Part shown: piece after piece, positions 1 through 64,000 of the stretch
How the letters are laid out: each line of letters starts with the position of its first letter
Numbering within the stretch: position 1 is the first letter of the stretch
Origin: Actinocorallia populi
GTDB taxonomy: Bacteria > Actinomycetota > Actinomycetes > Streptosporangiales > Streptosporangiaceae
Reading direction: 5' to 3'
Length of the DNA stretch: 64,000 nucleotides
Assembly: GCF_002995495.1 (NCBI RefSeq)
Contig: NZ_PVZV01000003.1
Location: 62,001-126,000 of the forward strand
Translations under genes and position numbers: made by a program
The notes under the pieces: model-generated
What the model saw: only the letters and a program-made list of their open reading frames with translations
What the model was told of the DNA's origin: nothing
The model's database searches: none

Positions 1-2
1 AC

Positions 3-1190
3 TTCTACCGGTTCCGCGCCCGGGGCCACCTGTCCCCCGCCGGCCGGACGCGCACCGCCCCGGCGCGCGGCGCGCTGACGCCGATGACGTTCGCGGCGGC
101 GTCCTGCTCGCACTACGAGCACGGGTACTTCACCGCCTACCGGCGGATGGCCGAGCAGGACCCCGACCTGGTCCTGCACCTCGGCGACTACATGTACGAG
201 TACGCGCCCGGCTCGTACGGCGGCTCGAACGGCGTCGTGCGCAGGCACACCGGCGGCAAGTGCCAGACGCTCACCGACTACCGGCGGCGGCACGCCCAGT
301 ACAAGAGCGACCCCGACCTGCGCGCCGCGCACGCCGCCGCGCCCTGGGCCGTCATCTGGGACGACCACGAACTGGAGGACAACTGGGCCGGGGGCAATCC
401 CGGCTCGGGCGTCCCGGGGTTCACCGCACGCAAGAGGGCCGCGATGCGCGCCTATTACGAGAACATGCCGCTGCGCGCGTCGTCCCGCCCGTCCGGGACG
501 ACGATGCAGTTGTTCCGCAGGCTCTCGTGGGGCGCGCTCGCCTCCTTCCACCTGCTCGACACCCGCCAGTACCGCACCGACCAGCCCTGCGACGACTGGC
601 TGCGGACCGGCTGCGACTCGCGGACGAACCCGTCGCACCGGGTCCTCGGCTCCCGGCAGCTGAAGTGGCTGGAGTCCGGCCTGCGCGCCTCGGGCGCCCG
701 GTGGGACGTCCTCGGCCAGCAGATCTTCCTCGCCCAGCGGGACTTCGCGCTCGGCCCCGCCGTCAAGTCCGGCATGGACTCCTGGGACGGCTACACCGCC
801 GAACGCGACCGCCTTTTCGACGCCGTCCAGCGCTCGGGCGCACGCAACCCCGTCGTCCTCACCGGCGACGTCCACACCGCCTTCGCCGGCGACCTGCTCC
901 GCGACTTCGACGACCCGTCCTCCGCCCGCATCGGCGTCGAACTCGTCGCCACCTCGATCGCCAGCGACGGCGACGGCTACCGCGACCGGGGCGTCAACGC
1001 CGCCCTCCTGGCGGAGAACCCGCACTTCGCCTTCGTCGACCAGCGCCGCGGCTACGTCCTCGGCAGGCTCGCCCCCGAGGCCCTCACCGCCGACTTCCAC
1101 ACCCTGGAGTACGTCTCGCGGCGCGGCGCCCCCGCCCGCCGCGCCGCCCGCTTCACCGTCCCGGACGGCGCCCGCTCCCTGGCCCGCTGA
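3..1190 (+). CDS. phoD: PhoD-type alkaline phosphatase/phosphodiesterase (5' end outside window)
   Basis: The reading frame is open from the left edge, so the start lies upstream; 395 residues are visible. PhoD-family enzymes are secreted, metal-dependent (Ca/Fe) phosphoesterases that release phosphate from esters. Family motifs seen in order are LHLGDYMYEY, WAVIWDDHELEDNW (metal-ligand DDHE), FHLLDTRQYR and, near the C-terminus, VVLTGDVHTAF. The visible part covers the whole metallophosphatase domain; the missing part should hold the Tat signal and the N-terminal Ig-like domain. An in-frame ATG at 84 is internal, because homologous-looking sequence (FYRFRARGHLSP) precedes it. The gene stands alone and ends at a strong hairpin shared with the convergent FG-GAP gene. 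Confident call. Confidence 0.93.
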   Translation, partial: FYRFRARGHLSPAGRTRTAPARGALTPMTFAAASCSHYEHGYFTAYRRMAEQDPDLVLHLGDYMYEYAPGSYGGSNGVVRRHTGGKCQTLTDYRRRHAQYKSDPDLRAAHAAAPWAVIWDDHELEDNWAGGNPGSGVPGFTARKRAAMRAYYENMPLRASSRPSGTTMQLFRRLSWGALASFHLLDTRQYRTDQPCDDWLRTGCDSRTNPSHRVLGSRQLKWLESGLRASGARWDVLGQQIFLAQRDFALGPAVKSGMDSWDGYTAERDRLFDAVQRSGARNPVVLTGDVHTAFAGDLLRDFDDPSSARIGVELVATSIASDGDGYRDRGVNAALLAENPHFAFVDQRRGYVLGRLAPEALTADFHTLEYVSRRGAPARRAARFTVPDGARSLAR

Positions 1191-1209
1191 ACCACCCGGC
1201 GGAAAGCCC

Positions 1210-1234
1210 GACGCCCCGGCCTCGCCGGGGCGTC
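1210..1234. terminator. Bidirectional hairpin terminator
   Basis: Perfect inverted repeat GACGCCCCGGC / GCCGGGGCGTC with a 3-nt loop, followed by TTC. It sits between the convergent ends of the phosphoesterase (1190) and the FG-GAP protein (1260). Confidence 0.75.
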
Positions 1235-1259
1235 TTCGGTTCTCCGGGAGGGGGCGGCC

Positions 1260-2552
1260 TCAGCCGAAGGAGAAGCCGGTCAGACCCCGGCCTTCGAGCG
1301 GGAGCCTGGTGCGGCTCCGGTAGACGCCGCCGGTGAAACCGCCGTCGCCGGGGGCCCCGACCGTCAGGACGCCGCCGGCGATCTTCAGCGCGTTGCCGTA
1401 GTGGGCCGCGGCGCCGAGGCCGGAGGTGACGAGTTCCGCCTTGCGCGCGGTCAGGCCGTGCCGTCTGCGGCCCCGGAGGATCTGGACGGAGCCGGAACCG
1501 GGGATGCCGACCGCGAGGTCGGCGGTCCCGTCCCCGTTCAGGTCGCCCGCCGCCAGGGCCGCGCCGAACAGGTCGTTGCGGCGGGCGTTCCCGGCCAGGC
1601 CTCCGGTGAGCCGGTTCCACATCGGGCCCTCCTCCTTGAAGGACGGCCCGTACAGGACGTGGACGGCGCCCTCGCCGAAGCCCCGGTTCTTGTCGGTGAG
1701 CGCCTCGCCGGGAACGCCGACCGCCAGGTCGTCCCGCCCGTCGGCGTCGAAGTCGGCGGCCGCGAGGGCGCTGCCGAACCCGTCGTTGCGTTCGGGGGAG
1801 CCGCGCAGCCTGCCCGCCTGGGAGATGTTGCGGCCCGTGGAGCGGACGGCGTCCAGGATCGTCACCGAGCCCTCGCCCCGGTGCCCGTCGCCGGGCAGGC
1901 CGACCGCGAGCTCGTCGCGCCCCCTGCCGTCGAAGTTCCCGGCGGCGAGGACCGCCCCGAACGCGTCCGTCTGCGCCTTGCGCCTGCCCTTCCGCCCGAT
2001 GGAGGCGGTGAAGACCTTGCGCCCCTTCAGCCCGTCGGCGCGCAGCCCGAAAACCGCGACCGCTCCCCCGCCCCTGCGTCCCGGCGCCCCCGCGGCGAGT
2101 TCGAGGTCGCGGTCCCCGTCCAGATCGGCCGCGACGAGGGCCGTGCCGAACTGGTCGCCGCCGGGCGAGGGCAGCCGCAGCACCGGCCCCCGCCGCAACC
2201 CGCCTTCTGCTCCCAGGTACACCTCGACCGTTTCCGTGCCCGGAGCCCCCACCGCGAGGTCGGCGCAGCGGTCGCCGTCGAGGTCCCCGACGGCCAGCGC
2301 GGCCCCGAAACCGCCCCCGCGCCGCGCGTCCGCCGGGACCAGCCACTCCTGCCGCCCGTCCCCGTACAGGATTCCCACCTGCCCGGCACGGGCCTGCCCG
2401 CCGGCCGCCGCCGAGGGCGCTCCCGTCGCGAGATCCCGCCTGCCGTCGCCGTCGAAGTCGGAACCGCCCCGGCACTGCGCCGCCTGAGCCGCGGTTCCGG
2501 GCACCACCAGCATTCCCGCCACGAGGAGGGGGGCCATCACAAGGCTTCGCAT
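1260..2552 (-). CDS. Secreted FG-GAP repeat (integrin alpha-like beta-propeller) protein
   Basis: 430 residues. The start chosen is the ATG at 2552, which opens an obvious signal peptide (MRSLVMAPLLVAGMLVVP, cleavage near AQA-A at about residue 27) and has AAGGGA a short distance upstream; the frame stays open about 120 bases further upstream. The mature part is a run of about seven repeats, each with a calcium-loop motif such as DFDGDGRRDLATGAP, DLDGDRCADLAVGAP, DFDADGRDDLAVGVP and DLNGDGTADLAVGIP, i.e. a seven-bladed propeller. Such proteins are exported and bind Ca2+; ligands are unknown. There is no membrane anchor or enzymatic domain. Monocistronic; convergent with the PhoD gene. Confidence 0.85.
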   Translation of the reverse strand: MRSLVMAPLLVAGMLVVPGTAAQAAQCRGGSDFDGDGRRDLATGAPSAAAGGQARAGQVGILYGDGRQEWLVPADARRGGGFGAALAVGDLDGDRCADLAVGAPGTETVEVYLGAEGGLRRGPVLRLPSPGGDQFGTALVAADLDGDRDLELAAGAPGRRGGGAVAVFGLRADGLKGRKVFTASIGRKGRRKAQTDAFGAVLAAGNFDGRGRDELAVGLPGDGHRGEGSVTILDAVRSTGRNISQAGRLRGSPERNDGFGSALAAADFDADGRDDLAVGVPGEALTDKNRGFGEGAVHVLYGPSFKEEGPMWNRLTGGLAGNARRNDLFGAALAAGDLNGDGTADLAVGIPGSGSVQILRGRRRHGLTARKAELVTSGLGAAAHYGNALKIAGGVLTVGAPGDGGFTGGVYRSRTRLPLEGRGLTGFSFG

Positions 2553-2657
2553 GCCGCCAACGTCCCTTGCCGGCGGAACGCCCCGACAGCGGACGGATGT
2601 CTCCCCGGTGAAGCTTGTCCTGCCAACCGCCCGCCCCGGCGGCGCGGAGATCACGAT

Positions 2658-2681
2658 CATCGGCATCGGCATCGGCCTCGG
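2658..2681. repeat. Short 6-bp tandem repeat in a divergent intergenic region
   Basis: Three perfect CATCGG units followed by the variant CCTCGG, inside the 265-base gap (2553-2817) between the divergent FG-GAP and histidine kinase genes. Nothing else distinct was seen in this gap apart from the two genes' ribosome binding sites. Function unknown. Confidence 0.5.
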
Positions 2682-2817
2682 CCTCCGCGGACCTTCCGGG
2701 CGATCTCGACGACTCCGTGGGGCACGCCGTCCGCCCGTCCGGAACAGGCGGTGGAATCGGTAACGGCGGAAGGTGGTTGTACCGGTAGGACCCGAAACCG
2801 GGGTCGGGGGGGCGCAG

Positions 2818-4404
2818 ATGACCGAGGTCGATTTCGAGAGCCTGTTCGACTCCGTGCCGGGTCCACTGGCTCTGATGTCGACGGACCTCGTGTTCCTCGC
2901 GGCGAACCGCGCCTACGAACGGCTGCTGAGCCGCCCGCGCGAGGACCTCATCGGAAGATACGTCTTCGACGTGTTCCCCGGCGGCCCCTCTCAGGAAGAG
3001 GTGGAGGCCTTGCGCTCCTCGCTGGAGAAGGCCGCCTCGGGCGAGATCGACCTCATGATGCTGCAGCGCTACGACGTGGAGGACCCCAGCGCACCGGGGA
3101 AATTCGAAGAGCGGTACTGGAATGTGGTCCATGCGCCGCTGCTGGACTCCGAGGGCACGGTTCGCGGGGTCATCGCCCAGCCCCAGGAAGTGACCTCTTT
3201 CGTCCAGAGGACGGACGGCGGCAGCCTCCAGCCCTCCGCGAGCAGCACCCTGACGCATCTCGCGGCGGTCGAGGCGCACCTGTTCTCCCAGACGAACCAG
3301 CTGCACGAGATCAACCAGCGGCTCCGCGACTCCCAGGTCCAGGAGCGCCAGAATTCCGAAGCCCTCCGGCAGGCGGTGCAGCAGCAGCGCGAGGCCGTCG
3401 CCGACACCTCCCACGACCTGCGCGGCCCCCTCACCGGCCTGCAGCTGCGCCTGCAGGAGGCTCTCGACGACTCCGAGGCCGACCCGCACGAGATCATGCT
3501 GACCGCCCTGCGCGACGCCGAGCGCCTCGGCGACATCGTCAGCGACCTGCTGGACCTGGCCCGCCTGGAGGCCGGATCCCCCGCCGAGACCCGGCCGGTC
3601 GACCTCGCCCGCCTGATCAGGGGCGAACTGGCCCAGGTCACCGCCAAGACCACCCTCGCCACGAGCCTGGACCCGGGGATCGTCGTGCAGGGCTCCCCCG
3701 TCCGGCTCGGCCGCCTGGTGAACAACCTGCTGGCCAACGCCCGCCGCCACGCGCGCACCCGGGTGGAGGTGTCCCTCAGAGCCGACGGCGGCCAGGCCGT
3801 CCTGGAAGTGAGGGACGACGGCCCCGGCATCCCCGACGACGAGAAGGAAGCCGTCTTCCGGCGCTTCTACCGCCGGTCCGACGCCCAGCGCAGCGACCCC
3901 GACGGAACCGGCCTCGGGCTGCCGATCTCCCGCCAGATCGCCCAGGCCCACGGGGGCACCCTGCACGCCGCCGACCACCCCGACGGCTCCCCCGGCGCCC
4001 GCCTCATCCTGCGCCTGCCCCTGGCGAACCGGTCCTTATCCGCAGGGCGCCGACCCGAGCGCGAGCCGCCTCCGGGCCGTCGACCACCGCAGGCACCACG
4101 TCCGCCGCGCCGCCGCCTTTCCCGACCGGCCCCGTTCCCCGCGGCCGGGTCCCGAAGGGCGGGGATGACGGGTCATTCCGCCAGGTCGAGGCGGGGCAGT
4201 CGGAGGGCGGCGGCGACGGCGGCGAACAGGGCGAGGGCTCCGAGGAAGGCGAGGGAGCCGGCGGGGAAGCCGATCTTGGAGTTGTGGGCGGCGGCCGTGT
4301 ACAGGGTGTGGGCCGAGGCGAGCGCGGCGGGGACGGCGGCGATCCGGGCGGCGGTGCCCGCCTGGTCGAGGCGCAGCCAGAGCAGGGCGGTGACGCCGAC
4401 GTAG
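2818..4404 (+). CDS. Orphan PAS-domain sensor histidine kinase (C-terminal end uncertain)
   Basis: Autophosphorylating sensor kinase without a membrane segment. From ATG 2818 (an in-frame GTG at 2773 is an alternative): PAS domain about residues 5-115, a coiled-coil-like linker, HisKA H-box DTSHDLRGPLTG with phospho-acceptor His199, N-box NNLLANARRHA near 302, and G-boxes DDGPGIPDD and GTGLGLPIS up to about 380. No response regulator gene is adjacent, so the partner is elsewhere. The frame continues 125 residues past the ATPase domain as Arg/Pro-rich sequence with poor codon use and a rare TTA codon (4036), and runs 230 bases antisense into the next gene. The GC3 pattern after about 4040 instead fits the +1 frame, which stops at 4166-4168. 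The true C-terminus may therefore lie there, through a frameshift or sequencing error. Confidence 0.8.
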   Translation: MTEVDFESLFDSVPGPLALMSTDLVFLAANRAYERLLSRPREDLIGRYVFDVFPGGPSQEEVEALRSSLEKAASGEIDLMMLQRYDVEDPSAPGKFEERYWNVVHAPLLDSEGTVRGVIAQPQEVTSFVQRTDGGSLQPSASSTLTHLAAVEAHLFSQTNQLHEINQRLRDSQVQERQNSEALRQAVQQQREAVADTSHDLRGPLTGLQLRLQEALDDSEADPHEIMLTALRDAERLGDIVSDLLDLARLEAGSPAETRPVDLARLIRGELAQVTAKTTLATSLDPGIVVQGSPVRLGRLVNNLLANARRHARTRVEVSLRADGGQAVLEVRDDGPGIPDDEKEAVFRRFYRRSDAQRSDPDGTGLGLPISRQIAQAHGGTLHAADHPDGSPGARLILRLPLANRSLSAGRRPEREPPPGRRPPQAPRPPRRRLSRPAPFPAAGSRRAGMTGHSARSRRGSRRAAATAANRARAPRKAREPAGKPILELWAAAVYRVWAEASAAGTAAIRAAVPAWSRRSQSRAVTPT

Positions 4405-4565
4405 AGGGCCGCCGTGACCGCGGCCAGCCAGATGGACGCCTTGTCCAGCGCCGTCCGGTCGTAGCCGTAGTGCCACAGGTCGTCGAAGGCCCAGTGCAGT
4501 CGCAGGGAAAGCCAGGCGAAAACGATGATCACGGCCAGCATCGCAAAGCGGGCACGCTTCTCCAT
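4173..4565 (-). CDS. Small four-helix membrane protein, unknown function
   Basis: 130 residues, four predicted transmembrane helices: residues about 8-25 (FAMLAVIIVFAWLSLRL), 43-65, 72-92 and 100-120. The N-terminus MEKRAR is positively charged, suggesting a cytoplasmic N-terminus. I do not recognise a family. The ATG at 4565 is the only good start. It is divergent from the kinase gene at 4603 (37-base gap) and convergent with the histidine kinase, whose annotated tail overlaps it antisense. The codon bias (strong GC3) supports this frame over the kinase tail. Confidence 0.7.
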   Translation of the reverse strand: MEKRARFAMLAVIIVFAWLSLRLHWAFDDLWHYGYDRTALDKASIWLAAVTAALYVGVTALLWLRLDQAGTAARIAAVPAALASAHTLYTAAAHNSKIGFPAGSLAFLGALALFAAVAAALRLPRLDLAE

Positions 4566-4602
4566 GGCGGCATCATAAGTACCGAATTACGATCGGTCCA
4601 CG

Positions 4603-5877
4603 ATGACTGTTCCGGCGGACAGGTACGACCTCGTACGGCTGATCGGCGAGGGCGGGATGGGGCGGGTGTGGCGCGCTCACGACCGCGTCCTGGACCGGAT
4701 CGTGGCGGTGAAGCAGGTCCGGTTCCCCGAAGGGATCCCGGACGGGGAGCGCATGGTGTTGTGCCGCCGGGCCGTCGGCGAGGCGCGGGCGGCGGCGGCC
4801 GTGCCGCACGCGTCGATCGTCGGCGTGCACGACGTGCTGGAGGTCGACGGCAGCCCGTGGATCGTGATGGAGCTCATCGAGGGCCGTTCGCTGCGCGAGG
4901 CCCTGCCGGTGGACCCCCGCGAGGCCGCCCGGATCGGGCTGGCCGTGCTGTCGGCGCTGACCGCGGCGCACGCCGCCGGGATCGTGCACCGCGACGTCAC
5001 CCCGGGCAACGTGCTGCTGGCCGACGACGGGCGGGTGGTGCTGACCGACTTCGGGATCGCCGCGATCGACGGCGGGGAGGGCCTGACCCGCACCGGCGCC
5101 TTCGCCGGTTCACCGGGGTTCGTCCCGCCGGAACGCCTGTCCGGCGGCGTCCACGGCCCGGCCGGCGACCTGTTCGCGCTGGGCGCGACCCTGTACGCGG
5201 CGGTCGAGGGCCGCGACCCCTTCCTGCGCGCCACCGAGGCCGCGACGCTCGCGGCCACCGTGCTGGACAGGCCCGCCCGGCCCCGGCGGGCGGGCCCGCT
5301 CCGCGGGCCGTTCCTGAGGCTGCTGCGCAAGGACCCCGCCGACCGGCCCGGAGCGGCGGCGGTCGAGACGGCGCTGCGGCGGGCGGCCGGAGAACCCGTC
5401 TCATGGTGGGAGCGGATCTCCTGGCTGCCCGACACCCGCTGGGAGTACGCCTGGCTCGCGGCGGTGGCCTTGCTCGCGCTGGGATTCCTGCTGGGCGACC
5501 GGATACCGCTCGACACCCGCTACCGCGGCCTGGACGTGTGCGCGGTCGCCGCGGGCCTGCCCGGAACGCGATCACGCGACCCCGGCTCGGTCTGCACGTG
5601 GACGCTCGACGACGGCCGGACGTTGCGGGTGTACTGGTGGGACCTCCCCAACCCCCGCAGCGCCCGCATGGAATTCACCGCGATCCGCCGGGAGCGGGCG
5701 AAGAACCAGGGTGAGGCACCGCTGTCCGGCCTCGGTGACGCGGCCTTCCGGACCGCGGACGGCGGGGAGGCCGTGTTCCGCGACGGCGCGCTGGTCGTCT
5801 CCGTCCGCCTCGACGAGGGCGGTTACGGCGTCTATCCGGAACGGTTGTGGGCTGCGGTGCGGAAGGTACGGCGATGA
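4603..5877 (+). CDS. Membrane-anchored Ser/Thr protein kinase (Hanks type)
   Basis: 424 residues. Kinase domain about 8-255: glycine loop GEGGMGRV (15-22), ATP lysine K37, catalytic loop HRDVTPGN with D131, then TDFGIAA. The usual HRDxK lysine is threonine here (HRDVTPGN), a conservative but notable deviation that could lower activity. A single transmembrane helix (YAWLAAVALLALGFLLG, about 283-300) separates it from a 120-residue extracellular domain that has no PASTA repeats and contains two Cys (DVCAV and SVCTW), possibly a disulfide. Role: phosphorylation-based signalling from an outside sensor. It is translationally coupled to the second kinase through an ATGA overlap at 5874. Confidence 0.9.
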   Translation: MTVPADRYDLVRLIGEGGMGRVWRAHDRVLDRIVAVKQVRFPEGIPDGERMVLCRRAVGEARAAAAVPHASIVGVHDVLEVDGSPWIVMELIEGRSLREALPVDPREAARIGLAVLSALTAAHAAGIVHRDVTPGNVLLADDGRVVLTDFGIAAIDGGEGLTRTGAFAGSPGFVPPERLSGGVHGPAGDLFALGATLYAAVEGRDPFLRATEAATLAATVLDRPARPRRAGPLRGPFLRLLRKDPADRPGAAAVETALRRAAGEPVSWWERISWLPDTRWEYAWLAAVALLALGFLLGDRIPLDTRYRGLDVCAVAAGLPGTRSRDPGSVCTWTLDDGRTLRVYWWDLPNPRSARMEFTAIRRERAKNQGEAPLSGLGDAAFRTADGGEAVFRDGALVVSVRLDEGGYGVYPERLWAAVRKVRR

Positions 5878-6914
5878 TGCGGATCGCGGGCCGGTACGAG
5901 TTGCGCGAGGTGATCGGCGGGGGCGGGATGGGCCGCGTCTGGCGGGCCTTCGACGACGTCGCCCGCCGCGAGGTCGCGGTCAAGGAGATGTACGAGCGGG
6001 TCGGCACCGAACGGGCGCTGCGCGAGGCGCGGGCGATGGCCCGGCTCCAGCACCCGGAGATCGTCCGCGTCCACGACGTCCTGATGTGGGGAGACCGGCC
6101 GTGGATCGTGATGGAGTTCCTCGACGGCACGCCGCTGGACGAGCTGATCGAACGGAACGGGCGGCTGCCCCCGCACCGGGTCGCCGAGATCGGCCGGGCC
6201 GTGCTGCGCGCCCTGCGCCACGCCCACGACCAGGGCATCGTGCACCGGGACGTCAAGCCCGGCAACGTCTTCGTCCGCACCGACGGCCGCGTCGTGCTCA
6301 CCGACTTCGGCATCGCCAGCCTCGACGGCCAGGAACGCCTGACCGCCACCGGGTACCCGATCGGGACGCCCGGCTACATCGCCCCCGAGCGGCTCCGCCA
6401 CGCCGACCTGCCGCCCGAGCCGGCGTCGGACCTGTTCTCGCTCGGCGCCCTCCTGTACGCGGCGCTGACCGGCCGTGCGCCTTTCGCCCGCGACACGCCG
6501 CTGGCATCGCTGACCGCCCCGCTCACCGACCGGCCCTCCCGGCCGCACGGGCCGCCGCGCCTGGTCGGGGCCGTCATGGGGCTGCTGTCCGCCGACCCCC
6601 GCAGACGCGCGGGCGCGGCCGCCCGGCTGGACTCCCCGCTGGTGGCCGCGCCCGGTCCCGCCCCCCGCCGGGCGGTCCACGCCCTCGAGGCGGTCCTGGT
6701 CGCCGCGGCCCTCGCCGGCCTGGCCGTCGGGCTCGGCCTGGCGGTCAAGGGCGGGCCCGACCCCGTGCCGCTCCGCCCCCAGGTCACCCCCGTCCTCACC
6801 GACCCGGCGCGGATCCTCCCCTCCTACGACCCCCTGGTCTCTCCGCCGCCTCTCCCGATCCCGACCCCGACGCTGGACCTATGCGACCTGAACCTCGAAC
6901 CCGGCTGGTGCTGA
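5874..6914 (+). CDS. Second membrane-anchored Ser/Thr protein kinase
   Basis: 346 residues. The ATG at 5874 overlaps the stop of the upstream kinase (ATGA) and has GGAAGG 7 bases upstream, so it is preferred over an in-frame start at 5847. Canonical kinase motifs: GGGGMGRV (15-22), ATP lysine K37, HRDVKPGN, TDFGIAS. Unlike its neighbour it keeps the HRDxK lysine. One transmembrane helix follows (VLVAAALAGLAVGLGLAV, about 267-285), then a short Pro-rich external tail ending LDLCDLNLEPGWC with two Cys. The paired arrangement suggests the two kinases act together, with the second able to phosphorylate the first (inference). Confidence 0.9.
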   Translation: MMRIAGRYELREVIGGGGMGRVWRAFDDVARREVAVKEMYERVGTERALREARAMARLQHPEIVRVHDVLMWGDRPWIVMEFLDGTPLDELIERNGRLPPHRVAEIGRAVLRALRHAHDQGIVHRDVKPGNVFVRTDGRVVLTDFGIASLDGQERLTATGYPIGTPGYIAPERLRHADLPPEPASDLFSLGALLYAALTGRAPFARDTPLASLTAPLTDRPSRPHGPPRLVGAVMGLLSADPRRRAGAAARLDSPLVAAPGPAPRRAVHALEAVLVAAALAGLAVGLGLAVKGGPDPVPLRPQVTPVLTDPARILPSYDPLVSPPPLPIPTPTLDLCDLNLEPGWC

Positions 6915-7255
6915 CCGCGCTGCGCCTGCACGCCCTGCTCGCCGTCCTGCTCGCGCTGTCGGCGGTCTATCCGCTGGTCCGGGCGTCCGGCGGCGCGTAC
7001 GCCGCCGACGGCCGCTGGCACGAACTGTCCGCGGCCCTGCTCCTGGCCGCGCTCACCGCCGCCGTCCTCACCCGCCCGATCCGCCGCGCCACCCGCCGCC
7101 AGTGGCTGCTCGCCCTCGCCGCGCACGCCCTCCTGCTGGCCGTCCTCCTCGAGTTCGCCCTGTCCACCGGCCCCGCCTACACCTGGCTTCCGGCCCTGCC
7201 CGTCATCGCCATGACCGGCTTCCTGACCGTCGCCGTCCCCGCCCTGCCCGGCTGA
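6881..7255 (+). CDS. Small four-helix membrane protein of the kinase operon
   Basis: 124 residues starting at ATG 6881, inside the last 34 bases of the kinase gene in another frame. Four hydrophobic helices can be seen: about 10-32, 49-64, 74-94 and 102-122, with an Arg-rich loop RPIRRATRRQ between helices 2 and 3. No recognised family. The overlap with the kinase implies co-expression; a membrane partner of the kinases is plausible but unproven. Confidence 0.7.
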   Translation: MRPEPRTRLVLTALRLHALLAVLLALSAVYPLVRASGGAYAADGRWHELSAALLLAALTAAVLTRPIRRATRRQWLLALAAHALLLAVLLEFALSTGPAYTWLPALPVIAMTGFLTVAVPALPG

Positions 7256-7347
7256 CGCGCGGCCGGCGGCGTCCGGGCCCGAGGACCCCCGCCCGCGAGT
7301 CCCTCCGGCGCGGCGGCCGGTGGCGCGAGGGCCGCGCGCCCGCGGGG

Positions 7348-8163
7348 TCAGGCCATGGTGCCGCCGTCGGCGAGGAGCGTGCTCCCCGTCATGAAGGCCG
7401 ACATGTCGGATGCGCAGAACAGCACGATACGCGCGATGTCGTCCGGGACCCCGCCCCTGCCGATCGGCGCGGTGAACATGAGGTCGGTCGGCGGCATGTC
7501 GTCCGGGTCGACCCCGGCGGCGACCGCCGCCAGCATGTTGCCCTCGGTGGGGACGAAGCTCGGCGCCACGCCGAGCACCCGGATGCCCAGCGGCGCGAGC
7601 TCGAGTGCCATCTCGCGGGTGAGGCCGCGGACCGCGTGCTTGGAGCCGACATAGGCCGCCAGGCCGGGCGCGCTGCCGCGGAAACCGGCGGTCGACACGA
7701 CGTTCACGATCACGCCGCCCTTCCCGCCCGCCGCCATCTGCCGCGCCGCCTCGCGCGCGCCGACGAAGGTGCCGCGCGCGTTCACCGCGAAGACCTGATC
7801 CCAGGTCTCCTCGCTCATCTCCAGGAGGGGGACCGCGGGGAAGACACCCGCGTTGTTCACCCAGATCTCGAGACCGCCCAGCTCGGCGGCCGCACGAGCC
7901 GCGACGTCCGCCACGGACGCCGCGTCGGTGACGTCCATGGCGGTGCTGAGCGCCCGAACCCCGTACCGTTCGGCGAGCTCCCCGGCCGTGGACGCGGCGA
8001 GCCCCTCCTCGATGTCGCCGATCACCAGATCGGCTCCCGCCTCGGCCAGCCGCGACGCGATCGCCTTGCCGAGACCGCGCGCCCCTCCCGTCACGACCGC
8101 GCGCCGGCCCCGCAGGGAGACGAGCTCCGCGAGCGAACTGTTCGACACCTCGGCGGTGGACAT
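7348..8163 (-). CDS. SDR-family NAD(P)-dependent oxidoreductase
   Basis: 271 residues. Classical short-chain dehydrogenase: cofactor motif TGGARGLG (25-32), NNAG motif, catalytic Tyr-Lys in YVGSK, and a C-terminal LLADGG segment. Such enzymes reduce keto groups or oxidise alcohols in the cytoplasm; the substrate cannot be read from sequence. Start ATG 8163 has AGAAGGAG upstream at good spacing; the frame extends upstream without a better start. It is divergent from a TetR regulator at 8303, which probably controls it. Confidence 0.88.
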   Translation of the reverse strand: MSTAEVSNSSLAELVSLRGRRAVVTGGARGLGKAIASRLAEAGADLVIGDIEEGLAASTAGELAERYGVRALSTAMDVTDAASVADVAARAAAELGGLEIWVNNAGVFPAVPLLEMSEETWDQVFAVNARGTFVGAREAARQMAAGGKGGVIVNVVSTAGFRGSAPGLAAYVGSKHAVRGLTREMALELAPLGIRVLGVAPSFVPTEGNMLAAVAAGVDPDDMPPTDLMFTAPIGRGGVPDDIARIVLFCASDMSAFMTGSTLLADGGTMA

Positions 8164-8235
8164 CCTTCGGCTCCTTCTGTCCTCGGCCCGAACGGAATGC
8201 CGTCCCGGGCATGAAATCACATACCGGTCATGAAA

Positions 8236-8246
8236 CTGAGTGTCAG
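8236..8246. promoter_or_regulatory. Candidate operator between SDR and TetR genes
   Basis: Small inverted repeat CTGA-GTG-TCAG in the 139-base divergent intergenic region, with an ATGAAA direct repeat nearby (about 8212 and 8231). A likely but weak candidate for the neighbouring TetR protein; arms are only 4 bp. Confidence 0.3.
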
Positions 8247-8302
8247 CCTAGCAATGGCATTCCAGACCCAAGACCGGATACCGCACTTGGTAACATCCAC
8301 CG

Positions 8303-8893
8303 GTGGAAGACTCGACGCGCGTGACGACGACCAGGGACATCGCCCGTACGGCCATCCGGTCCGAGCTGGCCCGCGCGGCCATCGAGCTGTTCCGCCGCGA
8401 GGGCTTCGACCGGGTCACCCTCAACGACGTCGCCGTGGCCGCCGGCGTCTCCCGCAGCACCTTCCTGCGCTACTTCGGCAGCAAGGAGGAGGCCGTCCTC
8501 GGCGCCATGGACGACCTGGGCGGCCAGGCCGCCGCCGCCCTCCGGGCACGGCCCTGTGGCGAGAGCGACTGGACCGCCCTGCGCCGCTGCCTCGACCCCT
8601 TCCTCGAGGCCTACCGCGCCGACCCGTCCGGCACCCTCACCATCACCCGCCTCATCCAGGAGAGCCCCGCCCTGCGCAACCGCCAGCTCGAGAAGCAGGC
8701 GAGCTGGCTGCCCGCCCTGGCCCTGGCCCTGGCCGACCGCTCCCCCCGGCCCGACCCGCTGGCCGCCTCCGTCCGCGCCGCCGCCGCCCTCGACTGCCTC
8801 AGCATCGCCGTCACCCACTGGACGGCCTCCGACGGCGCCGAGGACCTCGCCGCCCTCCTGGACCGCGCCTTCGCCGCACTCGCCACCGCCTGA
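8303..8893 (+). CDS. TetR-family transcriptional regulator
   Basis: 196 residues beginning at GTG 8303. The N-terminal helix-turn-helix (about 28-58) reads TLNDVAVAAGVSRSTFLRYFGSKEEAV, typical of the family; the C-terminal ligand-binding domain is all-helical and Ala/Leu-rich. Divergent from the SDR gene, the usual arrangement for a local repressor released by the substrate or product of that enzyme. Ligand unknown. Confidence 0.88.
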   Translation: MEDSTRVTTTRDIARTAIRSELARAAIELFRREGFDRVTLNDVAVAAGVSRSTFLRYFGSKEEAVLGAMDDLGGQAAAALRARPCGESDWTALRRCLDPFLEAYRADPSGTLTITRLIQESPALRNRQLEKQASWLPALALALADRSPRPDPLAASVRAAAALDCLSIAVTHWTASDGAEDLAALLDRAFAALATA

Positions 8894-8927
8894 GAGCACG
8901 CCACGCACGACCTTCCCGGGCCTCCGT

Positions 8928-9073
8928 CGAAGCGGCCGCGCCCCGAGCGCCGCCCGGCGGGAGAACCGTCCACCCGCCGGTTCAGGCAGAACGGACGAAG
9001 CGAAGCGGCCGCGCCCGGACGCCGCCCGGCGGGCGAGGCCGTCCGCCCCGCCGGTTCAGGCGGAGCGGGCGAG
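8928..9073. repeat. Tandem imperfect direct repeat of about 68 bp with internal hairpins
   Basis: A unit beginning CGAAGCGGCCGCGCCC and ending in GGTTCAGGC-GA-CGG occurs at 8928-8995 and again at 9001-9068. Each copy has a hairpin (CCGGCGGG ... CCCGCCGG in the first). The second copy contains the last codons and stop of the IclR gene (9056), so the first looks like a duplicated 3' end of that gene. It lies between convergent genes and probably works as a double terminator. Confidence 0.65.
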
Positions 9074-9832
9074 ATCGGCCTCGATGGCGGCGGCGGCGCG
9101 GGAGAGGGTGTCGACCAGCGACGGCAGCCGGTGCCGGTCGTAGCGTCCGCTGGGCATCGACACCGACAGGCCCGCGAGCGCGGTTCTGTCCGGGGCCCGG
9201 ACCGGTACGCCGAGCGCCACCACGCCGCGCTCCGAGCGGCCCTGGTTGAGCACGAAACCGTTGCGCCGCACCCGGGCCAGCTCGGCGCGCAGGCGGACCA
9301 GGTCCGGCCGGTCGGCGGGGCGGTCGGCGTACCGTTCGGCCGGGTAGACGCCCTCCAGCTCCGCGCCGGGGATCTCGGCCAGCAGCAGGAGCCCGGCGGT
9401 GGTGCGGTGCGCGGGGAAGACCATGCCCTCGCGGGAGCCGACCCGCAGGCTCTGGGAGCATTCGACGCTGGCGATGAACCGGACCGTGTCGCCGGTGCGC
9501 ACCGCCAGGTTCGCGGACTCGTCGAGCACGCCGACCAGCCGGTGCAGGTGCGGCAGGGCCGCCGCCCGCAGCCGGGACGCGGCCGAGGGCGAGTGGGCGG
9601 CGAGCTCCAGGACCGGGCCCGCCCGGTAGAGGCGCCGCTCGTCCTGGACCGCGAAGTCCCGGTACACCAGCATCGCGAGCAGCCGGTGCGCGGTGGAGCG
9701 GGCCACGCCCAGCCGCTCGGCGACCTCCGAGACGGTCAGCTCGCCCTCCAGCTGCAGCATCGCGGCGATCCGCAACGCGTGGTCCACGCTGTTGACCAGG
9801 TAGGCGGGCGGGTTCTTCAGCGGTTTGTCCAC
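9056..9832 (-). CDS. IclR-family regulator of the gentisate operon
   Basis: 258 residues from GTG 9832 (GAGGG just upstream). N-terminal winged helix-turn-helix about 15-75 (EVAERLGVARSTAHRLLAMLV), followed by the IclR effector-binding domain (about 85-250: ANLAVRTGDTVRFIASVE, RTTAGLLLLAE, RGVVALGVPVR). Members bind aromatic or small organic acids and act as repressor or activator of divergent catabolic operons. It is divergent from the gentisate genes with only 66 bases between, containing a perfect palindrome, so local control is very likely. Whether gentisate itself or the hydroxybenzoate substrate is the ligand is not visible. Confidence 0.92.
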   Translation of the reverse strand: MDKPLKNPPAYLVNSVDHALRIAAMLQLEGELTVSEVAERLGVARSTAHRLLAMLVYRDFAVQDERRLYRAGPVLELAAHSPSAASRLRAAALPHLHRLVGVLDESANLAVRTGDTVRFIASVECSQSLRVGSREGMVFPAHRTTAGLLLLAEIPGAELEGVYPAERYADRPADRPDLVRLRAELARVRRNGFVLNQGRSERGVVALGVPVRAPDRTALAGLSVSMPSGRYDRHRLPSLVDTLSRAAAAIEADLARSA

Positions 9833-9841
9833 GATCCCTCG

Positions 9842-9858
9842 ATTCTGCACAGCAGAAT
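9842..9858. promoter_or_regulatory. Perfect 7-3-7 palindrome, probable IclR operator
   Basis: ATTCTGC-ACA-GCAGAAT lies in the 66-base region between the divergent IclR gene and the gentisate operon. Size and symmetry fit an IclR dimer site, and its position close to both starts allows control in both directions. Confidence 0.7.
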
Positions 9859-9898
9859 TATCAGTTCTCCATAGTGAGACAGCAGCCACACTAGCCGC

Positions 9899-11056
9899 AT
9901 GAGCACCCCTGTGACCACGCCAGAGTCGCCGGTGCGGCTCCGTGCGATCGACGCGCCGGGCCAGCCCGACGCCACCCCCGCGCTCGAAGACCTCTACCGC
10001 GGCTTCGAGCGGGAACTGCTGGTGCCGCTGTGGACGGAGATCGGCGACCTGATGCCGGCGCATCCCCGTTCGCGCGCGGTGCCGCACCTGTGGCGCTGGG
10101 AGAACCTGCGCCGGCTCGCCGCGCAGGCCGGCGACCTCGTCCCGGTCGGCCGCGGCGGGGAGCGGCGGGCGATCGCGCTGGCGAACCCGGGCCTGGGCGG
10201 CAGGCCGTTCGCGACGCCCACGCTGTGGGCGGCGATCCAGTACCTGATGCCCGGCGAGGACGCCCCCGAGCACCGCCACACCCAGCACGCCTTCCGCTTC
10301 GTCGTCGAGGGCGAGGGCGTGTGGACGGTCGTGAACGGCGACGCCGTCCCGATGCGCCGCGGCGACTTCCTGCCGCAGGCCGGCTGGAACCGGCACGCCC
10401 ACCACAACGCGACCGGCCGGCCGATGGCCTGGATCGACGGCCTCGACATCCCGTTCCAGTACCTCACCGAGGCGCAGTTCTTCGAGTTCGGCCGCGACGA
10501 GATCAGCGACGCCGAGCGGATCACGCCCGAGCGCTCCCGCTCCGAGCGGCTGTGGGCCCACCCGGGGCTGCGCCCGCTGTCCGTCGGCGAGCTCTCCCCC
10601 GGCACCCCCCTGCTGTCCTACAAGTGGGAGTTCACCGACCGCGCCCTGGCCGACCAGCTCTCCCTGGAGTCCGAGGGCTTCGGCGGCACCGTCGAACCCG
10701 GCCACGCCGCCGTCCGCTACACCGACCCGGCCACCGGCGCCGACGTCCTGCCCACCCTCCGCGTCGAGATGCACCGCGTCGTCCGCGGCGCGCAGACCAC
10801 CCCGGTCCGCGAGACCGGATCGTCGGTCTACCAGGTCTTCGACGGCTCCGGCACCGTCACCGTCGGGGACCGCACCTGGTCGGTCGCCCGCGGCGACCTG
10901 TTCGTCGTCCCGTCCTGGGAGCCCTTCTCGGCCCGGTCCGAGGCCGGCTCCACCGACTCCGACTCGGGCGCGCTGGACCTGTTCCGGTTCAGCGACTCCC
11001 CGGTCTTCGAAGCCCTCCGGCTCCACCGCACCCACCACGAAGGGACCACCCGATGA
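9899..11056 (+). CDS. Gentisate 1,2-dioxygenase (bicupin)
   Basis: 385 residues. Ring-cleaving Fe(II) dioxygenase: gentisate + O2 to maleylpyruvate. Two cupin domains; the first has the metal-binding motif PEHRHTQHAFRFVVEGEG with H125 and H127 as ligand candidates, followed by GDFLPQAGWNRHAHHN. The second cupin (about 270-360: SSVYQVFDGSGTVTVG, RGDLFVVPSW) lacks a full His set, as usual in this family. First gene of an operon: ATGA overlap with the hydrolase downstream. Context with isomerase, hydrolase and ring hydroxylase makes the assignment firm. Confidence 0.93.
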   Translation: MSTPVTTPESPVRLRAIDAPGQPDATPALEDLYRGFERELLVPLWTEIGDLMPAHPRSRAVPHLWRWENLRRLAAQAGDLVPVGRGGERRAIALANPGLGGRPFATPTLWAAIQYLMPGEDAPEHRHTQHAFRFVVEGEGVWTVVNGDAVPMRRGDFLPQAGWNRHAHHNATGRPMAWIDGLDIPFQYLTEAQFFEFGRDEISDAERITPERSRSERLWAHPGLRPLSVGELSPGTPLLSYKWEFTDRALADQLSLESEGFGGTVEPGHAAVRYTDPATGADVLPTLRVEMHRVVRGAQTTPVRETGSSVYQVFDGSGTVTVGDRTWSVARGDLFVVPSWEPFSARSEAGSTDSDSGALDLFRFSDSPVFEALRLHRTHHEGTTR

Positions 11057-11898
11057 AGCTCGCCACCCTCCGCGTCAACGGCTCGACCCGGGCCGTACGG
11101 CTCGACGGCGACCGGCTGGTCGACCTCGGCGCCGCCGACCTCGGCGAGTTCCTCTCCCGGGACGGCTGGGCCGAGCAGGCCGCGGCCGCCGACGCCGCCA
11201 CCGCCGGGACCTACCCCGCCGAGGGCGCGGACTTCGCCCCGGTCGTCCCGGCGCCCTCGAAGGTCGTCTGCGTGGGCCTGAACTACAAGAACCACATCCA
11301 GGAGATGGGGCGCGACCTGCCGCAGCACCCCACCCTGTTCGCGAAGTTCGCCGACTGCCTCATCGGCGCCGCCGACGACATCGCCCGCCCCGCCGAGACC
11401 GAGGCGTTCGACTGGGAGGTCGAGCTCGCCGTCGTGATCGGCAGGCCCGTCCGCCGCGCCAGGGGCGCCGAGGCCGAGGCCGCGATCGCCGGGTTCACCG
11501 TCCTCAACGACATCACCTGCCGGGACTGGCAGTTCCGCACCCGCGAGTGGCTGCAGGGCAAGATGTGGGACTCCTCCACCCCCGTCGGCCCCTACGTCGT
11601 CACCCCCGACGAGCTGCCCGGCGGCGTGCGCCCCGAGCTGGAGGTCAGGCTCAGCGTCGACGGCGAGGTCATGCAGCACGACAACACCGGCGACCTGCTC
11701 TTCGACCCGGTCGCGCTGGTGGAGTACGTCTCGACCGTCGTGCGGCTCAATCCCGGCGACATCATCGCGACCGGCACCCCGGGCGGCGTCGGCCACGCCC
11801 GCGACCCCAAGCGCTACCTGACCGGCGGCGAGCGCGTCGTCACCGAGATCCAGGGCATCGGCCGGCTCGAGAACACCGTGGCCGAGGACGCGGCCTGA
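11053..11898 (+). CDS. Fumarylacetoacetate hydrolase family: fumarylpyruvate hydrolase
   Basis: 281 residues, starting within the ATGA overlap with the dioxygenase. FAH-fold C-terminal domain with the metal-site segment FDWEVELAVVIGRP and the strand KVVCVGLNYKNHIQEMG typical of acylpyruvase-like members. In this pathway it hydrolyses 3-fumarylpyruvate to fumarate and pyruvate. Maleylpyruvate hydrolysis is the alternative, but an isomerase gene follows directly, so fumarylpyruvate is the likely substrate. Acts in the cytoplasm and needs Mg2+ or Mn2+. Confidence 0.9.
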   Translation: MKLATLRVNGSTRAVRLDGDRLVDLGAADLGEFLSRDGWAEQAAAADAATAGTYPAEGADFAPVVPAPSKVVCVGLNYKNHIQEMGRDLPQHPTLFAKFADCLIGAADDIARPAETEAFDWEVELAVVIGRPVRRARGAEAEAAIAGFTVLNDITCRDWQFRTREWLQGKMWDSSTPVGPYVVTPDELPGGVRPELEVRLSVDGEVMQHDNTGDLLFDPVALVEYVSTVVRLNPGDIIATGTPGGVGHARDPKRYLTGGERVVTEIQGIGRLENTVAEDAA

Positions 11899-12608
11899 TG
11901 CGCCGCACCTTCGAAGACGCACTCAGCTGGAGCGCGACGGGAACCAGGCTGTTCCTCGACGCCGCCGCCGGATGGGGCGAAGAGCAGTACCTCGCCCCGT
12001 CCGGGCTCCCCGGCTGGACCCGCAAGCACCTGGTCGCGCACGTGGCGGCGAACGCCGACGCGCTGGGCAACCTGGTGCGCTGGGCCGCCACCGGCGAAGA
12101 GACCCCGATGTACTCCTCGATGGAGCAGCGCAACGCCGACATCGAGGCCGGCTCCGTCAAGCCGGCCGCCGAGCTGGCCGCCTGGCTGCACGGGTCCGCG
12201 GACCGGCTCACCGCGGGCACCGTCGCCCTGAGCTCCGCGCAGTGGGACGCCGAGGTGGTCACCGCCCAGGGGCGCACGGTCCCCGCGACCGAGATCCCGT
12301 GGCTGCGTGCACGCGAGGTCTGCGTGCACGCCGTCGACCTGGCCGCAGGCGTCTCCTTCGCCGACCTGCCCGCCGGGTTCCTGACCGCCCTGGCCGACGA
12401 CATCACGGGCAAGCGCCGCAACGCCCCCGGACCCGCGGTCGTCCTCACCGCCGCCGACACCGGCGACGGCTGGGAACTGCCCGGGGAAGGCGACACCACC
12501 GCGGTCACCGGCCCGCTCGCGGAGGTCGCGGCGTATCTCGCCGGCCGCCCGCACGCCCTGACCGCGACCGACGGCTCCCCCGCTCCGGCACTGCCGGCGT
12601 GGTTGTGA
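11898..12608 (+). CDS. Mycothiol-dependent maleylpyruvate isomerase
   Basis: 236 residues; its ATG shares one base with the preceding stop (TGATG). Belongs to the DinB-like MDMPI family, which isomerises maleylpyruvate to fumarylpyruvate with mycothiol as cofactor, an actinobacterial thiol. The metal ligands H48 (KHLVAHVAAN), E140 and H144 (RAREVCVHAVDL) are present at the spacing of the Corynebacterium glutamicum enzyme. The C-terminal part is the SCP2-like domain. Explains how this operon works without glutathione. Confidence 0.92.
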   Translation: MRRTFEDALSWSATGTRLFLDAAAGWGEEQYLAPSGLPGWTRKHLVAHVAANADALGNLVRWAATGEETPMYSSMEQRNADIEAGSVKPAAELAAWLHGSADRLTAGTVALSSAQWDAEVVTAQGRTVPATEIPWLRAREVCVHAVDLAAGVSFADLPAGFLTALADDITGKRRNAPGPAVVLTAADTGDGWELPGEGDTTAVTGPLAEVAAYLAGRPHALTATDGSPAPALPAWL

Positions 12609-12634
12609 GCGTCCACGGCACCGAGGAGAACGAC

Positions 12635-13927
12635 GTGAGCACACCCACCTCCGCGAACCCCGTCGACGTCCTGATCGTCGGAGGCGGCATCGGCGGCCTG
12701 AGCGCGGCCTTCGCCCTGGCCCGCGAGGGCCTGCGGGTGCGCGTGCTGGAGCAGGCCCGCGAGTTCGGCGAGGTCGGCGCGGGCCTGCAGATCGCGCCCA
12801 ACTGCACCCGGATCCTGCACGACTACGGCCTGCTCGAGGAGGCCAAGAGCCTCGGCGTGCTGCCGAAGAGCATGGTGATGCGCGACGCCGTCGACGGCAG
12901 CGAGCTGACCCGGCTGGACCTGGTCGACCTGGAACGCGAGTACGGCTTCCCGTACATGGTCATCCACCGCAGCGACCTGCACGGCATCTTCCTGCGCGCC
13001 TGCCGGCGCGCGGGAGTCGACCTGGTCACCGACGCCCGGGTCACCGGCTACGCGAACACCGCGTCCGGCGCCCGGGTGCTGCTGGCGGACGGCCGCGCCG
13101 ACGCCGCACGGATCGTCATCGCCGCCGACGGCCTGCACTCGGTCGCGCGCGGGCTCCTGGTCGAGGACGAGCCGGTCAGCTCCTCCTACGTCGCCTACCG
13201 GGCCGCGGTCCCCATCGAGCAGGCGGGCCGCGACGTCGACCTCGGCGAGGTCTCGGTCCACGTCGGGCCGCGCTGCCACTTCGTCCACTACGGGCTGCGC
13301 GGCGGCGAGATGCTCAACCAGGTCGCGGTCTTCGAGTCGCCCAAGGCCCTCGCGGGCGAGGCCGACTGGGGGACGCCCGACGAGCTCGACGCCGCCTTCG
13401 CCGCCACCTGCCCGGACGTCCGGGCGGGCATCCCGCTGATGTGGCGCGACCGGTGGTGGCGGATGTTCGACCGCGACCCGGTCATGACCTGGGTCGACGG
13501 GAACATCGTGCTGCTCGGCGACGCCGCCCACCCGCCGCTGCAGTACATGGCGCAGGGCGCGATCATGGCCGTCGAGGACGGCTGGGTGCTCGCCCGGCAC
13601 GTCGCGGCGCGCCGCGGCGCGGACGGTTCGGTCGACTGGCGGGGCGCGCTCGCGGCGTACGAGGCGGTCCGCCCCGAGCACTGCCGCCGGGTGGTGGAGA
13701 CGGCCCGCGCCTGGGGCGAGCTGTGGCACCTCGACGGCGTCGCGCGGCTGCGGCGCAACGTGCTCCTGCGGGCCCGCGACACCCTCGACTACTCCTTCAC
13801 CGACTGGATCTACGGCCCGACGGCCCTGACCCCCGAGGAGGAGCCGCCGATGTTCACCCCGATCCCCCTGGACTCCGTCGACGTGTCCGGCGTTCCGGAG
13901 CCCTCGGAGCCGGCCGGCGTCCGCTGA
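12635..13927 (+). CDS. FAD-dependent hydroxybenzoate hydroxylase feeding gentisate (probable 3-hydroxybenzoate 6-monooxygenase)
   Basis: 430 residues from GTG 12635, with GAGGAGAA six bases upstream. Class A flavoprotein monooxygenase: Rossmann motif IVGGGIGGLSAAF (14-26), the RIVIAADGLHS (DG) motif and the second FAD motif GDAAHPPLQYMAQGA. It uses NAD(P)H and O2 to hydroxylate an aromatic acid. As the last gene of a gentisate operon it most likely makes gentisate from 3-hydroxybenzoate; salicylate 5-hydroxylation is an alternative that sequence alone cannot exclude. Confidence 0.85.
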   Translation: MSTPTSANPVDVLIVGGGIGGLSAAFALAREGLRVRVLEQAREFGEVGAGLQIAPNCTRILHDYGLLEEAKSLGVLPKSMVMRDAVDGSELTRLDLVDLEREYGFPYMVIHRSDLHGIFLRACRRAGVDLVTDARVTGYANTASGARVLLADGRADAARIVIAADGLHSVARGLLVEDEPVSSSYVAYRAAVPIEQAGRDVDLGEVSVHVGPRCHFVHYGLRGGEMLNQVAVFESPKALAGEADWGTPDELDAAFAATCPDVRAGIPLMWRDRWWRMFDRDPVMTWVDGNIVLLGDAAHPPLQYMAQGAIMAVEDGWVLARHVAARRGADGSVDWRGALAAYEAVRPEHCRRVVETARAWGELWHLDGVARLRRNVLLRARDTLDYSFTDWIYGPTALTPEEEPPMFTPIPLDSVDVSGVPEPSEPAGVR

Positions 13928-13937
13928 CCGCGTGCAG

Positions 13938-13966
13938 GCCCGGCGTCCGCACGGCGGGCGCCGGGC
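13938..13966. terminator. Hairpin terminator ending the gentisate operon
   Basis: Arms GCCCGGCGTCCGC and GCGGGCGCCGGGC with a 3-nt loop and one mismatch, between the convergent ends at 13927 and 13979. Confidence 0.7.
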
Positions 13967-13978
13967 TTCGCGTCGAGG

Positions 13979-14578
13979 TCACCGGGAGGGTCGCGCCGGG
14001 ACCGGCGGGAGGTCTTCCTGCGTCCTGAGGAGCGGCTTGCTGAGGACGATGAACTCCAGGTCGGGACGGCGGGGGATGCCGAAGCGCTCGTTGTCGTGGG
14101 GGAAGGGGCGGCGCTCTCCGGTCCGGCGGTAGCCGCGGCGCTCGTACCAGGCGACGAGCTCGGCGCGGAGGGAGATCACCGTCATCTGCATCTCGCGGGC
14201 GCCCCAGCCGGCGCGGGCCTCGCGCTCGGCCGCGGCCAGGACGGCATGCCCCAGGCCGGCGCCCTGCAGGGTGGGACTGACGGCGAACATGCCGAAATAA
14301 GCGATATCGCCCTGCTGTTCCAGCTGGCAGCAGGCCACCGGCACGCCGCCCCGCTCGACCAGCAGCACCCGGCTGCCCGGCGTCTCGATGATCTCCAGCA
14401 CGGCCGCCGCGTCGGTCCGCCCCCCGTCGAGCAGGTCCGCCTCCGACGTCCAGCCCGCCCTGCTGGCATCCCCGCGATAAGCCGACTCCACCAGCGCCAC
14501 CACCGCGGGAACGTCCTGCGGCACCGCCTCCCGCAGGACGACCTCCACCGCCGTCAACGCCTCTTCACCGGTCCTCAC
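13979..14578 (-). CDS. GNAT-family N-acetyltransferase
   Basis: 199 residues from GTG 14578, which has GAGAGGGG 8 bases upstream; GTG at 14584 or 14629 are alternatives. Single GNAT domain: N-terminal VVLREAVPQDVPAVVALVE, a central beta bulge FGMFAVSPTLQGAGLGHAVL carrying the acetyl-CoA loop (Q-x-x-G-x-G), and a C-terminal AWYERRGYRRTGERRPFP. Acetylates an amine, substrate unknown. Not obviously part of an operon. Confidence 0.85.
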   Translation of the reverse strand: MRTGEEALTAVEVVLREAVPQDVPAVVALVESAYRGDASRAGWTSEADLLDGGRTDAAAVLEIIETPGSRVLLVERGGVPVACCQLEQQGDIAYFGMFAVSPTLQGAGLGHAVLAAAEREARAGWGAREMQMTVISLRAELVAWYERRGYRRTGERRPFPHDNERFGIPRRPDLEFIVLSKPLLRTQEDLPPVPARPSR

Positions 14579-14678
14579 CCGCACCACCCCTCTCTCGGTC
14601 GCCGTCCACGGTACGCCCGGCTTCCCCACCGAAGCCGACGACCCCGGCCCTCCCCACGTCCTTCGAGGTCGGCGTCCG

Positions 14679-15212
14679 TCATTCTCCGTCGTAGACGAGC
14701 AGGCCGTCCTCGCGCAGCCGGGCTCCGGGTGTCAGCGGGTGTTCGGTGAGCCGGCCGTCATGGGCCAGGTGCAGTGCGGGCCTGCCGCGGGCCAGGACCG
14801 CGAAGTCGGCGATGAGCCTGCGGTGGCAGCGCCACCACACCGACTCGCTGCACATCACGGCGGTCCGGGTCTCCGCGGCCTCGGCCAGCAGGTCGTCCAT
14901 GGCGGCCAGGAAGTCCGGGCTGCGGGTGTGCCCGGCGTAGCCGCGGAAGGAGGTGTTCCGCCAGAACGTGTCGGGCGAGTCCGGCGCGGGCCGCCGGAAG
15001 CCGCCGAGCCGCCGCTCCCACCGGTAAGCGATCCCCTCCTCGGGCAGCCACTCCCGCAGGGCGTCGCGGTGCACGTCCGGATTGCGCCGGCTGCCGGGCG
15101 CGGTGCGCACGTCCACCACGCGCCGCACCCCGGCACCGCGGAGGAGGGCGGCCAGCTCCTCCCGCCCCGCGGTGCCGTGTCCGAATGTCGTCAACGGCTG
15201 CACACCGTCCAT
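14679..15212 (-). CDS. DUF488 family protein
   Basis: 177 residues. Conserved features of DUF488: N-terminal TFGHGTAGREELAALLR, VVDVRTAPGSRRNPD, and the CSESVWWRCHRRLIAD segment containing the Cys and Arg-rich patch typical of the family. The biochemical role is not established; several members sit near nucleic-acid or stress genes. Here it lies between an acetyltransferase and a double TetR regulator without clear functional link. Confidence 0.82.
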   Translation of the reverse strand: MDGVQPLTTFGHGTAGREELAALLRGAGVRRVVDVRTAPGSRRNPDVHRDALREWLPEEGIAYRWERRLGGFRRPAPDSPDTFWRNTSFRGYAGHTRSPDFLAAMDDLLAEAAETRTAVMCSESVWWRCHRRLIADFAVLARGRPALHLAHDGRLTEHPLTPGARLREDGLLVYDGE

Positions 15213-15231
15213 CCTTCCCCGGGCGCCCCCG

Positions 15232-16461
15232 TCACTCCCGCGAGCGGCCGAGCACCTGGAAGGCGCCCCGGACCAGCTCCTCGCGCATCTCCTCCCGCGT
15301 GAGGCCCAGGTCGTCGGCTCCCGCGCTGGACAGGATGATCGCGCCGAACGCCATCTGGGCGCGCAGGCGGTCGCGCGGCCGGGCGGACCGGCCGGCCAGC
15401 GCGTTCACCAGGAGGTCTCCCAGCGAGGTCACCAGGGGCTCCCCCCGGCGGAGGTCGCGTTCGCCCTCCAGGCTCTTGGCGCCCTCGGGCACGTCCGACA
15501 GCAGAAGCGAGATCTCGCGCCGGAACCGCAGGGCGAGGTCGGCGACGCCCTCGACGGCCGCCTCGGCCACCCCGTCGCCGTCGGGGATGCCCGAGAGCCG
15601 CTCGACCAGCCCGACCGCGGCCTGGGTCGCCGGGGCCAGCAGCTCGGTGAGGATGGCCCCCTTGCCGGCGAAGTGGTACAGCACCGCGGCCTTGGAGCAC
15701 CCCGCCTCGGTGGCGATCTCCTGCAGCGACGTGCCCCGGTAGCCGTGGGCGACGAAGAGCCGCAGGGAGGTCTCCAGGAGCTGGGCGCGCAGCGCCGCGG
15801 CGGACCGCGAGGCGCTCGCCGACCTGGCTGTCCGATCGGACAGTGCCGGCTGGCCGGACGGTACGGCCGCGGCGAGCTGCGGCCACACGGCCGCGCCGAG
15901 CTGCTCGGGGGTGTCCGGGCACCCGCGGCCCAGCCAGTCGAGGGCGGCGCCCAGGATGGCTCCGGCGACGGCGGCCGCCACCGGGTCGTGCGGGGACTCC
16001 CCCGCGTCCCCCGGCTCCCCCTGGCCCCCCGCGCCGTCGCCGGGCCCCGCGAGGCCTGCGTGGACGGCGGCGGTGAGCCGCCGGCGCAGGTGGTCGATCA
16101 CCTGGGCGCCGCCCTCGGGGCCCAGCAGGGAGCGGTAGACGGCGGCGTGCCCGCCGATGCGGGCGAAAAGCCCCGCGAGCTCCGCACGCGCCCCGCGCTC
16201 CCCGCCGGGGGCGCGACCGGACCCCAGGGCGGGGATCGCCGCGATGAGCTCGTCGAACATCGCGGCGCACGCCTCGGCGGCCAGCTCGGGGACGTCGGAG
16301 TAGTGCTCGTAGAACGTCGAGCGGTTGACGTCGGCGCGCTTGGTGACGTCGGAGACCGAGACCTGCGACAGGCTCCGCTCGGCGATGAGTTCCAGCGCCG
16401 CGGCCTGCAACACCGTGCGGGTCTGGCGGGCGCGACGGCTGGGGGCGTGTTGAGTGGCCAT
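15232..16461 (-). CDS. Double TetR regulator (two TetR units in one polypeptide)
   Basis: 409 residues, about twice the usual TetR length. First DNA-binding domain at 36-56 (VSDVTKRADVNRSTFYEHY) with its own ligand domain to about 200; then a Ser/Ala-rich linker (about 208-222) and a second complete HTH at 245-265 (EIATEAGCSKAAVLYHF) with a second ligand domain. The first half is clearly similar to the separate TetR at 28105, sharing VNRSTFYEHY at residues 45-54 and CAAMFDELIA at 65-74. Start ATG 16461 (GGAGG upstream); a strong palindrome lies 18 bases before it, suggesting autoregulation. A natural fusion rather than an artefact is likely, as the frame and codon bias are continuous. Confidence 0.88.
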   Translation of the reverse strand: MATQHAPSRRARQTRTVLQAAALELIAERSLSQVSVSDVTKRADVNRSTFYEHYSDVPELAAEACAAMFDELIAAIPALGSGRAPGGERGARAELAGLFARIGGHAAVYRSLLGPEGGAQVIDHLRRRLTAAVHAGLAGPGDGAGGQGEPGDAGESPHDPVAAAVAGAILGAALDWLGRGCPDTPEQLGAAVWPQLAAAVPSGQPALSDRTARSASASRSAAALRAQLLETSLRLFVAHGYRGTSLQEIATEAGCSKAAVLYHFAGKGAILTELLAPATQAAVGLVERLSGIPDGDGVAEAAVEGVADLALRFRREISLLLSDVPEGAKSLEGERDLRRGEPLVTSLGDLLVNALAGRSARPRDRLRAQMAFGAIILSSAGADDLGLTREEMREELVRGAFQVLGRSRE

Positions 16462-16478
16462 GCCTCCAGGGTATTGTT

Positions 16479-16496
16479 CTCCGACATCTGTCGGAG
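16479..16496. promoter_or_regulatory. 8-2-8 palindrome, probable operator of the double TetR regulator
   Basis: CTCCGACA-TC-TGTCGGAG lies just upstream of the start at 16461. Its core TCCGACA/TGTCGGA reappears in the large palindrome in front of the related TetR gene at 28105. Confidence 0.7.
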
Positions 16497-16763
16497 TCCC
16501 AGTGATCAACAAGTGGCACCGAACCCGCACGGGCAGGGGTGATCTTCAACCCCCTCCTCCAGGTCGCCCACCACGCCGGACCACCTCGCGAGGATGGCCA
16601 GGCAGCGGGGAGGAGGCTCACCGGTTCGCCTGGTCGGCCATATAAGCCCCCGCCTTGACAAAGTAAGTTCGCCGCAGCGGCACCGTCGGGCGGGCCCCGC
16701 CGCCGCGCGGTGAAGCGGCGGGGCCCGAGGGGGGTCAGGAAGGTTCCGAGGCCGTGGAGGCGG
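16497..16763. other. Intergenic region without a gene
   Basis: 267 bases between the double TetR gene start region and the end of the PLAT-like gene. It holds the hairpin at 16691-16727 and an isolated TTGACA (16655-16660) without a fitting -10 box or downstream gene. No coding frame is convincing. Confidence 0.6.
16691..16727. terminator. Strong hairpin terminator for the 17888-16764 operon
   Basis: 13-bp perfect arms CGGGCCCCGCCGC and GCGGCGGGGCCCG with an 11-nt loop, downstream of the minus-strand gene ending at 16764. Confidence 0.75.
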
Positions 16764-17321
16764 TCAGGACGGCGCCGGGGCGGGCTCCGCCGGATCGTCG
16801 GCGGCGAGCGGCCGGAGCTCGGTGGAGCGGGACAGGTGGACGGTCTTCCCCGTGGCGTCGCCGAGCCACAGCCGGCGGCCCTCCTGCAGGCCGAACAGGG
16901 CCGGCTGCTCGTGGCAGACGGCCTGGCCGGTGGTGAAGCGGATCTCGACACGGGCCCACTCCAGCAACCAGGCGGGTTCCTCGCCCCGGGTCTCCAGCCG
17001 GAGGTAGACCGGGTGCTCCCCGTTCCGCCAGGCGAAGGGCGGGGTGCGCGGATCGTTGCCGTCGGGCTCCTGGACGTTGGCCTCTTCGCCGAGCACGAAG
17101 GTGGTGCGGGCGCCTCGCGCGAGGTCGTTCTCATCGATGTGCAGGACGAACTCGCGTCCGGCCAGGCCCAGGTACAGGCGGCTGCGGCTGTCGGCGTGGA
17201 GGGCGTCGGCCGTCCAGATCACCGCCCGGACCTGCTGGATCTCCACGGCTTCCGGGGGCGCGGGCGGCGGGCCGTCCTCCCGGCCTGGCAGGCGGAAGCG
17301 GGGTTTGACGTAAGCGGTCAT
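16764..17321 (-). CDS. PLAT/LH2-like beta-sandwich protein (tentative), unknown function
   Basis: 185 residues, no signal peptide or membrane segment. The middle (about 25-135) reads like a PLAT-type sandwich: RAVIWTADALHADSRSRLYL, GREFVLHIDENDLARG, TTFVLGEEANVQEPDGND and PVYLRLETRGEEPAWLLEW. Family assignment rests on this pattern memory only. C-terminal part is Pro/Ala-rich. It follows the trefoil-like gene at 17888 with a 39-base gap, so the two are probably co-transcribed and may act as a pair. Substrate or partner unknown. Confidence 0.55.
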   Translation of the reverse strand: MTAYVKPRFRLPGREDGPPPAPPEAVEIQQVRAVIWTADALHADSRSRLYLGLAGREFVLHIDENDLARGARTTFVLGEEANVQEPDGNDPRTPPFAWRNGEHPVYLRLETRGEEPAWLLEWARVEIRFTTGQAVCHEQPALFGLQEGRRLWLGDATGKTVHLSRSTELRPLAADDPAEPAPAPS

Positions 17322-17360
17322 GGTCGTCCTTCCTGAGGCGCGGGCACGGGGCGGGGCCGC

Positions 17361-17888
17361 TCACGCCTCGGGGGCGTCGCCGATCCGCCAGATGTGGCCG
17401 ATGGCCGGCTCGTCCAGCCACATCCGGGTGGGCTTGACGTAGACGTCACCGGTCTGTATGCCGAAGTACGGACCGAGCGCGTAGCGGGGGAACATCACCG
17501 GCACGATCACGTAGCTGCCGCCCGTCCCCAGGGAGGGCACGAGATGCCAGCGCTGCTGCTCCTGCAGGGCGGCGCTGCGCTCCCGCAGCCGCGGGTGGTC
17601 GTTGGGAACGGTGGAGGCGGTCAGGACGTGGCGGCGGTGGCCGCTTTCGATCCGGTAGGTGCCCGCGTCGTCGGCCGCGATGTACCAGCGGTGCCCGGCC
17701 ACGGCCACGTCGGTCCGCAGGGCGTCCTCGTTCCAGATCTGGATGGCCTCGCCGATGTTGTCGTTGTAGTTGTCGGTGAACAGGTAGCCGCCGGTCACAT
17801 CGTGGACGATCATCTTGACGCCGTCGGTCAGCGCCTCCCGGGAGCCGGAGATCGAGGTCTGCGGGGTGCGGATGTCGGCGTGGGGCAT
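17361..17888 (-). CDS. Small beta-rich protein, possibly beta-trefoil lectin-like, unknown function
   Basis: 175 residues without signal peptide. Repeating aromatic/Gly pattern with QW-type segments (AIQIWNEDALRTDVAVAGHRWYIA, EQQRWHLVPSLGTGGSYVIVPV, IGHIWRIGDA) suggests three beta-trefoil-like lobes, but I cannot assign a family firmly. First gene of a two-gene unit with the PLAT-like protein. A perfect inverted repeat lies 15 bases upstream of its start, so it is probably tightly controlled. Confidence 0.5.
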   Translation of the reverse strand: MPHADIRTPQTSISGSREALTDGVKMIVHDVTGGYLFTDNYNDNIGEAIQIWNEDALRTDVAVAGHRWYIAADDAGTYRIESGHRRHVLTASTVPNDHPRLRERSAALQEQQRWHLVPSLGTGGSYVIVPVMFPRYALGPYFGIQTGDVYVKPTRMWLDEPAIGHIWRIGDAPEA

Positions 17889-17902
17889 GGACCCTCCCTT
17901 TG

Positions 17903-17921
17903 TCAGAACACGACGTTCTGA
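17903..17921. promoter_or_regulatory. 7-5-7 inverted repeat upstream of the trefoil/PLAT pair
   Basis: TCAGAAC-ACGAC-GTTCTGA immediately upstream of the start at 17888. Candidate operator or 5' UTR hairpin. No cognate regulator is adjacent. The rest of the 205-base gap to 18093 shows only a possible -10 box TATAGG read on the minus strand near 17995. Confidence 0.5.
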
Positions 17922-18093
17922 TCGTCACCCGTTACCTTCCGCGACGCCCCAGGTCCGGAACCTCGACGATCACGAGAGCCCCCTTGCCCCGCCTATAGCA
18001 AATCGTGACCCTTCGGATACTCTGGGTAAGGAGAAGTCGAGCCGGCACGGTGCTGGGCCGTTCCCCGGCCGCGGGCCGGGGAACGGCGGTCGG

Positions 18094-18849
18094 TCAGCGG
18101 GGTTTCCTGCGGTCGAGGAAGGCGAGCATGGCCTCGCGGGCGCCGTCGGAGGCGAACAGGCGGGCCGAGAGGGCGGCCGTCTCGTCGGCGCCGGTGTCGA
18201 TGTGTTCGATGAGCTCCTTGTTGAGCAGCTTCTTGGTCTCGCGCAGGCCCTGGGGGTGGCCCTTCGCGAGGGAGGCGCAGAGTCCGGCGATCTCGGTGTC
18301 GAGATCCTCCTCCATGACCGCCCGGGTGACCAGGCCGTTGTCCGCGGCCTCCGTTCCGGTGAAGAGGGAACCGGAAAGGAACGTCATGGCGGCCGACCGG
18401 GAGGACATGCGCGGCAGCAGCACCAGGGAGATGACCGCGGGGGCCAGGCCCAGGCGGACCTCGGTCAGCGCGAACGTCGCGTCGTGGGCGGCGACGACGA
18501 TGTCGCAGGCGCCGACGATGCCGATGCCGCCGGCGCGGACGGCTCCGGAGACCCGCGCCACGACGGGCTTGTCGAGCGTGGTGATCCGGCGCAGCAGGGC
18601 GATCAGGCCGCGGGCGCCCTCCTCCATGCTCCCGCCCGCGGCCTCCGACAGGTCCGCGCCCGAGCAGAACACCGGGCCCTCCTGCCGGATGACCACGACG
18701 CGGACGCCGGGGTCGGCCTCGGCGCGGTCCAGGGCCTCGGACAACTCCGAGACGAGCTGTCGGGAGAGGGCGTTGCGGTTGTGCGGGCTGTCCAGCACCA
18801 CCGTGGCGACCGCGTCGGCGGCGGAGTAGTGCACGAGCTCGTCGGGCAT
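18094..18849 (-). CDS. Enoyl-CoA hydratase/isomerase family protein
   Basis: 251 residues from ATG 18849 (AAAGGAA upstream). Crotonase fold: SPHNRNALSRQLVSEL, oxyanion-hole segment FCSGADLSEA, VSGAVRAGGIGIVGACDIVVA and TEVRLGLAPAVIS. It hydrates or isomerises an unsaturated acyl-CoA. In place of one usual catalytic Glu the segment reads AGGIGIVGACD; the second site TEVRLGLAPA keeps a Glu. Last gene of the seven-gene acyl-CoA operon; by position it could hydrate the carboxylated enoyl-CoA, like AtuE or LiuC. Confidence 0.87.
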   Translation of the reverse strand: MPDELVHYSAADAVATVVLDSPHNRNALSRQLVSELSEALDRAEADPGVRVVVIRQEGPVFCSGADLSEAAGGSMEEGARGLIALLRRITTLDKPVVARVSGAVRAGGIGIVGACDIVVAAHDATFALTEVRLGLAPAVISLVLLPRMSSRSAAMTFLSGSLFTGTEAADNGLVTRAVMEEDLDTEIAGLCASLAKGHPQGLRETKKLLNKELIEHIDTGADETAALSARLFASDGAREAMLAFLDRRKPR

Positions 18850-18872
18850 GGGATTCCTTTCCGGGCCGCCGG

Positions 18873-20036
18873 TCAGTAGCTCTTGGGCAGGCCGAGGGTG
18901 TGCATGGCCACGAAGTTGAGGATCATCTCGCGTGAGACGGGCGCGATGCGGCCGAGCCGGGCGGCCAGCAGGATCGTGCCCAGGCCGTACTCGGAGGCGA
19001 GCCCGTTGCCGCCGTGGGTGTGCACGGCGACGTCGGTGGCGTTGCAGGCGAGTTCCCCGGCGGCGTACTTGGCCATGTTGGCGTACTCCCCCGCCGCGAA
19101 GTCGTCTCCGGCGTCGTACAGCGCCGCGGCCTTCTGGGTCAGCAGCTTCGCCTGCTCCAGCTCGATCTTGATCTTCGCCAGGGGGTGCGCGACGGCCTGG
19201 TGGGTGCCGATGACGTCCTTCCACACCTGGCGCGTCTTGGCGTACTCGACGGCCTTGTCCAGCGCGTAGCGCGCCATGCCGATGGAGAAGGCCGCGCCCA
19301 TGATGCGCTCGGGGTTGAGCCCGGCGAAGAGCTGGCCGAGCCCGGCGTCCTCGTGGCCGACGAGGGCCTCGGCGGGCAGGCTCACCTCGTCGAGGAACAG
19401 GTTGAACTGCTTCTCGGGCGAGACGATGTCCATCGGGATGTGCTGGTACTCCAGGCCGGGAGCGTCGGTGGGCACCAGGAACAGGGCGGGCTTGAGCTTG
19501 CCCGTCCGCGCGTCCTCGGTGCGGGCCACCACGAGCACCGTCTGCGCCTCGTCGACGCCGGAGATGTAGGTCTTGCGGCCGGTGAGCAGCCACCTGTCAC
19601 CGTCGCGCCGGGCGGTCGTGGTGATCTGGTGGGCGTTGGAACCGGCGTCGGGCTCGGTGATCGCGAACGCCGCGGTGGTGGACCCGTCGGCGATGCCGGG
19701 CAGCCACTGCCGCTTCTGCTCCTCGGTGCCGCACCGCGCGATGATCGTGCCGACGATCGCGGGCGACACCACCATGAGCAGCAGCGGCGCCCCGGCCGCG
19801 GCGGCCTCCTCCAGGACGGCCGACAGGTCCGCGATGCCGCCGCCTCCGCCGCCGTACTCCTCGGGGATGGAGACCCCGAGGTAGCCGTGGCGGCCCATGT
19901 CCTGCCAGAGCTCGGTGGTCTTCCCTCCGGATCGCGACTTGGCCTCGATGTACTCGCGGCCGTAGGAGGCGGCGAGCCTGCGCACCGCCTCGCGCAGTGC
20001 GAGCCGCTCTTCAGGTTCGGTGAACATCGTCGTCAT
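18873..20036 (-). CDS. Acyl-CoA dehydrogenase
   Basis: 387 residues. FAD enzyme oxidising acyl-CoA to trans-2-enoyl-CoA. Family segments: AFAITEPDAGSNAHQ, WLLTGRKTYISG, LNPERIMGAAFSIGMARYALDKAVEYAKTRQ and VHTHGGNGLASEYGLG. The Glu of NPER fits the base position used by isovaleryl-type members; the common C-terminal YEGT motif is absent and replaced by APVSREMILNFVAMHTLGLP, as in some branched- or terpenoid-acyl dehydrogenases. Its start overlaps the carboxylase stop (ATGA at 20033). Confidence 0.9.
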   Translation of the reverse strand: MTTMFTEPEERLALREAVRRLAASYGREYIEAKSRSGGKTTELWQDMGRHGYLGVSIPEEYGGGGGGIADLSAVLEEAAAAGAPLLLMVVSPAIVGTIIARCGTEEQKRQWLPGIADGSTTAAFAITEPDAGSNAHQITTTARRDGDRWLLTGRKTYISGVDEAQTVLVVARTEDARTGKLKPALFLVPTDAPGLEYQHIPMDIVSPEKQFNLFLDEVSLPAEALVGHEDAGLGQLFAGLNPERIMGAAFSIGMARYALDKAVEYAKTRQVWKDVIGTHQAVAHPLAKIKIELEQAKLLTQKAAALYDAGDDFAAGEYANMAKYAAGELACNATDVAVHTHGGNGLASEYGLGTILLAARLGRIAPVSREMILNFVAMHTLGLPKSY

Positions 20037-21988
20037 GCGTCCTCCTCGACTCGTGCCAGCACGTCCCCTGCGGCGACCTGCTGCCCCGCCTGTACTTCGA
20101 TCGCGGCCACCACGCCGTCGGCGGGCGCTGTGACGTTGTGCTGCATCTTCATCGCCTCGAGCACGAGGATGACCTGGCCGGCGCGCACGGTGTCGCCGGC
20201 CAGGGCCCGTACCGCGACGACGCTGCCGGGCATCGGCGCCAGCAGCGATCCGGCCGCCACCCGGGCGGCGGGGTCGGTGAAGCGCGGTCGCCTGACCAGC
20301 GCCAGATGGCCGAGGACGGAGTCGACCTCGTACCGGTCCCCTCGGATGTTCACGGTGAACGGCAGACGGACGCCGCCGTGCTCCAGGACCACCGTGGTGC
20401 CCCGTACTTCGACCACGCGGATCGCGCCGTCCGCCGACGTGTAGCCGTCGCGCCCGCCGTGCCATTCGACGGTCAGCCGGTCGAAGACGGTGCGCTGCGG
20501 CTGCGAGACCACGTTGCGCCAGCCCGCGGGGACACCGCGTTGGACGGGTGAGCGGCCCCGCCGGGCCTCCGTGTCGGCCGCCACCGCGGCCAGACCGGCC
20601 AGCCGCAGCCCCTGCTCGTCGTACCCGTTACGGGTGAGCTCACCGAGATCGGCACCGTCGAGGTACGTCGTGTGCATGTCCCCCGCGACGAAGACCGGGT
20701 CGCGCAGCAGGTTCACCAGCAGGTCGCGGTTCGTGTGGACGCCGTGGACGGTCGCCCGTTCGAGCGCTCCGGCCAGGCGGCGCAGGGCCTGTTCCCGGTC
20801 GGGAGCCCAAGCGACGACCTTGGCGACCATGGCGTCGTAGAAGGTGCCGATCTCCGAGCCCGCCTCGACGCCGCTGTCCAGGCGAAGGCCGTACGCCGGA
20901 GGATTGTCGAAGCACGCCGTGACACCGGGAACGTCGAGCGCGGTGAGCGTCCCGCTCTGCGGCTGGTAGTCCTGGGCGGGGTCCTCGGCATAGAGCCGCA
21001 CCTCGACGGCGTGGCCGCGGGGCTCCGAAGTGTTCGCGGGGAGCAGGCCGCCCAGCGCCGCGCCCTCCGCCACCGCGATCTGCAGTGCGACGAGGTCGAG
21101 GCCGGTCACGCATTCGGTCACGGGGTGCTCGACCTGAAGGCGCGTGTTCATCTCCAGGAAGAAGAACCGGTCGCCGTCGAGGAGGAATTCGACGGTGCCC
21201 GCGCCGACGTACCCGATCGCCTCACCGGCGGTACGGGCCGCCTCGTGCAGCGCCGCGCGGACGGTGTCGGCGAGCCCGGGAGCGGGCGCCTCCTCGACGA
21301 CCTTCTGGTGCCGCCGCTGCAACGAGCAGTCCCGGTCGCCGAGGACCACGACCGTCCCGTGGGTGTCGCCGAGGATCTGCACCTCGACGTGGCGGCCGCG
21401 TTCGACGTACGGCTCGCAGAAGACCGTCGGGTCGCCGAAGGCGCCGGCCGCCTCGCTCGACGCCAGCCGGACGCTCTCCGCCAGGCCTGCCATCGTGCGG
21501 ACGACCCGCATTCCGCGGCCTCCCCCGCCGCTGCTCGCCTTGACGAGGACGGGCAGGTCGGCCTCGGTGATGGCCGACGGATCGAGCTCGGCCAGCACGG
21601 GGACGCCCGCGGCGTGCATGAGCCGCTTGGCCTCCACCTTGGTGGCCATCGCGTCCATCGCCTGGGGCGTCGGGCCGATCCAGACGAGACCGCTCTTGAT
21701 GACGGCGCGGGCGAAGTCGGCGTTCTCGGAAAGGAAGCCGTAGCCGGGGTGGACCGCGTCGGCGCCGCTGCTGACGGCGGCCGCGAGGACGCGGTCGGCG
21801 TCGAGGTAGGTCTCCGACGGCGCGTCACCCGGCAGAAGTACGGCGAGGTCGGCTTCGGCGGCGAACGGCATCGCGGCGTCGGCGTCGGAGTGCACCGCGA
21901 CGGTCCGGATGCCGAGCGTGCGGCACGTGCGGAAGACACGTCGGGCGATCTCGCCGCGGTTGGCGACGAGGAGACGGGTGATGGTCAT
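20033..21988 (-). CDS. Acyl-CoA carboxylase alpha subunit (biotin carboxylase + biotin carrier)
   Basis: 651 residues. Biotin carboxylase domain about 1-450: LLVANRGEIARRVFRTCR, GYGFLSENADFARA, ATP loop KASSGGGGRGMRVV, FLEMNTRLQVEHPVTE. C-terminal biotinyl domain (about 580-651) with EAMKMQHN, the lysine being biotinylated. With the beta subunit it carboxylates an acyl-CoA using bicarbonate and ATP; candidates are methylcrotonyl-, geranyl- or propionyl/acetyl-CoA. Seven bases separate it from the beta gene upstream. Confidence 0.93.
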   Translation of the reverse strand: MTITRLLVANRGEIARRVFRTCRTLGIRTVAVHSDADAAMPFAAEADLAVLLPGDAPSETYLDADRVLAAAVSSGADAVHPGYGFLSENADFARAVIKSGLVWIGPTPQAMDAMATKVEAKRLMHAAGVPVLAELDPSAITEADLPVLVKASSGGGGRGMRVVRTMAGLAESVRLASSEAAGAFGDPTVFCEPYVERGRHVEVQILGDTHGTVVVLGDRDCSLQRRHQKVVEEAPAPGLADTVRAALHEAARTAGEAIGYVGAGTVEFLLDGDRFFFLEMNTRLQVEHPVTECVTGLDLVALQIAVAEGAALGGLLPANTSEPRGHAVEVRLYAEDPAQDYQPQSGTLTALDVPGVTACFDNPPAYGLRLDSGVEAGSEIGTFYDAMVAKVVAWAPDREQALRRLAGALERATVHGVHTNRDLLVNLLRDPVFVAGDMHTTYLDGADLGELTRNGYDEQGLRLAGLAAVAADTEARRGRSPVQRGVPAGWRNVVSQPQRTVFDRLTVEWHGGRDGYTSADGAIRVVEVRGTTVVLEHGGVRLPFTVNIRGDRYEVDSVLGHLALVRRPRFTDPAARVAAGSLLAPMPGSVVAVRALAGDTVRAGQVILVLEAMKMQHNVTAPADGVVAAIEVQAGQQVAAGDVLARVEEDA

Positions 21989-21995
21989 CGCGGCC

Positions 21996-23585
21996 TCACA
22001 TCCGGAAGACGCCGTAGCGCGTGGTGCCCTCGTAGGGCTCGGTGTCGATGACGGACAGGCAGATGCCCAGGACGGTGCGGGTGTCGCGCGGGTCGATGAT
22101 CCCGTCGTCGTACAGCATTCCGGAGAGCACGAACGGGAGGCTCTGCTCCTCGACCATCGCCTCGACCATCTCCCGCATCCCGGCGTCGGCCTCCTCGTCG
22201 AAGGGCAGGCCCCTGGACTCGGCCGCGGCGCGCGAGACGATCGAGAGCACGCCCGCCAGCTGCTGCGGGCCCATGACCGCCGACTTGGCGTTCGGCCAGG
22301 TGAACAGGAACCTCGGGTCGTAGGCGCGGCCGTTCATGCCGTAGTTGCCGGCGCCGTACGACGCGCCGATCAGCACCGACAGGTGCGGCACCTTCGAGTT
22401 GGAGACGGCGTTGATCATCGCCGCGCCGTGCTTGATGATCCCGCCCTGCTCGTACTTCGCCCCGACCATGTAGCCGGTGGTGTTGTGGAGGAACAGCAGC
22501 GGGGTGCCGGACTGGTTGGCCAGCTGGATGAACTGCGCGGCCTTCTGCGCCTCCTCGCTGAACAAGACGCCCTGGGCGTTGGCGAGGATGCCGACCGGGC
22601 GGCCGTGGATCCGCGCCCAGCCGGTGACCAGCGAGGAGCCGTAGAGCGGCTTGAACTCGTCGAACGGCACCTCGTTGCCGGGGCCCGTGCCGTCGACGAT
22701 GCAGACGATGACGTCGCGCGGGTCGAACGGCTCCTTCAGGTCGGTCGGGATCAGGTCGAGCAGGGTCTCGGGGTCTTCGGCGGGCTCGGCGTACCCCGCG
22801 GGCTCGGGCCGTGCCTTGCGCCGGTTGAGCCGCGCCACGATGCGGCGGCCGATCCTGATGGCGTCGTGCTCGTCCTCGGCGAGGTAGTCGGCGAGGCCGG
22901 AGGTGCGGGCGTGCATCTCGGCGCCGCCGAGGGTCTCGTCGTCGGACTCCTCACCGGTGGCCATCTTCACCAGAGGCGGGCCGGCCAGGAAGACCTTGGC
23001 CTGGTTCCTGACCATCACGGTGTAGTCCGACAGGCCCGGCACGTAGGCGCCTCCGGCGGTGGAGTTGCCGAAGACCAGCGCGACCGTCGGCTGCTTGCGG
23101 GCGCTGGCGCGGGTGAGGTCGCGGAACAGCCTGCCGCCGGGGATGAAGATCTCCTTCTGCGTGGGCAGGTCCGCGCCGCCGGACTCGACCAGCGAGATCG
23201 TGGGGAGCCCGTTCTCCTCGGCGATCTGCGCGGCCCGGAAGAGCTTGCGCAGCGTCCACGGGTTGGAGGCCCCGCCCTTCACGGTCGGGTCGTTGGCGGT
23301 GATCACGCATTCCACGCCCTCGACCACGCCGATGCCGCAGACCACGCTGGCACCGACGGTGAAGTCCGAGCCCCACCCGGCCAGCGGGGAGAGTTCGAGG
23401 AACGCCGAGCCCTCGTCGACCAGCAGCTCGATCCGCTCGCGGGGCAAGAGCTTGCCGCGCCCGCGGTGGCGGGCCGCGTACTTCTCGCCGCCGCCCGCGA
23501 CGGCCTTGGCGTGCTCGGCGTCGAGTTCGGCGAGCTTGGCCAGCATCGTCTCCCGCCGCGACGGCGGCTCCACCGCGCCGGTCAT
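21996..23585 (-). CDS. Acyl-CoA carboxylase beta subunit (carboxyltransferase)
   Basis: 529 residues, ATG 23585 within an ATGA overlap. Carboxyltransferase N- and C-domains: GWGSDFTVGASVVCGIGVVEG, LPTISLVESGGADLPTQ, FGNSTAGGAYVPGLSDYTVMV, LLFLHNTTGYMVGAKYEQGGIIKHGAAMI, IGASYGAGNYGMNGRAYDPRFLFTWPN. The NTTGYMVG and AGNYGMNGRAYDP signatures are closest to methylcrotonyl/geranyl-CoA carboxylase beta subunits rather than propionyl-CoA carboxylase. Confidence 0.92.
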   Translation of the reverse strand: MTGAVEPPSRRETMLAKLAELDAEHAKAVAGGGEKYAARHRGRGKLLPRERIELLVDEGSAFLELSPLAGWGSDFTVGASVVCGIGVVEGVECVITANDPTVKGGASNPWTLRKLFRAAQIAEENGLPTISLVESGGADLPTQKEIFIPGGRLFRDLTRASARKQPTVALVFGNSTAGGAYVPGLSDYTVMVRNQAKVFLAGPPLVKMATGEESDDETLGGAEMHARTSGLADYLAEDEHDAIRIGRRIVARLNRRKARPEPAGYAEPAEDPETLLDLIPTDLKEPFDPRDVIVCIVDGTGPGNEVPFDEFKPLYGSSLVTGWARIHGRPVGILANAQGVLFSEEAQKAAQFIQLANQSGTPLLFLHNTTGYMVGAKYEQGGIIKHGAAMINAVSNSKVPHLSVLIGASYGAGNYGMNGRAYDPRFLFTWPNAKSAVMGPQQLAGVLSIVSRAAAESRGLPFDEEADAGMREMVEAMVEEQSLPFVLSGMLYDDGIIDPRDTRTVLGICLSVIDTEPYEGTTRYGVFRM

Positions 23586-24724
23586 GAGGTGTATCCCAGC
23601 AGCTTGGCGGCGAGGTCGGTGAGCACTTCGGTCGCGCCCCCTCCGATGGGCAGGATCCGGGCGTCGCGGTAGTGCCGCTCCACCTCGGTCCCGTGCATGT
23701 AGCCCGTTCCGCCGTGCAGCTGGACGGCCTGGTCGCACACGTACGTCGCGCACTCGACGGCGGTCTGCTTGGCCAGGCAGGCCTCGGCGATGACCTCGGC
23801 GCTGGAGCCCGCGGCCGTGTACCTCTCGACGACCGCGTGCGTGTAGGCCTTGGCGACCTCCACCTGCCGGTGCATCTCGACCAGCTTGTGGCGCACGACC
23901 TGACGCCTGACCAGCGGCTCGCCGAAGGTCTGGCGCTGCCGGCAGTACTCGGCGGCGAGCGCGAGCGAACGGGCGGCGATGCCGTAGGCGTGCACGGCGA
24001 GACCGATCCGCTCCACGACGAACTGCTCGGCGATGTACAGGAACCCGGCGTTCTCCTCGCCGACCAGGTTGGCCACGGGGACGCGCACGTCCACGAAGGA
24101 CAGCTCGGCGGTGTCGGAGCAGTGCCAGCCCATCTTGGCCAGCGAACGGTCGACGGTGAAGCCGGGGGTGTCCTTGTCGATGACCAGCAGGCTGACGCCA
24201 CCGGAGCCGGGACCGCCGGTGCGGACCGCGGTGGTGACGAAGTCCGCGCGCACGCCGGAGGTGATGAACGTCTTGGACCCGTTGACGACGTAGTGGTCGC
24301 CGTCGCGCACCGCGGTGGCGCGCAGGCCGCCGACGTCGGAACCGCCACCGGGTTCGGTGATGCCGAGCGCGCCGATCATCTCTCCCGCCAGCGTCGGGCG
24401 GACGTAGCGGTCGACGAGTTCGGGCGAGCCGTGGGCGGCGATGTGGGGAAGCGCGATGCCGTGGGTGAACAGGGCCGCCATCAGCCCCGAGGACGCGCCC
24501 TCGGAGAGCATCCCCTCGTCGAGCGCCACCTTGTCGGCGAGCGTGCCGCCCTCGCCGCCGACCTCCTCGGTGAAGCCGACGCCGAGAACGCCCTGCTTGG
24601 CCGCGGCCAGGTGCAGCGGGCGGGGGATCTCGCCGGCGTCCTCCCACCGCTGCAGGCGGGGGGCGACCTCGCGGCGGACGAACTCCGCGCCGAGGTCGAA
24701 GAGCGCTTGCCGTTCCGGGTTCAC
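23582..24724 (-). CDS. Acyl-CoA dehydrogenase (isovaleryl/citronellyl-like)
   Basis: 380 residues from GTG 24724, which overlaps the next stop as GTGA. Typical segments: GALGITEPGGGSDVGGLRA, VVNGSKTFITSGVRADF, FVVERIGLAVHAYGIAARSL (Glu of VER is the likely base), YRDARILPIGGGATEVLTDL. Second dehydrogenase of the operon and of a different subfamily from the one at 18873; sequential oxidation of a branched chain would need two. Substrate not determined from sequence. Confidence 0.9.
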   Translation of the reverse strand: MNPERQALFDLGAEFVRREVAPRLQRWEDAGEIPRPLHLAAAKQGVLGVGFTEEVGGEGGTLADKVALDEGMLSEGASSGLMAALFTHGIALPHIAAHGSPELVDRYVRPTLAGEMIGALGITEPGGGSDVGGLRATAVRDGDHYVVNGSKTFITSGVRADFVTTAVRTGGPGSGGVSLLVIDKDTPGFTVDRSLAKMGWHCSDTAELSFVDVRVPVANLVGEENAGFLYIAEQFVVERIGLAVHAYGIAARSLALAAEYCRQRQTFGEPLVRRQVVRHKLVEMHRQVEVAKAYTHAVVERYTAAGSSAEVIAEACLAKQTAVECATYVCDQAVQLHGGTGYMHGTEVERHYRDARILPIGGGATEVLTDLAAKLLGYTS

Positions 24725-26439
24725 AGGAGGTCCTCTCTGATGTCCACGATGCGGGAGCGCACCCACTCCCCCAGGGCCTTGGCCTGCGGGTCGAAGCGGG
24801 TCGACGCCGCGACGCCCCGGCCGAGCAGGCCGCGGACCAGCACGTTCACGGCGCCGAGGCCGGGCAGCGCGTACACGTCGACGTCCTTGTCCGCGGCCTC
24901 GGGGACGAGTTCGCGGACCTTGTCGGGGCTCATCAGCTCGATGAGCCAGGCGGTCCGCCGCTCGCGCGAGGGGGATCCGTCGTCGGCCACCCACAGGCCG
25001 AGGTTGGCGTCGCCGCCCTTGTCGCCGGACCGGGCGTGCACGAAGGTGCCGAGCGGCATCCGGCGGGTCGGGACGTCCGGGGCCGCGGCGGGCGACGCGG
25101 GGCGGCGCCCGGCGCCGCTCACGTCGGCGGGCCCGAACGCGGACGGGTCGGGGATCACCTCGCGCGACCCGTCGGCGTGGACGACCGTGTGCCGGACGGC
25201 CGAGCGGTCGGCGTACTCGGGACGGTAGATGCCGTAGGGCGAGGGCGACGGGGGCGGTCCGGTCATGGTGAAGCCGGGGTAGGAGGCCAGGGCCAGCTCG
25301 ACCGCGGCGGCGGTGAACTCCCTGCCCACCGGCTCCTGCGCGGCGTCCATCACGGTGCAGCGCAGCAGGGTGGACGCGCCTTCCTCGGTGTCGGCGTCGA
25401 GGGCGGGGCGGCCGCCGCGCGTCCAGGTGACCGAGGAGGCGGTCAGCCGGGGCGTGAGCTGCTCGCGGACCCATTCCTCCTTGGCGTCGAGGTCGAGTCC
25501 GGTGAGCACGAACTCCACGGTGTTGCGCCAGCCGCCGAGCTCGTTGAGGCAGACCTTGAGCCGCTCCGGCGGCGGAGCCCCCCTCGTCCCCGAGACGAGC
25601 ACCCGGTCACGGCCCTCCCGGGTGAGCCGCACGGTGTCGAGCAGCGCGGTGACGTCGGGGTTGAGGTAGTGCGCCGACTGGATCTCGTAGACCAGCTGGG
25701 CGGTGACGGTGTCGACGGTGGCCGCGCCGCCGGTGCCCTCGTGCTTGGTGATGACGCTCGAACCGTCCGCGGCGAGCTCGGCGATCGGGAAGCCGAGCGG
25801 CCGGCGCAGGTCGGCGCCCTGTTCGGCGAGCGCGCGGAAGCCGGAGAAGTTGCCGCCGGTGGCCTGGGTGCCGCACTCGATGATGTGGCCCGCGACGACC
25901 GCTCCCGCCAGCTCGTCGTAGGAGGTCCGCGTCCACCCGAAGCGCGCGATCGCCGGGCCGACGACGAGCGAGGCGTCGGTGACGCGGCCGGTGACCACGA
26001 TGTCGGCGCCCTCGCGCAGCGCCGCGGCGATGCCGAAGGCGCCGAGGTAGGCGTTGGCGGTCAGCGCGCCCTCGAAGCCGAGGTGCCTGACGTCGTCGCC
26101 CTCGACGTGCGCGATCGCCGGATCGAGGCCCAGCCCCGCGGCGACCTCGCGCAGCCGGCCGGCGAGGGCCGCGGGGTTGAGGCCGCCCGCATTGCTGACG
26201 ATCTTCACGCCCCGTTCGAGCGCCAGGCCGAGGCAGTCCTCCATCTGCCGCACGAACGTGCGGGCGTAGCCCAGGTCGGGCGACCTCAGCGTGTCCCTGC
26301 CGAGGATGAGCATGGTCAGCTCGGCGAGGTAGTCGCCGGTGAGCACGTCGAGCGGGCCGCCCTCCAGCATCTCCCGCATCGCCGACAGGCGGTCGCCGTA
26401 GAAGCCCGAGCAGTTGCCGACGCGGTAACGGCCGGTCAT
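24721..26439 (-). CDS. AtuA-like (DUF1446) protein
   Basis: 572 residues, start ATG 26439 with GGAGGAG upstream. N-terminal DUF1446 domain (about 4-450) opens VGNCSGFYGDRLSAMREML and contains LTGDYLAELTMLILGR, KIVSNAGGLNPAALA, IVVTGRVTDASLVVGPA, ECGTQATGGNFSGF; a C-terminal AtuA ferredoxin-fold-like domain starts near 470 (GTFVHARSGDKGGDANLGLW). AtuA is required for growth on acyclic terpenes in Pseudomonas and occurs widely beside acyl-CoA carboxylases; its reaction is still unclear. First structural gene after the regulator. Confidence 0.9.
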   Translation of the reverse strand: MTGRYRVGNCSGFYGDRLSAMREMLEGGPLDVLTGDYLAELTMLILGRDTLRSPDLGYARTFVRQMEDCLGLALERGVKIVSNAGGLNPAALAGRLREVAAGLGLDPAIAHVEGDDVRHLGFEGALTANAYLGAFGIAAALREGADIVVTGRVTDASLVVGPAIARFGWTRTSYDELAGAVVAGHIIECGTQATGGNFSGFRALAEQGADLRRPLGFPIAELAADGSSVITKHEGTGGAATVDTVTAQLVYEIQSAHYLNPDVTALLDTVRLTREGRDRVLVSGTRGAPPPERLKVCLNELGGWRNTVEFVLTGLDLDAKEEWVREQLTPRLTASSVTWTRGGRPALDADTEEGASTLLRCTVMDAAQEPVGREFTAAAVELALASYPGFTMTGPPPSPSPYGIYRPEYADRSAVRHTVVHADGSREVIPDPSAFGPADVSGAGRRPASPAAAPDVPTRRMPLGTFVHARSGDKGGDANLGLWVADDGSPSRERRTAWLIELMSPDKVRELVPEAADKDVDVYALPGLGAVNVLVRGLLGRGVAASTRFDPQAKALGEWVRSRIVDIREDLL

Positions 26440-27050
26440 CGCAGCTCCTCCAGCGCCCGGCCGAGCGTGATCGCCCAGCGGTCGAGGACGCGGCGCCGCC
26501 GGGCGGAGTCGTCGGTCAGGGTGTTGGCCAGGCCCAGCCCGCGGACGAGGTCGAGGGTGGCCTGGACGAGCTCGCGCACGCCGGGCACGGACTCGTCGAC
26601 CCCGAGCGCCTCGACGGTCAGCCGGTGGGCGCCGCCGCCGATCTTGTGCTCCAGCCGGACGACGGCGGTGTGGAGGGACTCGTCGCTGCGGGCCGCCACC
26701 CACAGTTCGAGGGCCGCCACGTAGAGGTCGCTGGAGAAGTGCTCGCCGAGCACGTGCATGATCCGGCGGATCCGGTCCGGCCCCGCGGGGAGCTCCGCGA
26801 GGGCGGCGCGGTACGCCGCGCCCCGGGACTCCCACAGGTGCTCGACGGCGGCGAGCACCAGGTGGTTCTTGGTCGGGAAGTGGTGCAGCTGCGCGCCGCG
26901 GCTGACCCCGGCCCGTTCGGAGACCAGCACGGTGGAGGTGCCGCTCCAGCCGCGTTCGACGAGGCACTCGACGGTGGCGTCGAGCAGCCGCTGCCGCATG
27001 GCCTGGGAGCGCTCACCCTGCGGGACGCGGCTCGGTGCGGTGGGTGACAT
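26436..27050 (-). CDS. TetR-family regulator of the acyl-CoA operon
   Basis: 204 residues from ATG 27050 (an upstream in-frame start at 27086 would place the N-terminus inside the operator, so it is unlikely). HTH about 38-58: VLVSERAGVSRGAQLHHFPTKNHLV. Effector domain follows, with WVAARSDESLHTAV in the middle. It is the first gene of its operon and overlaps atuA-like by ATGA, so it is co-transcribed with the genes it presumably represses. Probable effector: an acyl-CoA intermediate. Confidence 0.9.
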   Translation of the reverse strand: MSPTAPSRVPQGERSQAMRQRLLDATVECLVERGWSGTSTVLVSERAGVSRGAQLHHFPTKNHLVLAAVEHLWESRGAAYRAALAELPAGPDRIRRIMHVLGEHFSSDLYVAALELWVAARSDESLHTAVVRLEHKIGGGAHRLTVEALGVDESVPGVRELVQATLDLVRGLGLANTLTDDSARRRRVLDRWAITLGRALEELR

Positions 27051-27080
27051 GGGCGCATCGTGCCACCCGGGAAAACAAAC

Positions 27081-27094
27081 AGTCAAGACTGACT
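27081..27094. promoter_or_regulatory. 5-4-5 palindrome, operator of the acyl-CoA operon
   Basis: AGTCA-AGAC-TGACT lies 31 bases upstream of the TetR start. On the minus strand it overlaps TTGACT, a -35-like box, so binding would block transcription of the whole operon and autoregulate the regulator. Confidence 0.65.
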
Positions 27095-27107
27095 TTTAAT
27101 GCGCCGC

Positions 27108-27140
27108 CGCGCACCGCACGGCCTCCCGGTGCGGTGCGCG
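27108..27140. terminator. Hairpin terminator downstream of the SDR gene
   Basis: 12-bp perfect arms CGCGCACCGCAC and GTGCGGTGCGCG, loop 9 nt, directly after the minus-strand gene ending at 27159 and before the promoter of the acyl-CoA operon. Confidence 0.7.
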
Positions 27141-27158
27141 GGGCCCTCCGGGACGGGT

Positions 27159-27983
27159 TCAGCCGAGGCGGCCCGTGCGGACCGCCGCGACGACGCCGCC
27201 GTCGACGAGCAGGTCGGTTCCGGAGACGAAACCGGAGGACGGGCCGAGCAGGAAGTCGGCGGCCGCGGCGATGTCGGCGGGGGCGCCCACGCGCTTGGCG
27301 TTGGAGGCGTCGATCATCATCCGCATCCCGGCGCCGCTCTCGCCGCTCAGCTCGGCCTGGCCCATGGGGGTGGCGATGACACCGGGGCTGATGGAGTTGA
27401 CCCGGGCGCCCCGCTCTCCCCAGACGGGGCTGGCGCCCCGGACGCGCAGCAGGTTGGCGTACTTGGCGAAGCTGTAGGCCTCGCCGGGAGCGGAGAAGCG
27501 GGAAGCCTCCGCGACCGGCAGGGACAGCAGTTCACGGGCCGGGGCGGTGGCCAGCCGCAGCGCGTCCTCGTCGGACACGGGAGGCCGGAAGTGCCCGGCC
27601 ATGCTGGCGATGACCACACCGGCCCCGCCGGAGGCGACGACCTTGCCGAACTCCTCCAGCACCAGGGCGACCCCCAGCAGGTCGACCGCCAGGATGGCGG
27701 GGACGGGGGCCTGGACCGGGGACAGCCCTGCGGTGTGCACCACCGCGCGGACCTCCCCCAGCGACGCGGCACGCTCGGCCAGCGCGACGACCGAATCGGG
27801 CGAGGAGACGTCGACCGCGGCGGGCGTCACCTCGTAGCCCTCGCCCCGCAGCCCGCCGGTCACCGACTCCAGCAGTTCCCCGTCGAAGTCCGCGACCAGG
27901 ACGCGGGCCCCGGGACCCTGCCGGCGGGCGATGGCCTGCCCCATCCCGCCCGCACCGATGATCACTACCACGTTCCGTGCCAT
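27159..27983 (-). CDS. SDR-family oxidoreductase
   Basis: 274 residues. N-terminal cofactor motif IGAGGMGQAIA (slightly unusual GAGGMG instead of TGxxxGxG), the acidic VADFDGE after beta-2 that favours NAD(H), catalytic YSFAK, and a C-terminal GTDLLVDGGVVAA. Long insertion after the active-site Ser strand (MAGHFRPPVSDEDALRLATAPA) is typical of the hydroxysteroid-dehydrogenase-like group. Divergent from the TetR gene at 28105 across a very large palindrome, so probably its target. Confidence 0.85.
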   Translation of the reverse strand: MARNVVVIIGAGGMGQAIARRQGPGARVLVADFDGELLESVTGGLRGEGYEVTPAAVDVSSPDSVVALAERAASLGEVRAVVHTAGLSPVQAPVPAILAVDLLGVALVLEEFGKVVASGGAGVVIASMAGHFRPPVSDEDALRLATAPARELLSLPVAEASRFSAPGEAYSFAKYANLLRVRGASPVWGERGARVNSISPGVIATPMGQAELSGESGAGMRMMIDASNAKRVGAPADIAAAADFLLGPSSGFVSGTDLLVDGGVVAAVRTGRLG

Positions 27984-28052
27984 GTCCGTCCACCCTCTCG
28001 GCGATGAGCTCCACCGGTGCGGGCCGGGTGACCGGCGCTCCGCATCGGATAA

Positions 28053-28086
28053 TCCGACACATGCCGGTTTTCCGGCATGTGTCGGA
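28053..28086. promoter_or_regulatory. Large 15-4-15 palindrome, probable TetR operator
   Basis: Arms TCCGACACATGCCGG and CCGGCATGTGTCGGA around TTTT, in the 121-base gap between the divergent SDR and TetR genes and ending 6 bases before the TetR -10 box. The outer TCCGACA/TGTCGGA matches the palindrome at 16479-16496 upstream of the related double TetR gene. Confidence 0.8.
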
Positions 28087-28092
28087 GAAACC

Positions 28093-28098
28093 TATAGT
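28093..28098 (+). promoter_or_regulatory. -10 box TATAGT of a probably leaderless TetR mRNA
   Basis: TATAGT ends only 6 bases before the GTG start at 28105, so transcription would begin at or next to the start codon, giving a leaderless message. No Shine-Dalgarno sequence separates them beyond AGAAGG, which would be too close. Confidence 0.55.
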
Positions 28099-28104
28099 AG
28101 AAGG

Positions 28105-28725
28105 GTGCCCCACCAGCAACCGCCAGACCGCCGCGTCCACCGCTCCCGCACCGCGCTGGAGACGGCGCTGCTGGAGCTCATCGGGGAGCACGACCTGGCG
28201 CGGATCTCCGTCCTCGACATCACCCGGCGGGCCGGCGTCAACCGTTCGACGTTCTACGAGCACTACGGGAGCGTCGACGACCTGGCGGCCAGCGCCTGCG
28301 CCGCGATGTTCGACGAGCTGATCGCCGTCGCCCCCGTCCTCGGCGGCCACCACGGACCCGGCGGCCGGGAACTCGCCGCCGACGCCCTGACCGCGGTCTT
28401 CTCCCACGTCGCCGAGCACGCCCGCCTCTACGGCGCCCTCCTCGGCGCCGGGGGCAGCGCCTACATGATCAACCACATGCACGAGCGGCTGACCGCCTCC
28501 ATCCGCACCAACCTCGACCGCGCCGACGACCGGCGGGCCCGCCCCGCCGACCCGGCCGGATCCCCCCACGGCTCCTCGGCCGCGCTCCTCGCCGGGATCC
28601 TGCTCGGCGGCATCCTGGACTGGTTGCGCCACGGCTGCCCCGGCACCCCGCGGCAGACGAGCGCCACCACGCTGCCCCTGCTCCACGCGGCCGCCTCGGC
28701 GGCGGGATTCCCGCCCTTCCCCTGA
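28105..28725 (+). CDS. TetR-family regulator, homolog of the first half of the double TetR
   Basis: 206 residues from GTG 28105. HTH about 36-56 reads VLDITRRAGVNRSTFYEHYGSVDDLA; the recognition part VNRSTFYEHY (45-54) and CAAMFDELIA (65-74) are shared at identical positions with residues 45-54 and 65-74 of the double TetR protein at 15232-16461. The C-terminal segment LLAGILLGGILDWLRHGCPGTP also matches that protein's GAILGAALDWLGRGCPDTP. Divergent from an SDR; the palindrome next to its -10 box indicates autorepression. Confidence 0.9.
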   Translation: MPHQQPPDRRVHRSRTALETALLELIGEHDLARISVLDITRRAGVNRSTFYEHYGSVDDLAASACAAMFDELIAVAPVLGGHHGPGGRELAADALTAVFSHVAEHARLYGALLGAGGSAYMINHMHERLTASIRTNLDRADDRRARPADPAGSPHGSSAALLAGILLGGILDWLRHGCPGTPRQTSATTLPLLHAAASAAGFPPFP

Positions 28726-28962
28726 GTGCCCGCCACCCCGCCCGCTCCACGATCTGACAGGGCTGTCGAGTAGTGATTTGCCGTGCAGTGCGCGATTTTC
28801 AGCAGGGCTGCGCCTTCTACTAGGCAGGAAGTGGATTTTGCTAGTAAGCAACGGGTTACCTCCCACACCTCCGTCGGGTAACAATGGCTCTCGACAGAGA
28901 CGCACACCACGGGCGGGGGCCGGAAAGGAGCCGACAGCCATGGCGCTTCCCCGAGGGGACCG
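28726..28962. other. AT-richer intergenic region with three inverted repeats
   Basis: 237 bases before the membrane protein gene at 28963, clearly less GC-rich than its surroundings. Inverted repeats seen: GACAG-GG-CTGTC (28756-28767), TACTAG ... CTAGTA (about 28823-28852) and GTTACC ... GGTAAC (about 28855-28880). They may be regulatory or the scar of an inserted element. No convincing gene. Confidence 0.45.
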
Positions 28963-29859
28963 GTGAACACCCAGACGGCCGTGGTCATGGCCGTCGCCTC
29001 CAGCTGCCTGTACTTCCTGGGATTCGTCCTGTTCAAGAACGCCGGCACCGCGATGCCGCCGCTGCGGGGCACCCGCCCCGTCCACTTCGCCGTGACCGTC
29101 CTGTCCAGCGGGAGGTGGCTGGCCGGCGGGCTCGTCATGGGGGTCGGGGTGGCGCTGCAGTTCGCCGTCCTGCCCCGGCTCTCCCTGTCCGTCCTCATCC
29201 CGTCGCTGCTCTGCGGACTGGTCGTCCTGATGTTCCTGGCCTTCTTCGTCTCGGGCGAGCGCACGAGCACGAACGAGCTGTGCCACCTGGCGGTGATGAC
29301 CGCCGGCGCCATGGTGGTCGCCCTGGCCGGGCCCGGCACGCCGCCCCCGGTGCCGAACGCCCTCCTGGTCCTGCTGGCCGCGCCCTCCTTCGCCGTTCCG
29401 ATCCTGATCTTCTCGCTCGGCGACACCCGGCCGGAGGGCCAGCACGCCAGACCGCTGACCGGCATCGCCTACGGGCTCAGCGCGGGCACCCTCATCGGCC
29501 TGGCCGAACTGACGCTCGGCCTCCAGGCCGCCGAGGGGCTCACCGCCTCCGCCCTCGCGGGCCCCCTCCCCTGGCTCTTCCTCCTCGCCGTGGCCTGCGG
29601 CATAGCCCAGCTCCAGATAGCGCTGCAACGCTGCCGCATGCTCATCGTGCTGTTCGTCGCCACCCTCGTCGCCAAGACCTACCTCATGCTGGTCAGCGGC
29701 CTCCTGTGCCTCGGCTCGACCAGCGACCCCTTCTCCGCCCCCTGGCTCCTGCCCCCCGGCCTCGCCCTGATGACGGCGGCCTTCCTCCTCACCCCCCGCT
29801 ACGAACCCGCCCGCCCCTTCGCCGCCCGGAGGAACGATCCCGGATGGCCGAGCCCCTGA
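28963..29859 (+). CDS. Multi-pass membrane protein, DMT/NIPA-like transporter fold
   Basis: 298 residues from GTG 28963. About nine hydrophobic helices (first AVVMAVASSCLYFLGFVLF at 6-24), short loops, C-terminal Arg/Pro tail in the cytoplasm. The pattern of helix pairs resembles drug/metabolite transporter superfamily proteins, but no diagnostic motif is visible, so the substrate is unknown. Monocistronic; preceded by the repeat-containing intergenic region. Confidence 0.6.
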   Translation: MNTQTAVVMAVASSCLYFLGFVLFKNAGTAMPPLRGTRPVHFAVTVLSSGRWLAGGLVMGVGVALQFAVLPRLSLSVLIPSLLCGLVVLMFLAFFVSGERTSTNELCHLAVMTAGAMVVALAGPGTPPPVPNALLVLLAAPSFAVPILIFSLGDTRPEGQHARPLTGIAYGLSAGTLIGLAELTLGLQAAEGLTASALAGPLPWLFLLAVACGIAQLQIALQRCRMLIVLFVATLVAKTYLMLVSGLLCLGSTSDPFSAPWLLPPGLALMTAAFLLTPRYEPARPFAARRNDPGWPSP

Positions 29860-29937
29860 CCGAACCCGCACCCATCCCAGCGTGATCGACCGGGAGGGTC
29901 TCAGCGAGAGCGGACAGGAGAGGGCCGCAGGTGACCG

Positions 29938-30273
29938 TCAGGACGGTTTGCGCGTCTTCTTGAAGTACGTCCAGCTCGTGTCGTTGGGAGAGGTGAACTC
30001 CCGGGGCGCGTGAGCGTACTCCGGATGGTTCTTCTCGGCGTAGGCCCGCACGCCGGCCGGTAGGTCGTCATAGGAGTCCAGCTTCGTGCCCCTGCAGTGG
30101 AAGACCAGTCCTCCGGGGCGTTGCGCCATCTCCATCCAGGGCAGCCAGGCGGAGAGCCGCATCCACGACACGTCGCACCGGGCGCTCGCGAGCGACGGGT
30201 CGAGCGCTTCTGCGCGCGGGGCGTAGAAAGGGTCATGTCCGTCTCCTGGTCCGTAGCGGCGAGCCGTGATCGG
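29938..30273 (-). pseudogene. Remnant of a DUF1838-like gene (N-terminal part lost)
   Basis: The open frame between an in-frame stop (30274-30276) and the stop at 29938 encodes about 110 residues including GHDPFYAPRAEALDPSLAS, WMRLSAWLPWMEMAQRPGG, LVFHCRGTKLDSYDDLP and the C-terminal NDTSWTYFKK. This reads like the last third of DUF1838 proteins (usually about 250-300 residues). No ATG or GTG precedes the conserved part; the first GTG (30171) lies in the middle of it. I therefore call it a decayed gene. The DUF1838 name rests on memory of the C-terminal pattern. Confidence 0.5.
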
Positions 30274-30341
30274 TCAGCGGTGTCCGTCCGAGGGTCAGAC
30301 CCGGGGTGGAGTCCCGTCAAGGCCGGGTGGGACGTCCGGTG

Positions 30342-30369
30342 GGCCCCGTCCGCGGGGACGGGCGGGGCC
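30342..30369. terminator. Hairpin terminator of the 37421-30391 operon
   Basis: GGCCCCGTCC pairs with GGACGGGCGGGGCC (one bulge) just past the stop at 30391 on the minus strand. Confidence 0.55.
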
Positions 30370-30390
30370 TCGCGTCGGGGGGTCGTGCGG

Positions 30391-31419
30391 TCAGGTCCAG
30401 CGGGAGCGGTCCTTCAGGTACTCGCCGGCGTCCTCCAGGCTCACGGGCTGGTAGGGGGTGTAGAGGTTGGGCTCGAAGCGGCTGCGGTAGCCGTCGAAGA
30501 CCTCCCGGTACAGGTCCCAGTGGATGTCCGGCTGGCGGTTGTGGGCGCGGAAGCCCGCGATCGGGATCTGGCCGAGGACGAGCTTCTCGAACTTGCTGTC
30601 CGCCGTCGCGATGGCGTTGCCGTCCGGGCCGTAGATGGCGCTGCCGCCCGCGCCGGTGTCCTCGAAGAAGGGGGACTCGGCGGCGAGCACCGAGTTGTTG
30701 ACGATCGCGCAGTACACCCGGTTGTGCAGGGCGGAGGCGCGGACGTCGATCTCGGAGAAGCTGCCGCTCGCGGTGCGCAGGAGGACCTCGGCGCCCTTGA
30801 TGGCCGCGGCCCGGAACAGTTCGGGCTCCAGCTGGGTGGAGGACATGGAGATGTTGCCCAGCGGGGTGCGGGCCACCGGGACCACCGCGTCCCTGCCGTA
30901 CTTCTCGACGTACTCGTCGAGCACGTCGTAGACGGTGGTGGTGAACAGCTCCTTCCCCTGGAAGATGCCCTTGACGTTGCGCGCCTTCCAGTGCTTGGCC
31001 ACGATCCCGCCGTCCGGGCCGATCAGCGTGGTGATGCTGAGCACGTGGCCGGGCCAGTCGGGGTCGCGCACGTAGGCGCCGAACGCGATGTGGCAGCCGT
31101 ACTCCCGCGCCTTGGCGGAGATCAGCTCGGTCTCCTCGCCGGGGATCTCGATGCAGCGGCGCTCCACCTCGGCCTTGGTCCAGTGGTCCCAGCCGCTGAT
31201 CGGGAACTCGTGGAACAGCAGCAGGTCGGGGCGGGGGCCGAACCCGATGTGGAACGAGTTGTCGATCAGGTGCAGCATGTGGTCGAGGTTGGCCCGCATG
31301 CCGGACGGCTCGGGCGTCGGGTGCACCCGGGACTGCACGACCCCGAGGGTCCAGACGTCCTTGGCCAGCGGCGCCGTGGCGTAGCGGCCGTCGGCCTGCC
31401 GGGTGATGGCGGGGTTCAT
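30391..31419 (-). CDS. Nitrilase-superfamily protein with Ser at the catalytic Cys position
   Basis: 342 residues. Carbon-nitrogen hydrolase fold: Glu71 in LLLFHEFPISGW, Lys145 in AKHWKARNV, and the nucleophile elbow GNISMSSTQLEPELFR. Aligning LEPE with the family pattern C-x-x-x-x-x-P-E puts Ser193 where the catalytic Cys belongs. Active nitrilases, amidases and carbamoylases all use Cys, so this protein is either inactive in the classical reaction or uses another chemistry. Last gene of the peptide-type ABC operon; a ligand-processing or binding role is inferred. Confidence 0.82.
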   Translation of the reverse strand: MNPAITRQADGRYATAPLAKDVWTLGVVQSRVHPTPEPSGMRANLDHMLHLIDNSFHIGFGPRPDLLLFHEFPISGWDHWTKAEVERRCIEIPGEETELISAKAREYGCHIAFGAYVRDPDWPGHVLSITTLIGPDGGIVAKHWKARNVKGIFQGKELFTTTVYDVLDEYVEKYGRDAVVPVARTPLGNISMSSTQLEPELFRAAAIKGAEVLLRTASGSFSEIDVRASALHNRVYCAIVNNSVLAAESPFFEDTGAGGSAIYGPDGNAIATADSKFEKLVLGQIPIAGFRAHNRQPDIHWDLYREVFDGYRSRFEPNLYTPYQPVSLEDAGEYLKDRSRWT

Positions 31420-31454
31420 CGTTCACATCTCCTTGTCGGTGGGTTCGGCGGGGG

Positions 31455-32387
31455 TCAGCGGAGTTCGTCCGCGCGGAGGCAGGCCACCAGGCGGCCGTCC
31501 TCCTCCCGCCGCAGCTCCGGTTCCGTGCGCGAGCAGGCGTCGACGGCCAGGGGGCAGCGCGTGTGGAAGCGGCAGCCGGCCGGCGGGGAGACCGCGGAGG
31601 GCACCTCTCCCGTCAGCGGCACGCCGGGCCTGCGGTCGAGTCCGGGCACGGCGGCGAGCAGCGCCCGCGTGTACGGGTGGCGGGGGTCGGTGAACACCTG
31701 CTCGGCCGGGCCCGTCTCGACGAACCGGCCGAGGTACATGACCGCGACGTCGTCGGCCAGGTGCCGGGCGATGTCGATCTCGTGGGTGATGAGCACGTAG
31801 CTGAGGCCGAGGCGCTGCTTCAGGTCGAGCAGCAGGTTGACCAGCAGCGCCTTGACGCTGACGTCGAGGCTGGCGGTCGGCTCGTCCAGGACGAGGACCC
31901 GCGGTTCGACGGCCAGCGCCCGCGCGACGGTGACGCGCTGCAGCTCCCCGCCGCTCACCCCGCCCGGCCTCCGGTCGAGGTACTCCTCGGTGAGGCCGAC
32001 CAGCTCCAGCAGCTCGCGGACCCGGGCCGCCCGCGCGGCGCGGCCCGGGTGCAGCCCGTGCACGGCCAGCGGCTGCTCCAGCGCGTGGCGGATGCTCTTG
32101 CGCCGGTTCAGCGCCGACCAGGGGTTCTGCGACACGAGCTGGATCGCGCGCCGGTCCACGCCGTCGCGGCCATGGACGAGGATCCGGCCGCCGGTCGGAT
32201 CGGCCAGCCGGACCAGCATCCGGGCGATCGTGGACTTGCCGCAGCCCGACTCGCCGATGATCGACAGGGTGCGGCCCTCGGGCACCTCGAACGAGACGCC
32301 GTCGACGGCGTGCACCACCCGGTCCCCGCCGCGGCCGGACCTGATCCGGTAGTGCTTCTCCAGGTCCTGCACCGTTACCGCGTTCAT
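31455..32387 (-). CDS. ABC transporter ATP-binding protein, oligopeptide/nickel type (second ATPase, DppF-like)
   Basis: 310 residues. Walker [10 protein letters not shown] (about 45-53), Q-loop [13 protein letters not shown], signature SGGELQR, Walker [14 protein letters not shown]-loop THEID. The C-terminal oligo-ABC extension is present ([15 protein letters not shown] with Cys residues). Energises the importer whose permeases are at 34967-36831. Overlaps the other ATPase by ATGA. Confidence 0.92.
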
Positions 32388-33379
32388 ATCTCCTCCTCCG
32401 CCCGGTGGCAGCGCACCAGCGCGTCCCCCACCGGGCGCGCCTCCGGGAGCTCCTCGCGGCAGCGGTCGATGACGGCGGCGCAGCGCGGGGCGAACGGGCA
32501 GCCGGGGAGCCTGTTGGCTCCGGTGACCGAGCCGGGGATGGTGCGCAGCGGCTCGCCTCTGCGGCCCCGCCCCGGAACCGCCTCCAGCAGTGCCCGCGTG
32601 TAGGGGTGCCTGGGCGTCTCGAACACCGCGCGGGCCGGGGCGAGTTCCACCAGCAGTCCCGCGTACATGACGCCGATCCGGTCGCTGACCTGTGAGATCA
32701 CCCCGAGGTCGTGGGTGACGAACACCATCGCCAGGCCGGTGCGGTCGCGCAGTTCCAGCAGCAGCCGCAGCACCTGCGCCTGCACGGTGGCGTCGAGCGT
32801 CGTGGTCGGCTCGTCGGCGAGCAGCAGGTCGGGCTGCTTGCCGAGGGCGGCCACCGCGATGAGCAGCCGCTGGAGCTGCCCGCCGGAGAACTCGAAGGGG
32901 TAGCCGTCCAGCCGGTCGAGCACGGTGCCCAGACCGACGCCGGTGAGCAGCTCCCTCAGCTCGCCGTCGCCGATGTCGCCGAGGTGCCAGCGCAGCTGGC
33001 GGCCGACGGGGGTGGACGGGGACAACGAGGTCATCGGCCGCTGCGGGATCAGCCCGATGCGGTCGCCGCGCAGCCGCCGCATGCCGTCCTCCTTCAGCGA
33101 CGCCAGGTCGGCGTCCCCGAAGCCGACACGGCCGGAGGTGATCTCGGCGTTGCGCGGCAGCATGCGCATCAGCGCCGTGAGCAGGGTGCTCTTGCCCGAA
33201 CCCGACTCCCCGACCAGCCCGAGGATCTCGCCCCGTGCCAGGTCGAACGACACCTCCCGTACCGCGGGCACCCCGCCGCCGCGGGTGCGGAACGTGACGG
33301 CGAGGTCCTGCACGGACAGCAGCGGAGCCCCCGCCGGGGCCGGTGGCACGGCCCCGGCGGTCTTCTGCTCGGCGGGCAT
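32384..33379 (-). CDS. ABC transporter ATP-binding protein, oligopeptide/nickel type (first ATPase, DppD-like)
   Basis: 331 residues from ATG 33379, one base overlapping the binding-protein stop. Walker A GESGSGKST, Q-loop LIPQRPMTSLSP, signature SGGQLQR, Walker B LLLADEPTTTLD, THDLG. Oligo-ABC C-terminus GCPFAPRCAAVIDRC. Forms the heterodimeric motor with the downstream ATPase. Confidence 0.92.
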   Translation of the reverse strand: MPAEQKTAGAVPPAPAGAPLLSVQDLAVTFRTRGGGVPAVREVSFDLARGEILGLVGESGSGKSTLLTALMRMLPRNAEITSGRVGFGDADLASLKEDGMRRLRGDRIGLIPQRPMTSLSPSTPVGRQLRWHLGDIGDGELRELLTGVGLGTVLDRLDGYPFEFSGGQLQRLLIAVAALGKQPDLLLADEPTTTLDATVQAQVLRLLLELRDRTGLAMVFVTHDLGVISQVSDRIGVMYAGLLVELAPARAVFETPRHPYTRALLEAVPGRGRRGEPLRTIPGSVTGANRLPGCPFAPRCAAVIDRCREELPEARPVGDALVRCHRAEEEI

Positions 33380-34935
33380 CAGTACGTCCGCGCCGAGGGG
33401 AGCGAGAGACGGCTGACCTTCATGATCTTCGCGTCGAGGGACTCGATCTCCTTGCGCTGGGCCACGACGAGCTTGGGGTGGACCGGCGGCATCATGATCG
33501 CGTCGGCGGCGAGGAGACCGTTGATCTTCTTGCAGATCCCGGCCCGCTCCGCGTCGTCGGAGGTCGCCCAGGCCTGGGCGAGCAGTCCGTCCACCTCCTC
33601 GTTCTTGTAACCGAAGTTGAGCGGGTACTTGGAGCTCATCGTGGTGAGCAGCGTGAAGGCGGTGTCGCCGCCGCCGAAACCGCTCTCGAACGACGTCATC
33701 GCCATCTCGTACTTGCCGGTCGCCCAGTTCTTCACCCACGGGCTGAAGTCGAGGACCTCGAGGGTGCATTCGATGCCCGCCTGCTTCCAGCCCTCGGCGA
33801 GCACCTGGCCGATGTTCTTCATCAGCGTGTCGCTGGTGACCATCAGGGTGAACTTCAGCGCCGGCATCCCCGCCTCGGCCAGCAGCGCCTTGGCCTTCGC
33901 GGCGTCGGGGACCTCGCCGTAGAGCCGCAGCGCGGCGTCGTGGCCCTCGACCGAGGGGCCGATCGGGCCCTGGGCGATCTGTGCGTTCCCGGCGAAGACG
34001 ATGTCGCGGACGCCCTTGCGGTCCATGGCGTGCGCGAGCGCCTGGCGCACCCTGACATCGTCGAACGGCGCCTTGTTCGTCACGAAGTAGGTGATGAGGT
34101 CGCTGGGCGCGTCCACCTCGTGCACCTGGACGGCGCTGTCCTTCTTGAGCAGTTCGACGCTCTCGGGAGCGACGTCCGTCATGATCTGGATCTTGCCCTC
34201 GCGCAGGTTGACCATCCGGGTCGCCGGGTCCGGGATCGCCTGGAAGACCAGGCTGCGGACGGCGGGCTTGGCCCCGTGGTAGGCGTCGTAGCGCGTCAGC
34301 GAGACCTCGCTGCCCTGGGTCACCTTCTCCAGCTTGAAGGGGCCGGTGCCCATGGTGGTGTCCGTGCGCTCGACGAAGTCCTTGTGCACGATGGGCAGGT
34401 TGGTGAGGTGGGAGCGCAGCACGCCGAACTCCGTGGTCAGCTCGATCTCCACGGTCTGCGCGTCGACGGCCTTCGCGCCCTTGACGTAGCCCACGAAGAA
34501 CGAGGTCCAGTCGCTCGTGCTCTTGGGGTCGTTGACGAACCCGATCGTGGCGACCACGTCGTCGGCGGTGAGGGGGTCGCCGTTGTGGTGGGTGACGCCC
34601 TTCTTGATCTTGATCGTCCAGGTCAGGCCGTCCGCGGAGACCTCCGGCTCGCCGTCGGCCAGCAGCGGGACCGAGCGCAGCTCGGCGTCGTAGGTGTAGA
34701 GGGACTCCACGACCGGGTCGAGCACCCAGTGCACCCGCTTGGTGGTGCTGGCGAGCGGGTTCATGTAGTCGGAGATGGACAGGACGCCGAACGTGATCTT
34801 CTCGGGCGTCGCGCCCTTCGCGGCGGGGGCGTCGTCCGTTCCGCACGCGGTCAGCGCGAGCGCCCCGGCGGTGAGCACGCCGGTCATCGTGAGGAAGCGG
34901 CGGCGGTCCATCGTGGCGCGGGAGATGGCGGTCAT
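33379..34935 (-). CDS. Extracellular solute-binding protein family 5 (lipoprotein)
   Basis: 518 residues. N-terminus has a twin-arginine-like DRRRFL and lipobox LTAC with Cys31, so it is exported and lipidated. Family 5 features: WTIKIKKGVTHHNGDPLTADDVV, VRQALAHAMDRKGV, IMMPPVHPKLVV. Members bind peptides, nickel-chelates, opines or glycosides; binding-site prediction is not possible here. Gene order (permease, permease, binding protein, two ATPases) is slightly unusual, since the binding protein normally comes first. Confidence 0.92.
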   Translation of the reverse strand: MTAISRATMDRRRFLTMTGVLTAGALALTACGTDDAPAAKGATPEKITFGVLSISDYMNPLASTTKRVHWVLDPVVESLYTYDAELRSVPLLADGEPEVSADGLTWTIKIKKGVTHHNGDPLTADDVVATIGFVNDPKSTSDWTSFFVGYVKGAKAVDAQTVEIELTTEFGVLRSHLTNLPIVHKDFVERTDTTMGTGPFKLEKVTQGSEVSLTRYDAYHGAKPAVRSLVFQAIPDPATRMVNLREGKIQIMTDVAPESVELLKKDSAVQVHEVDAPSDLITYFVTNKAPFDDVRVRQALAHAMDRKGVRDIVFAGNAQIAQGPIGPSVEGHDAALRLYGEVPDAAKAKALLAEAGMPALKFTLMVTSDTLMKNIGQVLAEGWKQAGIECTLEVLDFSPWVKNWATGKYEMAMTSFESGFGGGDTAFTLLTTMSSKYPLNFGYKNEEVDGLLAQAWATSDDAERAGICKKINGLLAADAIMMPPVHPKLVVAQRKEIESLDAKIMKVSRLSLPSARTY

Positions 34936-34966
34936 CGGGTTTTCCTTAGGGTCGGGGGGAGGTGGC

Positions 34967-35860
34967 TCAGTGGCGGGCGTCGGCGTCGAGGGCGTCGCCG
35001 AGCCCGTCGCCGAGGAGGTTGAAGCCGATCGTGGCGACGAGGATGACCAGCCCGGGAATGATCGAGTACCACCACGCGCCGAGCAGCATGTAGCTCGTGG
35101 CGTCGCCGAGGATGTTGCCCAGGCTGGGCTGGGGCGGTTGGATCCCCAGGCCGAGGAAGCTCAGGGCGCTCTCGGCGAAGATGGCCACCCCGATCCACAG
35201 GAACGCCTGGACCAGGACGGGCGGGAGCACGTTGGGCAGGATCTCGCCGCCGATGATGCGCCGGCGGGGGACGCCGATCACGCGCAGCGAGTCCACGTAG
35301 TCCTCCTGCACCTCCACGAGCGTCGCCGACCGGGTCACCCGGGCGAAGTACGGGATGAACCCGACGCCCAGCAGCAGGACGACCTTCGTGGTCGAGGTGA
35401 GGGTGAGGAAGCCCAGTTCGGTGTCGCCGGTCCCGGTGATGCCGATGACGAACAGCGCGAAGACGAAGAGCGGCAGCGCCTGGAGGGCCTCCAGGATCCG
35501 CATGATCACGTCGTCCGGCCAGCGCCCGCCGAAGTACCCGGCGACCAGCCCGGCGGGCACCGCGACCGCCAGGCCGAATCCGACGCCGGCCACCGCCACC
35601 AGCAGCGACACCCGTGCGCCCTCGGCCGTGCGGGCGAAGAGGTCGCGCTGGAGGTGGTCGGTGCCGAACGGGTGCGCCGCACTCGGGCCGGCGAGGGTCT
35701 CGCCGGTCCTGGACGTGGCGTCCCCAGCGAACATCGGCCCCGCCAGGGCCAGCAGGAGGAACAGCAGCAGCAGGAGCAGTCCGGTCCAGGTCAGCGCGGA
35801 CAACCGCGGCGGACGCAGGCGCGCGGCCCGCGGCCGGGGGAGCACTCGGGTCATCACCAT
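34967..35860 (-). CDS. ABC transporter permease, DppC-like
   Basis: 297 residues; ATG 35860 (ATG 35854 also possible). N-terminal OppC-type helix TGLLLLLLFLLLALAGPMF, the HPFGTDHLQRDLFART motif typical of DppC proteins, six helices in total and the EAA loop SLRVIGVPRRRIIGGEILPN. Two bases after the DppB-like gene; co-translated. Confidence 0.91.
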   Translation of the reverse strand: MVMTRVLPRPRAARLRPPRLSALTWTGLLLLLLFLLLALAGPMFAGDATSRTGETLAGPSAAHPFGTDHLQRDLFARTAEGARVSLLVAVAGVGFGLAVAVPAGLVAGYFGGRWPDDVIMRILEALQALPLFVFALFVIGITGTGDTELGFLTLTSTTKVVLLLGVGFIPYFARVTRSATLVEVQEDYVDSLRVIGVPRRRIIGGEILPNVLPPVLVQAFLWIGVAIFAESALSFLGLGIQPPQPSLGNILGDATSYMLLGAWWYSIIPGLVILVATIGFNLLGDGLGDALDADARH

Positions 35861-35862
35861 GT

Positions 35863-36831
35863 CTAGCGGGCCGTCCCGTTCAGGAACCCGGCGCGTATCC
35901 GGGGGTTGAGCACGAAGTAGAGGAGGTCGACGACCAGGTTGGCCATGAGGAACACCGAGGCGGTGACCAGCGTGCAGGCGATGGCCAGCGGGTAGTCCTG
36001 CTGGCGGAACGCCCCGACGATGGTCTGGCCGATCCCCGGGATGTTGAACACGGTCTCGACGAGCACGGTGCCGCTGACGAAGACGCCGAGCATGAGCCCG
36101 ATCACCGTCGCCGTGGGGATGATCGCGTTGCGCAGCGTGATGTCGCGCAGGATGCGGCGTTCGTTCAGGCCCATGGCGCGGGCGAAGGAGACGTAGTCGG
36201 CCTGCGCGGTCTCGATCATGGACGCGCGCAGGGTGCGGGCGATGATCGCGCCGGAGCCCAGCCCCAGGGCGAACGCCGGCAGCACCACTCCGCGCAGGTT
36301 GCCCAGCGGATCCTCGGTGAACGGCACCCAGCCGCTCGACGGCAGGACCCCCTTGATGAAGAGGCCGAAGACCGCCACCAGGACCAGCGCCAGCCAGAAG
36401 CTCGGGATGGAGAGCGCGATGACGCTGACCACGCGGACGAACCCGTCGGTGAACGAGTCGCGCCTGCGGGCGGCCAGCGCGCCGGCGGCAAGGCCGACCA
36501 CGATCCAGAAGAGGAAGGCGGCCAGGCTGAGTTCGAGGGTGACGGGCAGCCGCTCTCCGATGATGGCGCTCACCGGCCGGTCGCTGAAGAGCGAGTTGCC
36601 GAGGTCGCCGGAGAGGAGGTTGCCCAGGAACTTGACGTACTGCACCCAGATGGGCTGGTCGAGGCCGAAGCGGTGCTCGACCTCCGCGCGCTTCTCCGGG
36701 GTGGGGTTCATCCCGAGGTAGGCGTCGACCGGACCGCCGGGGGCGGCTCTGAGCATGAAGAAGACGAGGGTCAGGACGATGAGCAGGACCAGCGCGAGGC
36801 CGGCGACCCGACGTCCGACATACCGAAGCAT
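35863..36831 (-). CDS. ABC transporter permease, DppB-like
   Basis: 322 residues. Starts MLRYVGRRVAGLALVLLIVL; contains FMLRAAPGGPVDAYLG, FGLDQPIWVQYVKFL and EAA loop FARAMGLNERRILRDITLRN. Six transmembrane helices. Pairs with the DppC-like permease. Preceded by 140 bases of GC-rich sequence (36832-36971) in which I see no gene or clear promoter, so the operon probably starts at 37421. Confidence 0.91.
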   Translation of the reverse strand: MLRYVGRRVAGLALVLLIVLTLVFFMLRAAPGGPVDAYLGMNPTPEKRAEVEHRFGLDQPIWVQYVKFLGNLLSGDLGNSLFSDRPVSAIIGERLPVTLELSLAAFLFWIVVGLAAGALAARRRDSFTDGFVRVVSVIALSIPSFWLALVLVAVFGLFIKGVLPSSGWVPFTEDPLGNLRGVVLPAFALGLGSGAIIARTLRASMIETAQADYVSFARAMGLNERRILRDITLRNAIIPTATVIGLMLGVFVSGTVLVETVFNIPGIGQTIVGAFRQQDYPLAIACTLVTASVFLMANLVVDLLYFVLNPRIRAGFLNGTAR

Positions 36832-36971
36832 CCCGGGTCCTCATTTGCGTGATGGGCATCGCGGGTCCCGCGGCGGGGAACGGCGGATGCACGAGGGGCG
36901 GGGACGGGGGCGCCGCGCCGCGCCCCGGGCGGGGGCCCTGGGAGCGCGGGCGGTGAAACCCGGGGAGGAGC

Positions 36972-37421
36972 TCAGACGACCTTGGTCTCGTTGATGACGG
37001 TGCGCTTGACCAGGCGGTCGCCGTCCATCCACTGCCAGGTGCGGCATTTGTGCAGGCCGTCGCGGGAGAGCTGGATCAGCTCGTAGAGGTAGTTGGCCGA
37101 GTCGTTCTTGTACGACCAGGTCAGCACGATCGTCTGGTCGTCCACCTGGCTCATCTCGCCGATGATCCGGTCGGTGTCGAAGTGGCAGACGCCGTTCCCG
37201 TCCAGCCGGCCGCCGAAGTCGAAGGCCTCCTCCCGGCCGTCGGCCCAGGTGTAGGTGTTGGTCTGGAGGATGTCGAACGTTCCGTCCTCCGGGACTCGGC
37301 AGTACAGGTGGGACGCGTGCCGGTCCACGATGGTCCCGTCGGCGGCGATGTGGACGTACTCACCACGCCATTCGCCGAGGTGCTTGGCGATGATCGGCAT
37401 TCCGGAGATGGCTGCGCGCAT
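36972..37421 (-). CDS. Small DUF3598-like protein (paralog A)
   Basis: 149 residues from ATG 37421 with GGGAGGA upstream. Beta-rich, lipocalin-like pattern: GEWRGEYVHIAADGTIVDRHASHLYC, TYTWADGREEAFDFGG, IGEMSQVDDQTIVLTWSY and C-terminal CRTWQWMDGDRLVKRTVINE. No signal peptide. Clearly related to the proteins at 48899-49354 and 48325-48777 and to the short one at 60525. Such folds often bind hydrophobic ligands or act as isomerase-like dyes-binding proteins; function here is unknown. Leads the ABC operon and is divergent from a VOC gene with an operator between. Confidence 0.7.
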   Translation of the reverse strand: MRAAISGMPIIAKHLGEWRGEYVHIAADGTIVDRHASHLYCRVPEDGTFDILQTNTYTWADGREEAFDFGGRLDGNGVCHFDTDRIIGEMSQVDDQTIVLTWSYKNDSANYLYELIQLSRDGLHKCRTWQWMDGDRLVKRTVINETKVV

Positions 37422-37469
37422 CGGTCCTCCCTGTTCACAGGTGCTCGCTGGGGTCGAAGGCGGCTTTCG

Positions 37470-37499
37470 TTGACAGGGCCGCGGCAGCGACCCTAGCGT
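37470..37499 (+). promoter_or_regulatory. Promoter of the VOC/ligase operon
   Basis: -35 TTGACA (37470-37475), 18-base spacer, -10 TAGCGT (37494-37499), reading toward the VOC gene at 37564. Confidence 0.6.
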
Positions 37500-37514
37500 G
37501 ATCCCCGTCTCAAT

Positions 37515-37527
37515 GGAACAGTGTTCC
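37515..37527. promoter_or_regulatory. GGAAC-N3-GTTCC operator, site 1
   Basis: Perfect palindrome GGAAC-AGT-GTTCC, about 16 bases after the -10 box of the plus-strand promoter and 94 bases upstream of the divergent gene at 37421. A related element, AAACCTCAGAG, lies at 37546-37556 (minus strand). Confidence 0.75.
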
Positions 37528-37563
37528 GTCACCAGGAACGAAAAACTCTGAGGTTTAACAAAC

Positions 37564-38535
37564 ATGACTCAGAACACCCAGCGGCCCCTCATCGAGGGCA
37601 TCACCGCGGCGATCGTCGGAGTGAGCGACTTCGCCCCCCATCTCGAGCTGTTCACCGGTCGGCTCGGCTACGCGGTGGCGGCCGAGGGCGCCGTGCCCGC
37701 GGCGGTCGCCGACGCCCTGTGGGGAACGGGCCCGGCGGACCTCGAGGTGGTCGCGCTGGCCGCCGCCGGCTCCGGTACGGGGCGGATCCACCTCGTGCGG
37801 GTGCCCGAGCCCGTCGCGCCGGCCGAGCCCCCGCACAACCTCGACGTCGGCCTGGTCGGGATCGACATGTACGCCCGCGACATCAAGGCCGCGCACGCCG
37901 AGCTCGGCGCCGCCGGGCACCCCTGGACCGTCGCCCCCACCACCTACGGCGTCGCGGTGGGCGAGCGCGAGGTCGAGGTCACGCAGGGCATCTGCCCGGC
38001 GCCGGACGGGACCGTCGTGGTCTTCGTCCAGCCCGCCGCGGTCCGCGGCACCGAGGCGTGGGACGCCGACCCGGAACGCTCCTACACCGAGCTCACCTCG
38101 GTCGTCTGCCACGTCCCCGACCCCGACGCCGAGGTCGCCTTCTGGGGCCCGCGGGGGCTGGGCATGGACGTCTGGTACGACGTGGTGTTCTCCTCCCCCG
38201 GGTTCGACGAGGTCGCCGGGCTGCCGGACGGCACCCGGATGCGCCTGGCGTTCCTGGCCGGGGAGAAGACCGCCCGGATCGAGGTCACCTCCGCCGACGC
38301 CGAGCACCGCGTGGACCGGCGGGCGGCCCAGCGCCCGGCGCGCTCGCTCGGCCACAGCGGCTGGTCGGTGCGCACCCGCGACCTGGCCGCCGCGCTGGAG
38401 AGCGTCCGCCGCACCGGCGGCCGGGTGCTCGCCGGCCCGGTCGAGACCGACGACCCGTGGCACGGCCGCGCCACCGCGGCGAGCGTGGACACCCCCAACG
38501 GCGTCTCGGTCACCCTCTGGCAGCCCCTCGGCTGA
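37564..38535 (+). CDS. Double VOC (glyoxalase/dioxygenase fold) protein, copy 1
   Basis: 323 residues, two VOC modules (about 8-155 and 170-320). Second module: TSVVCHVPDPDAEVAFWGPRGLG, LGHSGWSVRTRDLAAALESV and C-terminal NGVSVTLWQPLG. Close paralog of the protein at 54552-55562 (shared DRRAAQRPAR, WYDV.FSSPG and LTSVV.HVPD segments). The terminal metal-ligand Glu seen in the paralog (NGISVEIWQP) is Thr here, so metal binding may differ. VOC proteins catalyse isomerisation, epimerisation or ring cleavage; the reaction is unknown. First gene of an operon with the acyl ligase. Confidence 0.8.
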   Translation: MTQNTQRPLIEGITAAIVGVSDFAPHLELFTGRLGYAVAAEGAVPAAVADALWGTGPADLEVVALAAAGSGTGRIHLVRVPEPVAPAEPPHNLDVGLVGIDMYARDIKAAHAELGAAGHPWTVAPTTYGVAVGEREVEVTQGICPAPDGTVVVFVQPAAVRGTEAWDADPERSYTELTSVVCHVPDPDAEVAFWGPRGLGMDVWYDVVFSSPGFDEVAGLPDGTRMRLAFLAGEKTARIEVTSADAEHRVDRRAAQRPARSLGHSGWSVRTRDLAAALESVRRTGGRVLAGPVETDDPWHGRATAASVDTPNGVSVTLWQPLG

Positions 38536-38609
38536 CCCGCCGCGCTCCGATCCAGCGGGACACCGCTCCCGTACGACGTGCCGGACCCGGCTTTCCGAAA
38601 GGAACAAGC

Positions 38610-40157
38610 ATGCCCGTCCTCCGTGGAGGCGCACCCCTGTCGATAGCGGGCGGCGTGCGTGAATTCGCCCGCGCCACCCCCCTGGCGACGGCGGTGATCG
38701 ACGGCGACCGCGCCCTCACCTACGCCGCGCTCGACGACCGTTCGAACCGCCTGGCCACCGCCCTGCTCGCCGGGGGCCTCTCCCCCGGCGACCGCGTCGC
38801 GGTGCTGCTGGGCAACCGGCTGGAGTACCCGGAGATCGCCGCCGGGATCGCCAAGGCCGGCCTGCTCATGGTGCCGCTCAACCCCCGCCTCACCCCGCCC
38901 GAGGCGCGCTACATCCTCGAGCACTCCCAGGCCGGGGCGGTCGTCCTCGACGACGCCTGCGCCCCCGTCGTGGGCGACGCGATCGAGGAGCTGCGGCTCC
39001 CCGCCCTGTCGATCGACGGCGGCCAGGCCGGCCGCCCCTACGAGGACGTGCTCGCCGGAGCGCGGGCGGTGGACCCGGCGGTACGGGTGGACGAGCTCGA
39101 CCCGTTCTGCGTCGCCTACACCTCGGGCACGACCGGACGGCCCAAGGGCGTGCTGATCAGCCACCGGAGCCGGGCGCTGACGTTCTACTTCTCGGCGATG
39201 GAGTGGGGGCTCGGCACCGGCCGCACGTCGGTCGCGGTGGCGCCGATGTACCACGGCGCCGGGTTCGCCTTCGGCTACGCCCCGGTCCACACCGGCGGCA
39301 CCGTGACGATGCTCCGCAAATGGGACCCGGAGGCGCTGCTGCGCCTCGTGGAGCGGGACCGCGCCCAGTCGGCGTTCCTGGTGCCGACGCACGCGCAGAT
39401 GCTCCGGGCGCTGGACGGGGCGAAGCTCGCCGAGCGGGACCTGAGCAGCCTCGACACGCTCTACTTCAACGCCGCCGCGCTCCCCTGGGCGCTCAAGCAG
39501 TGGGTCATGGAGGCGTTCCCGGACTGCGGCGTGCACGAGCTGTACGGCTCGACCGAGGCGGGCATCATCACCGACCTCCGCCCGGTGGACCAGCACCGCA
39601 AGCCCGGTTCGGTCGGCCACGCCTGGTACATGACGGAGCTGCGGGTCGTCGGCCCCGACGGCGAGCCCGTCGGTCCGGGCGAGCCGGGCGAGCTGTTCAG
39701 CCGCTCCCCGTTCCTCATGAACGGCTACCACGACGACCCGGCCGCCACTCGGGAGTGCACCACCGAGGACGGCTTCCTCACCTGCGGCGACATCGTGGTG
39801 CGCGACGAGGAGGGCTACGTCCACGTCGTCGACCGGAAGAAGGACATGATCATCTCCGGCGGCCTCAACGTGTACCCGCGCGAGGTCGAGGAGGTGCTGG
39901 CCGGGCACGCCGCCGTGGCCGAGGTCGCCGTGGTCGGCGCGCCCTCCGAGACCTGGGGCGAGGAGGTCGTGGCCTATGTCGTCCCGCGCGGGGGCGAGGA
40001 CGGCCCCGGCCTGCTCGCCGAGCTGGCCGAGCACTGCCGCGCCGGTCTGGCGGGCTACAAGCTGCCCCGGCGCTGGGAGGTCGTCGACGCGCTCCCCAGG
40101 AACGCGGCGGGGAAGATCCTCAAACGTGACCTCAAGGTGAGGGCAGATCCCTCCTGA
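38610..40157 (+). CDS. AMP-forming acyl-CoA synthetase/ligase
   Basis: 515 residues, ATG 38610 with GAAAGGAA upstream. ANL superfamily: P-loop YTSGTTGRPKGV, A5-type LYGSTEAG, A7-A8 GDIVVRDEEGYVHVVDRKKDMIISGG, and C-terminal PRNAAGKILKRDL with the adenylation lysine. Activates a carboxylic acid to its CoA thioester via an acyl-adenylate. Substrate not predictable, but it implies that the island degrades a carboxylate through CoA esters. 74 bases after the VOC gene, same operon. Confidence 0.92.
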   Translation: MPVLRGGAPLSIAGGVREFARATPLATAVIDGDRALTYAALDDRSNRLATALLAGGLSPGDRVAVLLGNRLEYPEIAAGIAKAGLLMVPLNPRLTPPEARYILEHSQAGAVVLDDACAPVVGDAIEELRLPALSIDGGQAGRPYEDVLAGARAVDPAVRVDELDPFCVAYTSGTTGRPKGVLISHRSRALTFYFSAMEWGLGTGRTSVAVAPMYHGAGFAFGYAPVHTGGTVTMLRKWDPEALLRLVERDRAQSAFLVPTHAQMLRALDGAKLAERDLSSLDTLYFNAAALPWALKQWVMEAFPDCGVHELYGSTEAGIITDLRPVDQHRKPGSVGHAWYMTELRVVGPDGEPVGPGEPGELFSRSPFLMNGYHDDPAATRECTTEDGFLTCGDIVVRDEEGYVHVVDRKKDMIISGGLNVYPREVEEVLAGHAAVAEVAVVGAPSETWGEEVVAYVVPRGGEDGPGLLAELAEHCRAGLAGYKLPRRWEVVDALPRNAAGKILKRDLKVRADPS

Positions 40158-40160
40158 GTC

Positions 40161-40189
40161 TTGACCTGGAAACCTCAGACAATTACCTT
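40161..40189 (+). promoter_or_regulatory. Promoter of the His-rich bicupin
   Basis: -35 TTGACC (40161-40166), 17-base spacer, TACCTT (40184-40189). The spacer contains AAACCTCAGAC (40170-40180), a variant of the second shared element. Confidence 0.55.
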
Positions 40190-40198
40190 CGAAGCATC

Positions 40199-40211
40199 GA
40201 AACAGCGTTCC
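40199..40211. promoter_or_regulatory. GGAAC-N3-GTTCC operator, site 2
   Basis: GAAAC-AGC-GTTCC, one mismatch from the consensus, 9 bases after the -10 box and 42 bases before the bicupin start. Confidence 0.65.
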
Positions 40212-40253
40212 AACGCATAAGACATAGCTTTGAGTCAGTGGAAGGACATCACA

Positions 40254-41507
40254 GTGCGCCCCCATGTCGAGCTGATCCAGGAAGACGACTACGTGTGGCA
40301 CGGCGCCGAGCTCATCGGCGGTGAGGGCCGCGCCAGCGAGCGCCGGCTCTCGGTGGACGAGGAGGACGGCTCCTCCTCCCTGCGGATCGACTTCCACACC
40401 GACTGGGGTCGCGGGCCCGGCATCCACCACGCCAACAGCGAGTACTACGTGCTCGAGGGCTCGATGACCTACGGCGGCCGGAAGATCGGCAAGGGCGGGT
40501 ACGTCTACGCGCCGAAGGGCGTGCCGACCGACGCGATCACCTTCGCGGAGGGCACCCGGCTCCTGCACTACCGCGAGTACGGCGACGCCGGCTTCGACCG
40601 CGTCGACTCCCTCGCCCACCCGCGCTGGGAGGGCGCCCGCGAGGACGTCATCGTCATCGACAGCGGGGCGATGAAGTGGGACGCGGTGCCCAACCCCGGC
40701 CCCATGCCCGGCCTGTTCATCAAATACCTGCACGTCGACCCGGCCACCGGCTTCTACACCCGCCTGGTACACGCCCAGGAGGGCTGGGCCGACCACCGCC
40801 TGGCCCACCACCCCTGCTACGAGGAGGCCTACACCACCCAGGGCCACATGGAGTACAACTTCGGCACCCTCGACCTCGGCACCTACTTCTTCCGGCCCGC
40901 CCGCGTGAAGCACGGCCACTTCACCACCATGGAGGGCGGCGCGACCTGGCTGCTGCGCTCCGACGGCGAACTGCAGAACTGGTACACCCAGAACGAGTGG
41001 CTGCGCTGGGGCGGCGAGGCCGTCAACTACGGGCCGGAAGGCGGCCGCATGCGCTGGTCGCAGTCCTCCCACGACCTCGGCTCGGGCCCCACCTGGCGCA
41101 GCGAGAAGGACATCGCCGACCTCACCGCCGCATGGCAGTTCCAGCGTGACCAGGGGCAGCCCGACGCGCGCTACACCCAGCACGGCCAGGGCGTCGACCG
41201 CAGCATCCTGGCCATCGCCAAGGCCATGGACGCGGCGCGCCTGCAGGGCGGCCACTCCGACGACCACGGCCACACGCACGACCACGGACACGACCACACG
41301 CACGACCACGAGCACGAGGTCCCGGCGCTGGACTGGGGCGCGGACCCCGCGTCGCTGGAGCACGCCGACGAGCGCACCGACCCGGGCGCGCACAACTGGG
41401 CGCACGGGCGGGCGTGGAAGCCGGGCGACCACATCCCGGCGCCCATCATCTCCTCCCTGCCGGTCCGCAGCCGCTCGCGCGGGCGCTGGGACGGCGACGG
41501 CATGTAA
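40254..41507 (+). CDS. Bicupin protein with a His-rich metal-binding stretch
   Basis: 417 residues from GTG 40254 (TGGAAGGA upstream at good spacing; a TTG at 40230 is a poorer alternative). First cupin about 45-110 with GPGIHHANSEYYVLEGSM (H58, H59, E63) and second about 155-235 with HHPCYEEAYTTQGHMEY and RPARVKHGHF. Residues 334-354 contain ten His alternating with Asp, Gly and Thr, a likely metal-binding or metal-storing strip not usual in cupins. Probable metal-dependent oxygenase or isomerase; substrate unknown. Monocistronic under its own operator-bearing promoter, with a membrane protein following. Confidence 0.82.
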   Translation: MRPHVELIQEDDYVWHGAELIGGEGRASERRLSVDEEDGSSSLRIDFHTDWGRGPGIHHANSEYYVLEGSMTYGGRKIGKGGYVYAPKGVPTDAITFAEGTRLLHYREYGDAGFDRVDSLAHPRWEGAREDVIVIDSGAMKWDAVPNPGPMPGLFIKYLHVDPATGFYTRLVHAQEGWADHRLAHHPCYEEAYTTQGHMEYNFGTLDLGTYFFRPARVKHGHFTTMEGGATWLLRSDGELQNWYTQNEWLRWGGEAVNYGPEGGRMRWSQSSHDLGSGPTWRSEKDIADLTAAWQFQRDQGQPDARYTQHGQGVDRSILAIAKAMDAARLQGGHSDDHGHTHDHGHDHTHDHEHEVPALDWGADPASLEHADERTDPGAHNWAHGRAWKPGDHIPAPIISSLPVRSRSRGRWDGDGM

Positions 41508-41588
41508 CCGCCCCCCTCTGCCAGAACCATGCGAACACCGTGGCCGGGCCCTACGGGTCCGGCCACGGCCGTCCCTCCGGAGCTTCAC

Positions 41589-42335
41589 GTGCCCCTCATC
41601 CCGCTCTCCGCGCCCGCCATGGAGCCCGTCCACGGGTTCAACTCCTACAGCCTGGCGATCCTGCTGCACATCGTGCTCTTCGTCTACTGGCTCGGCAGCG
41701 ACATCGGCGTCTTCTACTCCAGCAGGTTCATCCTCCGCTCCGAGCTGCCCGTCCCGGCCCGCTCGGTCGCGACCAAGATCATGCACGCCGTGGACATGGC
41801 GCCGCGGATCTGCCTCGTGCTCTTCCTGCCCAGCGGCGTGACGCTCATGGCGCTGAGCCCGTTCGGCGACGGCGTCTTCCCCGGCTGGCTGGTCGCCCTG
41901 ACCTGGGTCGGCTCGCTGGCCTGGCTGGCCCTGGTCGTCTACGACTACACCCGCGGCGCCACCCCGTTCGGCAGGGCGGTGCAGCGGCTCGACCTGATCG
42001 TCCGCTACGGCCTGGGCGCCGGGCTGCTCGCCGTCTCCGGCTACGTCCTCCTCAGCGCCGAACCGTTCGGCGTCACCACCAACCCCAAGTGGCTGGCCGC
42101 CAAGGTCGCCGCGTACGCCCTGTGCATCCTGTGCGGCGTGATGATCCGCCGCCGGCTCGCCCCCTTCGGCCCCGCCTTCGGCAGGCTGGTGAGCGAGGGC
42201 TCCAGCCCCGAGGTCGAGCAGCAGATCAAGCACTCCGTGCGCTCCTGCCTGCCCTACGTCTACTCCATCTGGTTCCTGGTCCTCCTCGCCGCCTTCCTCG
42301 GCGTCGTCAAGCCCGGCACCACCGCCTTCGGCTGA
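41589..42335 (+). CDS. Seven/eight-helix membrane protein, unknown function
   Basis: 248 residues from GTG 41589 (CCGGAGC upstream); ATG 41619 is an alternative. Helices at about 20-42 (YSLAILLHIVLFVYWLGSDIGVF), 72-92, 98-120, 132-152, 162-180 and 215-237. Conserved-looking polar positions inside helices, His in LLHIVLF and KIMHAVDMAPR, could ligate heme b (inference). I do not recognise a named family. It ends at a strong terminator and may be co-transcribed with the bicupin. Confidence 0.6.
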   Translation: MPLIPLSAPAMEPVHGFNSYSLAILLHIVLFVYWLGSDIGVFYSSRFILRSELPVPARSVATKIMHAVDMAPRICLVLFLPSGVTLMALSPFGDGVFPGWLVALTWVGSLAWLALVVYDYTRGATPFGRAVQRLDLIVRYGLGAGLLAVSGYVLLSAEPFGVTTNPKWLAAKVAAYALCILCGVMIRRRLAPFGPAFGRLVSEGSSPEVEQQIKHSVRSCLPYVYSIWFLVLLAAFLGVVKPGTTAFG

Positions 42336-42350
42336 CCCGACCGCCCGCCA

Positions 42351-42382
42351 GGGGCGGAGGAGCGAACCCGCTCCTCCGCCCC
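42351..42382. terminator. Hairpin terminator after the bicupin/membrane protein unit
   Basis: Perfect 13-bp arms GGGGCGGAGGAGC and GCTCCTCCGCCCC, 6-nt loop, followed by TCTTCCGTT. The 348-base gap 42336-42683 holds this and a second terminator and no gene that I can support. Confidence 0.8.
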
Positions 42383-42585
42383 TCTTCCGTTCCCCCACCA
42401 CCCCGACCAGAACGCCACAAGACCGACAGAACGCCGTATCACGAACCGCGCGACAGACGCCGTGGAGCGAGACAGGCGGACGGTCCCACCGCAGGACACG
42501 CTGGAGGCGGGAGGAGAGGGCAGCGAGGCCGGGCGGGGCGGCGGGTGGTTTCGGCCGGGGTGGTCGTGGGGCCTCTTTCGACGCG

Positions 42586-42626
42586 AAAGGCATGGCGGGC
42601 GACGTTCGGTCGTCCGCCATGCCTCT
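42586..42626. terminator. Long hairpin terminator of the branched-chain ABC operon
   Basis: Arms AAAGGCATGGCGGGCGAC and GTCGTCCGCCATGCCTCTTT form a 15-bp stem with one G-T pair and flanking A and T runs, which makes it a terminator in both directions. Lies 58 bases past the LivF stop. Confidence 0.8.
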
Positions 42627-42683
42627 TTCCGGTCGCGGCCGGGGGTGCGCGCCCGTCTTTGCGGGCGGGTCAGGGGTGGGTGG

Positions 42684-43421
42684 TCAGGCGTTCTCCTGCC
42701 GGAGGCGGCCGAGGTAGGCGGCCTGGACGCGGGGGTCGTCCCGCAGTTGCGCGGCGGTCCCCTCGACGGCGACCTTGCCCCGCTCCAGCACGTATCCGCG
42801 GTCGGCGAGGCGGAGCGCGGTGCCGGCCTGCTGCTCCACGAGCAGGACGGTCAGGCCGCGTTCGGCGTGCAGCCGCCTGAGGTAGCCGAACAGCTCGGCG
42901 ACCTTGAGCGGGGCCAGGCCGAGGGACGGCTCGTCCAGCATGAGGAGCCGGGGCTCGGCCATCAGGGCGCGGGCGACGGCGAGCATCTGCGCCTCGCCCC
43001 CCGACAGGGTGCCCGCGAGCTGGGAGCCCCGCTCGGCGAGCCGCGGGAAGATCTCCAGCAGCTCGCCGCGCCTGCGCTCGCTCTCGGCGCGGCGGCGCCG
43101 GGTCGGGAAGCCGCCGAGGGCGAGGTTCTCCAGGACCGTGTGGTCGGGGAAGATCTGCCTGCCCTCGGGCACGTGGCCGAGCCCGAGTCCGGGCCGGCGC
43201 CAGCCCGGCACCCTCGCCAGGTCCCGCCCGGCGAACCTGACCTGCCCGGCGCTCGGCTTGAGCAGGCCGGACACGGTCTTCATCGTCGTGGTCTTGCCCG
43301 CCCCGTTGGGGCCGAGCAGCACCACGAACTCGCCCTCGTCCACCCGCAGGTCGAGCCCGTCGAGGGCGCGCACGCCCCCGTAGCCCGCGGTCAGCCCGGA
43401 CAGTTCCAGCAGCGCGCTCAC
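42684..43421 (-). CDS. livF: Branched-chain amino acid-type ABC ATPase, LivF-like
   Basis: 245 residues from GTG 43421 (GGAGGAG upstream), overlapping the previous stop as GTGA. Walker A GPNGAGKTTT, signature LSGGEAQM, Walker B LLMLDEPSLGLAP, and the LivF-type ending VQAAYLG. Second ATPase of the importer. In actinomycete catabolic clusters such HAAT-family importers often carry aromatic or other organic acids rather than amino acids. Confidence 0.92.
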   Translation of the reverse strand: MSALLELSGLTAGYGGVRALDGLDLRVDEGEFVVLLGPNGAGKTTTMKTVSGLLKPSAGQVRFAGRDLARVPGWRRPGLGLGHVPEGRQIFPDHTVLENLALGGFPTRRRRAESERRRGELLEIFPRLAERGSQLAGTLSGGEAQMLAVARALMAEPRLLMLDEPSLGLAPLKVAELFGYLRRLHAERGLTVLLVEQQAGTALRLADRGYVLERGKVAVEGTAAQLRDDPRVQAAYLGRLRQENA

Positions 43422-45307
43422 GATGTCTCCTCCTCCACCAGGTCGGGCCGTCCGAGGTAGGCCTCCAGGACCGCCGCCGAACCGCGCACCCTCTCGGGAT
43501 CGCCGCGCTCGATCACCTTGCCGCTCTCCAGGACGGTGAGCTCGTCGCAGAGCCCCATGACGAAGTCGACGTTGTGCTCGATGAGCACGACGGCGAGCCC
43601 GCGTTCGCGCAGCACCCGGCACAGCCGTCCGAGGGCGTCGAGCTCCTCGGACGTCAGGCCGGTGGCCGGCTCGTCCAGGATGAGCACCTTCGGCCTGCTG
43701 GCCACCGCGCGCACCACTTCCAGGAGCCGCTTCTGGCCGTGCGACAGGGAGGACGCCAGCCAGTCGGCGCGGCCCGCGAGCCCGGCGAAGGCGAGCAGCT
43801 CCCTGGCCTCTTCGCGCTCCCTGCGGTCCTGGCGCCGGTAGGCGGGCGACCGCAGGACCGCGCCGAGCCAGGAGTAGCTCTCCTGCATGCGCATGCCGGT
43901 GAGGACGTTGTCCAGGACGCTGACCCGTTCGAAGAGGTGCGGGACCTGGAACACCCGGGTCACCCCCGCGCGCGCGACGCCGTGGGCGGCGGACGGCGCC
44001 TCCTGGCCGAAGACCTCCACCCGCCCGGCGTCGATGCGGTGGTAGCGGGTCAGGCAGGAGACGAGCGTGGACTTCCCCGACCCGTTGGGGCCGATGATCC
44101 CGTGGACGGTGCCGGGCATGATCCGGATGTCGACGCCGTCGAGGGCGTGCACCCCGCCGAAGTGCTTCACGATGCCGGCGCCTTCGAGCGCCGCCGTCCC
44201 CCCGGGGACGTCGCGCACCCGCGGCACCACGTCGGGCACCACGTCGGGGAGCTCCTCGTCCTCCAGCTCGGGCAGCCTGTCCCGGCCGAGCCGGGAGGCC
44301 TTCCAGCTGCCCACGAGCCCCTGGGGGATCAGCATCATCGACACCAGCAGCAGCAGGCCGAGCACCAGGGTGGTGTACCGCGCCTGGTCCTTGATCAGCT
44401 CGACGAGCACCGCGATGATGCCGACGCCGATGACCGGGCCGACCAGGGTGGAGATGCCGCCGAGGAACAGGCCGACGAAGAAGATGATGCCGTTGTCGAG
44501 CAGGCCGACGTCGGGGTTGATGAAGCCGAGCTGCAGCGCGTACAGCGCGCCGGACAGGCCCGCCATGCCGCCGCAGACGCCGAAGAGCAGGAGCTTGGCG
44601 CGGGAGGGCGCGATGCCCATCGCGGAGGCGGTGTCGGAGGACTCGCGCACCGCCATCGAGGCGCGGCCGACGCCGCTGCGCACGAGGTTGCGCTGCAGCA
44701 CGTACATCAGGGCGAGGCAGGCGAGCACCACGTAGTAGAACGCCGTCTTGGACATGACCTCACCGCCGGACCCGGGGGCGATGCCGCTGATGCCGACGAT
44801 GCCGCCGGTGACCGGCTCCCACTCCCTGCCGACCTCGATGACGATCAGGTTGGCGGCCAGGGTGATCATGCCGAAGTACAGGTAGGTGGCCCGGAGGCTG
44901 ACCAGCAGCACCAGCACCGCGACGACGGTTCCCACCGCCACCGAGGCCACGAGGCCCAGCAGCCAGGAGCCGCTGACCTGGACCACCAGGTAGCCGGTGG
45001 CGTAGCCGCCGGCGAGCTGGAGTCCCGAGTGCATCATGGACAGCATCCCGCCGTACCCCATGGAGAGGTTCAGGGAGATGGTCAGGATGGCGCTGATCGC
45101 GGCGGAGGCGACGAGGCCGTTGTAGTACGCCGCGTTGTAGCTGTAGTAGTCGGTGATCATCGGCCAGGCGAGCAGCACCGCGACCGCGATGACCGCCAGG
45201 CCGCCCAGGACCGCGGTCCGGGCGCGGTGGTAGCCGGGCGAGTCGAGCACCGACCGCCGCGCCGCGCCGTCGCCGGCGCCGGGGACAGGAGAATCCGCCG
45301 TTGTCAT
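43418..45307 (-). CDS. Fused LivM permease-LivG ATPase
   Basis: 629 residues. Residues 1-355 are a LivM permease with about ten helices (ILTISLNLSMGYGGMLSMMHSG, YFGMITLAANLIVIEVGREW, SGALYALQLGFINPDVG). After a charged Pro/Asp-rich linker, residues 380-629 are a LivG ATPase: Walker A GPNGSGKST, signature variant LSHGQKRLLE, Walker B VLILDEPATGL, C-terminal VLEAYLG. Permease-ATPase fusions fix the stoichiometry of the complex. ATGA overlap with the LivH gene. Confidence 0.92.
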   Translation of the reverse strand: MTTADSPVPGAGDGAARRSVLDSPGYHRARTAVLGGLAVIAVAVLLAWPMITDYYSYNAAYYNGLVASAAISAILTISLNLSMGYGGMLSMMHSGLQLAGGYATGYLVVQVSGSWLLGLVASVAVGTVVAVLVLLVSLRATYLYFGMITLAANLIVIEVGREWEPVTGGIVGISGIAPGSGGEVMSKTAFYYVVLACLALMYVLQRNLVRSGVGRASMAVRESSDTASAMGIAPSRAKLLLFGVCGGMAGLSGALYALQLGFINPDVGLLDNGIIFFVGLFLGGISTLVGPVIGVGIIAVLVELIKDQARYTTLVLGLLLLVSMMLIPQGLVGSWKASRLGRDRLPELEDEELPDVVPDVVPRVRDVPGGTAALEGAGIVKHFGGVHALDGVDIRIMPGTVHGIIGPNGSGKSTLVSCLTRYHRIDAGRVEVFGQEAPSAAHGVARAGVTRVFQVPHLFERVSVLDNVLTGMRMQESYSWLGAVLRSPAYRRQDRREREEARELLAFAGLAGRADWLASSLSHGQKRLLEVVRAVASRPKVLILDEPATGLTSEELDALGRLCRVLRERGLAVVLIEHNVDFVMGLCDELTVLESGKVIERGDPERVRGSAAVLEAYLGRPDLVEEETS

Positions 45308-46176
45308 CAGTGCGCCTCCATGGGCTTGCCGAACAGGCCGGACGGGAACACGACCAGGATCACGGCGAGCGCCGCGAACACCGCGAAGTTGCCGACGGAG
45401 CCGCCGACCATGCTCCGGACGACGGTGTCGAGGACGCCGACGATCATTCCGCCGGCGAGCGCGCCGCGCGGGGAGCCGACGCCGCCGATCACCGCGGCGG
45501 TGAAGCCCTTGATGGTGAACAGCAGCCCGGCCGCGGGCGCCACGAAGATCACCGGTGCGGCGAGCATGCCCGCGATCGCGGTGATCACCGCGCCGATCAC
45601 GAAGGAGAGGCCGATGATGCGCTGGACCGGGATCCCCATGAGGACCGAGGTGTCGGTGTTGTGGGCGGTGGCCCGGATCGCCCGCCCGTAGGCGGAGCGC
45701 CGGAGGAAGAGGTCGTAGCCCGCCATCACGGCCAGGGCCACGGCGATCGCCAGCGCCTCCTGCCACTCCACGGTGACGCCCGCCACCTGGAAGCCGCCGT
45801 CGACGACGGGCCGCGGACGCAGGGCGTCCACGTCGAAGTAGGTGAGGTTGAACAGGGACTGGAAGATCAGGGCCGCCGCCAGCGTCGCGATGATCCACGC
45901 GTAACGCGAGCCGGACAGCCGGACCGGCAGCATGATCATGCGTTCCATGAGCAGGCCCATGAACGCGGCGAGGACGAGCGTGATGCCGATGGCCGCGGCC
46001 CAGCCCAGCTTCTCGAGCGCGACGATCTGATACGCGACCGCGGCGCCGAGGATCACGGCCTCCCCCTGCGCGAAGTTCATGATCCGAGTCGGCTGGAAGA
46101 CGATGGTCAGGGCGAGGGCGACCAGAGCGTACACGGAACCGGCGAACAGTCCATCGATGATCGCCTCAGGGCTCAT
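45307..46176 (-). CDS. livH: Branched-chain amino acid-type ABC permease, LivH-like
   Basis: 289 residues; ATG 46176 lies 8 bases after AAGGAG, better than GTG 46182. LivH features: GLFAGSVYALVALALTIVFQPTRIMNFAQGE split into helices 1-2, ATLAAALIFQSLFNL, RAIRATAHNTDTSVLMGI (EAA-like) and GSPRGALAGGMIVG. First gene of the three-gene importer operon; its binding proteins are encoded 6-8 kb away at 51920-54444. Confidence 0.92.
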   Translation of the reverse strand: MSPEAIIDGLFAGSVYALVALALTIVFQPTRIMNFAQGEAVILGAAVAYQIVALEKLGWAAAIGITLVLAAFMGLLMERMIMLPVRLSGSRYAWIIATLAAALIFQSLFNLTYFDVDALRPRPVVDGGFQVAGVTVEWQEALAIAVALAVMAGYDLFLRRSAYGRAIRATAHNTDTSVLMGIPVQRIIGLSFVIGAVITAIAGMLAAPVIFVAPAAGLLFTIKGFTAAVIGGVGSPRGALAGGMIVGVLDTVVRSMVGGSVGNFAVFAALAVILVVFPSGLFGKPMEAH

Positions 46177-46207
46177 CTGCACTGCTCCTTCGAGAAACGA
46201 AGATGGG

Positions 46208-46220
46208 CAAATCGTGTTCC
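46208..46220. promoter_or_regulatory. Degenerate operator-like half-site before livH
   Basis: CAAAT-CGT-GTTCC keeps only the GTTCC half of the shared palindrome. It lies between the livH -10 box and start, the same place as the full sites, so a weak site is possible. Confidence 0.25.
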
Positions 46221-46241
46221 GGATACCAGAACAGGATTGGA

Positions 46242-46284
46242 AACCTAGGCTCCCGTCCTCGCCGTGTCAATAGGTCTGATGTTT
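46242..46284 (-). promoter_or_regulatory. livH promoter with abutting AAACATCAGACC element
   Basis: Read on the minus strand: AAACATCAGACC (46273-46284), 2 bases, -35 TTGACA (46265-46270), 17-base spacer, -10 TAGGTT (46242-46247). Near-consensus housekeeping promoter. Confidence 0.7.
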
Positions 46285-46410
46285 ACATTGCCCTCGCTGG
46301 ACGACCGTTGTCGATAAAAGTCGGTGTGGATAGGGCAGGCCACCGGCCCGGTCGCCCCGCACCCGCGCACCGCGCGGATGGGAGGCGGTCCGGGCCGTTC
46401 CCGGCGGCCG

Positions 46411-47238
46411 TTACCCGCCTTCCGGAGCCACCCATCCCATCTGGGCCGACAGCCTTCGCGTGGAGTCGAGCAGCGCGTCCACGCACGCGTCGACCTCCTC
46501 GCGGAACCGCTCCAGCGGCCCGCAGACGCTGACGACCACCACGGGCCGGCCGTGGTGGTCGAAGACGGGGGCGGCCACGGAGGCCGCGCCCGACATGCGC
46601 TCGGCGAACGACTGCGCCCAGCCGCGCTCACGGATCTCCGCGAGCTCCTCGCGCAGCCTGGGGACGTCGTCGATCGTGCGGTCCGTCAACGGCTCCAGGC
46701 GGACCTCCGACAGGTAAGCCTCGATCTCCTCGTCGCCGAGGAAGGCCAGGAACGCCTTGGAGGAGCCTCCTGCGTGCAGGGGGTAGGGCACGCCGAGGGA
46801 GACGCTCATGATGACCTCGCGGGCGGGGGTCACCTGGTCGGCGTAGACCCGGGTCCGGCCGGTGCGCAGGGACAGGGTGGCCGTCTCGTCGGTGCGCTGG
46901 GAGAGCGTCACCAATTCGGGCGCCACGATATGCCGGACGTCCAGCCGGTCCAGGTAGGCCAGGCCGAGGCGCATGGCGCCGATTCCCAGCGAATAACGCC
47001 TGCTCACCGGATCGAGGGCGATGAGATGTCGGCCGCGCAACGAGGACAGAATCCGGTGCACGGCCGCCTTCGACATTCCAAGCGTTTCGGCTATCTCAGT
47101 CACCCCGAGTGTCGCCGCCGGGGTTTCGACGAAGTACATCAGCACGTCCACGGCCCGCTCGACGGTGGCGATCACCTGTCCGGTGTTCTCACGAACGGGG
47201 GGTTCGCCTGGCACGGCGCTGCGATTCTTCGTGGGCAT
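46411..47238 (-). CDS. IclR-family regulator of the catabolic island (inferred)
   Basis: 275 residues. wHTH about 25-85 (TEIAETLGMSKAAVHRILSSL), effector domain from about 95 (ATLSLRTGRTRVYADQVTP, GGSSKAFLAFLGDEEIEAYL, GAASVAAPVFDHHGRPVVVVSVCGP). Ends shortly before the right end of its gene with no extra domain. It is co-transcribed with the small gene at 47267-47617 (28-base gap), in front of which lies a GGAAC-N3-GTTCC-type site. It is the only regulator gene inside the 30-62 kb island, so it is the best candidate for binding all seven sites. Confidence 0.9.
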   Translation of the reverse strand: MPTKNRSAVPGEPPVRENTGQVIATVERAVDVLMYFVETPAATLGVTEIAETLGMSKAAVHRILSSLRGRHLIALDPVSRRYSLGIGAMRLGLAYLDRLDVRHIVAPELVTLSQRTDETATLSLRTGRTRVYADQVTPAREVIMSVSLGVPYPLHAGGSSKAFLAFLGDEEIEAYLSEVRLEPLTDRTIDDVPRLREELAEIRERGWAQSFAERMSGAASVAAPVFDHHGRPVVVVSVCGPLERFREEVDACVDALLDSTRRLSAQMGWVAPEGG

Positions 47239-47266
47239 GTCTTCCTCCGGAAGCGGCTACGTTGTG

Positions 47267-47617
47267 TCAACCATTTTGGTGTTGGAATCCCACCTTCACC
47301 GGAAGATCAGTGACAATTCTTGTATTGAGGAATTCCCACCACTCGTCCTGGCTGACCCGCTGGGCCTCCCAGGCGTCGTCGGTCTTCATCGCGGCCAGGG
47401 CCGAGCGGTACTCGCCCCAGCCCGCCTCGTCGTCGAAGGCGGCCCAGTTCTCCACGACGTACACGTCACCGATCACGCTGTAGTACCAGCGGACCTCCCG
47501 CACCATCGGAAGGTCACGGTAGAACCAGCGCTCCCGGTCCTCCAGCCAGTTCCAAAATCCCCGCATGTCGCCGCGGGCCCGCAAGCTGAGCTTCATCCGG
47601 TAGACGAGGTAGATCAT
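47267..47617 (-). CDS. Small dimeric alpha/beta-barrel-like protein, unknown function
   Basis: 116 residues. Pattern MIYLVYRMKLSLRARGDMRGFWNWLEDRERWF, VREVRWYYSVIGDVYVVENWAAFDDEAGW suggests one ferredoxin-like (ABM/Dabb-type) domain that would dimerise; such proteins include cofactor-free monooxygenases and polyketide-cyclase-like enzymes. The assignment is tentative. Aromatic content is high. First gene of the unit that ends with the IclR regulator. Confidence 0.55.
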   Translation of the reverse strand: MIYLVYRMKLSLRARGDMRGFWNWLEDRERWFYRDLPMVREVRWYYSVIGDVYVVENWAAFDDEAGWGEYRSALAAMKTDDAWEAQRVSQDEWWEFLNTRIVTDLPVKVGFQHQNG

Positions 47618-47670
47618 CGTCGCCCCTGCCTTCCCCTGGTGACCTGCACCACATGCTTGTTCCGCAGACA

Positions 47671-47683
47671 GTAACGCCGTTCC
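47671..47683. promoter_or_regulatory. GGAAC-N3-GTTCC operator, site 3
   Basis: GTAAC-GCC-GTTCC, one mismatch, 54 bases upstream of the start at 47617. It implies autoregulation of the IclR gene. Confidence 0.6.
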
Positions 47684-47708
47684 AAGAAATTGGGAAGCCC
47701 TGTCCGGA

Positions 47709-47725
47709 CGGGGCGAAACGCCCCG
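47709..47725. terminator. Small GC hairpin, terminator of the ChrR-cupin unit
   Basis: CGGGGCG-AAA-CGCCCCG, 24 bases beyond the minus-strand stop at 47750. Confidence 0.5.
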
Positions 47726-47749
47726 ATCCCCTGCGGCCTTCCCGGTCCC

Positions 47750-48325
47750 TCACCGGTCCCCGCGCCCCCAGCGGCGGACGAGGACGCGGCCGGGGAGCTC
47801 CGGCAGGGGTCCGCCGGACGGGACGTACGCCCAGGCCCTGGCGTCGAGAAAGGTCATGTCGAGACCTCCGGCTCCGGCCGGCCGGCCGGGGAGCTCCGCG
47901 AGGGAGCCGAGCAGTACCGAACGGCCGCCCCTTCCCGCCCGGCCGGGTGCGGGAGCGCCGTCCGCGACGCCGTCCCGCCAGCGCGGGGGCCCGGAGAACC
48001 AGGCGACGGCCAGGCAGCCGCCCGCACCCGCGGCGCTGGCCGCCCGGGTCGCCAGTCCGGGCAGGTAGGCGTGCGTGCCGGCGGGATGGTCGACACCGCT
48101 GACGGAGATCCGGCCATCGAGCACCGCGAACTCCTCGGCGCAGGTGTAATGGCCCGTCCCCGGCCTGGTCCAGGCCGGGGGGAAGCGCACCAGCGACACC
48201 GACGAGCCGGTGGCCTCGTCGGCGTGCAGCCGGACGAGCCGGACGGGGGCGGACGAGGCCGGCATGGCCACGTCGGCCCACGCGAGGCCGGGGGCGTCGA
48301 GGTCGACGACGCGGCCCGCCCCCAT
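47750..48325 (-). CDS. ChrR-like cupin protein
   Basis: 191 residues; the ATG at 48325 overlaps the upstream stop by one base (TGATG). One cupin core: SVSLVRFPPAWTRPGTGHYTCAEEFAVLDGRISVSG and HPAGTHAYLPG give the His/Glu ligand set (H in GTGHYT, E in AEEF, H in GTHAY). Resembles the C-terminal cupin of ChrR anti-sigma factors without the zinc-binding anti-sigma domain. Probably a small metal-dependent enzyme rather than a regulator. Co-transcribed with the DUF3598-like gene. Confidence 0.7.
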   Translation of the reverse strand: MGAGRVVDLDAPGLAWADVAMPASSAPVRLVRLHADEATGSSVSLVRFPPAWTRPGTGHYTCAEEFAVLDGRISVSGVDHPAGTHAYLPGLATRAASAAGAGGCLAVAWFSGPPRWRDGVADGAPAPGRAGRGGRSVLLGSLAELPGRPAGAGGLDMTFLDARAWAYVPSGGPLPELPGRVLVRRWGRGDR

Positions 48326-48777
48326 CAGTGCCAGGCCTCCGGCACTCCGCCGTGGACGCGGTGCTCCTCCACCACGGTGACCTGCTCCAGCCGCCCGTCG
48401 CGGAGCGTCTTCCAGATCCGCGACTTGTAGTCGTCGCCGGCGAAGGTGACCAGCTCGACCACCTCCAGGCCCGGCTCGGCCTTCCACCGGTAGGGGAACA
48501 GCAGGAAGCGCCCGTCCACGAGCCGGGCCTGCCCCTCGAAGCCGGTGGAGTCGAAGACGAGGTCGTCGTCGCCCTCGAACCTCGCCCGGAAGTCGAGCGC
48601 CTGCGGCTCGGCGTCCGGGCGCAGGTAGACGATCCGCTCGTACCAGAGGTCGCCCTCCAACCGGGTCTCCTGCCGGGAGGCGTAGGTCTCCAGCACCGTG
48701 CCGCCGGGTGTCAGGTGGGTGTAGACGCCCTCCCAGACCCCGGTGACGGAAGTGAGGCGCGCGCGCAGAGTGGTCAT
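48325..48777 (-). CDS. Small DUF3598-like protein (paralog B)
   Basis: 150 residues. Same pattern as paralogs A and C: GVWEGVYTHLTPGGTVLETYASRQE, LDFRARFEGDDDLVFDSTGF and C-terminal SRIWKTLRDGRLEQVTVVEEHRV. More diverged from A and C than they are from each other. The start codon lies 6 bases after a -10-like TAGGCT, so the mRNA may be leaderless. Divergent from paralog C. Confidence 0.68.
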   Translation of the reverse strand: MTTLRARLTSVTGVWEGVYTHLTPGGTVLETYASRQETRLEGDLWYERIVYLRPDAEPQALDFRARFEGDDDLVFDSTGFEGQARLVDGRFLLFPYRWKAEPGLEVVELVTFAGDDYKSRIWKTLRDGRLEQVTVVEEHRVHGGVPEAWH

Positions 48778-48783
48778 GCGCGG

Positions 48784-48813
48784 AGCCTAAAGGTCAGATG
48801 TTTGATGAATCAA
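48784..48813 (-). promoter_or_regulatory. Promoter of the paralog B/ChrR-cupin unit
   Basis: Minus strand: TTGATT (48808-48813), 18-base spacer, TAGGCT (48784-48789). The spacer contains AAACATCTGACC (48792-48803), one base different from the element before livH. Confidence 0.5.
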
Positions 48814-48841
48814 GCCTTGTCCACCCTTCATTCCCTCTAGC

Positions 48842-48854
48842 GGAACGTCGTTTC
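48842..48854. promoter_or_regulatory. GGAAC-N3-GTTCC operator, site 4
   Basis: GGAAC-GTC-GTTTC, one mismatch, 44 bases before the GTG start at 48899 and directly after a TAG-type -10 region (CTCTAGC). Confidence 0.65.
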
Positions 48855-48898
48855 ATTGTGCGACCCTGATGCCCGGCCCCGCAGAGAAGGAGCGACAC

Positions 48899-49354
48899 GT
48901 GAACATCCGCGAAGGCATGCCGCTGCTCGCCAGGCACGAGGGCGAGTGGGAGGGGACGTACACCCACGTGGACCGCGCGGGGAACGTCGTCGACCACCAC
49001 GCCTCCCACCTGAGCTGCACGTTCCCCGCCGAGCATCCGGACCGGTACGTGCAGGTCAACCGGTACCGGTGGGCGGACGGCCGGACGGAGGAGTACACCT
49101 TCCCCGGCGTCTACGACGGCGGGGAGCGCCTGCACTTCGACACCGAGCGCATCGAGGGCGTCACCTGGTGCCTGGACGCGAACACCGCCTACCTCACCTG
49201 GCGTTTCAAGGCTTCCGCCGAGGAGGTCGACCAGCGGCTGTTCGAGATGATCGTCCTCAGCGACGACGGCAACGACCGGACCCGCGTCTGGCAGTGGCTG
49301 GAGAACGGCGTCTGCGTGAAGCGCACCCTCATCAACGAGAAGCGCATCGCATGA
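48899..49354 (+). CDS. Small DUF3598-like protein (paralog C)
   Basis: 151 residues from GTG 48899 with GAGAAGGAG six bases upstream. Closely matches paralog A: GEWEGTYTHVDRAGNVVDHHASHLSC, RYRWADGRTEEYTFPG, HFDTERIEG, TAYLTWRF and RVWQWLENGVCVKRTLINEKRIA. No signal or membrane segment. Overlaps the MDR gene by ATGA, so it is co-translated with a reductase. Confidence 0.72.
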   Translation: MNIREGMPLLARHEGEWEGTYTHVDRAGNVVDHHASHLSCTFPAEHPDRYVQVNRYRWADGRTEEYTFPGVYDGGERLHFDTERIEGVTWCLDANTAYLTWRFKASAEEVDQRLFEMIVLSDDGNDRTRVWQWLENGVCVKRTLINEKRIA

Positions 49355-50346
49355 CCCTCCCCGCCGCGCAGCGCAGGATCGTCCTCGCCGGGCGCCCCTC
49401 CGGCGTCCCCCGCGAGGACGACTTCCGGATGGAGACGGCCGAGGTCCCGCGGCCCGGACCGGGAGAGGTTCTGGTCCGCACGGTCGACCTCTCCCTCGAC
49501 CCCTACGTCCGCGGCACCCTGACCGGCCGCGACCTGGGACACCCGCCGATCGCTCCCGGCGACCTGGTCCCGGGCAGGGCGATCGCCCGGGTCGTGGACT
49601 CGGGCGCGTGGGTCGTGGCCGAGACGGGCTGGCAGGAGTACGCCGCCGTCCCCTCCGCCGCCCTGAGCCCGCTGTCCGTGCCCCAGGGCGTGCCGCGCAC
49701 CGCCGTTCTCGGCGCCCTCGGCACCCCGGGCCTGACCGCCTACTCCACGGTCACCCGGATGTTGCGCCCCGCCGCCGGGGACACCGTCGTGGTGTCCTCG
49801 GCGACCGGCGGCGTCGGCGGCGTGGCCGGGCAGCTCGCCGCGCTCGCCGGAGCCCGCGCGGTCGCGATCGCCGGCGGGCCGGAGAAGTGCCGGATCGCGG
49901 TCGAGCACTTCGGCTACGCGGCGGCCGTGGACCGCCACGACCCCCGCTGGACCGAGGCCCTGGCCGCGGCCTGCCCGGACGGGGTGGACGGCTACCTGCA
50001 CATGGGCGGCGGCGCGGTGCTCGACGCCGTGATGGCACTGGTCGCGCCCGGCGGACGGGTCGTGCTGTGCGGGCTGCCCGAGAACTCCAACGAGGTGGGC
50101 ACCCCCGCCGTGCTGCCCGCAGGGCTCCTGATGCGGACCCGCGCGATCGTGTACGGATTCGTCGTCTACGACCACGAGGACCTGCGGCCCCGCTTCCTCC
50201 ACGAGGTCGGCGGGCTCCTGGCGGAGGGGCGGCTGCGCCTGCTGGAGGACGTCCACGAGGGCCTCGAGTCGGCTCCCGCGGCCTTCCGCGGGCTCATGTC
50301 CGGGGCGAACCTCGGCAAGACGGTCGTGCGCGTCGCGCACGAGTGA
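49351..50346 (+). CDS. MDR-family NADP-dependent oxidoreductase
   Basis: 331 residues. Zinc-free medium-chain reductase of the leukotriene B4 dehydrogenase/prostaglandin reductase type: VDLSLDPYVRGTL, GTPGLTAYSTVTRMLRPAAGDTVVVSSATGGVG (AxxGGxG cofactor loop), MGGGAVLDAVMALVAPGGRVVLCG. Typically reduces a C=C bond conjugated to a carbonyl. Downstream of DUF3598-like paralog C in one operon. Confidence 0.88.
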   Translation: MTLPAAQRRIVLAGRPSGVPREDDFRMETAEVPRPGPGEVLVRTVDLSLDPYVRGTLTGRDLGHPPIAPGDLVPGRAIARVVDSGAWVVAETGWQEYAAVPSAALSPLSVPQGVPRTAVLGALGTPGLTAYSTVTRMLRPAAGDTVVVSSATGGVGGVAGQLAALAGARAVAIAGGPEKCRIAVEHFGYAAAVDRHDPRWTEALAAACPDGVDGYLHMGGGAVLDAVMALVAPGGRVVLCGLPENSNEVGTPAVLPAGLLMRTRAIVYGFVVYDHEDLRPRFLHEVGGLLAEGRLRLLEDVHEGLESAPAAFRGLMSGANLGKTVVRVAHE

Positions 50347-50368
50347 CCCGGCCGTCCTCATCCTGACG

Positions 50369-50397
50369 CATCAGACCGTGAAGTCACAGGTCAGACC
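50369..50397 (+). promoter_or_regulatory. Two TCAGACC elements before the SnoaL-like gene
   Basis: CATCAGACC (50369-50377) and GGTCAGACC (50389-50397), spaced 20 bases apart, in the 105-base gap before 50452. They match the core of the AAACATCAGACC element but lack a GGAAC-N3-GTTCC site and a clear promoter. Confidence 0.35.
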
Positions 50398-50451
50398 GAT
50401 CTTCCGCGGTCCGCCCCGGGCCCGGAACGTCCCGAAGCTGGAGGCGCGCTC

Positions 50452-50889
50452 ATGCGGACACCCCTCGGCACGGCTGAGGCCATGCTCACCGCCGTCATCG
50501 ACAAGAACCTGGAAGGCGTCCTGGACACCTTCTCCCCCGCCGACGACGCCTACGTCTTCGTCGAGGGCCCCCGCTGGACCACGCACGGCGGCGACCGGAT
50601 CGCCGAGGGGTGGCGTGCCTACTTCACGTCGCCGGTCGGCATCACCGCGTTCCGCTGGGTCGAGGGGCCGTTCGTCTACGAGAGCGACACCCTCGCCCAG
50701 GTCTGCGGAGTGGTCGACTACGACATCGTCGGCGACGGCAAAGCCGGCCGCCTGCGGATGCGGATGACCTGGCTGGTGCGCAGGGAGGGCGGCGAGTGGC
50801 GCATCGTCCACGAGCACGGCTCCCAGCCGCTCGAGGACCCCTACGGCGCCGGGGACTGGTGGCCCGAGGGCGCCAATCCCCTGTCCTGA
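50452..50889 (+). CDS. SnoaL/NTF2-like protein
   Basis: 145 residues from ATG 50452 (GGAGGCGC upstream). NTF2-like cone: AMLTAVIDKNLEGVLDTFSPADDAYVF, GWRAYFTSPVGITAF, CGVVDYDIVG, MTWLVRREGGEWRIVHEHGS. Fits SgcJ/calcium-kinase-association-like dimers; possible ligand-binding or isomerase role. Five bases before the VOC gene. Confidence 0.78.
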   Translation: MRTPLGTAEAMLTAVIDKNLEGVLDTFSPADDAYVFVEGPRWTTHGGDRIAEGWRAYFTSPVGITAFRWVEGPFVYESDTLAQVCGVVDYDIVGDGKAGRLRMRMTWLVRREGGEWRIVHEHGSQPLEDPYGAGDWWPEGANPLS

Positions 50890-50893
50890 AGCG

Positions 50894-51835
50894 GTGGCAC
50901 CCGTGATCAGCGAACTGCAGGCGGCGACGGTGTCCGTCGCGGACCTGGAACGTTCCTGCTCCTTCTACCGGGACGTGTTCGCCTACACGCGGCTCGCCGA
51001 GGCGGAGGTGGCCGGACGCGAGGCCGAGCTCCTCTGGCGGATGCCTCCCGGCCTCATCGGCCGCACGGCCGTGCTGGGACCCGAGGGCGCCGCCGCCGGG
51101 CTGCTCCGGCTGGTGGAGTTCGACGCGCCCGGGGAGCCTTACTGGGGCGACTACTCGCGGGCCCAGGACTACGGGCACTACGCGCTCAACATCCGGGTGG
51201 ACGACATCCACGCCGCCGTCGCCCGGCTGCGCGAGGCCGGAGGCCGCACCAAGTCCGAGCCCTCCCACTGGACGGCGTCGGCCGGCCTGGCCGCCTGGGA
51301 CTCGCTGTCCTACGACCCCGACGGCAACATCCTCGACGTCTTCCAGCTGGAGCCCGCCGAGGGCTCGCCCCTCGCGGACTACGACGGGCGGCCGAGCGCG
51401 CTGCAGACCGTCGCGGTCCACGTCTCCGACGCCCGCGCCTCCGCGGGCTTCTACGCCGCGCTCGGCTACGTCGAGCTCTACGACAAGCTGGTCGAGGGCA
51501 TGGAGTCCTTCTTCCGGCTGCCGCCGGGGACCGGCCTGCGCAACATCAACATGTACGTGCCGCGGAGCCCGGCCGCCGGCCGGGTGGAACTGGCCCAGTA
51601 CGTCGGCTTCCCAGGGGTCCAGCAGCGCGACCGCGCGGTGCCGCCCCGGCTCGGGATCCTCTCCGTCTCGCTGGCCACCGACGACCTCGCGGCCACCGCG
51701 GCACTGGTCACCGGGCTCGGCGGCACGCCGGTGTGCCCGGCCGTGGAACTGGACCTCCCGCCTTACGGCCCCGTGCTCGCCCGGTCCTTCTTCGGGCCGG
51801 ACGGCGAGGTGCTGGAGTTCCACCAGCCGCGGTGA
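50894..51835 (+). CDS. Double VOC protein, copy 2 (extradiol dioxygenase-like fold)
   Basis: 313 residues; GTG 50894 (GTG 50903 also possible). Two VOC modules: 8-150 (QAATVSVADLERSCSFYRDVFAYTRL, HYALNIRVDDIHAAVARLREAG, DPDGNILDVFQLEP) and 165-313 (QTVAVHVSDARASAGFYAALGYVELYDKL, GPDGEVLEFHQPR). The second module keeps His at AVHV and Glu at VLEF, a complete-looking metal set; the first has Asp in place of the last Glu. Function could be ring cleavage or isomerisation. Ends at a bidirectional terminator. Confidence 0.8.
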   Translation: MAPVISELQAATVSVADLERSCSFYRDVFAYTRLAEAEVAGREAELLWRMPPGLIGRTAVLGPEGAAAGLLRLVEFDAPGEPYWGDYSRAQDYGHYALNIRVDDIHAAVARLREAGGRTKSEPSHWTASAGLAAWDSLSYDPDGNILDVFQLEPAEGSPLADYDGRPSALQTVAVHVSDARASAGFYAALGYVELYDKLVEGMESFFRLPPGTGLRNINMYVPRSPAAGRVELAQYVGFPGVQQRDRAVPPRLGILSVSLATDDLAATAALVTGLGGTPVCPAVELDLPPYGPVLARSFFGPDGEVLEFHQPR

Positions 51836-51860
51836 CGGCCCCGCAGGCCGCGGACGCGAG

Positions 51861-51900
51861 AAGGGGCCCGCTCGTCCTCACGGAGACGAGCGGGCCCCTT
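51861..51900. terminator. Bidirectional hairpin terminator
   Basis: Perfect 16-bp arms AAGGGGCCCGCTCGTC and GACGAGCGGGCCCCTT, 8-nt loop, followed by T. Separates the VOC operon (plus) from the binding-protein operon (minus). Confidence 0.9.
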
Positions 51901-51919
51901 TCGGCGCGCGCCGGACGGG

Positions 51920-53152
51920 TCAGTCCTGGACCTCGACCGTGTGCCAGCCCTTGTCGTCCTTCTTCCACTGGTAGACGTGGATGTCGTCCAGGCCGAAGAA
52001 CTCGTGCTCGTCGATCTTGATGGAGTTGCCGGACGGCGTCTCGGTGTCCGGGATGTCGATCTTCTCCAGCGCGGCGGCGACCGCGTCCGGGGCCAGGGTC
52101 CGCGCCTGCTCGGCCGCCCGCGTGTAGGCGAAGACGCAGTCCGCGGCGATCTCGGCGGCCTTGGGCGACTCGGCCCCGGTCTTGGGACCGGTGTTCTTGC
52201 CGAAGCGCCGCTCGATGTCCTCGATGTGCCGCCGGTACCCCGGCCTCCAGGCGTCCCTGCCGTCCCGGCCCGGGTAGGGGTAGTAGGTGGCGCTGAAGAG
52301 CGCGCCGTCCGCGGCGTCGCCCGCGGCCTCCACGAACGAGATGTTGCGGGCGCCCGAGCCGCCCACGATCATGCCCTCGTAGCCCGCCTCGTTCGCCGCG
52401 GCCATGGTCTTGGCGCCGCTGGCGGAGTTGGAGATCCAGATCGCGCCGGCGTCCTTGAGCTTGTCGACGTACGGCCGGTGCGACTGGTCGTCCGGCCTGG
52501 TGGCCTCGAACCCCTTCCAGGCCAGGCCCGCCGCCTCCGCCTGCGCCTTCACCTCCTCGGCGGTGTTCTTCCCGGCGTCGTCCCCCTCGTAGACCACGCC
52601 GATCGAGGTGACGCCCCGCGCCTTCAGGTGGGTGATCATCTTGGTGACGTCGAGGCTGACCGGGTCCTGGGCGCGGAAACCGTACTCGAGGTCGGCGAAG
52701 CTCCCGGTGGCCACCATGGGCTGGCAGTTGATCTTCTTGTTGCTCTCGAAGCCGCCCTTGGCCGCGTTGTAGAAGGCGGTCAGCGCCGGCCCCACCACCA
52801 GGCCGACGCTCGCGTCACCGGAGAACTCGTTCGCCGCCTGCACCGCCTTGGCGGGATCGAGCCCGGAGTCGCGGACGACCAGTTCCAGCTTCGCCCCGCC
52901 GAGCCCGCCCGCGGCGTTCAGCCGGTCGATCTCGACCTTCACCGAGTTCTCCAGGGAGATGCCCGCGACGGCGAACGGGCCGGTCATCGGGCCGATCAGC
53001 CCGACCTTCACCACGGGCATGCCCGCGCTCCATCCGCCGCCGCCCGCGGACCTCGGCGTCACGCCGGCGCGCTCCTCCTTGCCCGCGCAGGCGGTGAGCA
53101 GCAGTGCGGCGCCGAGCAGCGCCGTGACCTTGTATCCAGTCTTGACCGACAT
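51920..53152 (-). CDS. HAAT-family solute-binding lipoprotein (copy 1)
   Basis: 410 residues. Lipobox LLTAC about residues 18-22, then LivK-type periplasmic-binding fold: VKVGLIGPMTGPFAVAGISLENSVK, VVRDSGLDPAKAVQAANEF, VGPALTAFYNAAKGG, GVVYEGDDAGKNTAEEVK, IDIPDTETPSGNSIKID. Delivers ligand to the LivH/LivM-G/LivF complex encoded at 42684-46176. 59 bases after its paralog at 53212, same operon. Confidence 0.92.
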   Translation of the reverse strand: MSVKTGYKVTALLGAALLLTACAGKEERAGVTPRSAGGGGWSAGMPVVKVGLIGPMTGPFAVAGISLENSVKVEIDRLNAAGGLGGAKLELVVRDSGLDPAKAVQAANEFSGDASVGLVVGPALTAFYNAAKGGFESNKKINCQPMVATGSFADLEYGFRAQDPVSLDVTKMITHLKARGVTSIGVVYEGDDAGKNTAEEVKAQAEAAGLAWKGFEATRPDDQSHRPYVDKLKDAGAIWISNSASGAKTMAAANEAGYEGMIVGGSGARNISFVEAAGDAADGALFSATYYPYPGRDGRDAWRPGYRRHIEDIERRFGKNTGPKTGAESPKAAEIAADCVFAYTRAAEQARTLAPDAVAAALEKIDIPDTETPSGNSIKIDEHEFFGLDDIHVYQWKKDDKGWHTVEVQD

Positions 53153-53211
53153 GGGGGGATTCCTCTCAGGTAATGCGGTCAGCACGGAGCCGACCCGCCG
53201 GCACCGCTCGG

Positions 53212-54444
53212 TCAGGACCCGGGGGTGACGTCCGTGATGAACCAACCCTGGCCGTCCTTGTCCCACCGGTAGATGTGCATGTCCTCGACGTGGAAGAACT
53301 CGTGGTCGGCGGGCTTGATCCGGTTGCCGGACGGCGTCTCGGTGTCCGGGATATCGAGCTTCTCCATCGCCGGCGCGAGCTCGTCCGGATCGAGGGACCG
53401 CACGCTCTCCGCCGCGGCGGCGAACGCGGTGACGCAGTCGGCGGCGATCGCGGTCCCCTTGGGCATCTCGGCGCCCGACCTGGGCCCCTCGACCACGCCG
53501 TACTTCTTCACGATCTCCTCGACGTGCGCCTTGTAGCCGGGCTTCCAGCTCGCCTTGTCGCGGATGTTGAACTGGACGTTCACCGCCGAGAACACCGCGC
53601 CGACCGCCATGTCCCCCGCCGCGTCGAGGAAGGAGACGTTCTGCAGGCCCGAGGTGCCCGCCAGGATGCCCTTGTAGCCGGCCTCGCCCGCCGCCGCCAT
53701 CGTCTTGGCGCCGCTGACGTTGCTGGAGACCATGATCGCGCCGGCGTCCTTGAGCTTGTCGACGTACGGCCTGTGCGACTGGTCGTCGGGGCGGGTCTGC
53801 TCGAAGCCCAGGTACTCGATGCCGTACTCGGGCGCCAGCTCGGCGATGAAGCCGTCGTTGGCCTTGCCCGCGTCGTCCGCCTCGTAGACGAGCCCGATGG
53901 ACTTGACGCCCTTGCTCTTGAAGTACTGCATCAGCTTCTCGACGCCGATGTGGTTGGGATCCTGGGAGCGGAAGCCGTACTTCAGCACGCCGAAGTCGCC
54001 GGTGCCGACGCCCGGCTGGCAGTTGATCTTCGCGTTCTGCTCGTAGACGCCCTTGGCCGCGTTGTAGAAGGCCGAGAGCGACGGGCCCACGACCATGCGG
54101 ACCTGGCTGTCGCCGGCCAGTTCATTGGCGGCCTGCACGGCCTTGCCCGGGTCGAGCCCGGAGTCGCGGACGACCAGTTCCAGCTCGGCCCCGCCGATGC
54201 CGCCGGCCTGGTTGATCCGGTCCATCTCGACCTGGATCGAGTTCTGCTGGAGGATGCCGAGGATCGCGTAGGGACCGGTCATCGGCGAGATGAGTCCGAT
54301 CTTTACGGTGCCGGCCCCCTCCACCCAGCCGGCGGTCCCGCCGTCGGCCCGGTCGCCCGCGCGCTCCTCCTTGCCCGCGCAACCGGCGAGCGCCAGAGCG
54401 CCCACCGCCATCGCGGACACCCAGCGAGTTGTGGACCTGCGCAC
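53212..54444 (-). CDS. HAAT-family solute-binding lipoprotein (copy 2)
   Basis: 410 residues from GTG 54444 (AGGAGG upstream). Lipobox LAGC near residue 22, then VKIGLISPMTGPYAILGILQQNS, LVVRDSGLDPGKAVQAANEL, VGPSLSAFYNAAKGVYEQ, TRPDDQSHRPYVDKLKDAGAI, IDIPDTETPSGNRIKPADHEFF. Same length as copy 1 and similar throughout (shared TRPDDQSHRPYVDKLKDAGA and DIPDTETPSGN), so the pair is a tandem duplication. Promoter carries operator site 5. Confidence 0.92.
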   Translation of the reverse strand: MRRSTTRWVSAMAVGALALAGCAGKEERAGDRADGGTAGWVEGAGTVKIGLISPMTGPYAILGILQQNSIQVEMDRINQAGGIGGAELELVVRDSGLDPGKAVQAANELAGDSQVRMVVGPSLSAFYNAAKGVYEQNAKINCQPGVGTGDFGVLKYGFRSQDPNHIGVEKLMQYFKSKGVKSIGLVYEADDAGKANDGFIAELAPEYGIEYLGFEQTRPDDQSHRPYVDKLKDAGAIMVSSNVSGAKTMAAAGEAGYKGILAGTSGLQNVSFLDAAGDMAVGAVFSAVNVQFNIRDKASWKPGYKAHVEEIVKKYGVVEGPRSGAEMPKGTAIAADCVTAFAAAAESVRSLDPDELAPAMEKLDIPDTETPSGNRIKPADHEFFHVEDMHIYRWDKDGQGWFITDVTPGS

Positions 54445-54489
54445 CTGCTACCTCCTGAATTCTTCGTCCCCGAAGTCGATTCCGCGGTG

Positions 54490-54502
54490 CGGAACGGAGT
54501 TA
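54490..54502. promoter_or_regulatory. GGAAC-N3-GTTCC operator, site 5
   Basis: GGAAC-GGA-GTTAC, one mismatch, 4 bases downstream of the -10 box of the binding-protein operon. Confidence 0.6.
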
Positions 54503-54506
54503 CGTG

Positions 54507-54553
54507 CAGCCTAGAAATCTGCCAACCCAGCGTCAAGGATTTGTCTGATGTTT
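54507..54553 (-). promoter_or_regulatory. Promoter of the binding-protein operon
   Basis: Minus strand: AAACATCAGAC (54543-54553), -35 TTGACG (54530-54535), 17-base spacer, -10 TAGGCT (54507-54512). The upstream element overlaps the end of the VOC gene at 54552. Confidence 0.65.
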
Positions 54554-55562
54554 ATTTCCGCGAGCTTCTCCGGCGCTTTGGTCGGCAGAACGGCTGCCAG
54601 ATCTCCACCGAGATTCCGTTCGGCGTCTCCACCACGGCGAGCCGCGCCCTGCCGTGCAGCGGGGTGGAGGTGTCGAACGCAGGGCACACCACCCGCCCGC
54701 CGGTGGCCCTCGCGCGCCGCACCGCCGCGTCGGCGTCCCCGGTGCGCACGGACCACCCCGTGTGCCCGAGGCCCCGTGCGGGCCGCTGGGCGGCGCGCCG
54801 GTCCACCCCCCGGTGGCCGCTCTCCACCCGGGTGAGCTCGATGCGCGTCGACCCGCTCCCGGCGCCCGCGACGAAGGCGAGCCGGAGCACGGTCCCCGCC
54901 GGGAGGCCCGCCATCTCCTCGATTCCCGGGGAGCTGAACGTCACGTCGTACCAGGCCGAGAGTCCGAGCCCCGCCGGACCCCAGAACGCCAGTTCCGCCT
55001 CGAAGTCCGGGACGTGGGCCACCACGGACGTCAGCTCCGTGTAGTGCCTCCCCGGGTCCGTCCGCCACGCCTGCGTGCCCCGGGCGTTCGCCGGCTGCAC
55101 GAAGACGAGGCCGAGCCCGTCGGGGCCGAGGCAGTAGCCCTCCGTCACCGACACGACCGCCCCGCCCAGCGGCACCTCGTACGTGGCGGGCGCGCTGATC
55201 CAGGGGTGGCCCGCGCCCGCCAGGCGCTCGTGCGAGGCCTCGATGTCCCGGGTGTAGAGGTTGAGCCCGGCGAGGCCGACGTCCAGGGTGTGCGGGTGCT
55301 CTGCCGGGGCCGCCGCGCCGTCCGCCTTCAGCAGGTGGACGCGGCCCGTCGACGCGCCCGCCGCCGTGAGCAGCACGGCCTCGACGTCGCCGAGCCCCGC
55401 GCCCCACAGCCGCTCCGCGTCGGCCGCCTCCACCACGCCCCGGGCCGCGACCTCGAAACCGAGTTCGCCGCAGAAGAGGTCGAGATGGGGGCCGAAGTCG
55501 GTGACGCCGACCACCGCCGAGGTGACGCTCTCGATCAGCGGGTCGCGCCCGGTGTCACCCAT
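54552..55562 (-). CDS. Double VOC protein, copy 3
   Basis: 336 residues. Two VOC modules as in copy 1 (37564): TSAVVGVTDFGPHLDLFCGELGFEV, TLDVGLAGLNLYTRDIEASH, LTSVVAHVPDFEAELAFWGPAGLG, GLGHTGWSVRTGDADAAVRRA, NGISVEIWQPF. Keeps the C-terminal Glu that copy 1 lost. Extra basic tail CRPKRRRSSRK. Overlaps the FAD enzyme gene by 8 bases; GGAGG upstream of the start. Confidence 0.8.
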   Translation of the reverse strand: MGDTGRDPLIESVTSAVVGVTDFGPHLDLFCGELGFEVAARGVVEAADAERLWGAGLGDVEAVLLTAAGASTGRVHLLKADGAAAPAEHPHTLDVGLAGLNLYTRDIEASHERLAGAGHPWISAPATYEVPLGGAVVSVTEGYCLGPDGLGLVFVQPANARGTQAWRTDPGRHYTELTSVVAHVPDFEAELAFWGPAGLGLSAWYDVTFSSPGIEEMAGLPAGTVLRLAFVAGAGSGSTRIELTRVESGHRGVDRRAAQRPARGLGHTGWSVRTGDADAAVRRARATGGRVVCPAFDTSTPLHGRARLAVVETPNGISVEIWQPFCRPKRRRSSRK

Positions 55563-57024
55563 GCGCGTCCTCCAGCCCCGCGGCCAGCGCGCGGCCCAGT
55601 TCGCGCCCGAGTGTCATCGCGGGCGTCACGCTCATGCCGCCGACGTAGTTGTCGCCCGCGAAGACGTTGTTGCCCAGCACCTCGCCCACCGCGTACAGCC
55701 CGGCGATCGGGACGCCCTCCCGGTCGAGCACCGCCAGGTCGCCGTTCACCCGCAGGCCGTCCCGGCTGAGCAGGGAGGCCCCGATCGAGGTGAGCCCGTA
55801 GTACGGGGCCTCGGAGATCGGCGAGGGCAGGACCGTCCGCCCGTGGTCGGGGTCGTGCCCGCCCGCCACCGCCTCGTTGTAGCGCCGCACGGTCTCGGTG
55901 AGCCCTCCCGGGTCCACTCCGAGCTTCCGCGCCAGCTCCTCGAGGGTGTCGGCGGCGGCGATCCACCGGCCGCGGGCGTGCTCCTCGAGCATGCGCTCGC
56001 GCGTCCAGTCGCCCGCCCCGTTCCTGATCAGCGGCTCGGCCGCCTCGGCGACCGCCCGGTCCCAGACGACGTGCATCTCGATGCCCGGCTGGCGCAGCAG
56101 GGCCCGCTCCCGGTGCTCGGGGCTGGTGGTGTCCTCCGCGACGAAACGCGCGCCGTCGCGGTTGACCCAGATCTCGTGCGGGGTCCGGTAGGCGGGGGCG
56201 ACCTCGACGAACGCCTCGCGGTAGTCGACCGCGAAACCGGGCCTGCCGGGATCGGGGATCAGGCCCATCACCGGGATGAAGTGGCCGTCGCCGCCGGTGC
56301 CGGCTCCCAGCCCCTCCGCCAGGCGGAGGCCGTCGCCGGTCGCGTGGTCCAGGCAGGCGATCAGCGCGTTCTCGCACCCCGGCGGCAGGAACCGGTTCCG
56401 CAGGTCCCGGTCGGCGTCGTAACCGCCGGTGGCCAGGACGACGGCGCCGCCGTACGCGGTCACCGCGCCGCCGGGTCCCGTCCCGGACACTCCGGCCACC
56501 CGGCCGCCCTCGACGACGGCGCCTTCGACCCGGACGCCGAACCGCACCGTCACCGAGCCGTCGGCGACGTGCTCCCCGAGCAGCCGCCGCAGCACGGCGA
56601 TCACCGAACGGCCGTGCTCCACTCCCCAGTAGGTGCGGGGCACCGAGTAGACCTCGTGCCCGTGCACCAGCCCCGGCGTCGCGGGGTCGAACGCGAAGCC
56701 GTGGCCCTCCAGCCAGTCGACCGTCTCGCCCTGGGCGCGCACGCTCTGCCAGGCGAGCCGCTCGTCCGCCCTGCCGTGGGACAGCCGCATCACCTCGGCG
56801 AAGTGCTCCTCGGGGGTGTCGTCGATGCCGTGCGCGGCCTGGCGGCGGGTGCCCGCCCCGCTGAACTCGCCGTTGGCGATGTGCAGCATGCCGCCGATCT
56901 CCCGCCGCTTGTCCACGAGCAGGACCCTCGCGCCGCCGGCGGCCGCCTCGATGGCCGTGCACAGGCCGCCGGCGCCGGCGCCGACGACCACGACATCAAA
57001 ATGTCCGATGTTTTCGTCACTCAT
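55555..57024 (-). CDS. FAD-dependent dehydrogenase/reductase, fumarate reductase flavoprotein family (copy 1)
   Basis: 489 residues; ATG 57024 inside an ATGA overlap. FAD_binding_2 family: dinucleotide motif VVVGAGAGGLCTAIEAA (about 11-27), GGMLHIANGEFSGAGTRRQ, GAVVLATGGYDAD, C-terminal GLYAVGEVLGNNVFAGDNYVGGMSVTPAMTLGRELG. Related to 3-ketosteroid dehydrogenases and fumarate/urocanate reductases, i.e. alpha,beta-desaturation or its reverse. Clear paralog of 60722-62149. Sits between two VOC genes in one operon. Confidence 0.87.
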   Translation of the reverse strand: MSDENIGHFDVVVVGAGAGGLCTAIEAAAGGARVLLVDKRREIGGMLHIANGEFSGAGTRRQAAHGIDDTPEEHFAEVMRLSHGRADERLAWQSVRAQGETVDWLEGHGFAFDPATPGLVHGHEVYSVPRTYWGVEHGRSVIAVLRRLLGEHVADGSVTVRFGVRVEGAVVEGGRVAGVSGTGPGGAVTAYGGAVVLATGGYDADRDLRNRFLPPGCENALIACLDHATGDGLRLAEGLGAGTGGDGHFIPVMGLIPDPGRPGFAVDYREAFVEVAPAYRTPHEIWVNRDGARFVAEDTTSPEHRERALLRQPGIEMHVVWDRAVAEAAEPLIRNGAGDWTRERMLEEHARGRWIAAADTLEELARKLGVDPGGLTETVRRYNEAVAGGHDPDHGRTVLPSPISEAPYYGLTSIGASLLSRDGLRVNGDLAVLDREGVPIAGLYAVGEVLGNNVFAGDNYVGGMSVTPAMTLGRELGRALAAGLEDAHG

Positions 57025-57872
57025 CCCTTCTCCGCCCCGGAGCGGCGCAGCTCGACCTCCACGCCGGCGGGACCGCGCACGACGCGGTCGCCGACGCGGA
57101 CGCCGCCGCACGCCAGGAGGGCGGCCTCCGACGCGTCCGGGTCGGCGGCGGCGAAGACCAGCCGGCGCAGCCCGAGCGGCCGCCCGGACAGGTCGCGCGC
57201 CTCGACGCCGGTGAACGACATGATCTCCAGCCGGGCGGGCGCCTGGTCGGCCGAGACCAGGAAGGACAGCCGCAGGCTCGCGCCGGGCGGCATCCCGATC
57301 ATCCGCTCGAACGGCTCACCGCTCATCTCCCCGTCGAAGGCCACCTCCAGGCCCCCGGCCCCGGTGAAGAAGCGCAGCGCCTCCTCGTGGTCGGCGGGCA
57401 CGAGGACCGCCGTGTGCAGCTCGCCGTGCAGGCGCTGCGGATCCCCCTCGAGCGCGGGGCTCGGCCGGTGGCCGGGACCCGCCTTCGGAAGCGTCCACCA
57501 GACGCCGTCGCTGCCGAGCGCCACGGCCTCGCTCAGGGAGGCGGAGCCGTAGGGGTAGGTCACCGGCTCCCGCGACCGGCCGCCCGCCTCGTCCACCAGC
57601 CGGACGGAGCGCTCCAGGTCGCGCGAGTACATGCCGAGCAGCCGGGGGCCGACGTCCCAGACCCGGGGCGGCTCGGCGTCCGCCGCGTCCGCCGCCGCGG
57701 CGGGCACCAGCCGCAGGCGGCCGGTCGCCGAGCCCGGCGCCCCCAGGAGCACCTCGGCGCCGTCCCGCCCGACCGTTTCGAGGCCGAACGCGCGGGCGTG
57801 GAATCCGGCGGACGCCTCGACGTCCCGGCACACGACGACCGCTTCGATGATCGCTCCGAGCGACAACGTCAT
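57021..57872 (-). CDS. Double VOC protein, copy 4
   Basis: 283 residues from ATG 57872 (GAGGGAGG directly upstream; GTG 57884 is an alternative). Modules: AIIEAVVVCRDVEASAGFHARAFGLE with DVGPRLLGMYSRDLERSVRLVDEAGG, and HGELHTAVLVPADHEEALRFFTGAGGLEVAF with LRRLVFAAADPDASEAALLACGG. More diverged than copies 1 and 3. First gene of the VOC-FAD-VOC operon, behind an operator-bearing promoter shared divergently with the gene at 58041. Confidence 0.78.
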   Translation of the reverse strand: MTLSLGAIIEAVVVCRDVEASAGFHARAFGLETVGRDGAEVLLGAPGSATGRLRLVPAAAADAADAEPPRVWDVGPRLLGMYSRDLERSVRLVDEAGGRSREPVTYPYGSASLSEAVALGSDGVWWTLPKAGPGHRPSPALEGDPQRLHGELHTAVLVPADHEEALRFFTGAGGLEVAFDGEMSGEPFERMIGMPPGASLRLSFLVSADQAPARLEIMSFTGVEARDLSGRPLGLRRLVFAAADPDASEAALLACGGVRVGDRVVRGPAGVEVELRRSGAEKG

Positions 57873-57903
57873 CCTCCCTCTCACCCCATCCGTTCCGAGT
57901 GCC

Positions 57904-57916
57904 GGAACATCGTTCC
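57904..57916. promoter_or_regulatory. GGAAC-N3-GTTCC operator, site 6
   Basis: Perfect GGAAC-ATC-GTTCC touching the minus-strand -10 box, so it covers the transcription start. Confidence 0.75.
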
Positions 57917-57959
57917 AAGCTAGGAGGGAGGCCTTTCCCTGTCAATGGTCTGACTGTTT
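57917..57959 (-). promoter_or_regulatory. Promoter of the VOC-FAD-VOC operon
   Basis: Minus strand: AAACAGTCAGACC (57947-57959), 1 base, -35 TTGACA (57940-57945), 17-base spacer, -10 TAGCTT (57917-57922). Same layout as the livH and binding-protein promoters. Confidence 0.72.
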
Positions 57960-57994
57960 CACCAGAGGTCTTCCCAAAGCGCCGCGGCCTCTCC

Positions 57995-58018
57995 TATAGT
58001 CGCCAGGAACAGTGTTTC
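57995..58018 (+). promoter_or_regulatory. -10 box TATAGT and GGAAC-N3-GTTCC operator, site 7
   Basis: TATAGT (57995-58000) followed after 5 bases by GGAAC-AGT-GTTTC (58006-58018), one mismatch. Reads toward the gene at 58041. The -35 region is poor, so an activator may be needed; the TCAGACC element at 57947-57959 lies upstream. Confidence 0.65.
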
Positions 58019-58040
58019 GGTGGGTGGAACAGAGGTGCGT

Positions 58041-59087
58041 GTGAGTCATAACGACGAGGTCGAACCGGTGACCGCCTACCGCGCGGTCGCGCTGCAGAGC
58101 GCCTGCCACGCCGTCAACCGGGCGCCCGACGCCGCGGCCGCCCGCGATCTGATCAGGGCCGCGATCGACCGGGTGGCCGACCAGGTCACCGCGACCCAGC
58201 GGTTCGTCGGCGGGCTCAAGCTCGTGGTGCTCCCCGAATACCTGCTGACCGGGCACCCGACCGGCGAGCCGCTCCCCGAGTGGTGCCGCCGGGCCGCCCT
58301 CGACCCGGACGGCGTCGAGTACGCGCGGCTGGCCGACCTCAGCCGGGACACCGGCCTGTTCCTGTGCGTCAACGCCTACGACCTGGACGAGCACTTCCCC
58401 GGCCTGTACTTCCAGGCCTCGGTGGTCTTCGACCCGCGCGGGAGGACCGTCCTGCGCTACCGGCGGCTCAACTCCATGTTCTCCGTGACGCCGCACGACG
58501 TCCTCGACCGGTACCTGTCGATATACGGGGAGGACTCGCTCTTCCCCGTGGCCCGCACCGAGATCGGCAACCTCGCCGCCGTCGCCTCCGAGGAGATCCT
58601 CTTCCCCGAGGTCGCCCGCTGCCTCGCCATGCGCGGAGCCGAGGTGTTCCTGCACGGCTCCTCCGAGGTCTGCAGCGCGATGTCGTCGCCGAAGAACGTC
58701 GCCAAGCTGGCCCGCGCCGCGGAGAACGGCGCGTACGTGGTCTCCGCCAACACCTCGGGCGTGTACGGCATGGGGCTGCCCGCGGAGTCCGCGGACGGCG
58801 GCAGCCAGATCGTCGACTACCGGGGCAACCTCCTGGCCAAGGCGGGGCAGGGCGAGTCGATGGCCGCCAACGCCGAACTCGACATGGCCGCGCTGCGCCG
58901 GGCGCGGCGGGCGCCGGAGATGATGAACCTCCTGCCCCGCCAGCGTTTCGAGCTCTACGCGCCGAGCTACGCCGGCACGTCGTTCTACCCGCCGGACACG
59001 GTGCGGCCCGGGGAGACCGACCGCGGGCACTTCCTGCGGACGCAGCGCGCCGTGATCGACCGGCTGGCCGCCGACGGCCTGATCTGA
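58041..59087 (+). CDS. Nitrilase-superfamily protein with Ser at the catalytic Cys position (second example)
   Basis: 348 residues from GTG 58041 (AGAGG upstream; GTG 58035 or 58020 are alternatives). Glu66 in LVVLPEYLLTG is kept. The lysine segment reads VLRYRRLNSMF, with Arg142 where Lys is expected. The elbow reads VASEEILFPEVAR, so Ser183 replaces the nucleophilic Cys. Two of three catalytic residues thus differ, while the fold and the FPE motif are intact, which argues for a maintained but altered function. First gene of an operon with aldehyde dehydrogenase and FAD dehydrogenase. Confidence 0.82.
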   Translation: MSHNDEVEPVTAYRAVALQSACHAVNRAPDAAAARDLIRAAIDRVADQVTATQRFVGGLKLVVLPEYLLTGHPTGEPLPEWCRRAALDPDGVEYARLADLSRDTGLFLCVNAYDLDEHFPGLYFQASVVFDPRGRTVLRYRRLNSMFSVTPHDVLDRYLSIYGEDSLFPVARTEIGNLAAVASEEILFPEVARCLAMRGAEVFLHGSSEVCSAMSSPKNVAKLARAAENGAYVVSANTSGVYGMGLPAESADGGSQIVDYRGNLLAKAGQGESMAANAELDMAALRRARRAPEMMNLLPRQRFELYAPSYAGTSFYPPDTVRPGETDRGHFLRTQRAVIDRLAADGLI

Positions 59088-59097
59088 GGAGACCCGC

Positions 59098-60522
59098 ATG
59101 ACGAAGCAGATAGCGGTCCGCAACCCCCGCACCGGCCGGACCGACTACGAGATCACCGCGCTGGACGCCGCCGCGGTCGCCGGGACCGCCGGCCGGCTGC
59201 GCGCCGCCCAGCCCTCCTGGGCGGGGCGGCCGGTCGAGCACCGGATCGCCGTCCTCGCCGCGTTCAAGGAGGCGGTCGCGCGGCGGCGGGACGAGCTCAT
59301 CCGCCTGCTGGAGGCCGACACCGGCCGCCACCAGGTCTCCGTCCTCGAGGTGGACGCCGTCCTGTCCGGGATCGACCGGGCGTCCGGCTTCGCCGCGGCG
59401 GTCTTCGCTCCCGCGGACCTCGCCGCCACGGGCGACCCCTCCGTCCGGACCACCGGCGACCTGGTCGCCTACCCCGTCGTCGCCGCGATCTCCCCCTGGA
59501 ACTTCCCCCTCCAGCTCTCGCTCATCGACGCGGTGCCCGCCCTCCTGGCCGGATCCGCCGTCATCCTGAAGCCGAGCGAGATGACCCCCCGCTTCATCCC
59601 GGCGCTGCGCGAGTGCGTCGCCGAGACGCCCGGCCTCGGCGACGTCTTCGCGGTCGTGGAGGGCGACGGCGCGACGGGCGCCGCGATGATCGAGGCCGCG
59701 GACGCGGTGTGCTTCACCGGCAGCGTGCCCACCGGCCGCGCGGTCGCGCGGGCGGCGGCCGAACGGTTCATCCCCGCCTTCCTCGAACTCGGCGGCAAGG
59801 ACCCCGCGGTCGTGACCGCCTCCGCCGACCTCGACAGCGCCGCGGCCGCCATCCTGTGGGGCTCGACCATCAACTCCGGGCACGCCTGCATGTCGATCGA
59901 GCGGGTGTACGTGGACCGCCGCGTCGCCGACGAGTTCGTCGAGACCCTGGCCGCCAGGGCCGAACGGGTGCGGCTGGCCCACCCCGGGCCCGCCGACGGC
60001 GACATCGGCCCCATCATCACCGCCGCTCAGGCCGGCACCCTGCGCGAGCAGCTGGAGGACGCCGTCGCGCGCGGCGCCCGCGTCCGGACCGGCGGCGAGA
60101 TCGAGCTCATCGACGGCGGCTCCTACCTGCGGCCGACCGTGCTGACCGGCGTCGACCACTCGATGCGGCTGATGCGCGAGGAGACCTTCGGACCGATCAT
60201 CCCCGTGATGGCCTACGACGGGCCGGACGAGGCGGTCGCGCTCGCCAACGACACCGAGTTCGGCCTCAGCGCCGCGGTGTTCGCCGGCACGGTGGAGGAG
60301 GCGCTGCCGATCGCGCACCGCATCGACGCCGGAGGCGTCAGCGTCAACGACGTCTGCCTCACCGGCATGGTCCCCGAGGCCGAGAAGAACTCCTTCAAGA
60401 TGTCCGGGCTCGGCGCCTCCCGCATGGGGCCGCCCTCCGTCCGGCGCTTCCTGCGCAGGCGCGCCCTGCTCGTCCGGGAGGCGGCGGGCCCCCGTCCCTG
60501 GTACTACGACACCGCGGAGTGA
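59098..60522 (+). CDS. Aldehyde dehydrogenase (NAD(P)-dependent)
   Basis: 474 residues, GAGGAGAC upstream of ATG 59098. ALDH superfamily: N135 in ISPWNFPLQ, general base E230 in LELGGKDP, nucleophile C264 in SGHACMSIERVYV, and the EETFGPIIPV motif. Oxidises an aldehyde to the acid, which would suit feeding the acyl ligase of the island. Ten bases after the nitrilase-like gene. Confidence 0.93.
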   Translation: MTKQIAVRNPRTGRTDYEITALDAAAVAGTAGRLRAAQPSWAGRPVEHRIAVLAAFKEAVARRRDELIRLLEADTGRHQVSVLEVDAVLSGIDRASGFAAAVFAPADLAATGDPSVRTTGDLVAYPVVAAISPWNFPLQLSLIDAVPALLAGSAVILKPSEMTPRFIPALRECVAETPGLGDVFAVVEGDGATGAAMIEAADAVCFTGSVPTGRAVARAAAERFIPAFLELGGKDPAVVTASADLDSAAAAILWGSTINSGHACMSIERVYVDRRVADEFVETLAARAERVRLAHPGPADGDIGPIITAAQAGTLREQLEDAVARGARVRTGGEIELIDGGSYLRPTVLTGVDHSMRLMREETFGPIIPVMAYDGPDEAVALANDTEFGLSAAVFAGTVEEALPIAHRIDAGGVSVNDVCLTGMVPEAEKNSFKMSGLGASRMGPPSVRRFLRRRALLVREAAGPRPWYYDTAE

Positions 60523-60524
60523 CG

Positions 60525-60674
60525 ATGACGATCGCCGAGATCCTGCGAGAGATGTCCGGCGACTACCGCACCCGCATGTGGCAGCACTTCGAGAACGGCG
60601 CGCTCAGCCGCCTCACGATGATCGAGGAGCGCCGCCTGCCCGGCGTCGAACCCGAGCGCTGGTACACGCCCTGA
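60525..60674 (+). CDS. 49-residue protein matching the C-terminus of the DUF3598-like family
   Basis: ATG 60525 just after the aldehyde dehydrogenase stop. The sequence RTRMWQHFENGALSRLT-MIEERRLPG lines up with the last third of paralog B (SRIWKTLRDGRLEQVTVVEEHRV) and paralogs A and C (RVWQWLENGVCVKRTLINE). Either a degenerate remnant or a real mini-protein; its position in a compact operon and its start right after the stop argue that it is translated. Confidence 0.5.
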   Translation: MTIAEILREMSGDYRTRMWQHFENGALSRLTMIEERRLPGVEPERWYTP

Positions 60675-60721
60675 CCGCGGCGCCCGCCCGAGAGAAACCC
60701 AGCACTACAGGAGATTCAGTC

Positions 60722-62149
60722 GTGGAGAGTTACGACCTCGTGGTCGTCGGAGCCGGCACCGCGGGCATTCCCTGCGCCGCCGAGGCGGCGCTCGCCGGAG
60801 CCCGGGTCCTCCTGGTCGAGAAGGACCAGCGCATCGGCGGCACCCTGCACGTCTCCGGCGGCCACATGGCCGCGGCCGGCACCCGGCGGCAGGCCGAGCG
60901 CGGCATCACCGACTCGGCCGAGGCCCACCTGGCCGACATCCGCCGCATCAGCGAGGGCACCGCCCGCGAGGACCTCATCACCACCGTCGCCGAGAACGCC
61001 GCCGAGACCATCGACTGGCTGGACGAGCGGGGCTTCAAGTTCGCCGCCGAGACCCCGCGCATCATCTACGGGCACGAGCCGTACCGGACGCCGCGCACCT
61101 ACTACGGGGTCGACGAGGCGGTGTCGATCCTGGAGGTGTTCGAGGGGCTGCTCGACGAGGCCGTCGCCACCGGCAGGCTGGAGGTCTGGAAGAACGCCCC
61201 CGTCATCGGCCTGTCCGCCGACGACGGGGGCGCCGTCACCGGGGTGACCGTGCTGCGCCGCGGCCAGGACGTGGAGGTGCGCGCCCGCGACGTGGTGCTG
61301 GCCACCGGGGGCTTCGCGGCCGAGCCGGAGCTGTTCCTCGAACTCGAGGGAGCGCCCCTCGTCTCCGCGGCCCACCCGACCTCGACCGGCGACGGCATCC
61401 TGCTCGCCCGCGAGCTGGACGCCGCCGTGGCCGGCACCGGCTCCTACCTGCCCACGTTCGGGGGGCTGCCCGACCCCGTCTCCCCCGGGAAGGCCAACTG
61501 GTCGGACCGCCAGCTCCTCATCGCCGCGGAGCGCCCCCCGGTGGAGATCTACGTCGACGGGTCGGGCCGGCGCTGGGTCGCCGAGGACGAGCCCTCCATC
61601 GACGTCAAGGAGCGGGAGCTCACCCGCGTCGAGGACATGACCTTCTGGACCGTGTTCGACGACGCGATGCTGGAGTCCACGCGGGACGGCCGCCCCCTGG
61701 TGGTGGGCTGGACCCCCGACGACCTGCGCGCACGGGCGAACGAGCGGACGGGCGTCCACGCGGCCGCGACGCTGGAGGAGCTGGCCGGGATCGCGGGCAT
61801 CGACCCCGCCGGGCTGGCGGCGACCGCGGCGCGCTACAACGAGGCGGTCGCGGCCGGATCCGACCCGGACTTCGGCCGCACCCACCTGCCGCTTCCGCTG
61901 AAGCAGGGACCCTTCTACGCCATCCGCAACCACGCCATCTCGCTGGTGACGTTCGCCGGTCTCGACATCGGCTCCGACCTCAGGGTCCGGCGTACCGACG
62001 GCGCCCCGATCCCCCACCTGTACGCGATCGGCGAGGTGATCGGCGCCGCCGCCACCTGCGGCCAGAGCTTCTGCTCGGGCATGCTGATCACCCCCGCGAT
62101 CACGTTCGGGCGGCTGCTCGGCCGCCGCCTCGCCGCGGCGGCCGTGTAA
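60722..62149 (+). CDS. FAD-dependent dehydrogenase/reductase, fumarate reductase flavoprotein family (copy 2)
   Basis: 475 residues from GTG 60722 with AGGAG 8 bases upstream. VVVGAGTAGIPCAAEAALAGARVLLVEK, RIGGTLHVSGGHMAAAGTRRQAERGI, VVLATGGFAAEPEL, PHLYAIGEVIGAAATCGQSFCSGMLITPAITFGRLLG. Paralog of copy 1 with the same GG-x-LH-x-x-x-G-x-x-x-x-AGTRRQ signature. Last gene of the operon, followed by a very strong terminator. Confidence 0.88.
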   Translation: MESYDLVVVGAGTAGIPCAAEAALAGARVLLVEKDQRIGGTLHVSGGHMAAAGTRRQAERGITDSAEAHLADIRRISEGTAREDLITTVAENAAETIDWLDERGFKFAAETPRIIYGHEPYRTPRTYYGVDEAVSILEVFEGLLDEAVATGRLEVWKNAPVIGLSADDGGAVTGVTVLRRGQDVEVRARDVVLATGGFAAEPELFLELEGAPLVSAAHPTSTGDGILLARELDAAVAGTGSYLPTFGGLPDPVSPGKANWSDRQLLIAAERPPVEIYVDGSGRRWVAEDEPSIDVKERELTRVEDMTFWTVFDDAMLESTRDGRPLVVGWTPDDLRARANERTGVHAAATLEELAGIAGIDPAGLAATAARYNEAVAAGSDPDFGRTHLPLPLKQGPFYAIRNHAISLVTFAGLDIGSDLRVRRTDGAPIPHLYAIGEVIGAAATCGQSFCSGMLITPAITFGRLLGRRLAAAAV

Positions 62150-62165
62150 CGGCGAACGCCCGCGT

Positions 62166-62199
62166 GAAGAGCCCCCGGCCGGTCGGCCGGGGGCTCTTC
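62166..62199. terminator. Very strong hairpin terminator
   Basis: Perfect 16-bp arms GAAGAGCCCCCGGCCG and CGGCCGGGGGCTCTTC with a 2-nt loop, just after the FAD dehydrogenase stop. Marks the right end of the island. Confidence 0.9.
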
Positions 62200-62252
62200 G
62201 CGTTCTTCGCGCCACTGCTTCGCGACGGAGAGGGATGCTCCGGAAAGCCAGA

Positions 62253-62278
62253 GGCCCGCCGGTGTGAACCGGCGGGCC
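62253..62278. terminator. Hairpin terminator for the minus-strand lyase unit
   Basis: Perfect 11-bp arms GGCCCGCCGGT and ACCGGCGGGCC, loop GTGA, 22 bases beyond the stop at 62300. Confidence 0.8.
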
Positions 62279-62299
62279 CCTTCCGTCCCGACGGGAGTG

Positions 62300-63142
62300 T
62301 CAGGACAGGAGGCGGCGAGCGGAGCGGACCACCGCCTCGTCTATGAGCCTGCCTCGGGCGTCGAGGCAGACGCCGGATCCGGCGGCGAGCGCCTCCTCGT
62401 AGCGGGCGAGGACGTCCTCGGCCCTGGCGGTCTCCTCCTCGGTGGGGGTGAAGACCTCGTGGACCACGGGGATCTGGGCGGGGTGGATGCAGGCGCGGCC
62501 CCAGAAGCCCAGGCGGCGCAGCGCCCGTGTGGACTCCCGCAACGCGTCCGGGTCGCGGAAGTCGGTGCTGACCGGGGCGATGGGCGGCTCGATCTTCGCG
62601 GCGGCGCTGGCGGCGACGGTCTGCGAGCGGGCCCACAGGAGTTCGCGGCCGTCCGGGGAGGGCGTGACGCCCAGGTCGGCGGCCAGGTCGGCCTCTCCGA
62701 GCTGGAGCCTGACCACGCGCGGGGCGCGGGCCAGCTCGCGGGCGCGGAAGAGCGCCTCGCCGGACTCCAGCAGCGGGATGAGCCGCAGCGGCACGGTGAT
62801 GCCGCGTTCCGCCTCCAGCCGCGTCAGCAGGGCGTCCAGCGCCGCCAGGTCGGCGGGGTCCTCGGCCTTGGCGACGCAGACTCCGGCCAGGCCGGGGGCG
62901 GCCACGGCGCGCAGGTCCTCACGGCCCTGCTCGCCGGGGTTGATCCGCAGCCACAGGCGCGGGGCCGTGGGCCCGGCGAGACCGCCGAGCCAGGAGGCGA
63001 CCGTGGCCCTGGCCGCCTCCTTGCCGGACGGGGGCACGGCGTCCTCGAGATCGACGATCAGCTCGTCGGCACCCCGGGTGAGGGCCTTGGCGAGCTTGTC
63101 CGCCGCATCGCCGGGAACGTACAGGGCGGAGCGCGCGGTCAT
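62300..63142 (-). CDS. HpcH/HpaI aldolase / citrate lyase beta-like (CitE) protein
   Basis: 280 residues, ATG 63142 overlapping the dehydrogenase stop (ATGA). TIM-barrel lyase: ALYVPGDAADKLAKAL, DELIVDLEDAVPPSGKEAAR (acidic metal site), RLWLRINPGEQGREDL, LIPLLESGEALF, RLQLGEADLAADLG, FWGRACIHPAQIPVVHEVF. In such acyl-CoA clusters CitE-like enzymes cleave or condense malyl-, citramalyl- or HMG-like CoA esters. Forms an operon with the acyl-CoA dehydrogenase. Confidence 0.88.
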   Translation of the reverse strand: MTARSALYVPGDAADKLAKALTRGADELIVDLEDAVPPSGKEAARATVASWLGGLAGPTAPRLWLRINPGEQGREDLRAVAAPGLAGVCVAKAEDPADLAALDALLTRLEAERGITVPLRLIPLLESGEALFRARELARAPRVVRLQLGEADLAADLGVTPSPDGRELLWARSQTVAASAAAKIEPPIAPVSTDFRDPDALRESTRALRRLGFWGRACIHPAQIPVVHEVFTPTEEETARAEDVLARYEEALAAGSGVCLDARGRLIDEAVVRSARRLLS

Positions 63143-64000
63143 CCGATGGTTCCCTTGCCGCTGGTCAGGGCCTTGGCTATGACGGTGCGCATGATGTCGT
63201 TGGTGCCCTCGCCGATGCTCATCAGGGGGGCGTCGCGAAAGAGGCGCTCGACGACGAACTCCTTGGAGTAGCCGTAGCCGCCGTGCACCTGCATCGAGGT
63301 GAGGGCGCACTCCATGGCGGCCTCGGAGGCGAAGGTCTTGGCCATGCCCGCCTCCATGTCGACGCGGTGCCCGGCGTCGGCCTGGGCGGCGGCCCAGTAG
63401 ACGAGCAGGCGGGAGGCCTGGACCTTGATGGCCATCTCGGCGATCTTGAGCTGGACGGCCTGGAAGTCGTGGATCGGCTTGCCGAACGCCTCGCGCTGGG
63501 CGGCGTAGCCGAGCGCCTCGTCGTAGGAGGCCTGCGCGATGCCCAGGGAGCGCGCGGCGACGTTGATGCGGCCGACCTCCAGGCCGCCGAGGACCTGCTG
63601 CATGCCGCGGCCCTCGACGCCGCCGAGGAGGTTCTCCTTGGGCACGCGGACGTTCTCGAGGGTGATCTCGCACGACTCGGTGCCCTTGTAGCCGAGTTTC
63701 GGCAGGTCCCGGGAGACGGTGAAGCCGGGGGTACCTGCGTCGACGAGGAGCACCGACATGCCCTTGTGGGCCGGCTCGGCCGTCGGGTCGGTCTTGACCA
63801 GCACGGGCAGCGGGTCGGCGTAGCGGGCGTTGGTGATCCACGTCTTGCTGCCGTTGACGATGTAATGGTCGCCCTCGAGCCGCGCGGTGGTGGAGATGCC
63901 CTGCAGGTCGGTGCCCGCGCCCGGCTCGGTGAGGCCGATGCCGGTGCGGCGGCGCCCGGCCGCCAGGTCCGGCAGCAGCCGCGCCTTCTGCTCCTCGGTG
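63139..64000 (-). CDS. Acyl-CoA dehydrogenase (5' end outside window)
   Basis: The frame runs to the right edge, so the N-terminus is missing; about 286 residues are visible. Seen in order: GIGLTEPGAGTDLQGIST, HYIVNGSKTWITNARYADP, LGGLEVGRINVAARSLGIAQASYDEA, HGGYGYSKEFVVERLFRDA and C-terminal IGEGTNDIMRTVIAKAL. The GEGT motif gives the usual catalytic Glu position of short-chain dehydrogenases. Belongs with the CitE-like lyase to a separate cluster continuing beyond the window. Confidence 0.92.
   Translation of the reverse strand, partial: TEEQKARLLPDLAAGRRRTGIGLTEPGAGTDLQGISTTARLEGDHYIVNGSKTWITNARYADPLPVLVKTDPTAEPAHKGMSVLLVDAGTPGFTVSRDLPKLGYKGTESCEITLENVRVPKENLLGGVEGRGMQQVLGGLEVGRINVAARSLGIAQASYDEALGYAAQREAFGKPIHDFQAVQLKIAEMAIKVQASRLLVYWAAAQADAGHRVDMEAGMAKTFASEAAMECALTSMQVHGGYGYSKEFVVERLFRDAPLMSIGEGTNDIMRTVIAKALTSGKGTIG

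Follow-up and report, generated by a model that had tools for sequence, protein, structure and literature searches.

The island and its palindromes

The window, by which we mean the whole 64-kb stretch of DNA that was analyzed, contains a catabolic island of several transcription units together with the gene of its proposed regulator. This gene and its neighbor form the iclR unit:

46411..47238, minus strand: iclR gene, 275 aa, proposed regulator
47267..47617, minus strand: gene for a 116-aa protein, first gene of the iclR unit

The regulator belongs to the IclR family, with Pfam matches to HTH_IclR (5e-11; 42.6 bits, cut-off 22) and IclR_C (7e-42; 143.3 bits, cut-off 24), and its orthologues in seven named genomes (L017-L023) are 75 to 88% identical. 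In the same genomes the 116-aa protein, for which no Pfam match was found at an E value of 1 or less, occupies the same place beside iclR and is 79 to 91% identical. IclR homologues above about 54% identity have a common recognition segment, S/TKAAVHRIL, with few changes. All seven NCBIfam models listed for the protein scored under their cut-offs, so that no equivalog name was assigned; the best match, BhcR (NF045644), reached 168.9 bits against a cut-off of 350.

The first-pass annotation had reported seven copies of the palindrome GGAACNNNGTTCC with at most one mismatch. All seven are present in the 64-kb window, at 37515, 40199, 47671, 48842, 54491, 57904, and 58006, two of them exact and five with one mismatch; six of the positions had been given correctly, and the site placed at 54490 begins at 54491. 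In ORF-based gene models, which treat 93.7% of 37000-60522 as coding, every one of the seven is intergenic, as had been claimed. One hundred dinucleotide shuffles of the window yielded a mean of 1.92 palindromes and a maximum of 6, and none reached seven. The whole genome (8.25 Mb) holds 13 exact copies, and allowing up to one mismatch raises the count to 213; the reversed pattern gives 4 and 62, respectively. At the genome rate, 0.53 palindromes are expected per 20.5 kb, and the Poisson probability of finding at least seven is 1.5e-6, or 6e-4 once multiplied by the number of 20.5-kb stretches. The motif is not spread uniformly across the genome or within genes.

A putative composite operator with three boxes

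Read from its sequence, the palindrome makes up two boxes of a putative 25-bp operator that has three, GRAAC-N3-GTTNC-N7-GGAAY. The repeated motif of the first-pass annotation is real, but the 13-bp palindrome is not its full unit: as a whole site, it misses the place before livH and many sites in relatives. Both the inner pair, GRAAC-N3-GTTYC, and the outer pair, GTTYC-N7-GRAAC, which have the middle box in common, were found; the outer pair is weak at 40199 and livH, where pairing with the third box is better in relatives than in the window. The composite motif has seven perfect matches in the 8.25-Mb genome, five in the window and two on another contig, the latter 3 to 4 kb from an IclR paralogue (55%). 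With up to two mismatches, 85 places were counted in the genome versus 24 for the reversed control.

A position weight matrix (PWM) was built from 26 distinct operator sites of relatives and contained no window site, although the consensus used to choose these training sites was written after the window sites had been seen. The eight highest scores of this matrix in the window went to the seven palindromes and one additional site, in the livH promoter. At six of these eight, the complete three-box pattern is matched with no more than 1 mismatch. The operators, with mismatches to the composite, PWM scores, and counts of relatives' rows where available, are as follows:

37515..37539, plus strand: before the VOC/AMP-ligase genes (37564-40157); 0 mismatches, PWM 29.1; 4 of 5 rows have an orthologous site, and the remaining one is a 60% paralogue
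40199..40223, plus strand: before the gene of the DUF4437 bicupin; good palindrome but weak third box; PWM 14.5, exceeded by 2 of 20 Markov maxima; three mismatch-free boxes in 4 of 5 usable rows, 2 mismatches in the fifth
46208..46240, minus strand: eighth site, before livH; near-symmetric, with boxes readable on both strands; PWM 24.6 on the plus strand (against the gene) and 18.4 on the minus strand; 0 to 3 mismatches in 7 of 7 rows
47659..47683, minus strand: before the iclR unit; PWM 32.3; 0 mismatches in 8 of 9 rows, the ninth being genome G194
48830..48854, minus strand: in the promoter region from which two DUF3598-like genes diverge (48325-48777, minus; 48869-49354, plus); 0 mismatches, PWM 24.9
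54479..54503, minus strand: before the genes for branched-chain-type substrate-binding proteins (53212-54444, 51920-53185); 1 mismatch, PWM 20.8; 1 mismatch in L120
57892..57916, minus strand: before the VOC/FAD/VOC unit (57884 down to 54552); 0 mismatches, PWM 21.4; 0 mismatches in L120
58006..58030, plus strand: before the nitrilase-like/aldehyde dehydrogenase/FAD unit (58020-62149); 0 mismatches, PWM 33.6, the highest score; 0 mismatches in L120

No operator was found before oppB in the window (best, 4 mismatches), where relatives have one in three of three cases. A sequence-only model, with which 150 of 3049 first-look candidates were scored, placed island sites at four of the top five genome places (best E value, 0.009); the sites at 40199, 46240, and 48854 were absent from its list, and 57892-57916 was matched only partially and on the opposite strand.

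Three-box sites of the IclR family have already been described (Suvorova and Gelfand, 2021; PMC8222616), and the arrangement of its boxes places the putative operator in this known type, the proposed island regulon being a further instance. The inner pair agrees with TGRAACAN1-2TGTTYCA, the pattern of their group 2, and the outer pair fits a subgroup of their group 1, GTTYCRYW3RYGRAAC (GTT-11-AAC). The alternating direction of the boxes and the repeat distance of 20 bp also agree with the three-box sites described there. Unlike in group 2, the A that adjoins the first box of the inner pair is only partly conserved, with A at position 6 in 14 of 26 sites. LivKHMGF-type transporters, as present in this island, were found in IclR regulogs in the same paper.

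Candidate regulators of the island promoters

Conservation in orthologous islands had been named as a check on the motif, and here it was retained. The iclR gene and operators at orthologous promoters are kept in Thermomonospora, Microtetraspora, Microbispora, and Nonomuraea, with the half-sites conserved and the spacers drifting. Operator sites also lie between the same two DUF3598-like genes at two loci of relatives (L121 and L123).

Across 200 genomes of the family, the number of composite operators tracks the presence of the IclR subfamily. The 23 genomes with an IclR match at an E value of 1e-80 or less had a mean of 10.3 operators (control, 0.65), and the 161 without a match had a mean of 3.2; since the reversed control for the latter gave 0.70, part of the count derives from other regulators or sequence bias. 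With related genomes treated as independent, the difference between genomes with and without the subfamily had a Mann-Whitney p of 7e-9, or 2e-8 when the window's genome was left out. Twelve of the 13 genomes with at least 10 operators belong to the 1e-80 group. The exceptions were G128, with 13 operators and an IclR of only 41% identity, and G005 and G194, with 2 and 0 operators despite a good IclR. In G194 (IclR, 73%), no composite site was found in the genome at one mismatch or less, and the 116-aa neighbor was the sole other island gene in the 38 kb covered. Among the short loci of 26 more distant IclR homologues, 17 had a site at two mismatches or less, a number that rose to 20 when the third box was relaxed; the reversed control had none.

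Promoters were predicted from hexamers. At 37515, 40199, 54491, 57904, and 58006, a -35/-10 pair scored 9 or 10, the -35 of the last (TTCCCA) being non-canonical, and the palindrome begins 0 to 15 bp past the end of the -10, which bears out for five of seven sites the claim that most lie directly downstream of a -10 box. Predictions at 47671 and 48842 were weaker (score of 8 or less), with no convincing pair. Together with livH, six of the eight operators start 0 to 15 bp after a predicted -10, which suggests repression.

We infer that the three-box operators are very probably the sites of the IclR protein encoded at 46411-47238, by which it would control the catabolic island. The 25-bp element would be occupied by two IclR dimers or by a tetramer; just past the -10, the bound protein would block transcription initiation, and the block would be lifted once a catabolite occupies its C-terminal domain. 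The eight operators would cover the branched-chain-type ABC uptake system, the acyl-CoA-ligase-like enzyme, the bicupin, and the VOC, flavoprotein, nitrilase-like, aldehyde dehydrogenase, and DUF3598-like genes, as well as the iclR unit. For the last, the operator at 47659..47683 agrees with the earlier report of a site before the regulator's own unit, and autoregulation is proposed. The first-pass reading, a single IclR regulon spanning some 20 kb, is supported by clustering, conservation, and co-occurrence; its extent grows by the eighth site, before livH.

PcaU and PobR are activators. It appears rather unlikely that the IclR protein acts from these operators as an activator in their manner. 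The operators of PcaU, PobR, and HmgR do consist, as here, of a palindrome plus one external direct half-site, which PcaU needs for binding, but the half-sites of PcaU and PobR are GTTCG/GTCCG-like and not GGAAC (PMC8222616). At 48830-48854 (palindrome at 48842), the minus-strand gene has a possible promoter with the operator upstream of it, a position that would fit activation, whereas the placement of five of the seven palindromes and the livH site after the -10 is suited to blocking. Moreover, the IclR protein scored 121.7 bits on the PcaR/PcaU/PobR model (TIGR02431), far under the cut-off of 284.75.

The IclR protein, reported earlier as the only regulator in the island, is probably not the only one that acts on these promoters. 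A second box, AWACNTCAGAC, and a GntR-type regulator were located as follows:

40170..40180, plus strand: second box in the bicupin promoter; core TCAGAC kept in relatives
46274..46284, minus strand: second box directly upstream of the TTGACA of livH; core TCAGAC kept in relatives
54543..54553, minus strand: second box upstream of TTGACG, substrate-binding-protein unit
57948..57953, minus strand: TCAGAC core of the second box, ahead of the TTGACA of the 57884 unit; flank departs from AWACN
C3:134193-134948, 8 kb beyond the window: GntR regulator with FCD domain

The regulator has both GntR and FCD domains and the box near its own gene, as do FCD-type GntR regulators (NanR/LldR/PdhR relatives); this likeness concerns the second box and not the palindrome, and the NCBIfam scores listed were under cut-off. 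The box was present in 13 of 17 GntR loci (reversed control, 0 of 17). From position and co-occurrence, AWACNTCAGAC is probably the site of the FCD-type GntR, which probably acts on several of the same island promoters as IclR. The pattern is short, and the 183 genomes without GntR at an E value of 1e-45 or less still average 1.6 matches; the highest count, 11, was in one of them (G218).

It is very improbable that another regulator, such as this FCD-GntR, binds the GGAAC operators and that the link to IclR is incidental. Many genomes with the GntR also carry IclR, but the GntR loci have a different box, the three-box operator also accompanies less similar IclR homologues whose gene neighborhoods differ, and the 20-kb stretch with the GntR gene (L143) had no operator above PWM 10. 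A chance cluster, suggested by the 213 genome places of the bare pattern, is ruled out by the shuffles, the genome rate, and the intergenic enrichment, and a dispersed repetitive element without regulatory role is hardly credible given the clustering, intergenic location, orientation, and half-sites kept amid drifting spacers.

Enzymes of the island and a putative sister regulon

The regulon would place poorly characterized DUF4437 bicupin, DUF3598-like, VOC, and unusual flavoprotein genes under one candidate regulator, and in relatives of Thermomonospora and Nonomuraea an entire catabolic island can be marked by three-box operators of the IclR type. Literature searches found no paper on IclR regulons in Streptosporangiaceae and, among the matches listed for DUF4437 and DUF3598, nothing on bacterial function. 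Sequence searches of the PDB with the bicupin and with the VOC protein at 37564 gave no match at an E value of 0.01 or less. The flavoprotein at 55555-57018 resembles flavocytochrome c fumarate reductase and urocanate reductase, a likeness too broad to name a substrate.

The operator can serve as a tag for further genes of related pathways, and it led to a sister IclR island on contig C14, which has the bicupin, AMP-ligase, and iclR in common with the window island. In this sister island, operators stand in front of a homologue of the plant enzyme red chlorophyll catabolite (RCC) reductase, an arrangement seen in six of eight genomes, and we regard this homologue as a lead that may point to tetrapyrrole catabolism in bacteria. 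If the lead holds, what becomes of chlorophyll breakdown products in soil bacteria would be a testable question. Among the matches listed in literature searches on bacterial RCC reductase or bilin breakdown, none dealt with a bacterial RCC reductase, which does not prove absence. That both IclR regulons control the bacterial breakdown of linear tetrapyrroles, either bilins or the phyllobilins of plants in leaf litter, is a doubtful, speculative reading.

In line with this reading, the window island also encodes three small DUF3598-like proteins, one of them a predicted calycin barrel resembling phycobiliprotein lyases, together with fumarate/urocanate-reductase-like flavoproteins and nitrilase-like hydrolases, which could open imide products.

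Palindrome cluster and the genes around it

Within the 64-kb window, GGAACNNNGTTCC with at most one mismatch was found seven times, every copy lying within 37515-58018. One hundred shuffles of the window contained 1.92 matches on average and never reached seven. Across the source genome (G000, 8.25 Mb), in which the window occupies C3:62001-126000, the pattern occurs 13 times exactly and 213 times with at most one mismatch (4 and 62 times, respectively, for the backwards pattern). At the genome rate, 0.53 palindromes are expected per 20.5 kb, giving a Poisson P of 1.5e-6, or approximately 6e-4 once about 400 such stretches are allowed for. According to ORF-based gene models of the window, all seven lie outside genes. 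The seven sites of the first-pass annotation were all recovered, with 54490 corrected to 54491; as a complete site list its pattern fell short, missing an eighth site before livH.

Genes of the island from left to right, with families from Pfam scans
nitrilase-like; oligopeptide-type ABC system; DUF3598-like (36972-37484); VOC; AMP-ligase; DUF4437 bicupin
268-aa protein with no family over the cut-off; LivHMGF-type transporter genes; IclR, the proposed regulator (46411-47238, minus strand); 116-aa protein without family, heading the iclR unit (47267-47617, minus strand)
cupin-like (below cut-off); DUF3598-like (48325-48777); second DUF3598-like, opposite strand (48869-49354); zinc-type alcohol dehydrogenase family
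SnoaL; VOC; two periplasmic binding proteins; VOC; FAD_binding_2 flavoprotein; VOC
nitrilase-like; aldehyde dehydrogenase; second FAD_binding_2 flavoprotein

The island encodes three small DUF3598-like proteins, of which only that of 48869 passed the Pfam cut-off of 22 (24.5 bits; others, 21.9 and 21.4). The NCBIfam models shown scored below cut-off, and therefore no substrate was assigned.

A conserved, proposed three-box operator

Much of the island is kept in Thermomonospora echinospora (L017), Microtetraspora (L018, L019), Sphaerimonospora (L020), Microbispora (L021), and Nonomuraea (L022, L023), with IclR identities of 75 to 88%. Gene order from the 48325 gene to livF is retained as far as the loci extend (L019 and L020 end early at contig ends), with approximately 4 to 6 kb of other DNA inserted between the 47750 and 47617 genes. 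To the left of this stretch, L017 differs from the other relatives. When DNA upstream of orthologous genes was aligned, the conserved unit proved to be about 25 bp, GRAAC-N3-GTTNC-N7-GGAAC, its third box being a direct repeat at 20 bp. The 13-bp palindrome proposed previously is real and forms part of a longer unit.

Composite sites without mismatch occur in the window at 37515, 47683(-), 48854(-), 57916(-), and 58006, and one with a single mismatch at 54503(-); these point toward a gene downstream, 48854 lying between divergent genes. Allowing up to three mismatches, the window yielded 15 matches, against 1 in the reversed window; some of the 15 re-read a site already counted, and three lie beyond the island.

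Best composite site within 180 bp before each orthologous start (promoters with operator)
iclR unit (g17-iclR): 8/9, the ninth being G194
livH: 7/7, 0-3 mismatches
bicupin: 5/6, 0-2 mismatches; the sixth start runs off the stretch
VOC-37564: 4/5, the fifth row being a 60% paralogue
oppB of relatives: 3/3, 0-1 mismatches; none before oppB of the window
SnoaL: 1/2
nitrilase-58020: 1/1
VOC-57884: 1/1
binding protein 54444: 1/2; the other is its paralogue
DUF3598-like 36972-37484: 1/4, 2 mismatches
At 0-2 mismatches, none: nitrilase-31419, 0/3; aldehyde dehydrogenase, 0/1; alcohol dehydrogenase-like gene, 0/3; 48869 gene, 0/2 in relatives

Despite the latter result, sites of relatives do occur between the two divergent DUF3598-like genes.

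A matrix trained on 26 distinct sites of relatives, with none from the window, placed 58006, 47683, 37515, 48854, livH, 57916, 54503, and 40199 as its eight top window positions (33.6 to 14.5). The reversed window reached at most 10.1, and 20 Markov sequences gave 6.0 to 17.9, two of them exceeding 14.5. A sequence-only model, which scored 150 of the 3049 first-look candidates, returned nine genome places at E ≤ 10, with 0.009 as the lowest value. Four of its five top-ranked places are island sites, and a further two of the nine lie on contig C14, 3 to 4 kb from an IclR paralogue; some weaker window sites were not recovered.

Proposed regulators of the island

Composite sites with at most one mismatch were counted in 200 family genomes. 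The 23 genomes with an IclR match at E ≤ 1e-80 contained 10.3 sites on average (control, 0.65); the mean was 4.4 for the 16 genomes whose matches were weaker and 3.2 (control, 0.70) for the 161 lacking any match. IclR and site number were associated with p = 7e-9, or 2e-8 leaving out the genome of the window, kinship of genomes being ignored. Of the 13 genomes with at least 10 sites, 12 belong to the E ≤ 1e-80 group; IclR of the thirteenth, G128, reaches only 41%. Around less similar IclR homologues (short loci L007-L016 and L094-L109), operators with at most two mismatches were present in 17/26 loci, or 20/26 with the third box loosened to GRAAY, and the reversed control was 0 either way. At loci of the C14 type, operators mostly carry GAAAC in place of GGAAC, and the recognition segment of these homologues begins TKAAVHRIL, versus SKAAVHRIL. 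Near two of them (L100 and L101, approximately 1355-1400), operator arrays exceed three boxes in 20-bp steps. G194 encodes an orphan IclR (L132:13678-14481; 73% identity) whose 116-aa neighbour is the sole island gene in 38 kb; no operator was found in these 38 kb, nor any composite site genome-wide at up to one mismatch.

The operator follows the predicted -10 by 15 bp at 37515, 9 bp at 40199, 1 bp at livH, 4 bp at 54503, 0 bp at 57916, and 5 bp at 58006. For the iclR promoter, the best predicted pair is TTCCCA-N17-TACTGT, its -10 falling within the operator. These positions suggest that the operators act in repression: bound IclR would block transcription initiation, and a ligand would relieve the block. 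Activation is possible, above all at 48854. In PMC8222616, this three-box layout is a prediction for 32 IclR orthologous groups, and for PcaU it is described as reported; we therefore class the island operator with this known kind.

At both the 47683(-) iclR-unit and 58006(+) nitrilase promoters, CTTCCCAA lies approximately 17 to 18 bp before a -10-like hexamer, in place of TTGACA. Kept in the L017-L023 and L120 equivalents, it is perhaps the site of another protein.

A second box, AWACNTCAGAC or its core TCAGAC, is common to several island promoters, where it adjoins the -35; in the bicupin promoter it lies inside the spacer. The source genome contains seven copies of the full box (control, 0), six at C3:102-135 kb on the contig of the window. 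Three are 7 to 9 kb past the window end, near the following gene.

L143:12190-12951 (G000:C3:134190-134951), FCD-type GntR gene flanked by TCAGAC boxes, about 8 kb beyond the window

A GntR homologue at E ≤ 1e-45 was found in 17 genomes, and in 13 of these a box lies within 1.5 kb of the gene (control, 0/17). The 17 genomes contain 4.6 boxes on average versus 1.6 in the other 183, among which G218 has 11. Judged by this box distribution, the island is probably under two regulators, IclR and the FCD-type GntR. Genes at L143:9460-12091 for luciferase-type monooxygenase, MaoC/mesaconyl-CoA-hydratase-like, and FAS1-dehydratase-like proteins have the second box and no IclR operator; they may extend the island as a part that only GntR controls.

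Sister island and a possible substrate

The sister island on C14 resembles that of the window in bicupin (77%), AMP-ligase (62%), IclR (55%), and the 268-aa protein (52%). It also encodes an RCC_reductase (PF06405) protein (E = 3e-15).

L110:3214-4017 (PF06405 match, G000:C14:31246-31932), RCC_reductase homologue with a three-box IclR operator upstream

Among solved structures, its best matches are red chlorophyll catabolite reductases of plants (E = 4e-9). PF06405 occurs in 8 of the 200 family genomes, all within the 23 IclR genomes (hypergeometric 9e-9, kinship ignored), and in seven the reductase and an IclR gene are at most 16 kb apart. Six of the eight have a three-box operator no more than about 140 bp before the PF06405-matched stretch (reversed control, 0); for one of the six, L169, the only operator found runs the opposite way. 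The 48325 DUF3598-like protein is predicted to fold as a calycin-like barrel (mean pLDDT, 92.5), with BFA1, Ycf58, a DUF3598 protein, phycobiliprotein lyase, and nitrobindin as top fold matches. Taken together, the reductase and this barrel make tetrapyrrole breakdown a possible theme of the islands, albeit one of low probability, since barrels of this type accept many ligands and the window yielded nothing homologous to the C14 reductase. The sister island also has an odd companion of catabolic genes, a sortase-like gene (L110:16845-17555) with perfect three-box operators on either side, at L110:16760 (+) and L110:17643 (+).
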